From positions 1-34,499 of IMG/VR virus record IMGVR_UViG_3300044631_003039: a stretch of 34,499 nucleotides of DNA, one strand, 5' to 3'. The DNA comes from a virus. Positions 1 to 34,499 of this stretch are shown here, piece by piece (the first letter of the stretch is position 1; each line of letters opens with the position of its first letter). The notes under the pieces are model-generated. The model was not told the DNA's origin, did no database searches, and saw only the letters and a list, made by a program, of their open reading frames with translations. The translations under genes were made by a program, and so were the position numbers.

Positions 1-1
1 G

Positions 2-715
2 ACCGCCGTCGTCACGGATCTGACCGAGGCTGGTCGCGTGCTTGCGGTCGCGACCGACCGCGTGAAGGCGGCGGAGGCCGAGCTCGACGCAGCCAAGAGC
101 GAGCGGAAGCGGCTCGCTCACGACGTCCTCCCCGCCCTCTTCGACAGCGCCAACGCCGACCGGATCGGGCTCCCCGACGCGGGGCTCGACGTCGTCATCC
201 GACCCTACTACCACGCCAACATCGGCGGCGACATGGATCCGGAGCAGAAGGAGCGCGCCTTCGACCACGTCGAGGAGCTCGGCGGCGGCGATCTGATCGC
301 AACCGTCGTCGAGATCAAACTCGGTCGAGGTCAGTTGAAAAGCGCCGAGGAGATCCGGTCCGCTCTTCTGTCGGCCCCGATTTTGTCTAGGCAGGATGTC
401 GGCACCCTCTCCAGGGCCGTGATGGAGAATAAACTCTCGAACCACCAGCGAGCGATCCTGCTGCAGATCCTGGACTCGTGCGTCCACGTCCCCGACGGAG
501 GACTGGTCCGGCTGAGCCGAGGGATTCCGTGGGCGACCCTGACGAGCTTCCTCCGGGAGTGGTTCGACCGGCGCGACGCGGCTCTGGAGGAGTGCGCCGA
601 GGGCGAGTCCCCACCACCACCGTTCGACAAGACCCCGAACCTGGACCTCCTCGGCGCGACGATCGGTCGCGTTGCGAAAATCGAGGTCCGACCCAAGAGG
701 AAGACCCGCCGATGA
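2..715 (+). CDS. Hypothetical phage protein, 5' end cut by window edge
   Basis: The frame is open to the first bases of the window, so the gene probably starts upstream; a GTG at 38 would be the first internal start (225 aa). The N-terminal part is Ala/Glu/Lys/Arg rich and looks like a short coiled coil, followed by a mixed alpha/beta segment with 'AFDHVEELGGGDLI'. The C-terminal end is basic (RPKRKTRR). The stop overlaps the next ATG (ATGA, 712-715), so it is translationally coupled to it. I do not recognise a family. Its place ahead of the conserved 299-aa protein and the primase suggests a DNA-replication or early role, but that is inference. Confidence 0.75.
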   Translation, partial: TAVVTDLTEAGRVLAVATDRVKAAEAELDAAKSERKRLAHDVLPALFDSANADRIGLPDAGLDVVIRPYYHANIGGDMDPEQKERAFDHVEELGGGDLIATVVEIKLGRGQLKSAEEIRSALLSAPILSRQDVGTLSRAVMENKLSNHQRAILLQILDSCVHVPDGGLVRLSRGIPWATLTSFLREWFDRRDAALEECAEGESPPPPFDKTPNLDLLGATIGRVAKIEVRPKRKTRR

Positions 716-1044
716 GCTCCGTCTATCCGTCCGGGCGGGTTCAGGTCGTCTTCACCTCTGGGACCGGGCGGTCGGCGACCTCGAGAGTGGATGTCCCGGT
801 CGTGGAGGACATGTCGCACGACGAGGATCTCCCGACGGCGTCCTTCTCCATCCCTCGGGTGCTGGCGGACGAGCTGGGGCTGGAGGAGTTTCTGTCGAGG
901 GCGGATGGCCACGACGTCTGGATCTACCAGGACACCGACTCCGGAACCTTCTGTCTGTGGCTCGAGCGGTGCACGTTCGAGCTGTCTGAGCAGGAGGGAA
1001 GGCTCCGGATCGTCGTGACCTATCGGGCGTGGAGGCGCGTGTGA
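712..1044 (+). CDS. Hypothetical protein, 110 aa
   Basis: Starts at ATG 712, overlapping the upstream stop, with GAGGAAGA about 10 bases before it as a ribosome-binding site. The product is acidic, mostly beta-rich by composition, and has no membrane segment or recognisable motif. It ends in a 4-base GTGA overlap with the next gene, so it belongs to the same translational chain. No family recognised. Confidence 0.7.
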   Translation: MSSVYPSGRVQVVFTSGTGRSATSRVDVPVVEDMSHDEDLPTASFSIPRVLADELGLEEFLSRADGHDVWIYQDTDSGTFCLWLERCTFELSEQEGRLRIVVTYRAWRRV

Positions 1045-1289
1045 GCCGACGTCACTGGTCCGAGTCCTACTCCTGCGTGTGCGGGGCGAAGTTCCGGTCC
1101 TACGGCGCCGAGGCGAGGCACCGCCACAACTTCCCGATCCTGTGCCGGAAGAAGCGCGTATCGCGGAGACTGAGTTCCGCGCACACTGATCGAACTGCAG
1201 CCGCAGCCGAGCCGACGAGGGCACCGGGGTCCCCTCTCGTCGAGATGTTCCTGGGACCCCATCAGCCCACGAAGCAAGAGGAGAACTGA
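1041..1289 (+). CDS. Small putative zinc-binding protein, 82 aa
   Basis: GTG 1041 overlaps the preceding stop. Residues 11-36 hold a Cys/His cluster: C-x-C, then H-x-H about 15 residues later, then another Cys ('RHRHNFPILC'). This resembles a small C2H2-type finger, although the Cys spacing (CVC) is tighter than the classical C-x2-C. The C-terminal half is Ala/Pro rich and probably disordered. Small zinc-finger proteins of this sort are common in phage early operons, where they bind nucleic acid or host proteins. The function is not known. Confidence 0.65.
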   Translation: MSRRHWSESYSCVCGAKFRSYGAEARHRHNFPILCRKKRVSRRLSSAHTDRTAAAAEPTRAPGSPLVEMFLGPHQPTKQEEN

Positions 1290-1293
1290 CTCC

Positions 1294-2193
1294 GTGGCCA
1301 CAAAACCGACCGACAAGAAGACTCCAGTCGACGGCGGACTCCCCGATCAGGACCCCGCCACCACCGCGCTGACCGGCGCCGCCCTGACCACCGCCGCGCC
1401 GGGAGGCCCCCCGGCAGACCTCGCCGACGACATGGAGGCGCTCGCTGGCGCCGGCATCAGCGACCGGCCCGAGGACGCGTCCACCCCGTGGCTCGTCGTG
1501 CTCCAGAAGGGTAGCCCCGAGGTCAACAAGCACGAGCCGGAGTATGTGCCGGGAGCGGAGGCGGGCGACTTCATGCACTCCATCACCAAGCGACTCTGGA
1601 AGCAGGCGGAGGGCGGACCCTGCGTTCTGCAGGCCTTCTTCCAGAAGAACGAGGTCGAGTGGGTGCCGCGTGGCTCCGGCGGTGGCTACGTCGCCACGCA
1701 CGACGCGAACACGGCGCTCGGGCGCCAGGTGACGCTGGTCCAGGCGCCTGGTGGCAGCAAGCGCATGCTCCGGATGCTCCCGAACGGCAATCAGCTCGTG
1801 GAGACCAACTACCACTTCCTGATCGACGTCGACGCGATGGACATGATGGTCCTCGGCCTGACGTCCACCGGCCTCGGGTTCAGCCGTCGCTGGACCGCCG
1901 CGATGAAGTCGCACAAGATCCGTGGCGCCAACGGCCCGGTGATCGCGCCCAGCTTCACCCGCGTCTACCAGCTCAAGACGCTCTACCAGAAGAACGACCA
2001 GGGCGACTGGTTCGTTCCGGTGGCGGAGGATCTCGGCTGGGTCCAGACCGGCACGGACCAGCGGTTTGCCTACGAGGCAGCGAAGAAGTTCTTCCTGCAG
2101 GCGAACTCGATGGGGTCGGTTCCGATGGGTCGCCCTGCCGATTCCGGGAGCACGATCGACGCCGCGCCCGCCGAGGACAGCGGCCCGCTCTGA
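1294..2193 (+). CDS. Conserved phage protein of the early/replication region, 299 aa
   Basis: GTG 1294 is preceded by AGAGGAGAA. The first ~55 residues are low-complexity (Ala/Pro/Thr rich, probably disordered). The rest is a folded domain containing 'PWLVVLQKGSPEVNKHEPEY', 'GDFMHSITKRLW' and 'LGWVQTGTDQRFAYEAAKKF'. This pattern (a 'flexible tail, then P-x-hhhhQ..SPE..k..p.yi.GA..Gd...') recurs in uncharacterised proteins that sit next to replication genes in many phages. A single-stranded DNA-binding role is possible but not demonstrated by any motif here. Third codon positions are richer in C than in the neighbouring genes, which suggests high expression. A strong hairpin follows the stop. 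Confidence 0.8.
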   Translation: MATKPTDKKTPVDGGLPDQDPATTALTGAALTTAAPGGPPADLADDMEALAGAGISDRPEDASTPWLVVLQKGSPEVNKHEPEYVPGAEAGDFMHSITKRLWKQAEGGPCVLQAFFQKNEVEWVPRGSGGGYVATHDANTALGRQVTLVQAPGGSKRMLRMLPNGNQLVETNYHFLIDVDAMDMMVLGLTSTGLGFSRRWTAAMKSHKIRGANGPVIAPSFTRVYQLKTLYQKNDQGDWFVPVAEDLGWVQTGTDQRFAYEAAKKFFLQANSMGSVPMGRPADSGSTIDAAPAEDSGPL

Positions 2194-2203
2194 CGACGAC
2201 GTG

Positions 2204-2237
2204 ACGCCACCCACCGGGGAGACTCGGTGGGTGGCGT
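2204..2237 (+). terminator. Strong hairpin, probable intrinsic terminator
   Basis: A perfect 13-bp inverted repeat (acgccacccaccg / cggtgggtggcgt) with an 8-base loop begins 10 bases after the stop of the 299-aa protein gene. No long T run follows, only GCCTTG. It could be a weak or Rho-assisted terminator, or a 3'-end stabiliser between the first small operon and the primase gene. Confidence 0.65.
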
Positions 2238-2255
2238 GCCTTGTGGGGGACGTCC

Positions 2256-3785
2256 GTGTCGACTCGTGCCGAGAGATTCCACATACTGTTCGAGGGTGCC
2301 CGCCGGTCTCACGGAACCTACTCCGTGGAGGACCCTCGCGCCGACTCTCCTAAGAAAGAGATCAAGCGGACCGCCCGGACTCTCCGGGAGCCCGTCACGA
2401 CGGAGCTCTGGGTTCAGCATCTGGAGGGAACGAGACCGCTCGGGGTCGTCACGATCCGGGAGGACCACACCGTTCTGTGGGCCGCAGTGGACGTCGACGA
2501 CTACAGCGTGTCGCACACGGAGCTCGTCTCGAAGCTCGCCGCGCACGACGTTCCGGCACTCGTCTGCAGGACGAAGAGCGGCGGAGCTCACGTCTTCCTG
2601 TTCTTCTCCGAGCCGATAGCTGCCGAGGAGGCCATGTCCCGGCTCCGGGAGCTCGCCGCTCTCCTGGGCCACGGAAACTCCGAGATCTACCCGAAGCAGG
2701 ACCGCGTTCTCGCCGACAAGGGAGACCTCGGGTCGTGGCTGAACATGCCATACTTCGACGGCGACGCCACCACGCGATACTGCGTCAGACCCGACGGAGC
2801 GGGACTCACGGCCGACGCGTTCCTGACCGCAGCCGAGGCACGGAGGATCACTCGGGACCAGTTGATGGCCCTCCGGCTCCGCCCCACGGTCGAGGAGTTC
2901 AACCAGGGACCTCCGTGTCTGGAGACCCTGGCGGCGGTCGGGTTCGGCGAGGGCACCCGGAACAATGGACTCTTCGCGCTCGGCGTGCTCGCCAAGAAGA
3001 TGAGTCCCGACGACTGGGAGAAGCTTCTGGAGCGGTGGAACCAGGACTACATGCGGCCGCCGCTCCCGTCGGCGGAGGTGTCGGTCATCCTGAGATCGCT
3101 CCGCAGGAAGGACTACACCTACAGGTGCACGGATCAGCCGTGCGTCAGCCACTGCAACGTCGCGCTGTGCCGAACGCGCCCCCACGGGGTCGGAGCCGGG
3201 GGTGCTGCCCCCATCCTGGAGAGCGCGTCCGTTCTGTCCAGCGATCCGCCTCTGTTCTTCGTCGTCCTGAAGACGGGCGGAACGATCGAGTGCACGGCGG
3301 CGGAGCTCCTGGACTCCAAGAAGTTTCAGCTCGCGGCGCTCAATCAGCTTCGCATCGTGACGCCGCTCTACAAGACGGACGACTGGCTCCGGTCCGTCCA
3401 GAAGATAATCGAGAACGCCACGGTCATCGAGGTTCCCTCCGAGGTCGGCGTGAGGGGCCGCTTCGAGGAGATACTCGAGAACTTCTGCACCGACCGCCAC
3501 AGAGCGGACCAGAGGGACGAGATACTCCTCGGGAAGCCATGGGTCGACGACGCGGGGAGGAGGGTCGTGTTCCGGCTCATGGACCTGGAGGCTGCGATGG
3601 CCCGCGTTCGTTTCGACGACTACGGTCGGGCAAAGATCACGGCGAGGCTCCGGGAGATGGGCGGCGGCTCCCTCCAGTTCGACGCTCGCGGGAAGAACGT
3701 TCGGTGCTGGTTCATCCCGACGTCCGCCGTGTCCTGGCAGACCTCGCCGCACGCCGTTCCGGACCCATCTGACACCCCACTGTAG
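2256..3785 (+). CDS. Archaeo-eukaryotic-type (AEP) DNA primase, 509 aa
   Basis: This is probably the replication primase, laying primers for the family A polymerase further on. The N-terminal half has AEP signatures: 'FHILFEG' near residue 10, the metal-binding DxD in 'AAVDVDDY' at about residues 79-82, and the nucleotide-binding 'KSGGAHVFLFF' near 107-117. It resembles the primase-polymerase domain found in TOTE-type systems and in many phage primases. A Cys/His cluster at about 295-315 (C..C..H C..C) may bind zinc. I see no Walker A motif, so this is a primase without a fused helicase. GTG 2256 is preferred over TTG 2241 because GGGGGA lies 5 bases upstream of it. The C-terminal ~170 residues are unassigned. 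Confidence 0.82.
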   Translation: MSTRAERFHILFEGARRSHGTYSVEDPRADSPKKEIKRTARTLREPVTTELWVQHLEGTRPLGVVTIREDHTVLWAAVDVDDYSVSHTELVSKLAAHDVPALVCRTKSGGAHVFLFFSEPIAAEEAMSRLRELAALLGHGNSEIYPKQDRVLADKGDLGSWLNMPYFDGDATTRYCVRPDGAGLTADAFLTAAEARRITRDQLMALRLRPTVEEFNQGPPCLETLAAVGFGEGTRNNGLFALGVLAKKMSPDDWEKLLERWNQDYMRPPLPSAEVSVILRSLRRKDYTYRCTDQPCVSHCNVALCRTRPHGVGAGGAAPILESASVLSSDPPLFFVVLKTGGTIECTAAELLDSKKFQLAALNQLRIVTPLYKTDDWLRSVQKIIENATVIEVPSEVGVRGRFEEILENFCTDRHRADQRDEILLGKPWVDDAGRRVVFRLMDLEAAMARVRFDDYGRAKITARLREMGGGSLQFDARGKNVRCWFIPTSAVSWQTSPHAVPDPSDTPL

Positions 3786-3794
3786 GAGAGACGA

Positions 3795-4235
3795 GTGAAG
3801 ACGACCCTGATCCTGTCCCGCTTCGCGTCCAGCTTCACGTCCACCCCCGGCCTGCTCGTCGTGGAGCAGGGATCGTCCCGGTGGTGGTGCTACACGATGG
3901 AGGACCCGGTCCGGCCCCGAGGACAGAAGATCGCTGGTCGGACGGCGATCCCGTCCGGACTGTATCGCGTGTTGATCACCTACAGCCCTCGCTTCAAGGT
4001 CGATCTCCCACTCCTGGTCGGCGACGAGCAGTTTCAGCGCGACTGGAGCGGCGTGCGGATTCACTCCGGGAACAAGGCCGAGGACACGGAGGGGTGCCCG
4101 CTGGTCGGCATGACGCTCGACCGCGCGGAGTGGGTCTCCAGCTCGGCCGTCGCGATGGGTATGTTAATGCCGATCCTGAGGAGGTCCACCGACACGACGC
4201 TCCGCATCTACAACGACGGGGACCGCGCGCCATGA
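3795..4235 (+). CDS. DUF5675 family protein (YkuD-like), 146 aa
   Basis: The conserved core 'VRIHSGNKAEDTEGCPLVG' (H90 and C101) is the hallmark of DUF5675, a phage family with a predicted L,D-transpeptidase-like fold in which the His and Cys would form the active site. Other family features are 'CYTMEDPVR' near residue 32, 'TAIPSGLYRV' near 50 and 'LRIYND' at the end. The likely role is peptidoglycan interaction, but no activity is established for the family. There is no signal peptide. GTG 3795 has TAGGAGAG nine bases upstream. It lies away from the leftward lysis genes, so a lysis role is uncertain. Confidence 0.8.
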   Translation: MKTTLILSRFASSFTSTPGLLVVEQGSSRWWCYTMEDPVRPRGQKIAGRTAIPSGLYRVLITYSPRFKVDLPLLVGDEQFQRDWSGVRIHSGNKAEDTEGCPLVGMTLDRAEWVSSSAVAMGMLMPILRRSTDTTLRIYNDGDRAP

Positions 4236-4351
4236 GGATGAAGCTTCTTCGGCGCGACCACATCGAGGGCGTGGGCGTGTTCGGGATCCTGTTCTTCCCT
4301 GCGACTCTGGTCGAGCCTCCTCGCCTAGATCTCGTCGCGCGGAGGCTGTGA
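4232..4351 (+). CDS. Small hypothetical protein, 39 aa
   Basis: ATG 4232 overlaps the DUF5675 stop, and its own stop overlaps the next ATG by one base (TGATG), exactly filling the space between two clear genes. The product has a basic N-terminus (MRMKLLRR) and a short hydrophobic stretch 'GVFGILFFPATLV' that could be a weak membrane-contacting helix. No family recognised. Support comes from the tight packing only. Confidence 0.5.
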   Translation: MRMKLLRRDHIEGVGVFGILFFPATLVEPPRLDLVARRL

Positions 4352-4962
4352 TGCGCCTCTTCTTCGACTTCGAGACGACTGGGAAGCTGGAGAGGCACTC
4401 CGGACCGGACGATCCTCGCCAGCCGGTCCCGGTCCAGGCGGCGATGTATCTTGAGACCGACAGCGAGAACGTCGTTCGGGTCTCGAGCTACCTCATCGAT
4501 CCGGAGAGCTGGCCGGGGGAGCGAGTCCGGTGGGACCCGGACGCGGAGAGGGTCCACGGAATCCCGAGGGAGGTGGCGCGCGCATACGGGGTCTCGGCTC
4601 AGCATCTCGCCAACGACTTGATGTCCATGCTCGGGCACGCGACTCTGACCATCGCTCACAACATCGAGTTCGACGTCCGGATCGCCGACGTGGCGTTTCA
4701 CCGACTGGGGATGCCGAGGCTCCCGTGGCCCACCCAGTTCTGCACCATGCTTCGGTCCGTCCCGATCGTGAAGAAGCCGGGGCGTCGCGTGGGGGAGTTC
4801 GGGTGGCCGAAACTGGCGGAGGCATACCACTTCTTCACGAAGAAGGAGCTCTCCGGAGCCCACGACGCGCTGGTGGACGTCTATGCCTGCCGCGCGGTGT
4901 TCCGGGGAATTCAGCGAACGCTCGCGCAGGCGGCTGTTTCGCCGCCGGAGGCTCCGGGCTAG
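4351..4962 (+). CDS. DnaQ-like DEDDh 3'-5' exonuclease, 203 aa
   Basis: This is a single-domain exonuclease of the DnaQ/RNase T superfamily. It degrades DNA or RNA from the 3' end using two metal ions. The five catalytic residues are visible: D6 and E8 in 'FFDFETTG', D108 in 'AHNIEFDVR', and H171 and D176 in 'GAHDALVDVYAC'. Length is typical of stand-alone members. ATG 4351 is favoured over GTG 4348 because GGAGG at 4341-4345 is better spaced. The polymerase at 14767 has its own exonuclease domain, so this enzyme likely serves recombination, repair or host DNA turnover. Its TAG stop is also the first half of a promoter -10 box. Confidence 0.88.
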   Translation: MRLFFDFETTGKLERHSGPDDPRQPVPVQAAMYLETDSENVVRVSSYLIDPESWPGERVRWDPDAERVHGIPREVARAYGVSAQHLANDLMSMLGHATLTIAHNIEFDVRIADVAFHRLGMPRLPWPTQFCTMLRSVPIVKKPGRRVGEFGWPKLAEAYHFFTKKELSGAHDALVDVYACRAVFRGIQRTLAQAAVSPPEAPG

Positions 4963-4965
4963 ACT
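4937..4965 (+). promoter_or_regulatory. Phage promoter (family site 1)
   Basis: TTTCGC (4937-4942), a 17-base spacer and TAGACT (4960-4965), matching the promoter family found eleven times in this window. It lies inside the end of the exonuclease gene, whose TAG stop forms the first three bases of the -10. It would drive the gene at 4989. The upstream A[AG]GAATT element is missing here. Confidence 0.65.
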
Positions 4966-4988
4966 GAGGGCTCCAGAGGGAGGCTCGC

Positions 4989-5402
4989 GTGCAGACATTT
5001 CTTCCGTATCCCGACTTCGTCCTCAGCGCCAGGGCTCTCGACGACCGAAGACTCGGGAAGCAGCGCGTGGAGGCTCACCAGATCCGTCGGGCGCTCCTCG
5101 GTGTCACCACCGGCTGGAGAAATCACCCCGCGACGCTGATGTGGGAGGGTCGAGTCGCTGCGCTCGGCATCTACACGAACGCCATGATAGACGAGTGGAT
5201 CCGCCGGGGATTCCGGAACACGATGAGGCACTGTCCGGTCTACCGAGGTCAGGAGGTGATGATGCCCACGTGGATGGGTCTCCCCGACTTCCACGCTCGC
5301 CACCGCTCCAACCTTCTCCGGAAGGACCCCGATCACTACGGAAAGTTCGGTTGGACGGAGTCCCCGGACATGGAGTATCTCTGGCCCGGCGGAGGAGTCT
5401 GA
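4989..5402 (+). CDS. MSMEG_6728 / pyrimidine-dimer-glycosylase-like protein, 137 aa
   Basis: The start 'MQTFLPYPDF' followed by 'SARALDDRRLGKQRVEAHQI' is the signature of the MSMEG_6728 family, which is related to the Pyr_excise domain of T4 endonuclease V (a glycosylase/lyase acting on thymine dimers). Further matches are 'GWRNHPATLMWEGR' and 'HARHRSNLLRKDPDHYGKFGW'. The usual role would be DNA repair, but most MSMEG_6728 members are untested. GTG 4989 has AGAGGGAGG upstream and a family promoter 24 bases before it, so it starts a new operon. A base-repair enzyme is of interest in a phage that may carry modified thymidine. Confidence 0.78.
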   Translation: MQTFLPYPDFVLSARALDDRRLGKQRVEAHQIRRALLGVTTGWRNHPATLMWEGRVAALGIYTNAMIDEWIRRGFRNTMRHCPVYRGQEVMMPTWMGLPDFHARHRSNLLRKDPDHYGKFGWTESPDMEYLWPGGGV

Positions 5403-5746
5403 TGCCCGCAGCGATCGACTGGTCGGAGGAGATGACGGCGGAGCTCCTTCGCCTTCGCCGACTTGGGCTGTCGGCCAAAGAGGTCTCGGAGCGACTCGGG
5501 ATCTCCGCTCACGCATGTTGGGGCCAGCTCGCCAGAGTCGGCGATCCCGCGAAAGAGATTCCGCCTCAGCCACCACCTCCGGGCGCTGTAGAGGGTCCCG
5601 AGAGAAATTCCTGGGGCAACGCGATGAGGCCAGGGCACCCAGTGTCGTGGGGTGCGCTGACGTCCGGGACGGTCCTGGACGGACTTCCGTATCCGTCGAG
5701 GGTCGACCAGGTCGTCGGAAAGCTGTCGAGGAGGGCAGGGACGTGA
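5402..5746 (+). CDS. GcrA-like helix-turn-helix regulator, 114 aa
   Basis: The N-terminus 'DWSEEMTAELLRLRRLGLSA' followed by 'KEVSERLGISAHACWGQLAR' matches the GcrA DNA-binding domain (tryptophan, then a helix-turn-helix). The C-terminus 'MRPGHPVSWGALTSG...LPYP' is also typical of phage GcrA-like proteins. In Alphaproteobacteria GcrA is a methylation-sensitive transcription factor that works with RNA polymerase sigma-70. Here it may steer host or phage promoters. ATG 5402 overlaps the upstream stop by one base, and the stop overlaps the next GTG. Confidence 0.75.
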   Translation: MPAAIDWSEEMTAELLRLRRLGLSAKEVSERLGISAHACWGQLARVGDPAKEIPPQPPPPGAVEGPERNSWGNAMRPGHPVSWGALTSGTVLDGLPYPSRVDQVVGKLSRRAGT

Positions 5747-6072
5747 GGATCAGCTTCAGGGGCGGGACGTGGGTCAACGACTGGGTCCCAACTCCCGGGG
5801 CGGAGCTCCGGTGGCTCAAGACCAGGAGGACCTGGACAGCGACTATCGGGTCGGTTCGCATCGCCACCGTTGGCTCGAACACTATAGGCGGGCAGCTCCG
5901 GCTGACAATCGTCGGATGGACCTGGGGAACGAGCGGCACTCCGTCCGTTCCGGTTCGAGATCTCGACGAGGCAGCCGCCAGGATCAGGCGAGTTCTTCGG
6001 GAGGTCGCTGCGGAGTGCCGAGTCATCCTTGGGGAAGACTCTTTCTCGGACGGAAGAGGCCCGCTACAGTGA
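5743..6072 (+). CDS. Hypothetical protein, 109 aa
   Basis: GTG 5743 overlaps the regulator stop, with GGAGGGCAGGG upstream. The N-terminal two thirds are beta-rich ('FRGGTWVNDW', 'RTWTATIGSVRIATVGSNTI'), and the end is a charged helix ('EAAARIRRVLREVAAE'). No family recognised. Its last 30 bases contain a family promoter, and the TGA stop overlaps the -10 box. Confidence 0.68.
   Translation: MRISFRGGTWVNDWVPTPGAELRWLKTRRTWTATIGSVRIATVGSNTIGGQLRLTIVGWTWGTSGTPSVPVRDLDEAAARIRRVLREVAAECRVILGEDSFSDGRGPLQ
6042..6070 (+). promoter_or_regulatory. Phage promoter (family site 2)
   Basis: TTTCTC (6042-6047), 17 bases, TACAGT (6065-6070), followed by GAC as at other sites. It lies within the end of the upstream gene, whose TGA stop begins at the last T of the -10. 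It drives the small membrane protein gene at 6095. Confidence 0.65.
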
Positions 6073-6094
6073 CCCCGTTGCGAGGGAGGTCGGC

Positions 6095-6283
6095 GTGAGT
6101 CCGTTTCAAGAGTTCGTCCGGGAGCACTCCAGACTGTCGACGGATCCGCCTCAGTGGAGGATCGTGTCCGAGCTCCTGGGGTGGATGTCGAGTCTTCCTC
6201 CTGGCGCGTGGATCGTCTGGGCGACCTGGACGATCCTCTCTGTCCTCCTGTTCCTATATCTGGCGAGGAGAGTATCCCGATGA
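6095..6283 (+). CDS. Small single-pass membrane protein, 62 aa
   Basis: GTG 6095 is preceded by GAGGGAGG and by a family promoter. The C-terminal half is one clear transmembrane helix (about residues 36-57, 'AWIVWATWTILSVLLFLYLA') ending in a basic 'RRVSR' tail, so the N-terminus is likely outside and the tail cytoplasmic. Such proteins in early operons are often exclusion or host-membrane effectors. It could also be a holin-like protein, though the holin-like gene in the leftward block is a better candidate. Function unknown. Confidence 0.7.
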   Translation: MSPFQEFVREHSRLSTDPPQWRIVSELLGWMSSLPPGAWIVWATWTILSVLLFLYLARRVSR

Positions 6284-6993
6284 CGTCGAGGCTCTGCGAA
6301 CACTGCAGGGTGGTGGAGCTGGATCCGGCCGGGTCGTGCCCCGTCTGCGGCTGGAAACCTCCCCTGGGGGGCTGGGCCGACCCCCCAGCGCCGCCGCCCC
6401 GCCCGCCCGCCCTACCGCCAACCCCCCGCCCCTCCCCCGGCCAGGGGCCGTCTGGGGTCTCCATGTCGGACGCCATGCTTCTCTGCGCTCTGGACGTTCT
6501 CGCGTCCAGCCTCCCCACGGAGGACGGAGTGGGGGACGTCGAGATCCTCACGGAGATCGGGAGGATCGCGGACGACCTGGTTCTGTCCGGCGTGTCGCAT
6601 CCGTCCGGGGAGCCGATGGGCGAGGTTGGGTTGAAAAACCTTGCGCCGCACAATTATGCCTCCGAGTGGACCATGGTCTCCCTCGTTGCACGGAGCACTC
6701 GCCTCGGCCGGATCCTTGGGTGCCGAGGAATCGTGGACTACCTGATCGAGAAGATAACGCCGGGGTCCGTCGTGATCGTCGCGTCGTGGGAGGGAACGAC
6801 CCAGCTCGCTGTCTATCCCGAGAGGATCTTTCGCCGGGTGCTCTTTCGGATCATGTCGACGGACGTTCCCCACTTTCGGGGTGTCGATGCCGTTCGGGTG
6901 TCGGTGGATGCCTGCGTCCCCTGGGACGCCCCGTTCGTCGAGCCGGGGGGTGCTCGTGGCGTCGTGGCTCAGCTGAAGGGAGAGTGGACGTGA
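6280..6993 (+). CDS. Zinc-ribbon protein with proline-rich linker, 237 aa
   Basis: ATG 6280 overlaps the preceding stop. Residues 6-22 contain two Cys pairs ('CEHC' and 'CPVC'), a compact zinc ribbon. A proline-rich linker (about 27-60) follows and coincides with a run of C-rich DNA near 6380-6445. The remaining ~175 residues begin 'MSDAMLLCALDVLASSLP' and look like a folded alpha/beta domain. I do not recognise that domain. Modular build suggests a nucleic-acid or protein adaptor. Confidence 0.7.
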   Translation: MTSRLCEHCRVVELDPAGSCPVCGWKPPLGGWADPPAPPPRPPALPPTPRPSPGQGPSGVSMSDAMLLCALDVLASSLPTEDGVGDVEILTEIGRIADDLVLSGVSHPSGEPMGEVGLKNLAPHNYASEWTMVSLVARSTRLGRILGCRGIVDYLIEKITPGSVVIVASWEGTTQLAVYPERIFRRVLFRIMSTDVPHFRGVDAVRVSVDACVPWDAPFVEPGGARGVVAQLKGEWT

Positions 6994-7328
6994 AGATCGA
7001 GACGACTGTCAACAACATTCTGATGAGCGTGTGGGACCTCTCTGGTCGGGGAGTCACGATCAACAGCGTTCCTCGGGACGGTGTCCGCGTGCTGATCCCG
7101 GGCGAGGACACTCCGGTAGAGATCGTCGAGGGCCAGGTGTGGCGCCACTCGAAGTCCGGGCGGCTCTACACCGTTGCGTCCATCGGCGTCATCGAGGAGG
7201 GCGCGGTCCTCGCGGTCCACTATTTCTCGGAAGGGTCGCCGACGATCTGGACTCGGCCCGTGGCGGCGTGGCTGGAGCCGGTCCTGGTCGAGGTGACGCT
7301 CCCTCGCTTCCAGAAGATCGAGCCGTGA
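6990..7328 (+). CDS. DUF1653-like protein, 112 aa
   Basis: GTG 6990 overlaps the previous stop. The C-terminal half ('GQVWRHSKSGRLYTVASIGV', then 'AVHYFSEGSPTIWTRPVAAW') follows the pattern of the small beta-barrel DUF1653 domain: G-x-(Y/W)-x-H-x-K-x-G..Y.V, then V-x-Y, then I-W-x-R-P-x-x-x-W. The N-terminal half is unassigned. Function of the family is unknown. Confidence 0.68.
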   Translation: MKIETTVNNILMSVWDLSGRGVTINSVPRDGVRVLIPGEDTPVEIVEGQVWRHSKSGRLYTVASIGVIEEGAVLAVHYFSEGSPTIWTRPVAAWLEPVLVEVTLPRFQKIEP

Positions 7329-7522
7329 CGAGCCCGGCTCCGGGAACGCGGTGGAGGAGCCTGAGGACTCGGACGATCTTCGTTGTAGACGGATTCAGAA
7401 CGCTCTCCGACGCGAACCGGACGGAGTGCGTTCTGTGCTACAACGAGGCGGACCCGAGGGACCGAGTTCTGTTCAATCTGTCAGACTGGGGACCCGACTC
7501 CCCAGCTTTCGAGAGGGTCTAG
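7325..7522 (+). CDS. Hypothetical protein, 65 aa
   Basis: GTG 7325 overlaps the preceding stop. The protein has a basic N-terminus and 'ECVLCYNEADPRDRVLFNLS', with a C-x2-C pair that is not part of an obvious second pair. No family recognised. The stop is three bases before the next ATG. Confidence 0.6.
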   Translation: MTSPAPGTRWRSLRTRTIFVVDGFRTLSDANRTECVLCYNEADPRDRVLFNLSDWGPDSPAFERV

Positions 7523-7525
7523 GTC

Positions 7526-7867
7526 ATGGAGTGGAGGCGCCCCGAGGTGGAGGTCCGCGTTCACACGTCGATGCGGAAGAACGGAGACAGAGCGCCGTCG
7601 GAGAGCGAGTGCCTGTCGTGGGAGATCGTGATTCTCCCGTCGTTCCCCTCGTCGGATCCGTTCGTTGTTCGCTGCTTCGACCAGTACGACTACAAGTGGG
7701 ACTCGTTCCAGGACCGGAGGTCTGTCGAGAAAGCGGCGATGGACTGGACGACTGGCTTCTGCGCGGCCCTCGGCGTCTCGAGTTTCACGATCGTCCCCTA
7801 CAAACTCAAGATCGTTCATGTAGCGGAGCGGGACGATGCTCGCGCGACGTCTGTGAAGGTCCCATGA
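7526..7867 (+). CDS. Hypothetical protein, 113 aa
   Basis: ATG 7526 follows GAGAGGGTC. The product is beta-rich ('WEIVILPSFPSSDPFVVRCF') with a helix near the middle ('RSVEKAAMDWTTGFCAAL'). No membrane segment or catalytic motif is visible. It overlaps the next gene by 4 bases (ATGA) and is part of the operon that ends in the SF1 helicase. Confidence 0.65.
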   Translation: MEWRRPEVEVRVHTSMRKNGDRAPSESECLSWEIVILPSFPSSDPFVVRCFDQYDYKWDSFQDRRSVEKAAMDWTTGFCAALGVSSFTIVPYKLKIVHVAERDDARATSVKVP

Positions 7868-8124
7868 CCGGGTGCTCCCTGGGCAGCCTCTGCTGCAAGT
7901 CCGACCCCTGTCGATACCACTATCACGGCTTTGAGCAGATGTCGTACGCCGACGAGTCGGGCGACGCGTCTCGCCTCCGGGAGCAGAACGATCGCCTTCG
8001 CGCGGCGCTTGCTCCTTTCGCGGAGGCGGGGAGGATGTCGATCGTCAGCGGACGCCCGCCCGGCGAGCACGTCGACGCCGACGCATTCGTTCGCGCCAAA
8101 GATCTCCTGGAGGAGCTCCAGTGA
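7864..8124 (+). CDS. Cys-rich N-terminus plus coiled-coil protein, 86 aa
   Basis: ATG 7864 overlaps the upstream stop. The first 20 residues carry four Cys and two His ('MTGCSLGSLCCKSDPCRYHY'), possibly binding zinc. Residues 35-50 form a short coiled coil ('RLREQNDRLRAALAPF'), a pattern common in phage small proteins. Coupled by a GTGA overlap to the helicase gene. Function unknown. Confidence 0.62.
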   Translation: MTGCSLGSLCCKSDPCRYHYHGFEQMSYADESGDASRLREQNDRLRAALAPFAEAGRMSIVSGRPPGEHVDADAFVRAKDLLEELQ

Positions 8125-9629
8125 GCCCGGACGACTGGGAGATCGTCCTCGGTCCGCCTGGGACAGGGAAGACGACTCGCCTCCTGAGCATCGTGGAAGA
8201 CGAGCTCCGGAACGGAACGCCCCCGGACCGCATCGGCTACGTCACGTTCACGCGACGTGGTGCCGAGGAGGCTCAGGACCGAGCCCGATCCGGCCTGGGT
8301 CTGGACCGACGCGATCTGCCCTACTTCCGAACCATTCATTCGCTCGCGATGAGGTGGACGGGACTCAGCTCCGCCCAGATCATGGAGGGCGCGCGGGTCC
8401 AGGAGTTCGCGGACCTCGTCGGAGCGCGGATCACTGGCCGATTCTCTACGGAGGACGGGACGTGGGCCGGATACGAGACGGGCGACCGGATGCTCTTCAT
8501 GGACAATCTGGCCCGCATCCGCCGCATACCCCTCAGGAAGCTCTACGAGCAGGACCACGATGATCTGGACTGGAGGTCCGTCGAGAGGTTCAGTCGGGCT
8601 CTCCAGGAGTTCAAGGCCGACCGAGACCTGCACGACTACACGGATCTCCTGGAGCTCTTCGTGACGCGCGAGTCCGGACCTCAACTCGACGTTCTGATCG
8701 TCGACGAGGGGCAGGATCTCTCCCGAATACAGTGGGAGGTCGTGGAGGTTCTGTCGAGAACGTGTCGCCGGGTCGTCGTAGCAGGGGACGACGACCAGGC
8801 CATCTACGTGTGGGCCGGAGCGGACGTGAACACCTTCCTGGACCTTCCGGGGCGAGCCGAGGTCCTCGGGAAGTCGTGGAGAGTCCCTCGGCGGGTCCAG
8901 AGCGTCGCCAACGAGGTCGTCGGAAGGATCCGTCGAAGGCGAGACAAGCCCTGGTCGCCTCGGGACGAGGAGGGCTCCGTTGTTCGGGTCTCCGGACTCG
9001 GTAGTCTGGACTGGGCTGGGGACTCCATACTTCTGCTCGCGAGGAACAGGTTCCAGCTCGAACCCGTCATGGCGGAGCTCCGCTCGGCCGGAGTCCTGTT
9101 CGAGCATCAGGGGCATCCGTCCGTCCGGAGGTCCATCCTGTCCGCTATCGTCACGTGGGAGCAGATGAGGCGCGGCAATCCACAGCCAGTGGGGGACGTG
9201 GAGGCGGTCTACGATCTGATGACGATGGGTCTCGGATGGCAGAGAGGGCACAAGAAGCTTCCTCGGTTCGCGCCCGACGAGTCGGTTGGGATCCCGGAGC
9301 TCAGGGAGCGCGGCGGACTCCTGGTGGACACGCCCTGGTTCGACGCCATGGACCGGATCTCCGCGTCGGACCGGTCCTACATCGTTCGGTGCCGGCGTCA
9401 GGGCGAGCTCCTCACCAAGCCTCCCAGAGTCCGACTATCCACGATCCACGGAGCGAAGGGTGGAGAGGCCGACCGAGTGATTCTCCTGACGGACCTGGCG
9501 ACCCGGACGTTCGAGGAGGCGCGTCGCGCCCCCGAAGACGAGGCCCGTGTGTGGTATGTCGCGTGCACTCGGGCCAGGAGGGAGCTGACGATCGTCCGTC
9601 CGTCCGGATATCGCTCGTACGACATATGA
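8121..9629 (+). CDS. UvrD/Dda-like SF1 DNA helicase, 502 aa
   Basis: An ATP-driven 3'-5' or 5'-3' DNA translocase of superfamily 1A. Motifs in order: Walker A 'GPPGTGKTT' (11-19), Ia 'TFTRRGAEEA' (43-52), Ib 'RTIHSL' (70-75), II 'VDEGQDLS' (194-201, DEGQ instead of the usual DEAQ/DESQ), III 'VVVAGDDDQAIYVWAGA' (218-234), V 'STIHGAKGGEADRVIL' and VI 'VWYVACTRARREL' near the C-terminus. At ~500 residues it is shorter than UvrD/Rep (~700), closer to phage Dda types. Likely roles are fork restart, recombination or displacement of proteins. GTG 8121 overlaps the upstream stop. Confidence 0.9.
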   Translation: MSPDDWEIVLGPPGTGKTTRLLSIVEDELRNGTPPDRIGYVTFTRRGAEEAQDRARSGLGLDRRDLPYFRTIHSLAMRWTGLSSAQIMEGARVQEFADLVGARITGRFSTEDGTWAGYETGDRMLFMDNLARIRRIPLRKLYEQDHDDLDWRSVERFSRALQEFKADRDLHDYTDLLELFVTRESGPQLDVLIVDEGQDLSRIQWEVVEVLSRTCRRVVVAGDDDQAIYVWAGADVNTFLDLPGRAEVLGKSWRVPRRVQSVANEVVGRIRRRRDKPWSPRDEEGSVVRVSGLGSLDWAGDSILLLARNRFQLEPVMAELRSAGVLFEHQGHPSVRRSILSAIVTWEQMRRGNPQPVGDVEAVYDLMTMGLGWQRGHKKLPRFAPDESVGIPELRERGGLLVDTPWFDAMDRISASDRSYIVRCRRQGELLTKPPRVRLSTIHGAKGGEADRVILLTDLATRTFEEARRAPEDEARVWYVACTRARRELTIVRPSGYRSYDI

Positions 9630-9630
9630 C

Positions 9631-9654
9631 TAATCCTGGTCGTGGCCAGGATTA
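9631..9654 (+). repeat. Perfect 9-bp inverted repeat, terminator or operator
   Basis: taatcctgg / ccaggatta with a 6-base loop, starting one base after the helicase stop and running into the -35 element of the next promoter (GGTCTTTCGC). It may end helicase transcription, or act as a binding site that controls the promoter. The right arm supplies the AGGATT element seen upstream of most family promoters. Confidence 0.6.
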
Positions 9655-9658
9655 GGTC

Positions 9659-9687
9659 TTTCGCGGTTTCTCTCGTGACGCTACAGT
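9659..9687 (+). promoter_or_regulatory. Phage promoter (family site 3)
   Basis: TTTCGC (9659-9664), 17 bases, TACAGT (9682-9687), with AGGATT 11 bases before the -35. The ATG of the next gene lies at 9694, exactly where transcription should begin, so the message is probably leaderless. Confidence 0.75.
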
Positions 9688-9693
9688 GACTGT

Positions 9694-10407
9694 ATGAGAA
9701 CGCTGGTCATCACCGCTGGAGGCTTTGGGTCCATCTACTCGTTCGACGACGAGAGGGCCGCCAAGCTTCACCCCATCACTCACTACGGGGACGCGATCCT
9801 CCAGAGGGCCGAGGACCTGCCGCAGCTCTACAACGACCTGGAGTGGTCGAGGCTCGCCCGGATGGCGGGTCTCGAGCTCCCCGAGGCGACGCTGGAGGTG
9901 CTCAAGGGGCCTCGGCGTCGCGCTCTGGAGCTCCGGGAGTCCATGTCGCTCGGGATCTGGGACCTCTTAGTGAAGAGAGCCGCTGCGCCCCCGACCGATT
10001 ACAACGATCTCTGCACCGCAGTGGCCAGGGATCGGCTCGCCTACAATCAACCCGACACAAAGAAGGACACTCGTCACGTGAACACCGCCACCGACACCGC
10101 CGACATCCCCGCCACGGACAAGACCCGCGCCGCCGCGCGTCCGGCGAGCGACCTGCCCGACCACGGCACGCTGCACTTCCTGAACGACAAGGAGGGCAAG
10201 CCCTACAGCCCGACCAACCATCCGTTCCGCGAGGGCAGCAACCGCGCTGGCCGCTTCGCCCACTACACCGATGGCGTCACGGTGGCCGGCCTGCTGAAGG
10301 CTGGTCTGACCCGCCGCCAGATCCACGACCACATCGATGCCGGCCTGGTGGAGCTGCGCGTGGACCCGGCCAACGCTCCGGCGCCGCAGGAGCAGCCCGC
10401 CGCCTGA
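9694..10407 (+). CDS. Two-part protein with C-terminal FR/KPGS domain, 237 aa
   Basis: ATG 9694 has no ribosome-binding site and sits 7 bases after a -10 box, so a leaderless transcript is likely. Residues 1-128 are an unassigned alpha-helical part. After a low-complexity Ala/Thr/Asp linker, residues ~175-222 ('NHPFREGSNRAGRFAHYTDG' and 'LTRRQIHDHIDAGLVEL') match a small domain common in phage proteins (usually N-P-K-R-P-G-S..RF..Y..G.TV....G..R.D....D...G.I.L). Two other genes here (17748 and 26461) carry related copies. Codon 129 is a GTG preceded by AGAAGGA, where codon use shifts toward C-ending codons, so the C-terminal half could also be made alone. Confidence 0.72.
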   Translation: MRTLVITAGGFGSIYSFDDERAAKLHPITHYGDAILQRAEDLPQLYNDLEWSRLARMAGLELPEATLEVLKGPRRRALELRESMSLGIWDLLVKRAAAPPTDYNDLCTAVARDRLAYNQPDTKKDTRHVNTATDTADIPATDKTRAAARPASDLPDHGTLHFLNDKEGKPYSPTNHPFREGSNRAGRFAHYTDGVTVAGLLKAGLTRRQIHDHIDAGLVELRVDPANAPAPQEQPAA

Positions 10408-10441
10408 TTGCCTCTAGCGCCGGACGGCGCTGAGGCGCATA

Positions 10442-10473
10442 CTTGGGGCCGAGGGGAGACCTTCGGCCCCAAG
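10442..10473 (+). terminator. 11-bp hairpin just before aGPT-Pplase gene
   Basis: Perfect stem cttggggccga / tcggccccaag with a 10-base loop, followed after 3 bases by the GCGAGGAGA ribosome-binding site of the gene at 10489. A smaller stem (agcgcc/ggcgct) lies just upstream at about 10415-10430. It lacks a T run. It may terminate part of the upstream transcript or act as a leader structure limiting or protecting the downstream message. Confidence 0.5.
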
Positions 10474-10488
10474 AGCGAGGAGAGTGGC

Positions 10489-11448
10489 GTGAGCATCGAG
10501 GACTTCTTCGCGTATGCCCGAGCCCGGCACGAGGTCCACATCCGCAGGGAGGTGCTCGGGGAGCCTCGTCCGTGGACGACGGACCCGGTGCTCCAGACGA
10601 ACCGCTTCACGAACGTCTATCGAGAGCTGGACCGGACGACTGTCTGGCTCCGGCGCAGGGTCCGCACGCCGCTCCTGGAGGGAGGTGGGCACAGAGGCTC
10701 GGAGCTCGCTCGTCGCCTTCTGCTCGCGACGGTCGTGTTTCGTGCGTTCACGCGTGTCGAGACCGGCGAGTCGATGTTCACCCAGGGGCTGCTCTCGTTC
10801 TGCGAGGCGCAGACTCCGTTCGATCACTTCTTCGACACGGGGGACGTGTCCGAGCTCCGTCACGCGATCCTACTCGCTTCCCCGAAGGGACCGTGGGTGA
10901 CCGGTGCCTACATGATCCGCTCCCCGACCGGAATGACGAAGCTGGACGGAGTCCTGGACAACCTCCGGCGCTTCTATTACGAGACGAACTGGCGAGTCTG
11001 GTCTGCATCCATGATCGAGTGTGGCGGAACCGGCAGCATGAGGGCTGTGACGGAATGGCTGGCGACCGCCCCCGGCCACGGACCGTTCCTTGCCTACGAG
11101 GTCGTCTGCGATCTTCGATACACTCCGCTCCTGGAGAACGCCAAGGACCGGATGACCTGGGCGAACGTGGGGCCGGGGGCGCTGCGGGGCTTGGCCAGGG
11201 TATTCGGGCGTCGAAACGACAAGCCGAGGAAGCCTCGTCACGCGCTCCGAGTCGTGGTCCCGGACGATCAGGCCCAGCGCGAGATGAGAAGTCTCCTGGA
11301 GCTGAGTCGGGACCCCGCATACTGGCCGTATCAGTCCGACTATCCCGAGTGGGAGATGCGTGAGGTCGAGCACACTCTCTGCGAGTTCGACAAATACATG
11401 AGGGCCAAGACCGAGGGTCAGGGTCGCATGAAGAGGAAGTTCCAGTGA
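10489..11448 (+). CDS. aGPT-Pplase-like thymidine-modification enzyme, 319 aa
   Basis: The N-terminal signature 'FAYARARHEVHIRR' then 'PWTTDPVLQTNRFTNVYREL' and 'DRTTVWLRR' (about residues 7-57) is that of the alpha-glutamyl/putrescinyl-thymine pyrophosphorylase (aGPT-Pplase) family, clade 2/3. In phages with hypermodified thymidine these proteins act on phosphorylated 5-hydroxymethyluracil in DNA, and are now thought to join an amino acid or amine to the base. The rest of the length (~320 aa) also fits. GTG 10489 has GCGAGGAGA upstream. The stop overlaps the UDG-like gene. The matching kinase is encoded at 24645 and the TS-like enzyme at 12191. Confidence 0.8.
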   Translation: MSIEDFFAYARARHEVHIRREVLGEPRPWTTDPVLQTNRFTNVYRELDRTTVWLRRRVRTPLLEGGGHRGSELARRLLLATVVFRAFTRVETGESMFTQGLLSFCEAQTPFDHFFDTGDVSELRHAILLASPKGPWVTGAYMIRSPTGMTKLDGVLDNLRRFYYETNWRVWSASMIECGGTGSMRAVTEWLATAPGHGPFLAYEVVCDLRYTPLLENAKDRMTWANVGPGALRGLARVFGRRNDKPRKPRHALRVVVPDDQAQREMRSLLELSRDPAYWPYQSDYPEWEMREVEHTLCEFDKYMRAKTEGQGRMKRKFQ

Positions 11449-11894
11449 GGCCCTACATCCTCGGACTCAACAACCCGAAGGGACTCCCCGCCCTGGACCC
11501 GACCGTCCCGGGCTCGGCGGGAGACAGGCTGTTCCGGATCGTCACGACTCTCCGGCCGATGTCGACGGAGGCGTGGCTCCGTCGGACTCAGCGATACAAT
11601 CTTCTTCCCTATCCGGAGCTCCCTCGCGACTACCGCGCTCAGGCTCGGGTGGCGGCCGACTGGCTCGGACCGAAGATATCTGGCCGGACCGTGATCCTTC
11701 TGGGGTCGGACGTCGCGACCGCTCTCGGGCACACGGCGCCGCCATTCGTGTGGGCAGATGATCGGGACTGGATCCAGATTCCACACCCGTCGGGAAAAAA
11801 TCTGTTCTACAACGATCCCGTGAACAGACTCGCGACGTCCGTTCTTTTTCACCAGCTGATGGATCTACTATCGCCGGACTCTGCGTCGGCGTAG
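11445..11894 (+). CDS. Uracil-DNA-glycosylase-fold protein, 149 aa
   Basis: Two elements recall the UDG superfamily: 'YILGLNNP' at residues 4-11 (position of the catalytic 'G-x-x-P' loop) and 'WIQIPHPSGKN' at 109-119 (the HPS..N leucine-loop motif that binds DNA). It is shorter than classical UDG and lacks a clear catalytic Asp in motif A, so it may bind or cut a modified base rather than uracil. GTG 11445 overlaps the aGPT-Pplase stop, so the two are co-translated. This linkage suggests a role in installing or policing modified thymidine. The TAG stop is the start of a promoter -10. Confidence 0.68.
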   Translation: MRPYILGLNNPKGLPALDPTVPGSAGDRLFRIVTTLRPMSTEAWLRRTQRYNLLPYPELPRDYRAQARVAADWLGPKISGRTVILLGSDVATALGHTAPPFVWADDRDWIQIPHPSGKNLFYNDPVNRLATSVLFHQLMDLLSPDSASA

Positions 11895-11897
11895 AGT
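11869..11897 (+). promoter_or_regulatory. Phage promoter (family site 4)
   Basis: TATCGC (11869-11874), 17 bases, TAGAGT (11892-11897). The TAG of the UDG-like gene forms the first half of the -10. It would drive 11922 and the TS-like gene that follows. Confidence 0.6.
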
Positions 11898-11921
11898 AGC
11901 GCATAACTTCTGGAGGTCGTC

Positions 11922-12194
11922 ATGGCCGAGGGTTCCGCCTGCCCCTGCGTCGAGTCCGAGTCCGGATCAGCGATGCTGGAGGAGTCCGCGAGATACGTCG
12001 CGAGCGCTGCGGCGGACATCGGCAACGAGCGCGGGCTCTGTCCGGAGGGGATGAAGCACCTCCTGGCGAGCGTCGCGGCTCGTCTTCTGGAAGGGCCCGA
12101 CGTCGAGAGCCTCGGTCGACTCCTCGTCGAGAGGGGCGCGGCTCTGGCGGAGATGCATCGCCACACACCCGTCGACAGGAGCAACCTGAATTGA
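11922..12194 (+). CDS. Hypothetical protein, 90 aa
   Basis: ATG 11922 is preceded by CTGGAGG. The product is mostly helical (two long Ala/Leu/Glu-rich helices at about 17-35 and 45-75) with a 'CPC' near the N-terminus. No family recognised. It lies directly before the TS-like gene and overlaps its TTG start, so it is co-expressed with the modification genes. Confidence 0.66.
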   Translation: MAEGSACPCVESESGSAMLEESARYVASAAADIGNERGLCPEGMKHLLASVAARLLEGPDVESLGRLLVERGAALAEMHRHTPVDRSNLN

Positions 12195-13201
12195 GAGTTC
12201 TAGCGCACAACAACGTAAACGGCGCATATGGTCACGCCGGACAGATCCTCCGTCTGGCCGGTCTTCCGGAGGAGACTCGGAACGGACCGGCGCTCGTGTT
12301 CCCGACCCCGGTCACGACGGTCTACAAGCGTCCGTGCGAGCGCGTCCTTCTCTGGCGGCCGAGGATGGCCAACCCGTTCTTTCACCTGTTCGAGTCCATG
12401 TGGATGCTAGCTGGTCGGGACGACGCGGCGTGGCTGGACCAGTACGTGTCCGACTTCGGTGCCCGCTACGCCGAGCCCGACGGAACTCTCCACGGAGCCT
12501 ACGGTCACAGGTGGCGCCATCACTTCGGTCGGGACCAGATCCGAGACGCCATCACGCTCCTCCGCCGGGACCCGACGACGCGCCGATGCGTCATCACCAT
12601 GTGGAACCCGCGCGAGGATCTCGGCGCGTCCAAGTCCGACATCCCGTGCAACACCCACATATATCTCAGCATACGACACGGTCGGCTCGACATGCTGGTG
12701 TCGTGCCGGTCAAACGACGCGGTCTGGGGTGCCTACGGGGCGAACTCGGTCCACATGTCCGTCCTGCAGGAGTTCGTCGCGTGGGCGGTTGGCGTGGACG
12801 TGGGTGAGCTCCGCCAGGTCAGCTACAATCTTCACGTCTACCAGTCGACGCTCCACCTCCTCCCGGAGCGACCGATCCCGGACCCCTACATCTACCACGC
12901 CGAGTCGGGCGTCGCGATCCTGACTCGCAGCCCTCTGTTCTCGGGGGACCCGGATCACATGCTAGGTGCGATCGAGGAGTGGACGTGGGGTCCGTCGGAT
13001 CCTCCGTGGCGCGCCCCTTTGTTTCGTGAGCTCCTGGTGCCCATGCACGACGCGTGGGTCGCGTATCGAGCAGACAAGGAGGTTCCGATCGAGAGGCGCC
13101 GGGCCGAGGCATCCTCCATCGTCGCGTCCAGGGTGTCCCATGTCGACTGGAGGGAGGCGTGCCTGATGTGGTTGAACAGGAACGAGGGGATGTCGTCGTG
13201 A
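12191..13201 (+). CDS. Thymidylate-synthase-fold enzyme, probable dUMP hydroxymethylase, 336 aa
   Basis: This is a thymidylate synthase superfamily member. Phosphate-binding 'TRRCVITMWNP' (130-140), the catalytic Cys153 in 'SDIPCNTHIYLSIRHGRL', the 'SCRSNDAVWGAYGANSVHMS' segment (171-190) with Asn185 and 'SYNLHVYQST' (211-220) are all present. The Asn in that segment favours a dUMP substrate over dCMP. Phages with hydroxymethyl-dU use TS homologues that add hydroxymethyl instead of methyl, and the presence of a hydroxymethyl-dU kinase-like gene supports that reading. Classical thymidylate synthase cannot be excluded by sequence alone. The TTG start at 12191 has AGGAG nine bases upstream and overlaps the previous stop. 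Confidence 0.82.
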   Translation: MRVLAHNNVNGAYGHAGQILRLAGLPEETRNGPALVFPTPVTTVYKRPCERVLLWRPRMANPFFHLFESMWMLAGRDDAAWLDQYVSDFGARYAEPDGTLHGAYGHRWRHHFGRDQIRDAITLLRRDPTTRRCVITMWNPREDLGASKSDIPCNTHIYLSIRHGRLDMLVSCRSNDAVWGAYGANSVHMSVLQEFVAWAVGVDVGELRQVSYNLHVYQSTLHLLPERPIPDPYIYHAESGVAILTRSPLFSGDPDHMLGAIEEWTWGPSDPPWRAPLFRELLVPMHDAWVAYRADKEVPIERRRAEASSIVASRVSHVDWREACLMWLNRNEGMSS

Positions 13202-13857
13202 ACGACATGTCGCCACACCAGTCGAGCACCGTTGTGCCCGAGATGCAGCTCCGTCGGGACCCGAGGATGGCGGGTCAGGTCCTTCGGTATCACACATGGC
13301 CGTCCCACACGAGGCAGAACATCGCGGATCACACGTGGCAGTTGATGAGGATCGTCCTCGCCATCTGGCCGGATGCTCCGAGGGACGTCCTCGTGGAGCT
13401 CATGTTCCACGACGTTGGCGAAGTCGGGACTGGGGACATTCCCTACCCGATCAAGAAGGACAACCCGTCCGTTGGCAGGGAGATGAACCGTCTCGAGGAG
13501 GAGACTCGCCTCTCCATGTGCATTCCGTGGGGCGTCCCTGGTCCCGCGAAGCTTCCTCCCGGAGTCAAGTTCGTCTGCAAGATCGCGGAGTTCATCGAGA
13601 TGTGGGAGTGGGGTGCTCAGGAGCGCCTCATGGGGTCCGTGTTCGGCAAGAATGTCGAGGATCGTTGCAGGGACGCCTGGCGCCGGATGTTCCACGACTC
13701 CGACCCGTGGTCTAGTCGCGACGAGAGCATCGCCGAGTGGGAGGTCCGGTTCGACGGAGTCTCCACAGCCCACATGGCCCTCATCCGGGACAGGATCCGC
13801 ATCTATCTTCGCCGACGATACACCGAGTGGCACTTCGAGGAGGCATGCCCGCTGTGA
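13198..13857 (+). CDS. HD-domain nucleotide phosphohydrolase, 219 aa
   Basis: A metal-dependent phosphohydrolase of the YfbR/HDDC2 type. The HD signature is visible: H45 in 'NIADHTW', H71-D72 in 'MFHDVGE', and D80 in 'TGDIPYPIKK'. The final metal-binding Asp, normally in 'KxADxxE', is replaced by Glu131 in 'CKIAEFIEMWEW', which may alter metal or activity. Such enzymes remove phosphate from dNMPs or dNTPs. In phages with altered bases they deplete the canonical nucleotide. GTG 13198 overlaps the TS-like stop, placing it firmly in the nucleotide pathway. Confidence 0.82.
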   Translation: MNDMSPHQSSTVVPEMQLRRDPRMAGQVLRYHTWPSHTRQNIADHTWQLMRIVLAIWPDAPRDVLVELMFHDVGEVGTGDIPYPIKKDNPSVGREMNRLEEETRLSMCIPWGVPGPAKLPPGVKFVCKIAEFIEMWEWGAQERLMGSVFGKNVEDRCRDAWRRMFHDSDPWSSRDESIAEWEVRFDGVSTAHMALIRDRIRIYLRRRYTEWHFEEACPL

Positions 13858-14765
13858 GTGCGATCAGGAACCCGGCCCACTACGGTGGGGACGTGTGGTG
13901 GGAGCACGTCAAGATAGCGGAGCAGATGGGATGGGGCTACCTCGTCGGCAACGCCACGAAATACCTCTGGCGCATCGACAAGAAGACCGCCGACACGTCG
14001 ACGCAGGACATCGAGAAGGCGATCTGGTATCTGGAGCGTCGGGTCAAAAATCTTCGGCGGATCGAGTCGGCGACCGGCGCGAGGATCTCCGAGTGGGGCG
14101 CGCGGTGGTGGAGGCTCCGCACGTGCGGACCGCCCCCCAGCGGCTGGACGCTTGGGGACCTCCTGGACGAGCTCCGTCGAGACGGAGTCCCAGCCTTCGC
14201 CCGGGACGCGATCCAGTGGATGTTCTTCTCCGGACTCGTTCCGGTCGAAGTGGAGATCAGTGCTCTCTCGAGGTCGATCGGGGATCTCCGTCACGAGGTC
14301 CAGATCCGGACGGCGCTGGGCGGAGGATCACTCGTCATCCGCAGAGGGACCGGGGGAGGGACCGGCGGAGGACTCCCGACGGCGGTTGCGGCGACAGGAG
14401 TTCTGACAGGGGGCCGCAGCGCGGGGGGAACAACCGCGACCATGACCAAAATACCGGTCGTGGTGGTCGGGGATCCGGAGCCGAGCGCTCCTCCCCACCC
14501 GTCAGACTCGTTCGACAACACGGCGCTGGCCAAGCTTCTGGAGATCGACGACGCGACGGCGCTCGCGCTCATTCGGTGCACAACAACGATCAAGGGGAAG
14601 ACGATCGAGGAGATGGCTCGGCACGTCGGCTCCAACGTGCAACACAGAACCCACGACGAGCTCCGCGAGCTGGTCAGGACCTACTGCGACTGCGTCCGGT
14701 GGGCGGACACGAAGACTCCATACCGAACGGACGTGGATCCAGAGGACCCGACGAGGATCGGCTGA
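13854..14765 (+). CDS. DUF3310 protein with long C-terminal extension, 303 aa
   Basis: Residues 4-50 ('NPAHYGGDVWWEHVKIAEQM' then 'GNATKYLWRIDKK' and 'DIEKAIWYLERR') are the DUF3310 domain, a small phage domain often found beside nucleotide-metabolism genes. Beyond it comes a helical region, a Gly/Thr-rich linker (about 160-195) and a ~100-residue C-terminal part ending near 'LVRTYCDCVRWADTKTPY', none of which I recognise. Stand-alone DUF3310 proteins are usually ~70-150 aa, so this is a fusion. GTG 13854 is preferred to ATG 13845 because of spacing from GAGGAGG. Confidence 0.75.
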   Translation: MSAIRNPAHYGGDVWWEHVKIAEQMGWGYLVGNATKYLWRIDKKTADTSTQDIEKAIWYLERRVKNLRRIESATGARISEWGARWWRLRTCGPPPSGWTLGDLLDELRRDGVPAFARDAIQWMFFSGLVPVEVEISALSRSIGDLRHEVQIRTALGGGSLVIRRGTGGGTGGGLPTAVAATGVLTGGRSAGGTTATMTKIPVVVVGDPEPSAPPHPSDSFDNTALAKLLEIDDATALALIRCTTTIKGKTIEEMARHVGSNVQHRTHDELRELVRTYCDCVRWADTKTPYRTDVDPEDPTRIG

Positions 14766-14766
14766 G

Positions 14767-16752
14767 GTGTCCGCCCGCCCCGTTCCTCTCGGGCAGCTCA
14801 GCCTGATGGACCTCCCGACGCTGGCCGCCAAGCCTCCTCCGGCGTCGTGGACCCCACCCACAACCCTCCCCCGGCCACGCGGGGAACTGATCTCCATCGA
14901 CACTGAGACGAACGACCAGGGTCTCGCCGAAGAGATGGGGGCTGGGTGGGCCGTCGGAGCCGGGTGGCTCTGTGGAGTCTCGATGAGCTGGGCCGGGGGG
15001 TCGGTCTACGTGCCAGTGCGGCATCCGGACACGGAGTGTCGGCCGGTGGACGAGGTCGCTCGGTGGGTGGAGTTCTTGTTCGAGAACAACACCGTCGTCT
15101 TCTTCAATTCCATCTACGACCTCGGATGGCTTCGCGCCAGCGGCGTCCGGACGTTCCCCCGGCGGATGGAGGACGCGCAGGCGATCTGCTCCATGATCGA
15201 CGAGAACTGGGACTCCTACAGCCTGGACTCGTGCTGTCAGCGAGCGGGGATCTCTGGAAAGGACGAGCACCTCCTGAACGAGGCAGCCCGCGCTCACGGC
15301 ATCCCGAAGAAGAGGGGGTCCTACAAGCATGGGTTGTGGAAGCTCCCTGCGCGCTACGTCGGACCCTACGCCGAGCAGGACACGTCGTCCACGCTGGATC
15401 TCTTCCGGGCGGTCTGGCCGGAGCTCGAGAAGGAGAAGCAGGAGGACGCCTATCGGACCGAGATGCGACTGGTGCCGTGCTTGGTGCAGATGAAGGAGAG
15501 GGGAATCCGCATCGACCTCGACAATGCCGATCGGTCCAGGACTAGGATCCGGGCCACGCGCGACGAGACCCTCCGCCAGATCGAGATTCCCGGACTCCGA
15601 CGCGCGACGACGATCGAGGACGTGAGGTCCACGAAGACGCTGGCGAGCCTGTTCGATCATCACGGGATATCCTACCCGATGACTCCGGGCGGTCGGGACC
15701 CGGTCCGAAATCCTCCGCAGCCATCCTTCGTGAAGGAGTTCCTGGAGACTGTGGAGCACCCGATCGGCGGACTCATCCGGAAGTCTCGAAAGCTCGACGA
15801 GATGGCCGAGAAGTTCATCGGCAACTACATCATGGGATTCGCGACCCGAGGCCGGATTCACGCCGAGGCGCATCCGCTGAGGAACGACGACGGTGGTGCC
15901 CGAACCAGTCGGTTCAGCTACTCGGGCCCACCGCTCCAGCAGATGCCCGCTCGGGACGAGGAGTGGGCGCCGCTCATCCGGAACTGTTTCTTGTCGGAGG
16001 AGAGTGCACGATGGAACTCCAGCGACTACAGCCAGCAGGAGCCTCGACTCGCCGTTCACTTTGCCTATCTGTGCAAGATCCACGGCGCGGAGGCAGCGGT
16101 CCGATACTACGCCGAGCTCGGCCCCAAGGCCGACTTTCACACGATGGTCGCGCAGATGGCGGGGATTGCCCGGTCGAGCGCGAAGATCATCAACCTCGGG
16201 CTGATGTATGGGATGGGTCTGAGGAAGCTGGCCTCGTCCCTGGGCCTGGATATGGAGGCGGCGGAGGCACTGATGAAACAGTATCACGCCAAGGTTCCGT
16301 GGGTGGAGGGTCTGACAAACTTCTGCAAGAACCGGGCGATGGCTCGCGGATACATCAATCTCCTGGACGGAGCTCGTCGTCATTTCCCGTTCTGGCAGCC
16401 GAGGGGAACTCGCGGGGAGGGGTCTTTCGCGCGGAGAATCGCGGCCGAGGCACGCTGGCCCAACAAGGCTCTGGAGCGCGCTTTCTGCCAGAAGGCCATG
16501 AACAGCGCGGTTCAGGGATCTGCCGCCCGCCAGACGAAGAGAGCGATGGTCGTCGCATACGAGGCAGGTCACCTGCCGATGGTGCAGATGCACGACGAGC
16601 TCTGCTTCTCCGTCGACGACCCTCGGGTCGGCGACGAGATATCCCGGATCATGATCGAGACGAGCCCGCTCGTCGTCCCGATCCGGGTGGATGTCGAGTA
16701 TGGTCCGACATGGGGTCGGGCCAAGTATAACTGGGAGGATTGTCCGACATGA
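14767..16752 (+). CDS. polA: Family A DNA polymerase (PolA-like), 661 aa
   Basis: The replicative polymerase of the phage. The 3'-5' proofreading domain has Exo I D45/E47 ('SIDTETND'), Exo II N114/D118 ('FFNSIYDLGWL') and Exo III Y201/D205 ('YAEQDTSSTLDLF'). Polymerase motif A is 'NSSDYSQQEPRLAV' (D420), motif B 'RSSAKIINLGLMYGMG' (R469, K473, Y481) and motif C 'MVQMHDELCFS' (HDE 609-611). No 5'-3' exonuclease domain is present, as usual in phages. Leu477 occupies the position of E. coli Phe762, a substitution reported in many environmental phages. GTG 14767 lies 1 base after the previous stop. Confidence 0.95.
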   Translation: MSARPVPLGQLSLMDLPTLAAKPPPASWTPPTTLPRPRGELISIDTETNDQGLAEEMGAGWAVGAGWLCGVSMSWAGGSVYVPVRHPDTECRPVDEVARWVEFLFENNTVVFFNSIYDLGWLRASGVRTFPRRMEDAQAICSMIDENWDSYSLDSCCQRAGISGKDEHLLNEAARAHGIPKKRGSYKHGLWKLPARYVGPYAEQDTSSTLDLFRAVWPELEKEKQEDAYRTEMRLVPCLVQMKERGIRIDLDNADRSRTRIRATRDETLRQIEIPGLRRATTIEDVRSTKTLASLFDHHGISYPMTPGGRDPVRNPPQPSFVKEFLETVEHPIGGLIRKSRKLDEMAEKFIGNYIMGFATRGRIHAEAHPLRNDDGGARTSRFSYSGPPLQQMPARDEEWAPLIRNCFLSEESARWNSSDYSQQEPRLAVHFAYLCKIHGAEAAVRYYAELGPKADFHTMVAQMAGIARSSAKIINLGLMYGMGLRKLASSLGLDMEAAEALMKQYHAKVPWVEGLTNFCKNRAMARGYINLLDGARRHFPFWQPRGTRGEGSFARRIAAEARWPNKALERAFCQKAMNSAVQGSAARQTKRAMVVAYEAGHLPMVQMHDELCFSVDDPRVGDEISRIMIETSPLVVPIRVDVEYGPTWGRAKYNWEDCPT

Positions 16753-17192
16753 TCTACCAACCCAAAGTGACTGACTTGGTCGCGATGAAATCCATGATGG
16801 GAGGGGTGAAGAGGTTCCACGATGCGTGCGGGATCGTAACGCCGTCCTCGGCGAGCATTCCGACTCCGGATCGGGTCGAGTTGCGGCAGAAGTTGATCCG
16901 GGAGGAGGTGTGCGACGAGCTCCTCCCCGCACTGGAGCGCGGTGATCTCCCGAAGATCGCCGACGGCATCGCCGACGCCATCGTCGTCCTTCTCGGGACC
17001 GCCCTGGAGTATGGGATCCCGGAGCACATCGTCTGGGGGATCGTCCTGGCCGCGAACGACGCGAAGATCGATCCCGAGTCCGGTTTCGTCCGGAAGCGGG
17101 CGGACGGGAAGATCCTGAAGCCCGAGGGATGGGTGGCGCCCGACGGCCAGATCTCTGGGGTTCTGGCGAGCCAGCTGCTGGAAGTGTCGTGA
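16749..17192 (+). CDS. MazG-like nucleotide pyrophosphohydrolase, 147 aa
   Basis: An all-alpha NTP pyrophosphohydrolase that hydrolyses (d)NTPs to monophosphates. The metal-binding pattern E52-E53...E57 ('IREEVCDELLPAL') and D72...D76 ('ADGIADAIVVLLGTALEYGI') is intact, followed by 'AANDAKI' and 'KRADGKILKPEGW', which are typical of MazG-like and phage members. It could clear a canonical dNTP from the pool or lower ppGpp. ATG 16749 overlaps the polymerase stop and has GGAGG ten bases upstream. Confidence 0.85.
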   Translation: MIYQPKVTDLVAMKSMMGGVKRFHDACGIVTPSSASIPTPDRVELRQKLIREEVCDELLPALERGDLPKIADGIADAIVVLLGTALEYGIPEHIVWGIVLAANDAKIDPESGFVRKRADGKILKPEGWVAPDGQISGVLASQLLEVS

Positions 17193-17632
17193 GCACCCGC
17201 CGCCGGTCTGACGACGGCCTCCGCCGGATCGTCCAGGACAAGATCCCTCGGGCGCACTGGCAGCCGATCGAGACCGGCGGCATCGCCCCCGGCGTGCCCG
17301 ATCTGAACGGAGTCCTGGCGGGAACCGAGTCGTGGGTGGAGTGCAAGGCCACGGACACGATGCGGATCAAATTCGAGCCGGGTCAAATTCCGTGGATCGA
17401 TCGCAGAACGCGAGCCGGGGGGCGGGTGTGGATCGCCATCCGGCGTCGCCACGAGGGTGGTCTGAGGAGGGGTCCCGCAGTGGATCAGCTCTGGCTGTAT
17501 CCTGGCTACGTCGTGAAGGAGCTGGCGTCCCTCACTCTGGACGACCCCCTGATCTCGATGTCCGGATCCATGTGGGAGGGAGGTCCGTCCGGATGGAACT
17601 GGACTCGGGTGGAGGCCAGGATCTTCGGGTGA
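17189..17632 (+). CDS. PD-(D/E)XK nuclease (VRR-NUC-like), 147 aa
   Basis: 'GIAPGVPDLNGV' (31-42, D38) and 'SWVECKATD' (48-56, E51 and K53) form the PD...ExK core, and Gln66 in 'FEPGQIPWI' matches the helix that follows in VRR-NUC and Holliday-junction-resolvase-like nucleases. The likely role is cutting branched or structured DNA during replication and packaging. GTG 17189 overlaps the MazG stop and is the last gene of the run that began with the TS-like gene. A promoter region follows. Confidence 0.8.
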   Translation: MSTRRRSDDGLRRIVQDKIPRAHWQPIETGGIAPGVPDLNGVLAGTESWVECKATDTMRIKFEPGQIPWIDRRTRAGGRVWIAIRRRHEGGLRRGPAVDQLWLYPGYVVKELASLTLDDPLISMSGSMWEGGPSGWNWTRVEARIFG

Positions 17633-17640
17633 TCTCCAGG

Positions 17641-17664
17641 AATTCTTGCTGGTCCCGAAGAATT
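17641..17664 (+). repeat. 7-bp inverted repeat next to promoter
   Basis: aattctt / aagaatt with a 10-base loop, right after the nuclease gene. Each arm contains the A[AG]GAATT element that precedes the -35 at other family promoters, so this site carries two copies in opposite orientation. It may be a dimeric operator. Confidence 0.45.
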
Positions 17665-17668
17665 GGTC

Positions 17669-17697
17669 TTTTCGGATCGTCTCGGTCCAGCTACAAC
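17669..17697 (+). promoter_or_regulatory. Phage promoter (family site 5)
   Basis: TTTTCG (17669-17674), 17 bases, TACAAC (17692-17697), with AAGAATT 11 bases before the -35. Transcription would begin near 17704, just before the leader stem-loop. Confidence 0.65.
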
Positions 17698-17709
17698 TGG
17701 TGTATCAAG

Positions 17710-17726
17710 CGGGCGGTGGTCGCCCG
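17710..17726 (+). promoter_or_regulatory. 5'-leader stem-loop (leader 1)
   Basis: cgggcg-GTGGT-cgcccg, a 6-bp stem with 5-base loop beginning a few bases after the expected transcription start. It is followed by AACTCAGGAGG and the ATG at 17748. The same arrangement occurs at 19413, 22477 and 25306. Confidence 0.65.
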
Positions 17727-17747
17727 GTAACTCAGGAGGCTCCCTCG

Positions 17748-18278
17748 ATGTCCGCTTTCCTCGCAAACCTCTCCTCCTCCACCTCGCGTCGCGAAGTCGC
17801 CGAGACCGTCATCAAGATCCAGACCTACCTCGGCCTCAGGCCCAACTCCGTCAACACCCTGATCAAGAAGCCCGTCGAAGAGCTCCACGAGCTCGTTGGC
17901 ACGCTCCTCGGCGACGAGCTCGTCCTCAACGACGCTGGCGAGGTCGCCCCGGTCCCTGCGCTGGTCGAGGCCCCCAAGACCGACGACGCTTCCACCGACA
18001 CCTCCGGCACCGAAGAGGGTGACGACGAGGCCGACGACGGCCGCACCTCCAAGCTGGCCCCTCCGGGCCACGTCATCACCGTCACCACCGTCCTCTCCGG
18101 TGCCAAGTTCCGGGCTGGCTCCGCCTCCGCCAAGCGGTTCGGTTTGCTGGAGTCCGGGATCACGGTCTCCGAGTTCGTCAAGCGCTGCGCCGATGTTGGG
18201 GACGAGCGCGGCCTGCGGACCATCCGCAAGGCGCTGCGCCGTGGCTACATCACCCTGGCGCCTGCCGTCGCGGAGTAA
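17748..18278 (+). CDS. Acidic-linker protein with FR/KPGS domain, 176 aa
   Basis: ATG 17748 has a strong AGGAGG and a structured leader. Residues 1-60 are helical ('REVAETVIKIQTYLGLRP', 'KKPVEELHELVGTLLGDELV'), residues 75-100 are a very acidic low-complexity linker, and residues ~119-170 ('AKFRAGSASAKRFGLLESGI' and 'IRKALRRGYITL') are a small domain related to those at the ends of 9694 and 26461. C-ending codons dominate, suggesting high expression. A terminator hairpin follows, so it appears to be its own transcription unit. Function unknown; a DNA-binding or scaffold role is a guess. Confidence 0.78.
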   Translation: MSAFLANLSSSTSRREVAETVIKIQTYLGLRPNSVNTLIKKPVEELHELVGTLLGDELVLNDAGEVAPVPALVEAPKTDDASTDTSGTEEGDDEADDGRTSKLAPPGHVITVTTVLSGAKFRAGSASAKRFGLLESGITVSEFVKRCADVGDERGLRTIRKALRRGYITLAPAVAE

Positions 18279-18297
18279 GCCTCGGTTCGGGTTGGCC

Positions 18298-18323
18298 GGA
18301 GCCCCAGCGACGCCTGGGGCTCC
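18298..18323 (+). terminator. Probable intrinsic terminator
   Basis: Perfect 10-bp stem ggagccccag / ctggggctcc with a 6-base loop, 19 bases after the stop, followed by GCACGTTTC. It separates the previous gene from the one at 18347. Confidence 0.7.
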
Positions 18324-18346
18324 GCACGTTTCAAGGGAGAACCGTC

Positions 18347-18646
18347 GTGTCCATCACATTCTCGACCACCACTCTGGGCACTTCGCCGGACGGTCCGGTG
18401 TTCGTGGATCACCCGAGCTCGAGATCGACAAATTTTGCAACCGCGAGTGCCCTTCGCGTCCTGTCGATTATGGGCGTAGACGCCAGCTACTGCGGATCTC
18501 TGACTCTCGAGGAGGCGACTCGGGCGATCAGTGTCGCCCGATCGAGTTCTGAGCTCTATGGGGACGACCGCCTCCGAGTGGACGCCATCTACAGAGTCGT
18601 CCAGCAAGGTCGCCTCATCGGCGCCACTCATCTTTCCTGGGCGTAG
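18347..18646 (+). CDS. Hypothetical protein, 99 aa
   Basis: GTG 18347 has AAGGGAGAA upstream. No family recognised. The C-terminal half has helical segments ('LTLEEATRAISVARSSSELY', 'RVDAIYRVVQQGRLIGATHL'). As it lies after a hairpin and has no family promoter of its own, it may be expressed by read-through from 17748. Confidence 0.65.
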   Translation: MSITFSTTTLGTSPDGPVFVDHPSSRSTNFATASALRVLSIMGVDASYCGSLTLEEATRAISVARSSSELYGDDRLRVDAIYRVVQQGRLIGATHLSWA

Positions 18647-18659
18647 CCAGGAATTCGTC

Positions 18660-18688
18660 TTTCGCCCTGATCAGTGCGGACCTAGACT
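18660..18688 (+). promoter_or_regulatory. Phage promoter (family site 6)
   Basis: TTTCGC (18660-18665), 17 bases, TAGACT (18683-18688) followed by GAG, with AGGAATT 11 bases before the -35. One of the best matches to the family. Confidence 0.75.
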
Positions 18689-18717
18689 GAGCTGGTGTTC
18701 AACGAGGAGTCGCGTCC

Positions 18718-19353
18718 ATGTCCAGTCGCTATAAGTCCGAGACCTTCAACACCGAGCCGGCCTCGGCGCTCGAGACCCTGATCTCCGACGCCGAGGGGAT
18801 CCGCGAGGAGCTCACCGAGTGGAAGGACAACCTTCCGGAGAGCCTCCAGAGCGGAGAGAAGGCGTCCGCTCTGGAGGACGCCGCGTATACGATCGAAGAC
18901 GCCGTCTCCAACCTCCAGGGGATCGACGAGAGCGATCTGACCGGGATCCTCCGGACGAAGATCCCGGCGCAGGAGGAGATCCCCTCCGATCCGGATCAGG
19001 TCCAGCTCCCCACCGAGGAGGACTGCCTGATCGTCGTCGGCGTCCAGCTGCGCCCCGGGAAGAAGCGGGGCCGCGAGAGTCGGGTGGTGCGCCTCGCCAA
19101 CGCAGCGGCCCACGGGTCGGCGATCCGGGAAGAGCTCGACACGTGGCTCCACAACGCTCGGGAGTGGGTCGAGAAGGTCCGTGCGGTCTATCCGGAGGAG
19201 AACGTCGAGGAGATGACCAATCACCTGGAGGCTGTGGAGATCGCCGTCAAGGCAGTCCAGTCGAAGATCGACGAGGCCGATGAGATCTACTCCACGATCG
19301 AGGAGGCTGTCGGCTCCCTGGAGGGCGTCGAGATTCCCGGGATGTATGGCTGA
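18718..19353 (+). CDS. Acidic helical/coiled-coil protein, 211 aa
   Basis: ATG 18718 has ACGAGGAG upstream and a family promoter. The protein is strongly acidic, with two long helical halves (about 15-75 and 135-205, for example 'AIREELDTWLHNAREWVEKV') flanking a short beta segment 'DCLIVVGVQLRPGKKRG'. Such acidic coiled-coil proteins are often anti-host or scaffold proteins. No family recognised. It appears to be a single-gene unit between two promoters. Confidence 0.75.
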   Translation: MSSRYKSETFNTEPASALETLISDAEGIREELTEWKDNLPESLQSGEKASALEDAAYTIEDAVSNLQGIDESDLTGILRTKIPAQEEIPSDPDQVQLPTEEDCLIVVGVQLRPGKKRGRESRVVRLANAAAHGSAIREELDTWLHNAREWVEKVRAVYPEENVEEMTNHLEAVEIAVKAVQSKIDEADEIYSTIEEAVGSLEGVEIPGMYG

Positions 19354-19376
19354 TCCGCGTCGCTCAAGAATTCCTC

Positions 19377-19405
19377 TTTCGCTTCTCGTGAGGGTCGGCT
19401 AGAAG
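19377..19405 (+). promoter_or_regulatory. Phage promoter (family site 7)
   Basis: TTTCGC (19377-19382), 17 bases, TAGAAG (19400-19405), with AAGAATT 11 bases before the -35. An imperfect inverted repeat (19366-19376 and 19402-19412, 9 of 11 matching) flanks the core promoter. Confidence 0.7.
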
Positions 19406-19412
19406 AGTTCTT

Positions 19413-19427
19413 GGGCGGTCGTCGCTC
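19413..19427 (+). promoter_or_regulatory. 5'-leader stem-loop (leader 2)
   Basis: gggcg-GTCGT-cgctc, 5 bp including one G-U pair, starting at the expected transcription start, then AGAGGAGG and GTG 19444. Same layout as leader 1. Confidence 0.55.
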
Positions 19428-19443
19428 GACAGAGGAGGTTCCA

Positions 19444-20430
19444 GTGTCCGATCAAGAATTCACCGAAGAGCAGCTCACCGCGATCCGCCGGGTCGAGAAA
19501 CTCCTCACGCTCTCGAAGCGGGGTGGGACCGAGGAGGAGGCCACCGCCGCTGCGGCCAAGGCGCAGGAGCTTCTGGAGCTCTACAACCTCGACATGGCCA
19601 AGATCTCTGCAGCCGGGGGCGGCGGGGTCGACTCCGGGAAGCGCGAGCAGGCGAAGGTTCGTGGCGGAGCACGTTCCTGGGAGAGGGATCTCTGGGGTGC
19701 AGTCGCCCGCCTGAACTTCTGCCTCTACTTCCCGGGCTGCGCCTACATCACGATCAAGAGGAAGGGGCAGACGAGGACGCGGGTCACGTCCAATCACGTG
19801 GTCATCGGCCGGACGGTCAACGTCCGACTGACCCAGTCCATCGCGACCTATCTCCGGGACGCTATCGAGAGGATCCTCCGGGAGCGCAACGGCAACGATC
19901 CAAGCCAGCTCCACTCCAACTGGTCCAACAGCTTCCGTCGTGGCGCGTTCGATCGCCTGTGCGAGCGGCTCGAAAACCGGCGCAACGAGAAACTCGCCGA
20001 GGAGCGCGAGCGCCAGGCCAAGGCGACCCGGGACGCGGCCGGATACTCGTCCGGAACGGCGCTCGTTCTGTCCAGCTACATCGATCGGGAGAACGACGCC
20101 AACTACGACTTCCTCTACGGCGAGGGGTGGTCGGCGAAACAGGCGGCGGATCGAGCGGACCGAGCCGAGCGGGCCAGGGTCCAGCGAGAGGAGCACACGA
20201 AGTGGGCCGCCGAGCACCCCCAGGAGGCCCGCGAGCTCGAGAAGAAGCGTCGGGAGGAGGGCGAGGCTCTCCGCAAGAAGTGGGCGAACCGTGGCAAGGG
20301 GTCGCGGGGCGGGAAGGTTGGTCCCGACATCGACAACGGCGCATACTGGTCGGGCTACGATCGAGCCAACGAGGTTGGCCTCGACGAGCAGGTCCAGTCC
20401 GCTCCCGGCCAGCGGAGGATTGCGTCGTGA
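19444..20430 (+). CDS. DUF2786 family protein, 328 aa
   Basis: 'VEKLLTLSKRGGTEEEATAA' followed by 'AAKAQELLELYNLDMAKI' (about 14-52) is the DUF2786 signature. The middle region ('WERDLWGAVARLNFCLYF', 'VVIGRTVNVRLTQSIATYLR') fits the domain that usually follows it. The C-terminal ~100 residues are a charged, Arg/Glu/Ala-rich helix ('AADRADRAERARVQREEHTK') ending in a Gly/Lys-rich tail. These proteins occur in many phages and plasmids, with unknown function. GTG 19444 has AGAGGAGG. The stop overlaps the Toprim gene by 4 bases, so the two are likely functional partners. Confidence 0.82.
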   Translation: MSDQEFTEEQLTAIRRVEKLLTLSKRGGTEEEATAAAAKAQELLELYNLDMAKISAAGGGGVDSGKREQAKVRGGARSWERDLWGAVARLNFCLYFPGCAYITIKRKGQTRTRVTSNHVVIGRTVNVRLTQSIATYLRDAIERILRERNGNDPSQLHSNWSNSFRRGAFDRLCERLENRRNEKLAEERERQAKATRDAAGYSSGTALVLSSYIDRENDANYDFLYGEGWSAKQAADRADRAERARVQREEHTKWAAEHPQEARELEKKRREEGEALRKKWANRGKGSRGGKVGPDIDNGAYWSGYDRANEVGLDEQVQSAPGQRRIAS

Positions 20431-21320
20431 CCCTACTCGCCTACGAGCGGAAGAAGCTCTCGGACGACCGACTCCGGACCATCGGTATCGCCAACGAGAT
20501 CATCGAGGAGTACGAGAAGGCGGGACTGTCGCTGACGCTCCGTCAGCTCTACTATCAGTTCGTCGCCCGCGGTCTGATCGAAAACTCGGACCGCAGCTAC
20601 GATCGCCTCGGGTCCGCCATCAACGACGGACGGATGGGCGGCCTGATCTCATGGACCGCGATCGAGGACCGGACCCGGAACCTCATGGGGATCAACACCT
20701 TCCGGAGCCCTGCGGAGCTCCTGCGGTCGGCCCGGAGCCGATACGCGAAGGACCTCTGGAGGGACCAGGAGTGGCGACCGGAGGTGTGGGTCGAGAAGGA
20801 CGCACTCGTCGGCGTCATCGGAGGTATCTGCCAGGAGCTCCGTGTGGACTACTTCGCCTGCCGAGGCTACAACAGCCAGTCGGAGCAGTGGAGGGCTGGC
20901 CAGCGGCTCGCCCGATACGTCCAGAAGGGGCAGCGGCCGATCATCTTCCATCTGGGGGACCACGATCCGTCGGGTATCGACATGACTCGGGACAACACCG
21001 AGCGGCTCGGCCTCTTCGCCGGGACTCCAGTCATGGTCGTTCGGTTGGCGCTGAACATGGACCAGGTCCGCCACTACAATCCTCCGCCGAACCCGGCAAA
21101 GCTCAGCGACAGTCGGGCGCGGGACTACGTCTCGAAGTTCGGCGACGAGAGCTGGGAGCTCGATGCTCTGGACCCCAGGGTCATCCAGCGACTGATCCGT
21201 GAGAACGTCGAGCGGATCCGGAACGAGTCCATCTGGCAGGAGGCACTGGCCGACGAGGCAGCCGACCTCGACGAGATCGACATCATGATCGAACGAATGA
21301 CGGGAGGAGACGAGCAGTGA
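20427..21320 (+). CDS. Toprim-domain protein, Topo VI A/Spo11-like, 297 aa
   Basis: The N-terminal ~100 residues look like a winged-helix part ('LSLTLRQLYYQFVARGLI', with a second 'RSYDRLGSAINDGR'). The Toprim metal-binding motifs follow: 'EVWVEKDAL' (Glu123) and 'HLGDHDPSGIDMTRD' (Asp178, Asp180). WH plus Toprim is the layout of topoisomerase VI A/Spo11 and related phage proteins. Such proteins nick or bind DNA with Mg2+; no catalytic Tyr can be assigned with confidence. GTG 20427 overlaps the DUF2786 stop. Confidence 0.75.
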   Translation: MTLLAYERKKLSDDRLRTIGIANEIIEEYEKAGLSLTLRQLYYQFVARGLIENSDRSYDRLGSAINDGRMGGLISWTAIEDRTRNLMGINTFRSPAELLRSARSRYAKDLWRDQEWRPEVWVEKDALVGVIGGICQELRVDYFACRGYNSQSEQWRAGQRLARYVQKGQRPIIFHLGDHDPSGIDMTRDNTERLGLFAGTPVMVVRLALNMDQVRHYNPPPNPAKLSDSRARDYVSKFGDESWELDALDPRVIQRLIRENVERIRNESIWQEALADEAADLDEIDIMIERMTGGDEQ

Positions 21321-21472
21321 GCAAGGTTCAGGAACACGAGATCGACTGGTATGTCTGCACGGCGGATGAGTCGGACGTCGAGGCTTACCCTGGACTCGGC
21401 GCAGCCCAACCCGAACTGGAAGTGACCACCCCCGGCAAGAAATCTCTTTGGCCGGGGGGCGGTCCGCGCTAG
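21317..21472 (+). CDS. Small hypothetical protein, 51 aa
   Basis: GTG 21317 overlaps the Toprim stop and has GGGAGGAGACGAG upstream. The product is acidic at the start and Gly/Pro rich at the end, with no recognisable family. Its last third lies over the promoter for the next gene, and its TAG stop is the first half of that -10 box. Confidence 0.5.
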   Translation: MSKVQEHEIDWYVCTADESDVEAYPGLGAAQPELEVTTPGKKSLWPGGGPR

Positions 21473-21475
21473 AGT
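21447..21475 (+). promoter_or_regulatory. Phage promoter (family site 8) within a hairpin
   Basis: TTTGGC (21447-21452), 17 bases, TAGAGT (21470-21475), followed by GAC. An 8-bp inverted repeat (cccccggc at 21429-21436, gccggggg at 21451-21458) brackets the -35 region, leaving it partly in the 14-base loop. This could be an operator or an upstream terminator. Confidence 0.6.
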
Positions 21476-21502
21476 GACTGGGTCCAGTAGGAGGAGGCTC
21501 GG

Positions 21503-21817
21503 GTGGATCTTCAGGAGTTCAAGAGGCTTGTGGGGGAGGGTCGCCGTCGCGTCCAACTCCCCGTCGCGGAGGACGGGGGTCCGGCCGAGAGGGGATTCCT
21601 CGCGGATCCGGAGTCGTGCCTTCGGGACCAGTCGACGGGGGCCAACAAGGACGATCCGATGATGATGGTCGTCGTCAACAGAGAATTCGTCGCCCCGAGG
21701 TTCGACGACGGGTATCGCGAGCTCAGCGTGTCCCAGATCGTGGAGTTCCTTCCGGACGTCGACGTCGGGGGGCTGCCGGAGGTCGGCTGGGACCCGTTCG
21801 CGGAGGAGGAGTCGTGA
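21503..21817 (+). CDS. Hypothetical protein, 104 aa
   Basis: GTG 21503 is preceded by AGGAGGAGG and a family promoter. The product is acidic with a beta-rich core ('PMMMVVVNREFVAPRFDDGY') and ends in 'EEES'. No family recognised. It overlaps the next gene by GTGA. Confidence 0.65.
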   Translation: MDLQEFKRLVGEGRRRVQLPVAEDGGPAERGFLADPESCLRDQSTGANKDDPMMMVVVNREFVAPRFDDGYRELSVSQIVEFLPDVDVGGLPEVGWDPFAEEES

Positions 21818-22002
21818 GGGACGACCCGAGCGAGCGGAGCTGGAGAGGGTACTCGTCCGCGCTCGCGGATACGCCTCGGAAGAGCCTCCCGACCCGACGC
21901 TGGACGAAAAGCGATATCGACGAGCACGCTCGGTTCATGGATCGGTGGCGGGCGGATCACGAGTCGACGGGGCAGGTCCGTCGCAGACCCGGAGCGGAGT
22001 GA
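21814..22002 (+). CDS. Small basic hypothetical protein, 62 aa
   Basis: GTG 21814 overlaps the preceding stop, with GGAGGAGGA upstream. The product is highly charged and Arg-rich, with a single likely helix ('SDIDEHARFMDRWRADHE'). It could be a nucleic-acid-binding peptide. No family recognised. Confidence 0.58.
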   Translation: MRDDPSERSWRGYSSALADTPRKSLPTRRWTKSDIDEHARFMDRWRADHESTGQVRRRPGAE

Positions 22003-22430
22003 TGACCACAGACAGCAAGTGCGGAACGTGCCAGATGTGCTGCAGGATTCTGGAGGTCCGGACGCTCGAGAAGCCGGTGGACATTCGGTGCCGTCATCAG
22101 TGCCTGGCGGGATGCGGGATATACCAGGAGAAACCCTCCGAGTGCTCGACCTACGAGTGCCTGTGGCTTCAGTCCCAGGGCGACAACGTTCTGGACCCGT
22201 TTCCGGAGACGTGGAGGCCGGATCGCCTGGGCATCGTCATCGACGGCGGCGGTCTGGACCCGGAGCGTCGGGTCCTCGTCTTCCGGACGACGTCCACTGG
22301 CGAGTCTCGACTGAAGTCCGTCGACGCCAGGACTATCGCCCAGAGCCTGGTCCGGCAGGGGTTCACGATCGCGGTCAAGATCGGCTCTCGGGAGCCAATC
22401 ACGTGGCAGGATTTTCTTCGCAGATCGTGA
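22002..22430 (+). CDS. CxxCxxCC (YkgJ-like) metal-cluster protein, 142 aa
   Basis: The N-terminus 'CGTCQMCCRI' (Cys 7, 10, 13, 14), then Cys near 30, 34 and 38 ('CRHQCLAGCGIY'), and 'KPSECSTYECLW' match the CxxCxxCC zinc/iron-chelating family (YkgJ). Members bind a metal or Fe-S cluster and some act on tRNA or proteins; the phage role is unknown. The C-terminal ~80 residues are beta-rich and not assigned. ATG 22002 overlaps the preceding stop by one base. Confidence 0.78.
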   Translation: MTTDSKCGTCQMCCRILEVRTLEKPVDIRCRHQCLAGCGIYQEKPSECSTYECLWLQSQGDNVLDPFPETWRPDRLGIVIDGGGLDPERRVLVFRTTSTGESRLKSVDARTIAQSLVRQGFTIAVKIGSREPITWQDFLRRS

Positions 22431-22445
22431 AGATCGGTCTAGGAT
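22416..22445 (+). promoter_or_regulatory. Phage promoter (family site 9)
   Basis: CTTCGC (22416-22421), 18 bases, TAGGAT (22440-22445), with AGGATT upstream. Spacing is slightly off from the 17 bases at other sites. A second candidate -10 (TAGAAC, 22463-22468) would put the start right at the stem-loop but lacks a matching -35. Confidence 0.5.
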
Positions 22446-22476
22446 ATTCTGGAGAATGGGCGTAGAACTCACTCAT

Positions 22477-22491
22477 GGGCGGTCGTCGCCC
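22477..22491 (+). promoter_or_regulatory. 5'-leader stem-loop (leader 3)
   Basis: gggcg-GTCGT-cgccc, a perfect 5-bp stem with the same loop as leader 2, followed by CTTCAGGAGG and ATG 22511. Confidence 0.6.
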
Positions 22492-22510
22492 GGCTCTTCA
22501 GGAGGTTCTC

Positions 22511-22780
22511 ATGTCCGCTTCCGTCATCCGCCGCTCTTCCAAGCAGCTCGTCACTCTGTCGTGCGAGGGTCGTCGCATCCAGTTCCGCCTCAGCAACGTG
22601 GGTTCCTTCCTGTCTGCTCGGTGCGAGGACCCCACGGTCACGGTCCAGCAGGCCCAGGCTTGCCTCGAGACCATTCAGTCCGAGATCGTCGAGAAGGAGA
22701 CCTCCTTCAAGACCCCTGGCCGGTGCCCCTCCTTCGGCTGGCACATGGACGGTATCGTGGCCAACTGGAGCTATAACTGA
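22511..22780 (+). CDS. Small hypothetical protein, 89 aa
   Basis: ATG 22511 has a strong AGGAGG and a structured leader, suggesting high expression. The product has a beta-rich start ('SSKQLVTLSCEGRRIQFRLS') and a helix in the middle ('VQQAQACLETIQSEIVEKE'). No family recognised. The stop overlaps the next ATG by one base. Confidence 0.68.
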   Translation: MSASVIRRSSKQLVTLSCEGRRIQFRLSNVGSFLSARCEDPTVTVQQAQACLETIQSEIVEKETSFKTPGRCPSFGWHMDGIVANWSYN

Positions 22781-23220
22781 TGGGCTCCAGCCAGCTCCGC
22801 GAGGCGGCGGACGTCCGCCGCTTCGCCCTGGCGGGTCGGGCGCACCTGACCCTTCGGTCCAAGAAGACCGGCACCAGGTTCACCTATCGGTTGAGCCGGA
22901 TCACCGACTCCGACGCCGCGTTCGCTTCGGTCTTGACCGGCTCGAACAACGAGGGCGACTACTCGTATGCGGGCATCGTGGACACGAGTGGGTTCCGGAC
23001 GACCCGGCGCTCGGCGCTGACCTGCGACGCTCCGTCGGTCCGGGCTCTGGAGTGGTTCAGCCAGAAGGTTCTTCGGGACGGCATGTCCCCTGCGGACCTC
23101 GGGCTGGAGGTCTATCACGAGGGCCGGTGCGGCAAGTGCGCTCGGCTCCTCACGACTCCAGAGTCCGTCGAGCGGGGCATAGGTCCGGAGTGCTGGTCCA
23201 AGATGGAGGGGCGTCGATGA
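22780..23220 (+). CDS. DUF6011-like protein, 146 aa
   Basis: The C-terminal end 'EGRCGKCARLLTTPESVERG' then 'IGPECWSK' contains the C-x2-C...G-I-G-P-x-C pattern of DUF6011, a small zinc-finger found at the end of many phage proteins. The N-terminal ~100 residues look like a beta domain ('GTRFTYRLSRITDSDAAF'). Such proteins have no known role; binding to nucleic acid is a reasonable guess. Confidence 0.75.
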   Translation: MGSSQLREAADVRRFALAGRAHLTLRSKKTGTRFTYRLSRITDSDAAFASVLTGSNNEGDYSYAGIVDTSGFRTTRRSALTCDAPSVRALEWFSQKVLRDGMSPADLGLEVYHEGRCGKCARLLTTPESVERGIGPECWSKMEGRR

Positions 23221-23435
23221 GGACCTGGACTCCTCGGTTCCGCGACTACGTCGCGAGGCTCCACAATCTTCGAGACGAACTCCCGAAAGGACCTCGTCGG
23301 GATCGTGTGAAACTCATCCTCCTGGCGCTGAGCTACGGATCGCCGATCCCCACGATCCGCGTCAGAATAAAGCTGGCCGTCGAGGCGGAGCGACAGAATT
23401 CCTCTACCGCCCCCGGCAAGATCCCGCTACACTGA
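23217..23435 (+). CDS. Small basic hypothetical protein, 72 aa
   Basis: ATG 23217 overlaps the preceding stop. The product is Arg/Leu-rich and largely helical ('RFRDYVARLHNLRDELPKGP'), possibly RNA- or DNA-binding. No family recognised. Its 3' end holds a family promoter, and its TGA stop overlaps the -10. Confidence 0.58.
   Translation: MRTWTPRFRDYVARLHNLRDELPKGPRRDRVKLILLALSYGSPIPTIRVRIKLAVEAERQNSSTAPGKIPLH
23405..23433 (+). promoter_or_regulatory. Phage promoter (family site 10)
   Basis: TACCGC (23405-23410), 17 bases, TACACT (23428-23433), followed by GAT; AGAATT lies 11 bases before the -35. It drives the gene at 23458. Confidence 0.65.
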
Positions 23436-23457
23436 TCCAGTAGTCCAGGAGTCCATC

Positions 23458-23748
23458 ATGTCCGAGATCCTCAGCCTTCAGCCCGGTGCCCACATCGGGA
23501 TCATCGCCGGGACCACGTTCCAGTTCGGCAAGATCACGTCCGTGACCGCCAATCAAGTCTGCGTCGAACAGGCCGGGGGTGTGGTCCGGAAGTTCTCCCG
23601 CGTGTCCCTCTTCGAGATCGGTCACAAGGGAACCCGATACACGTGCCCGGCGCTCGTCTCCCACGGCGAGGCTGTCCGCCGTCAGCGGGAGTATGCGGAG
23701 GCGACTCGCCTCGCGGGCGAGCGTCTCCGGAAGGCAGGCGTGCTGTGA
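23458..23748 (+). CDS. Hypothetical protein, 96 aa
   Basis: ATG 23458 is preceded by CCAGGAG and a family promoter. The N-terminal 60 residues look like a small beta-barrel ('GAHIGIIAGTTFQFGKITSV'), the C-terminal end is a charged helix ('GEAVRRQREYAEATRLAGER'). No family recognised. It is coupled by GTGA to the next gene. Confidence 0.66.
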   Translation: MSEILSLQPGAHIGIIAGTTFQFGKITSVTANQVCVEQAGGVVRKFSRVSLFEIGHKGTRYTCPALVSHGEAVRRQREYAEATRLAGERLRKAGVL

Positions 23749-24047
23749 CAATTCGGTCCAGCGGAGACCCGATACCCAGCGACGGACTCCCAAGAGCCCT
23801 CGTTCTCTGCAGGATAAAGGGGAGCAGCCCGAGCTGGGTTGTCGTCGCGAGACCTGCCCACCGAGGGTTCTCGTTTTTAATCTGGGGCGACGGGGTTCAC
23901 ACGAAGTGCGCGATCGCTCGCCTCCGCGGAGACTCCGCACTGGACGTTCGCATCGAAGCAGTTGTCGAGCTGGTCGGACCGTCGTTCCCAGAGGTCGCGA
24001 TAGAACGAGCGCCCTGGATCCGCTTTCTGGAGGCGACGGCGTCGTGA
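23745..24047 (+). CDS. Hypothetical protein, 100 aa
   Basis: GTG 23745 overlaps the preceding stop. The protein is beta-rich ('PRALVLCRIKGSSPSWVVVA') with no membrane segment or known motif. It forms one translational chain with its neighbours at 23458 and 24044. Confidence 0.6.
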   Translation: MTIRSSGDPIPSDGLPRALVLCRIKGSSPSWVVVARPAHRGFSFLIWGDGVHTKCAIARLRGDSALDVRIEAVVELVGPSFPEVAIERAPWIRFLEATAS

Positions 24048-24328
24048 GCACTGCACGTCCCATCGTCGTCGCCAACGTCCTCGGAATATTCGTCGAGGCC
24101 ATGGTTCTGAAGAAGACCCTCCCGTTCTCGGTCGGACTCGTGGAGGGTCGGACCCTGATCGGGGACGGATGGCCTCTCCGGTTCAGACTAGATCAGGAGA
24201 AGAACGTCGAGGTCGTGAACCGAGGGACGTTCTCCGTCGCACTTAGGATCGGAGCTCAGGACCGAATCGTCGCCCCAGGGGAGTCCTGCATCCTCGTCCG
24301 TGGCGGGTTCTTCGAGAGCCCAGGGTGA
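24044..24328 (+). CDS. Hypothetical protein, 94 aa
   Basis: GTG 24044 overlaps the preceding stop, with TGGAGGCGA upstream. The product is a probable all-beta protein ('VEVVNRGTFSVALRIGAQDR', 'APGESCILVRGGFFE'). No family recognised. Coupled to the next gene by overlap. Confidence 0.6.
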   Translation: MSTARPIVVANVLGIFVEAMVLKKTLPFSVGLVEGRTLIGDGWPLRFRLDQEKNVEVVNRGTFSVALRIGAQDRIVAPGESCILVRGGFFESPG

Positions 24329-24642
24329 TGCCCGCCCACCGATCCTACCACCTTCCCGCGTATCGAGAGCGGATGTCCGCAGCCCTCAGAGGCAAGTCTC
24401 GGGGAGGGGAGGTGCTCCGGAGATTGAACGCCCAGAGGGAGGTCTTCTGGACGGAGGGCATGAGGAACGCGCTCGCGTCGGGATACTGGCGAGGATGGTC
24501 AACCGACACGATCGCCTTCGACATCGGGGTTGGGCGGGAAGTTCTCCAGAAGGAGATGAACCGACTTCAGCTCCCGAGGGGCCGCTGGGTGACGATCGCT
24601 CAGAGGCGAGCTGCGCTGGAACAATGCAACAACGGAGAATAA
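24325..24642 (+). CDS. Putative helix-turn-helix (GcrA-like) protein, 105 aa
   Basis: GTG 24325 (or ATG 24328) overlaps the previous stop. The region 'ALASGYWRGWSTDTIAFDIG' followed by 'VGREVLQKEMNRLQLPRGRW' looks like a helix-turn-helix with the W-x-x-G-x-S-x-x-x-I-A pattern found in GcrA-like and similar regulators. This is weaker than the 5402 gene. The N-terminus is basic. It immediately precedes the kinase and may regulate or be expressed with it. Confidence 0.62.
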   Translation: MMPAHRSYHLPAYRERMSAALRGKSRGGEVLRRLNAQREVFWTEGMRNALASGYWRGWSTDTIAFDIGVGREVLQKEMNRLQLPRGRWVTIAQRRAALEQCNNGE

Positions 24643-24644
24643 GC

Positions 24645-25238
24645 GTGATATTGAGCATCCGAGGAACGAGCGGCTCGGGGAAGACCCACCTGGCCAAGAC
24701 CCTCCTCCACAGCACCGGGATCTATGGGCCCCCGGTGAGCCACCACGCCAAGGGTCGGAAGCAGCCCTACTTCTACATCCGCCCCCATCTCTCCGGAGGT
24801 CGGGACCTGGTGATCCTCGGTCATTACGAGTCGGCCACGGGCGGGGTCGACACAATCTCCGGGAACGACATCCCATTCGAGCTGGCGAGGGAGCACTACT
24901 CACAGAATCGGGACGTCTTCATGGAGGGTCTCCTTCTGTCGGCGGAGCAGCACAGGACGGCCAGGCTCCACGAGGACGGGATCCCCGTCCGGCTCTTCTA
25001 CCTCAGCACGTCCCTCGAGGACTGCCTGGCGTCGGTGAGGGCACGGCGGGAGGCTCGCGGGAACACGGCTCCGCTGAACCCCGACACAACCGCGAGTCGG
25101 CATCGGGCGATCCGCACGCACCCCGACCGTTTTCGCGCGAAGGGTCTGCACGTCACTGTCGGGACGAGGCAGCAGGCAGTCTGGTGGCTCCAGGACTCCG
25201 GTCACCTCGCCCTGGACCCGGCGGACCGTCGGGACTAG
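24645..25238 (+). CDS. P-loop kinase resembling 5-hydroxymethyl-dU DNA kinase, 197 aa
   Basis: The first 15 residues hold the Walker A motif ('SIRGTSGSGKTHLAK'), and 'VILGHYESATGGVDTISGND' followed by 'VFMEGLLLS' matches the pattern of phage 5-hmdU DNA kinases (R-G-T-x-G-S-G-K, G-x-Y-x-x-x-x-G-G-x-D-T-I, E-G-L). These enzymes phosphorylate hydroxymethyluracil in DNA so that further groups can be added. Here the aGPT-Pplase-like product would use that activated base. GTG 24645 has GGAGA upstream, 2 bases after the previous stop. It is distant (13 kb) from the other pathway genes. A generic nucleoside kinase is a less likely alternative. Confidence 0.78.
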   Translation: MILSIRGTSGSGKTHLAKTLLHSTGIYGPPVSHHAKGRKQPYFYIRPHLSGGRDLVILGHYESATGGVDTISGNDIPFELAREHYSQNRDVFMEGLLLSAEQHRTARLHEDGIPVRLFYLSTSLEDCLASVRARREARGNTAPLNPDTTASRHRAIRTHPDRFRAKGLHVTVGTRQQAVWWLQDSGHLALDPADRRD

Positions 25239-25267
25239 GAAAAATCGGCGTCACCAGGATTTCCCTC

Positions 25268-25296
25268 TTTACGAAGCTCCCGGTAGCGACTACACT
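25268..25296 (+). promoter_or_regulatory. Phage promoter (family site 11)
   Basis: TTTACG (25268-25273), 17 bases, TACACT (25291-25296), with AGGATT 12 bases before the -35. It drives the DUF932 gene and lies inside an inverted repeat. Confidence 0.7.
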
Positions 25297-25311
25297 CGTT
25301 TCTACCGGGAG
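25277..25311 (+). repeat. Perfect 10-bp inverted repeat around the -10 box
   Basis: ctcccggtag (25277-25286) and ctaccgggag (25302-25311), 15 bases apart, bracket TACACT. The position fits a repressor operator. The right arm also overlaps the left arm of leader stem 4, so the two structures could compete in DNA or RNA. Confidence 0.65.
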
Positions 25312-25320
25312 TGGTTCCCG
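25306..25320 (+). promoter_or_regulatory. 5'-leader stem-loop (leader 4)
   Basis: cggga-GTGGT-tcccg, a 5-bp stem with the same loop as leader 1, starting about 10 bases after the -10, followed by AACTCAGGAGG and ATG 25340. Confidence 0.6.
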
Positions 25321-25339
25321 CGGAACTCAGGAGGCGTCC

Positions 25340-26335
25340 ATGGCTCACAACCTCACCATTCACGAAGACGGCACCGTCGAGATGGCCTACACCGGCGAGA
25401 AGGGGTGGCACGGTCTCGGCAACTCGGTGCCGTTCGGCTCCACTCCGGCGCAGTTCCGGACGGCTGCTCGCATGGACTGGGAGGTGGAGTCCGTCCCAGT
25501 CCAGTTCGTCCTCCCGGCCCCGAGGACGCTCCGTCTTGGTAACGACGAGAGCGCCGAGACTGTCACCACCGACACGTTTGGCGTCAAGAAGCGCCGCGTC
25601 CTCTACCGCTCCGACAACGGGATGCCCCTCGGAATCGTCGCCGACGGGTTCCATGTGGTCGGCCCGAAGGAGGTCACCGAATTCTTCAACGACCTGATCC
25701 TGGGCCTCGGGATGACAATGGAGACCTGCGGGTCGCTCCACGGCGGAAAGCGCCTCTGGGCCACGGCCAAGATCGGCGAGGACTACGTCGGCCCCGAGGA
25801 CCACATCCGCGCCTATCTGCTTCTCACGACGGCTCTGGACGGCACCCACGCGACGAAGGCGAAGTTCGTCTCCACCCGCACGGTCTGCGAGAACACACTG
25901 GAGTTCGGCCTCGGGGAGGACGGTCTGGAGGTGGCCGTCTCCCACCGGATGCAGTTCGACGAGAAGAAGGTCAAGGAGCGCCTCGGCATCGGCCAGCAGA
26001 GCTTCGAGAAATTCATCGACGACATGCGGAAGCTGGCCTCCACTCCGGTGAACACCGCCGTCGCCACTGAGCTGACGTCGGAGCTCATCGGGACCGACAA
26101 GTCGGAGCGGTTCGACCGGATCATGGGACTCTTCTCGGGCCAGCAGCTCGGCGCCGACATCGTCGAGGGTGTCGACGGCACCGCCTGGGGGTGGCTGAAC
26201 GCCATCACCGAGTATGTCGACCACGAGGCGAAGGCGAAGGACCTCAGCCGCCGCATCGGGAACTCCCTGATGGGTCGGGGTGCGGCTCTCAAGGCGAAGG
26301 CCCGGGACATGATTCTGGACCTCGCCGGGGTCTAA
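25340..26335 (+). CDS. DUF932 / TIGR03299 phage-plasmid protein, 331 aa
   Basis: 'GEKGWHGLGNSVPFGSTPAQ' near residue 18, 'GIVADGFHVVGPKEVTEFFN' near 100 and 'STRTVCENTLEFGL' in the middle are features of DUF932 (LGT_TIGR03299 group), ~330 aa in most members. These proteins are common in phages and plasmids; no function is established, although they are often abundant. ATG 25340 has a strong AGGAGG and a structured leader. Heavy use of C-ending codons fits high expression. A terminator hairpin follows, so it is a single-gene unit. Confidence 0.85.
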   Translation: MAHNLTIHEDGTVEMAYTGEKGWHGLGNSVPFGSTPAQFRTAARMDWEVESVPVQFVLPAPRTLRLGNDESAETVTTDTFGVKKRRVLYRSDNGMPLGIVADGFHVVGPKEVTEFFNDLILGLGMTMETCGSLHGGKRLWATAKIGEDYVGPEDHIRAYLLLTTALDGTHATKAKFVSTRTVCENTLEFGLGEDGLEVAVSHRMQFDEKKVKERLGIGQQSFEKFIDDMRKLASTPVNTAVATELTSELIGTDKSERFDRIMGLFSGQQLGADIVEGVDGTAWGWLNAITEYVDHEAKAKDLSRRIGNSLMGRGAALKAKARDMILDLAGV

Positions 26336-26352
26336 CCCTCCGGAGGGTGCAG

Positions 26353-26378
26353 CGACCCCCAGGCGCGGCTGGGGGTCG
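26353..26378 (+). terminator. Probable intrinsic terminator
   Basis: Perfect 10-bp stem cgacccccag / ctgggggtcg with a 6-base loop, about 18 bases after the DUF932 stop, preceded by a small palindrome (ccctccggaggg) over the stop codon. Only TCTG follows, no T run. The remaining ~80 bases to the next gene hold nothing else I can identify. Confidence 0.65.
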
Positions 26379-26460
26379 TCTGCCGCCCCGACCGAGGAGC
26401 TAGGCTCCCCAGGTCAACCGGAGCGCTGCGGCCGCGCCCCAGGCTCCCAGGGCGTCCTTC

Positions 26461-27012
26461 ATGAGAACTCTTCTGCCAGACGACCACCGTCCAAGATTCC
26501 AGTCCCTGGGCGAGGCAGTCATCTACAAGATCGTTCACGGCCTGCTCCGCCAGGACCCGCGCCTCAGGTGCCCAACGTATCCGAGCGACGGGGAGGCTCT
26601 GTTCCGCTGGTGCCAGTCGTCCGGTGTCGACTCGGCCCGCGTCGTCCTCTCACTCGCCGGAGAACCGGACGACGAGTCCGCCAGGGCGATCGAGGCTCTG
26701 ACGTGCCTCAAGATCCCCGCCCACCCAGAGCCTGGCTCGTTCTGGTTCGCCTACCGGAACCGCCCCGCCGACCCTCCCCCGGCAAGGCGGTCCCCAGCTA
26801 CCCCCGAAAATCGAGATGAGCCGGGGGGCGATCTGCGGGTCGTCGTGTCCGTTGTGGACAACCCGCGGAAGCCTGGGTCGGAAGCGTTCGAAGGATACAA
26901 GCACTGGCGAGTCGGTGCGACCGTCCAGGAGCTGCTGGACACTGGTCTTCCTCGACGGAATCTTCGTCGAGACGTTCGTCACGGACACGTCGTTCTGGGA
27001 GACTCCAAGTGA
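26461..27012 (+). CDS. Protein with C-terminal FR/KPGS domain, 183 aa
   Basis: ATG 26461 has only a weak ribosome-binding site (CCCAGGG). The N-terminal ~100 residues are helical with a Cys ('LRCPTYPSDGEALFRWCQSS'); a Pro-rich linker (100-122) follows; residues ~132-179 ('VDNPRKPGSEAFEGYKHW' and 'GLPRRNLRRDVRHGHVVL') form the third copy of the small phage domain also present in the 9694 and 17748 products, and the closest of the three to the usual N-P-K-R-P-G-S form. Overlaps the helicase gene by 4 bases. Function unknown. Confidence 0.72.
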   Translation: MRTLLPDDHRPRFQSLGEAVIYKIVHGLLRQDPRLRCPTYPSDGEALFRWCQSSGVDSARVVLSLAGEPDDESARAIEALTCLKIPAHPEPGSFWFAYRNRPADPPPARRSPATPENRDEPGGDLRVVVSVVDNPRKPGSEAFEGYKHWRVGATVQELLDTGLPRRNLRRDVRHGHVVLGDSK

Positions 27013-28658
27013 GCGTCATTCACTACACTCCGCCTCGGCCGGACATGGGTCACCAGTCGGAGGCGAGGCGGAAGGCGCGCCATCGGCGCGGCTTCGGGTA
27101 TTTCATGGAGATGGGAACCGGGAAATCGAAGACAGCCTTCGACGAGATGATGGAGCTGTTCCTCGAGACTCGGATCGACTGTCTTCTGATCTGCGCCGGG
27201 AAAGGGTCCTATCTGGACTGGCGCGACAAACACATCCCGGAGAACGAGAGTCCTATCGTCCCCATCTACCTTCACGTCTGGATCCGTGGGTCCAAGCGCC
27301 GCCGGAAGAAATTCGACGAGTGGCTGGAGGGGATCAAGAACCTCCCTCCCGGAGTGATCCCCGTCCTCCTCGTCTCCTACGACGCCATCGGCGCGTCCAA
27401 GACTGCTCGCGAGGCAGTCGAGAGGTTTATCAAGCAGCGCCGCGCTGGCTGCATCGCGGACGAGTCGACGCTGATGAAGGAGGAGGACTCCAACCGAACG
27501 GACTTCATGCTCCGGACAGTCCGGCACTGGACCGCTCACCGCCGAATCCTGACCGGGTCTCCCGTGGCGGAGTCCCCGATGGACGCCTGGGCACAGATGG
27601 AGTTCCTGGACAGAGGACTCCTCGGGTTCTCCAGCTTCTTCAGCTACCGTGCTCGGTTCTGTCAACTTCAGGAGGAGTGGGTCCAGCCGAGAGGAAGCAT
27701 GTCCCCCACCGGGCAGTATCAGAGGCCCGGGAAGAAGAAGGTGATGAAGATCGTCGGATACAGGAACCTGGACGTCCTCCAGAAGATCATCGGGGAGCAC
27801 TCCTACAGAGTCCTGAAGAGCGAGTGCCTCGACCTTCCGCCGAAAATCTACAAGAAGATTCGGGTCCCGATGAGCGAGGTCCAGGAGGAGCTCTACCGAT
27901 CTCTGTCGGACATGTGGGTCGCGGAGCTCCCGAACACCGTCGTTCCGGACGAGGTGGGCACGACAGAGTCGACCGCCCCGGCAGATCTGTCAGACGACAT
28001 CCTGACACACTTGAGCGACGCCGGGCTCGCTCCAAACGTCGGCGATGGATCCGGAACGTTCGTCAGCGCCCAGCTGGCCATCACTCGGATCATGAGGCTC
28101 CATCAGCTCGCGTGCGGGATCGCTGTGTCCGAGGACGGGTCCGTCCACCGCGTTCCACACAACCGCGTGCGGGAGCTCATTCGCCAGATCGACGAGTCTC
28201 AGGGTCAGGTCACGATCTGGTGCTCGTTCCGGCCATCGGTCGCAGAGATAGTGGAGGAACTCGGGCGAACGTATCCCGGCGAACGGATCGTGGAGTATCA
28301 CGGAGGGACCAAGCCGCAGGAGAGGGCGGCCGGACTTCTCGCGTTCAAGGAGGGGAGGGCTAGGTTCTTCGTCGGCACCATCCAGACGGGTGCCTTCGGG
28401 ATCGACCTGACCGCGTCCAGCACGGTCATGTATTACTCCCTGACCCCGAGGCTCGTCCACCGACTTCAGTCGGAGGACCGGAACCATCGCATCGGCCAGT
28501 TGGAGTCGGTCACGTACATCGACTTTGCCTGCCCTGGCACGGTCGACGAGGGCTTGATCGATAGCCTCAGGGAGAAGAAGGAGATCGCGGATGCAGTCGT
28601 TGGGGACGTCCTCCACGGGTGGCTTCGATACACTGGGGAGGACGACGATGTCGAGTAG
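27009..28658 (+). CDS. SNF2-like SF2 DNA helicase/translocase, 549 aa
   Basis: An ATP-dependent double-stranded DNA translocase. Motif I is 'FMEMGTGKSKTA' (32-43), motif Ia 'LLICAGKGSYLDW' (59-71), motif II 'IADESTLMK' (149-157, DEST), motif III 'ILTGSPV' (180-186), and near the C-terminus 'TGAFGIDLTASSTVMYYS' (V) and 'QSEDRNHRIGQ' (VI). Phage members of this type often help replication or restart, or repair. GTG 27009 overlaps the preceding stop. The stop overlaps the winged-helix gene by 11 bases. Confidence 0.92.
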   Translation: MSVIHYTPPRPDMGHQSEARRKARHRRGFGYFMEMGTGKSKTAFDEMMELFLETRIDCLLICAGKGSYLDWRDKHIPENESPIVPIYLHVWIRGSKRRRKKFDEWLEGIKNLPPGVIPVLLVSYDAIGASKTAREAVERFIKQRRAGCIADESTLMKEEDSNRTDFMLRTVRHWTAHRRILTGSPVAESPMDAWAQMEFLDRGLLGFSSFFSYRARFCQLQEEWVQPRGSMSPTGQYQRPGKKKVMKIVGYRNLDVLQKIIGEHSYRVLKSECLDLPPKIYKKIRVPMSEVQEELYRSLSDMWVAELPNTVVPDEVGTTESTAPADLSDDILTHLSDAGLAPNVGDGSGTFVSAQLAITRIMRLHQLACGIAVSEDGSVHRVPHNRVRELIRQIDESQGQVTIWCSFRPSVAEIVEELGRTYPGERIVEYHGGTKPQERAAGLLAFKEGRARFFVGTIQTGAFGIDLTASSTVMYYSLTPRLVHRLQSEDRNHRIGQLESVTYIDFACPGTVDEGLIDSLREKKEIADAVVGDVLHGWLRYTGEDDDVE

Positions 28659-28923
28659 GGACGAGTTCCCCAGAGGTCGACTTCACAGGAAGGGCGCGGA
28701 GAGAAGAGCGAAGATCCTGGAGTGGATCTCGGAGTCCGCCCGGACGAGATCCGCAGCACCGACAGGTCGCGAGATGGCGAGGCGCCTCGGGATCAGTGCG
28801 CCTGCCGTCTGCCTCCACCTGAGGAGGCTGACCTCGGATGGTCGGGTCCAGATCCTCCACAAGGGGAGGGGCGGTCTGCAGTTCAAGGTCCCGGAGGTGG
28901 GGACGACGGAGCGCGTTCGTTGA
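28648..28923 (+). CDS. Winged-helix DNA-binding protein (LexA-like HTH), 91 aa
   Basis: Residues ~20-75 ('RRAKILEWISESARTRSAAP', 'TGREMARRLGISAPAVCLHL', 'RRLTSDGRVQILHKG') form a typical winged helix of the LexA DNA-binding or related type: three helices and a short wing. There is no LexA protease domain. It is the last rightward gene and overlaps the leftward holin-like gene by 41 bases. It could be a repressor of early or late promoters. Confidence 0.75.
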   Translation: MSSRDEFPRGRLHRKGAERRAKILEWISESARTRSAAPTGREMARRLGISAPAVCLHLRRLTSDGRVQILHKGRGGLQFKVPEVGTTERVR

Positions 28924-29131
28924 CCGATGGGGCGTTCCGAGCGTTCCCGTAGTTCTGACCAACGATGTTGACGACGACGAACATCAGACGGAGGAGTCGG
29001 GGGGCGGTCGGGGGTGGCTCCTTGATCATCGTGGACAGAACCGCGCACGCGGCAACCACCACCCCCGGCACGGCGATCTCTGGGGGAATGACCCCCAGGA
29101 TGACCGAGCAGACCTCTCCGTAGTCCATCAT
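28883..29131 (-). CDS. Holin-like membrane protein, 82 aa
   Basis: A membrane helix at about residues 7-35 ('VCSVILGVIPPEIAVPGVVV') is followed by a second hydrophobic segment ('RLMFVVVNIVGQNYGNARNA'). The ending '(G/Q)NYGNARNA' is characteristic of a group of small phage holin-like proteins located at the end of tail gene clusters. It would form lesions in the inner membrane to release endolysin. No endolysin is visible in this window. Overlaps the gene at 29128 by 4 bases. Confidence 0.72.
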   Translation of the reverse strand: MMDYGEVCSVILGVIPPEIAVPGVVVAACAVLSTMIKEPPPTAPRLLRLMFVVVNIVGQNYGNARNAPSVNERAPSSPPPGP

Positions 29132-29430
29132 CGTGGGTCTCCCTTTGCACGGCTGCCCCGGAGGTCGTCTTTCGTCACCATGTGTCGAGCAACGAACTCC
29201 CGGAACTCCGACGTCTCCTTGGTGTGATAGTCTATCTTACCCCAGAGCTTGTCGAAGTCCTCCCGGACCTCCTTCCGGAATGCTTGCAGGGTTTCGTTGG
29301 CCCGGTTCTCCGCTGCGGACGTTCGGTCCTCGGCGCGGGCGATCCGGTTGAAGAGGTGGGCGATGATCCCACCCAGTATCGTGATGGCTGCTCCGAGGAC
29401 CCACACGATCCACGACGGCTCGTCCTTCAT
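29128..29430 (-). CDS. Membrane-anchored coiled-coil protein, 100 aa
   Basis: One N-terminal transmembrane helix ('SWIVWVLGAAITILGGIIAH', residues 6-25) is followed by a long charged coiled coil ('ARAEDRTSAAENRANETLQA'). This resembles XhlA-type and other phage lysis accessory proteins, or an inner-membrane spanin component, though no lipoprotein partner is seen. It starts right beside the stop of the upstream gene and overlaps the holin-like gene. Confidence 0.68.
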   Translation of the reverse strand: MKDEPSWIVWVLGAAITILGGIIAHLFNRIARAEDRTSAAENRANETLQAFRKEVREDFDKLWGKIDYHTKETSEFREFVARHMVTKDDLRGSRAKGDPR

Positions 29431-29796
29431 TCACCCCATCCTCGGCACGACAAGTTGCAGGAGGTCTCGTGTCAGTCTCTGACCCAGGCTCGTAGTGAAA
29501 GTCAGAGCGATCCCGTAGTCCCGCTCCGGGAGCGCATCGTCACTCGTGCACCACCAGTAGATGACGAGGGAGTTGGAGCTGAGGTAGGGATCGTCGGATC
29601 CGCTCGGGGTGACGGTCAGATCGCCGGTCGAGATCGGCTCGCCGTCCAGTCGACGGACGACGATGGACTCTATCTCCGCGACCGTCGCTCCGGCAGGGGA
29701 GAGATCCGGAGCGAGATTCAACCCTCGCGTGTCGAGGTCTCCCGCACGAAGAGCGCCGAGTCGGACTGGGGGTGGGCGGAGCGAACTGTCCGACAT
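29431..29796 (-). CDS. Tail-associated beta-rich protein, 121 aa
   Basis: The middle part ('IESIVVRRLDGEPISTGDLT', 'YGIALTFTTSLGQRLTRDLL') fits the pattern of small phage proteins near tail fibres (fiber-tail adaptor-like: a conserved Asp/Gly beta-sandwich describing a scalar 'TVTPSGSDDPYLSSN' loop). The N-terminus is Pro/Leu rich. The likely role is in the tail fibre assembly, from position only. Confidence 0.6.
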   Translation of the reverse strand: MSDSSLRPPPVRLGALRAGDLDTRGLNLAPDLSPAGATVAEIESIVVRRLDGEPISTGDLTVTPSGSDDPYLSSNSLVIYWWCTSDDALPERDYGIALTFTTSLGQRLTRDLLQLVVPRMG

Positions 29797-29919
29797 CTAC
29801 GAGTCCTTCGACGATGGAGTGCGCGTCATGGGACTTGCAGTCGCGACTCGATGGACGGTCGGGGCCGAGGCGACCCTCAACGTCGAATAAGACTCGGAGG
29901 GTGCCGTCGGCGTCGCCAT
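29797..29919 (-). CDS. Small hypothetical tail-cluster protein, 40 aa
   Basis: ATG at 29919 (reverse strand) is preceded by GAGGAC, the frame is open for 40 codons and the TAG stop abuts the ATG of the next gene. It fills the only gap between the fibre and the 121-aa protein genes. Thr/Ser/Ala-rich with no recognised family. Weak support, based on packing and ribosome-binding site. Confidence 0.45.
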   Translation of the reverse strand: MATPTAPSESYSTLRVASAPTVHRVATASPMTRTPSSKDS

Positions 29920-29928
29920 TGCTCGTCC

Positions 29929-30819
29929 TCAGTATTCTATGATCGCGATCCCGACGGCGCCAGCCGCCCCGCCGAAATTGGAGCCGCCACCAGCCCCACC
30001 GCCGCCCGGCCCATTTCCTGCTGTGGGAAGGCCCGACGACGCTGCGCCGCCACCCCCGAGCGGGGAGCTCCCGCCCCGCCCACCGTAGCCTGTGGTCGCC
30101 CCGACGGAGAGGTGGAGCCCGGCGGAGCCGTCCCCGCCCGTTCCGTTCAACGTCCCGCCGGAGCCTGCCCCACCAGGTCCGTTGTTACCCTGCCCACCGC
30201 TCGCGGCGCCACCGCCACCACCTCCACCGGCGGCGGTCATTCCAGCTGCGGAGCACGTGGTGTCGCCTCCCGCCCCACCATCGTTGTTGGAGGCGAGCGG
30301 ACCCGTGTTTCCACCGCCCGCCCCGGCAGCTCCCACCACGAACGCAACCGTTCCCCCCGGAGTGACCGAGTGGATCTTCTCCGCGTAGCCGCCACCACCG
30401 CCACCGCCACCGCCACCTGACGAGGTGTTCCCCCCACCACCGCCACCGCCACCGATCAGCCGAATCCGGATCCTGTAGACGCCGGCTGGAACCGTGAAGG
30501 TGTGGGACCCTGCGGTGGAATAGACAACCATAGTGGTCGGAACGCCGGGGGCGGTTGCCCGGAGTGCCGCCACGAACGCGGTCGCCAGCGCAGCGATGTT
30601 TCCGTTGTCGACCGCGTTCTGCTCGGCGTCGGAGATGAACTTGCCGATCATGGCGGAGATCGACGAGGACTGTCGCCAGACCTTGTTCAGCTGGTTGGGT
30701 TCGGCGACGCCGTTCTGGAACCCAGTCCCGCGCGCAGTCAGCGAGTTGTATGCGCTCTGCGTGATGACGGTCGCGCCGGGATCCGTCGCGAAAGGAAGGT
30801 AGTCGTTGGTTCCGGGCAT
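29929..30819 (-). CDS. Glycine-rich tail fibre / adhesin, 296 aa
   Basis: Residues 1-90 are the virion-proximal part, with 'DPGATVITQSAYNSLTARGT' and 'GVAEPNQLNKVWRQSSSISA', a common N-terminus for phage fibres. Beyond residue ~115 ('TFTVPAGVYRIRIRLIGGGG') the protein is dominated by runs of 8-10 Gly separated by short Ser/Asn/Thr segments, like the polyglycine-rich adhesins (such as the S16 gp38 type), which place receptor-binding loops at the tip. The last residues 'GAVGIAIIEY' are conserved in such proteins. It probably sets host range. Confidence 0.82.
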   Translation of the reverse strand: MPGTNDYLPFATDPGATVITQSAYNSLTARGTGFQNGVAEPNQLNKVWRQSSSISAMIGKFISDAEQNAVDNGNIAALATAFVAALRATAPGVPTTMVVYSTAGSHTFTVPAGVYRIRIRLIGGGGGGGGNTSSGGGGGGGGGGYAEKIHSVTPGGTVAFVVGAAGAGGGNTGPLASNNDGGAGGDTTCSAAGMTAAGGGGGGGAASGGQGNNGPGGAGSGGTLNGTGGDGSAGLHLSVGATTGYGGRGGSSPLGGGGAASSGLPTAGNGPGGGGAGGGSNFGGAAGAVGIAIIEY

Positions 30820-30827
30820 GTGATCTC

Positions 30828-31517
30828 CTAGAGCTCCTCGGCCCAGGCGCCAGCGCCAAAGCCGCCGATGTAGTCGTTGTTCACGCCGAAGCCGAAGACC
30901 GGGCTACCGAAGACGGTCGTGATTCTGCTGTTGACCGCGACCCCGGCAGGCTTGACCGGGAAGATGCCCTGCCGTAGAAGAGCGATGATCAACGACCCCG
31001 GATAGTCTCCCGAGAGCGCGATCGTCATGGTCATGTCTTGATTGTCGATGACCAGGAGCTTGGCTCCAGTGTCCGGCTCCACGAGTATCTGCAGGATCGA
31101 CGGGAGCGACCCCATCGTTCCGTCCCACGAGTTTGCGGCGATCTTCGAGCGGATCAACGACCGGTAGGACGTGTCGTCCAGAGCAAACAGCCCCGATGGA
31201 GGACTGACTGTCGTCTTCCACACGCCCTGCCCGAACCCGAGCAAAGGATCCCCGAACGTGAAGAATGGCGCGATGTCGTCCGACACGTATCGGGACACAC
31301 CGACCCACTCCCCGACGACGTCGAGCTGAGGACCAACCGCCAGCGAGACGTCGAACCACCGACCGAAGTCGCACAGAACGGACCGAAGATCGAGCGACGG
31401 GTCCGTGACTCCTCGGACCACCGACACGAAATTGGAGGCGGAGCGGTTCGCGGCAGGGATGAGGTCCACATACTCGTCGGCGACGAAGCACGGCGCCGTC
31501 TCGATGGACTCCGACAT
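30828..31517 (-). CDS. DUF2612 baseplate protein, 229 aa
   Basis: 'LCDFGRWFDVSLAVGPQLDV' followed by 'VGEWVGVSR' near residue 48, then 'LDDTSYRSLIRSKIAANSWD' and 'SLPSILQIL' match DUF2612, a family that sits directly after baseplate J in contractile-tailed phages and links to the fibre. The end 'PVFGFGVNNDYIGGFGAGAW' is also typical. ATG 31517 is preferred to TTG 31520 since GAGGA precedes it. It would attach the fibre to the baseplate. Confidence 0.85.
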   Translation of the reverse strand: MSESIETAPCFVADEYVDLIPAANRSASNFVSVVRGVTDPSLDLRSVLCDFGRWFDVSLAVGPQLDVVGEWVGVSRYVSDDIAPFFTFGDPLLGFGQGVWKTTVSPPSGLFALDDTSYRSLIRSKIAANSWDGTMGSLPSILQILVEPDTGAKLLVIDNQDMTMTIALSGDYPGSLIIALLRQGIFPVKPAGVAVNSRITTVFGSPVFGFGVNNDYIGGFGAGAWAEEL

Positions 31518-31524
31518 CAAATCC

Positions 31525-32697
31525 TCACGATACGACCAGGGTCACGTCGGCAGGGTCGCACGCTGCGACCTCGTCGAACGCGACGGCGATATTCGAGGGC
31601 CCTGGGGAGCCCGGACTCACAGCGATGAGGATCCCAGTGATCCGGTAGGTGTTGCTCCCCTGTCCACCGGAGAGGCTCGCGGGAACATACAGCCGAGTCA
31701 GGTAGAGATCTTCGCCAATCTGCAGCTCGTTGATGTAGTCGGACACCTGCCGCCGGATGGCGTCCCCGACACCGGAGGTGTATCCGCCCATGGCGGTCAG
31801 CGAGATCTCGACGACGATATCGAGAACCGTCGGTCTGGAGAAGCTGATATCCCTGGGAACCCCATAGGCGTCCACGACGACCTCTGTGGTTGATCCGTAG
31901 GTTCCGCACCCCGGACCCTTCTTGAGGGCAATCGTCTCCGCGATGGTCGTGGCGTCCCCACCTTCGACAACGATCGCGATGGAGTGGGCAGGAATTCCGT
32001 TCGCGTCCGTGGAGTCCGTGTCGTTCTCGAGGCCAGCGTATCTCGTCACGTTTTCGACCGCTGCCACGGACGCAACGATTCCGTCCATGACGGAGCGGGA
32101 GGGAAGTCCGGTCGACAGCCGCTGCCGACGCCGCAGCTCGGCGTCTGTCTCAACCGGAGCTCCCGGGGACGCGGGGCTCGGGTTGTTCGCGCTCGACCAA
32201 CCGAGAACCGGATTGAGGATCGTCGTGATCGTGTCCGCCGCAGCCGTCACGAGACCAGGGATGCTGGCGGTCGCAGTGACCGTGATCTCGCCCGCCAGCG
32301 GGATAACGACGGTCGCCGGAAGATCCCACACGGTTCCCAGCTCGTCCTGAACCTGGCCGTTCGAGATCGTCGTTCCAACCGTCCCCCCGATCAGGATGTC
32401 GACGGTGGACCGAGACGGCACGTTCCTCGCGATGCCGTTGATCTGGACGATCCTGCTGAGGCCGACGCCCTGGGCGGTCGTGGGGGACACTGTGTTGTAG
32501 GCATTCCGGACGGCGTTGTTGGAGTCCGAGATGGCCAGGGCGAAGATACCAACGAGCTGGCCGTCCTGAGTGTCCGCGTCGAGGACCGTGTCGTCCCCGT
32601 AGATCTGCCGGAAAAGAGCCTTGACGCCCTCCAGAACCTCCGCGTAGGACGGTACGTGAACTCCGGTCTCGTCGATCGTGGTTGTGGGAATGGTCAT
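31525..32697 (-). CDS. Baseplate J-like protein, 390 aa
   Basis: A structural protein of the contractile tail baseplate (P2 gpJ/T4 gp6 type). 'DADTQDGQLVGIFALAISDS' near 45, 'VGLSRIVQINGIARN' near 75, 'ETDAELRRRQRLSTGLPSRS' near 185 and 'VENVTRYAGLENDTDSTDAN' near 215 are family features. ATG 32697 overlaps the end of the gp25-like gene, in agreement with translational coupling. It places the phage among contractile-tailed (myovirus-like) phages. Confidence 0.92.
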   Translation of the reverse strand: MTIPTTTIDETGVHVPSYAEVLEGVKALFRQIYGDDTVLDADTQDGQLVGIFALAISDSNNAVRNAYNTVSPTTAQGVGLSRIVQINGIARNVPSRSTVDILIGGTVGTTISNGQVQDELGTVWDLPATVVIPLAGEITVTATASIPGLVTAAADTITTILNPVLGWSSANNPSPASPGAPVETDAELRRRQRLSTGLPSRSVMDGIVASVAAVENVTRYAGLENDTDSTDANGIPAHSIAIVVEGGDATTIAETIALKKGPGCGTYGSTTEVVVDAYGVPRDISFSRPTVLDIVVEISLTAMGGYTSGVGDAIRRQVSDYINELQIGEDLYLTRLYVPASLSGGQGSNTYRITGILIAVSPGSPGPSNIAVAFDEVAACDPADVTLVVS

Positions 32698-33053
32698 ACT
32701 GCCCCCGAGGTCGTGACGTCGGCCGCACCATAGATCGTGTCGACGCGCGCCGCAACGACCCACCTTCTGGTCGGACGGTCGAGGCGAGCGTTATAGGAGA
32801 TGAGGGACCGAACGCCAGGAGTGTCGAGTATCTGAGACCGAAGAACCAGGTCCCTCGTTCCTGCCGTGTATTTCCCCAGGATCTGCGACTCCCACGGAGT
32901 TCCGGCGGACTGGTCCGCAAACCACTGGCCGAGCCAGAGGTCCAGTCGAGTCCGAACGCGCTGAGCGACTGCCTCGGGGGAGTCGAGGAGATAGTCCGCC
33001 AACCCGCCCCCAAAAGCAAAGTCCCCAGACTCAGTCAGGCGCCGGACTCTCAT
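32694..33053 (-). CDS. gp25-like baseplate wedge protein, 119 aa
   Basis: 'AVAQRVRTRLDLWLGQWFAD' then 'GTPWESQILGKYT' and 'SQILDTPGVRSLISYNARLD' match the T4 gp25/Mu gp46-like lysozyme-fold baseplate protein. Length is normal. In T4 gp25 forms the base of the sheath in the inner wedge. Its end overlaps baseplate J by 4 bases. Confidence 0.85.
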   Translation of the reverse strand: MRVRRLTESGDFAFGGGLADYLLDSPEAVAQRVRTRLDLWLGQWFADQSAGTPWESQILGKYTAGTRDLVLRSQILDTPGVRSLISYNARLDRPTRRWVVAARVDTIYGAADVTTSGAV

Positions 33054-33062
33054 CTCGCCTCC

Positions 33063-33629
33063 TCAGACCACGGATCCGTCGAGATCGATGATCGGTGCCT
33101 TGATGTGGACCTTCGTCGTGGCCTCGACGCGGATGACCCCCGGCTCCACTCCCATGTCGATCCTCATGGATGCATCCGCGTTCCGGATCGTCACTCCCTG
33201 CGCAGGAACTGAGCCGGGGGCGGCTGCCTGGGAGAACGGTCCGGGAATCGCGAACGCGTCGCTGAGATCGTGCATGCGGACGTCGTTGGCCGGCTGGACA
33301 CCGCCCGACTGCCACCAGAAGTCGATGCGCCTGGACGCGAAGACGAGGAGGACCTCGTCCCCAGGTCCGAGCGGAAAGGACATGAAGTATCCGCCGCCGC
33401 GAGGGAACACGATCGGAACGTCCGGGACGACCGGGAGCCTGGCCCAGGTCCGGCGACCGTTGTTGTCGAACACTGCGGGCATGACGGTTGGCTGAACGTT
33501 GCACGTCCGTCGAGTCCCGTCGACCGACACAACGACGCCGGGCATGGACGTCCAGACGCCCGACAGTCGTCCGTCGACAGCCGACCGAAAGGCCTCCTGG
33601 TCGTCCCCGAGCCTCAGACGGTAGTCCAT
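33063..33629 (-). CDS. Gp138/gpV-like baseplate spike protein, 188 aa
   Basis: 'MPGVVVSVDGTRRTCNVQPT' near 29, then 'PRGGGYFMSFPLGPGDEVLL' and 'VFASRRIDFWWQSGG' are the OB-fold core of Gp138 N-terminal domain spike proteins, with a beta-helix-like end ('IRVEATTKVHIKAPIIDLDG'). It would form the membrane-piercing tip of the tail tube. Located between hub and gp25-like genes as in related phages. Confidence 0.85.
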   Translation of the reverse strand: MDYRLRLGDDQEAFRSAVDGRLSGVWTSMPGVVVSVDGTRRTCNVQPTVMPAVFDNNGRRTWARLPVVPDVPIVFPRGGGYFMSFPLGPGDEVLLVFASRRIDFWWQSGGVQPANDVRMHDLSDAFAIPGPFSQAAAPGSVPAQGVTIRNADASMRIDMGVEPGVIRVEATTKVHIKAPIIDLDGSVV

Positions 33630-33632
33630 GAT

Positions 33633-34499
33633 CTAGGGTCCTGTCACCATCATACCGATCACTCCGCGAGAGATCGGCGCCGTTCCATTGACGGCGAGTA
33701 GAACCAAGTCCGAATACCAGTCGTTCCCCCGAGTGTCGCCGAGGAAGTCTACAGCTACGATGTGGTAGAGGCCATCCGACGCGATGCTCGGGAAATAGTT
33801 GATCGCGCCGTAGGCCGGGGAGAACGGCGCCGTCGCGATGTCCCTCTGATTTATCCTCACGAGACCTCTGGGTCTCATAGCGGGATTGAGGAGCGCTCTC
33901 GCCATGATCCCGTTCTGGGTCTGGTTGGGTATCCCGATCAGGCCGGTCCGGGAGTTCAGGTCGATCACGATCGCGCGAGGGTTGGTCTGCCCCAGCCGTG
34001 CGACGGACAGCCGCTCGTCCTGGATGGACCACACGAGATCGTTCCCGCGAGCGAACGTTCGCATCTGATCCCGGGACATGCCGAAGATCGCTCTCCCGCG
34101 AGGGGACGGCTGACCGGCAGCGGCGACGTCGGCCGGGAGAGGATCGACGGAGATTCCGTATGGCCGAAGAGTGGAGCCGATCGCGCTGTAGACTGCCTCT
34201 CGACTGTAGCCTGCACCGAGCGTGGCCGACACGAGGGCCTGCGTGATCGCCTCGTCGCCATCCGCAGCCATGATATGTAGATACGTGTCGATGGCGTTCT
34301 GCCTGCCGTATCTCGTTCGCTTTATGTTCCCTTTGAAGACGAGTCCATAGGCGCCCTGCTCGTATCCGGCGTAGAGCACGATGTCCGTGAACTCGTCCCG
34401 GATGAGATTGGACGTCTGCTCGGAGACGTTGTAGAACATCGCATCCACAGAGTTCGGCGTCTGGATGTCGGCGTGCCGAACGTGGAACTGGCACTTGAA
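33633..34499 (-). CDS. Baseplate hub protein (5' end beyond window)
   Basis: The frame stays open past GTG 34448 to the window edge, adding 'FKCQFHVRHADIQTPNSV', so the gene continues outside. 'PNSVDAMFYNVSEQTSNLIR', 'IVLYAGYEQGAYGLVFKGNI' and 'NAIDTYLHIMAADGDEAITQ' are typical of phage hub proteins (T4 gp27-like/Pam3 gp18 type), which anchor the spike. At least 288 residues are encoded here. Its direction fits the leftward tail operon. Confidence 0.82.
   Translation of the reverse strand, partial: FKCQFHVRHADIQTPNSVDAMFYNVSEQTSNLIRDEFTDIVLYAGYEQGAYGLVFKGNIKRTRYGRQNAIDTYLHIMAADGDEAITQALVSATLGAGYSREAVYSAIGSTLRPYGISVDPLPADVAAAGQPSPRGRAIFGMSRDQMRTFARGNDLVWSIQDERLSVARLGQTNPRAIVIDLNSRTGLIGIPNQTQNGIMARALLNPAMRPRGLVRINQRDIATAPFSPAYGAINYFPSIASDGLYHIVAVDFLGDTRGNDWYSDLVLLAVNGTAPISRGVIGMMVTGP

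Follow-up and report, generated by a model that had tools for sequence, protein, structure and literature searches.

A probable shortened thymidine-hypermodification pathway without the amino-acid transferase AADT in a bacterial virus

The virus record IMGVR_UViG_3300044631_003039 (34,499 bp, analysed whole and called the window below) carries three genes that had been taken, from the sequence alone, as parts of one thymidine-hypermodification route. This raises the question of how far such a route could run in this virus, and in which base it would end. The answer favoured here is that the virus probably has a shortened pathway without the amino-acid transferase AADT. A thymidylate synthase homologue would make hydroxymethyl-dUMP, the polymerase would incorporate 5-hmdU instead of thymine, and after replication a P-loop kinase would phosphorylate some of the 5-hmdU residues to 5-phosphomethyl-dU, with the help of an HhH-fold protein of the PF18723 family that would act on 5-hmdU in double-stranded DNA or recognise it. 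Every chemical step of this pathway is inferred. For the exchange of the phosphate for an amino acid, the step of AADT in PaMx11 and M6, no enzyme is recognised here.

The three core genes and their surroundings

The ORFs of the PF18723 protein (10489..11448), the synthase homologue (12191..13201) and the kinase (24645..25238) are open and lie on the plus strand, as do all window genes described below, and their matches to hypermodification families are far too strong to be due to chance. Profile searches place all three in phage thymidine-hypermodification families, the motifs quoted in the sequence-only reading are present in the translated ORFs, and the same trio does occur in known hypermodifying phages, where homologues of all three were found by tblastn and operon comparison and in the SN1 cassette (PMC9476957). 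No placement in unrelated families was seen for the 10489 product and the kinase, which match PF18723 and phrog_800, respectively. Their best tblastn relatives are Mesyanzhinovviridae and similar Pseudomonas phages, in which the kinase, PF18723 and synthase genes are adjacent.

Contig G001 (48,392 bp) includes the entire window at 99.97% identity, and both of its ends are overlapped by the ends of contig G002 (17,435 bp), over 3,644 and 2,046 bp and at 99.3-99.6% identity. Together they give a closed composite of about 60.1 kb, which, joined at 99.3-99.6%, represents neither one molecule nor an isolate genome. By ORF inspection, the additional 11.7 kb from G002 appear to hold portal, head and capsid genes. 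Many of the small ORFs of the window belong to no family.

The synthase homologue, a predicted dUMP hydroxymethylase, was correctly recognised as a TS-fold enzyme (PF00303, 5.2e-23; phrog_5131, 4.3e-91) and is 40-45% identical to the enzymes of PaMx11, M6, MW2, Sonora and Pam3. It retains the catalytic Cys153 and a uracil-type Asn185, the equivalence of the latter resting on alignment because the Asn lies one residue later than in the E. coli-type spacing, a shift shared by the enzymes of M6 and PaMx11. An Asp at this position is the mark of cytosine enzymes (residue logic from PMC5175136); since Asn185 replaces it, dUMP is the likely substrate.

The kinase, which lies 13 kb from the rest, was likewise rightly placed as a P-loop enzyme with the 5-hmdU DNA kinase pattern: it matches the kinase part of phrog_800 (3.3e-17) and phage Epa43 (tblastn, 3e-28), and is 39% identical to PaMx11 gp49. 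PF18748 (HMUDK_HMUD1) scores it at only 7e-4, under the Pfam cut-off, and PaMx11-type kinases fall under the HMUDK cut-off as well (16.5 bits for that of Ab18). By homology, the 24645 product is predicted to phosphorylate 5-hmdU in DNA.

Several neighbours of the PF18723 and synthase genes recur in other phages. Next to the synthase lies a gene for an HD-domain 5'-deoxynucleotidase-like protein (13207..13857; YfbR-like, 9e-9), a position conserved in PaMx11, MW2 and Pam3, and further downstream, as across related loci, the gene of a family A DNA polymerase (14767..16752; PF00476, 6.8e-43), the presumed hmdUTP acceptor. A MazG-like nucleotide pyrophosphohydrolase gene follows (16740..17192; PRA-PH, 6.6e-6; phrog_671, 6e-28). 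The ORF immediately upstream of the PF18723 gene (9694..10407) has no Pfam or PHROG match, and homologues of it stand upstream of PF18723 in five IMG/VR contigs (L041, L043, L047, L048 and L068), four of which have a detected glycosyltransferase. A small ORF without a Pfam or PHROG match (11922..12194) shares its last 4 bases with the start of the synthase gene.

Between this small ORF and the PF18723 gene, whose stop it overlaps, lies 11445..11894 (phrog_12275). The model of its product (pLDDT 89) has UDG, UdgX, TDG and MUG as top Foldseek matches (probability 0.99-1.0) and aligns with TDG and MUG at a Z of about 11 in VIA-align; the motifs GLNNP and HPSG-N are conserved. By its modelled fold and these two active-site motifs it is a protein of the uracil-DNA-glycosylase superfamily, with a putative base-excision activity. 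M6-type phages carry the gene as well; homologues are found in M6, MW2 and PC1 and in PF18723 loci of both kinase and glycosyltransferase type, the MW2 copy (8502-8972) matching PF03167 at 0.0024 only, under the cut-off. Sequence searches of solved structures with the 10489 and 11445 products, singly or as alignments, returned nothing relevant.

The PF18723 protein and the absent transferase

The 10489 product had been called aGPT-Pplase-like. The name agrees with the old name of its family, PF18723 (HMUDK_hel) being the former aGPT-Pplase1, and its predicted fold is indeed nearest to that of the 5-PmdU glycinyltransferase, PaMx11 gp46, but the transferase role that the name implied was wrong. 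The match to PF18723 (2.7e-45; 155.4 bits against a curated cut-off of 25; phrog_2396, 7.5e-59) is the only one in Pfam at E<=1, with none to PF18724 (AADT, formerly aGPT-Pplase2), the separate family that holds the transferase. In Ab18, it is ORF9 that belongs to PF18724 and matches PDB 8z2m ('Glycinyltransferase'), followed by ORF10, matching 8z2o ('Flavin-dependent lyase'), ORF11 (GNAT), ORF12 (kinase), ORF13 (PF18723) and ORF14 (synthase); the PaMx11 operon from gp46 to gp51 has the same order. The SN1 paper also lists aGPT-Pplase1 and aGPT-Pplase2 as distinct genes of the M6-type cassette (PMC9476957). The 10489 protein is therefore aGPT-Pplase1 and not the amino-acid transferase, and two families that had been blurred in annotations, aGPT-Pplase1 and aGPT-Pplase2, are now separated.

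The sequence-only reading had expected only the late tailoring enzymes to be missing. Their absence from the window holds and extends to the composite, but the gap already begins at the AADT transfer step. The PF18724 profile found no AADT in contigs G000, G001, G002 and G003, and a profile built ad hoc for AADT, applied unfiltered to the ORFs of the window, G001 and G002, returned noise only. This negative result is meaningful, since the same PF18724 profile detects AADT in PaMx11, Ab18, RaNi, M6, Sonora, MW2, RHph_I65 and phiW-14. Without AADT, hydroxymethylation and phosphorylation are the only steps that the trio accounts for. Among the 29 non-structural window proteins and the one G001 protein that were scanned against Pfam, there is no GNAT or lyase, no PLP or radical SAM enzyme and no glycosyltransferase. 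Nor were any of these genes found in the searched contigs of terminase relatives (48-53%), a set with no positive control and with several fragmentary records.

An amino-acid adduct might nevertheless be completed by a transferase that is non-homologous or has diverged extremely. The PF18723 protein, with no other HhH-fold protein recognised in the composite, could itself be this enzyme. Its structure model (pLDDT 91.5) finds its best match in gp46 (8z2n; Z 11.3, rmsd 4.3, 226 aligned), ahead of DUF2419 and HhH DNA glycosylases, the family profiles align partially (hhalign E 6e-4, probability 28), and three aligned positions, D208/D153, E294/E243 and C298/C247, are conserved in both PF18723 and AADT families. 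Such similarity is suggestive of remote kinship with AADT, though a Z of this size is not conclusive for helical folds. However, nothing in PF18723 corresponds, in the profile alignment, to the R-x2-ERRH-x-R motif invariant in AADT or to Lys150. Each of the eight classical phages examined moreover has AADT as well as PF18723, and many PF18723 phages are kinase-less, so that aminoacyl transfer is not what PF18723 generally does. Completion by such a transferase is considered unlikely.

PF18723 loci and the organisation of related phages

A survey of 50 viral contigs, 48 chosen for PF18723 and two from this population, gave a kinase match in 18 (one of them marginal) and AADT in 11, all 11 of which also have the kinase. 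Beyond this population, a firm kinase match without AADT was found in five contigs (G004, G010, G011, G047 and G050). Bustleton, considered as a second kinase-only phage, was set aside, as its kinase belongs to a different family, PF18751. Among 80 PF18723 loci, nine have a homologue of the LuckyBarnes-type glycosyltransferase and no kinase; one tested copy is of the TET-associated type PF20691 (TAGT), a family found in four contigs. A methyltransferase gene is present in 30 of the 80, immediately upstream of PF18723 where coordinates were read. Since PF18723 occurs with glycosyltransferases or methyltransferases in kinase-less phages, it is bound neither to the kinase nor to amino-acid transfer, and seems to serve 5-hmdU DNA as a general helper. 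As it accompanies all three kinds of enzyme alike, its presence alone cannot predict an aminoacylated thymine.

The window shares with the Abidjanvirus phages PaMx11 and Ab18 homologues of the kinase (36-39% identity), PF18723 (49-50%), synthase (44%), HD nucleotidase, DUF3310 and PolA. By contrast, the PaMx11 AADT (gp46), flavin lyase (gp47) and acetyltransferase (gp48) are all absent from the window virus, in which, unlike in PaMx11, the kinase is displaced and the UDG-like gene inserted. The synthase, kinase and PF18723 are also common to the window and the operons of M6 (Yuavirus) and Pam3, the latter sharing in addition homologues of gp33, gp34 and the topoisomerase, but these phages encode AADT, a PLP enzyme and a radical SAM enzyme, which the window virus does not. 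The modified base of M6 is 5-(2-aminoethyl)uridine. In a kinase tree, the window enzyme groups (support 89/87) with those of three of the five contigs that have the kinase without AADT, the IMG/VR relatives L038, L044 and L045, which show the order UvrD-PF18723-kinase-UDG-like-synthase-HD and have no AADT. Unlike the window, these three have a glycosyltransferase-like gene beside the kinase, so that the kinase there may serve another product; L038 and L045 also carry a radical SAM gene.

The PF18723 protein nearest to that of the window (53%) is encoded by G005, with the order PF18723-PLP-radical SAM-AADT-kinase-kinase-UDG-synthase-HD. With this middle block intact in G005, the window looks like its deletion, and the simplest account would be that the block was lost and the kinase kept or regained elsewhere; in the PF18723 tree, the window protein falls outside the well-supported AADT-bearing clades. 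The apparent deletion of the AADT, PLP and radical-SAM genes relative to G005, with a kinase outside the operon, would also suit a classical pathway that here ends in plain 5-hmdU, the kinase being a relic or repurposed. Yet the kinase is intact, with every invariant P-loop and EG column retained, and is 99% identical in two further contigs of the same population, which makes this ending quite unlikely. It is very improbable that an unrecognised glycosyltransferase makes a product of the sugar type, on the model of sister loci that combine PF18723 with TET-associated glycosyltransferases: the window PF18723 falls, with weak support, in the glycosyltransferase part of the PF18723 tree and the window is syntenic with L041 and L047, both carrying PF20691, but PF20691 is absent from the window and the composite, and glycosyltransferase-like queries from related loci have no match in the window, G001 or G002.

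The scattering of the genes could suggest a broken pathway, a reading rejected by comparison with phiW-14, whose DNA contains alpha-putrescinylthymine and whose kinase, PF18723 and AADT genes are dispersed, as the window genes are, lying at 31, 64 and 86 kb. The DNA of phiW-14 is hypermodified all the same (PMC5977210), so scattered genes need not mean a lost function; phiW-14 has AADT, however, and the window virus does not.

Possible end points of the shortened pathway

Within the favoured shortened pathway, the phosphate itself may be the end point, which is put forward as a tentative possibility. Such a base is chemically precedented by two cases. In the phiW-14 mutant am37, whose putrescinylthymine synthesis is blocked, pyrophosphorylated hmU builds up in the DNA (PMC5977210), which shows that bases bearing phosphate can accumulate. 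The virion DNA of SP-15 bears a phosphate-linked thymine-derived base (PMC5977210), in which a phosphodiester joins glucuronolactone to dihydroxypentyluracil to give a phosphoglucuronate-bearing base, although the genes of SP-15 differ from those of the window. Completion of the base by an unrelated, unrecognised phage or host enzyme is an equally tentative possibility; otherwise, the kinase would be idle or have a different job.

If 5-phosphomethyl-deoxyuridine is terminal, free phosphate would stand at thymine positions of the virion DNA, and the kinase, alone with PF18723, might form a complete DNA-protection system, a proposal that can be held only tentatively. No report of 5-phosphomethyl-deoxyuridine in a phage was found in the literature searched, so a pathway that stops at the phosphate would yield a DNA base not previously reported there. 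It would also reduce hypermodification to two steps, with a synthase and a DNA kinase as its minimal parts. Whatever the end point, PF18723 makes a good candidate for a common module that handles 5-hmdU DNA.

Neighbours of the 5-hmdU kinase and of PF18723

Three contigs lacking the amino acid:DNA transferase AADT (L038, L044, and L045) carry a glycosyltransferase-like gene, so named from sequence alone, adjoining the 5-hmdU kinase (12187-13314, 11309-12304, and 11144-12139, respectively). That of L044 has no Pfam match. This adjacency in AADT-less contigs suggests a product that would bear both a phosphate and a sugar. PHROGs and GenBank label members of the kinase family (phrog_800; PaMx11 gp49, Ab18 ORF12, phiW-14 gp37, and P26218 gp15) as 'terminase small subunit', apparently in error.

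In another 30 IMG/VR loci, L070 (9144-9983) and 29 with homologues, PF18723 is preceded upstream by a methyltransferase-like gene, immediately adjoining it wherever coordinates were read (a subset of the 30), and neither kinase nor AADT was detected. This gene could mark an undescribed 5-hmdU decoration.

Glycosylase-related proteins

Loci for 5-hmdU hypermodification repeatedly hold a UDG-superfamily gene, neighboured by kinases or glycosyltransferases. It occurs in the window (11445-11894), in L014 (8502-8972, MW2 coordinates), in L123 (2908-3402), and in L038, L041, L044, L045, L047, L048, L059, and L076. Its protein might serve in base removal or base reading; in structural comparison, its model also matches part of the phage phiLo family A polymerase (9qhs). 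The window additionally encodes a pyrimidine dimer DNA glycosylase (4989-5402; PF03013, 7.8e-25), and genes of similar appearance sit near a glycosyltransferase in L041 and L047.

Structural chassis of the virus

The tail genes of the window (29128-34494, minus strand) and of the near-identical contig G001 (1-9700) look like those of a contractile-tail phage, and viruses related through their terminase lack PF18723, AADT, and kinase matches alike among the contigs searched. The modification and replication block is thus carried here on a structural chassis unlike that of M6-type phages.
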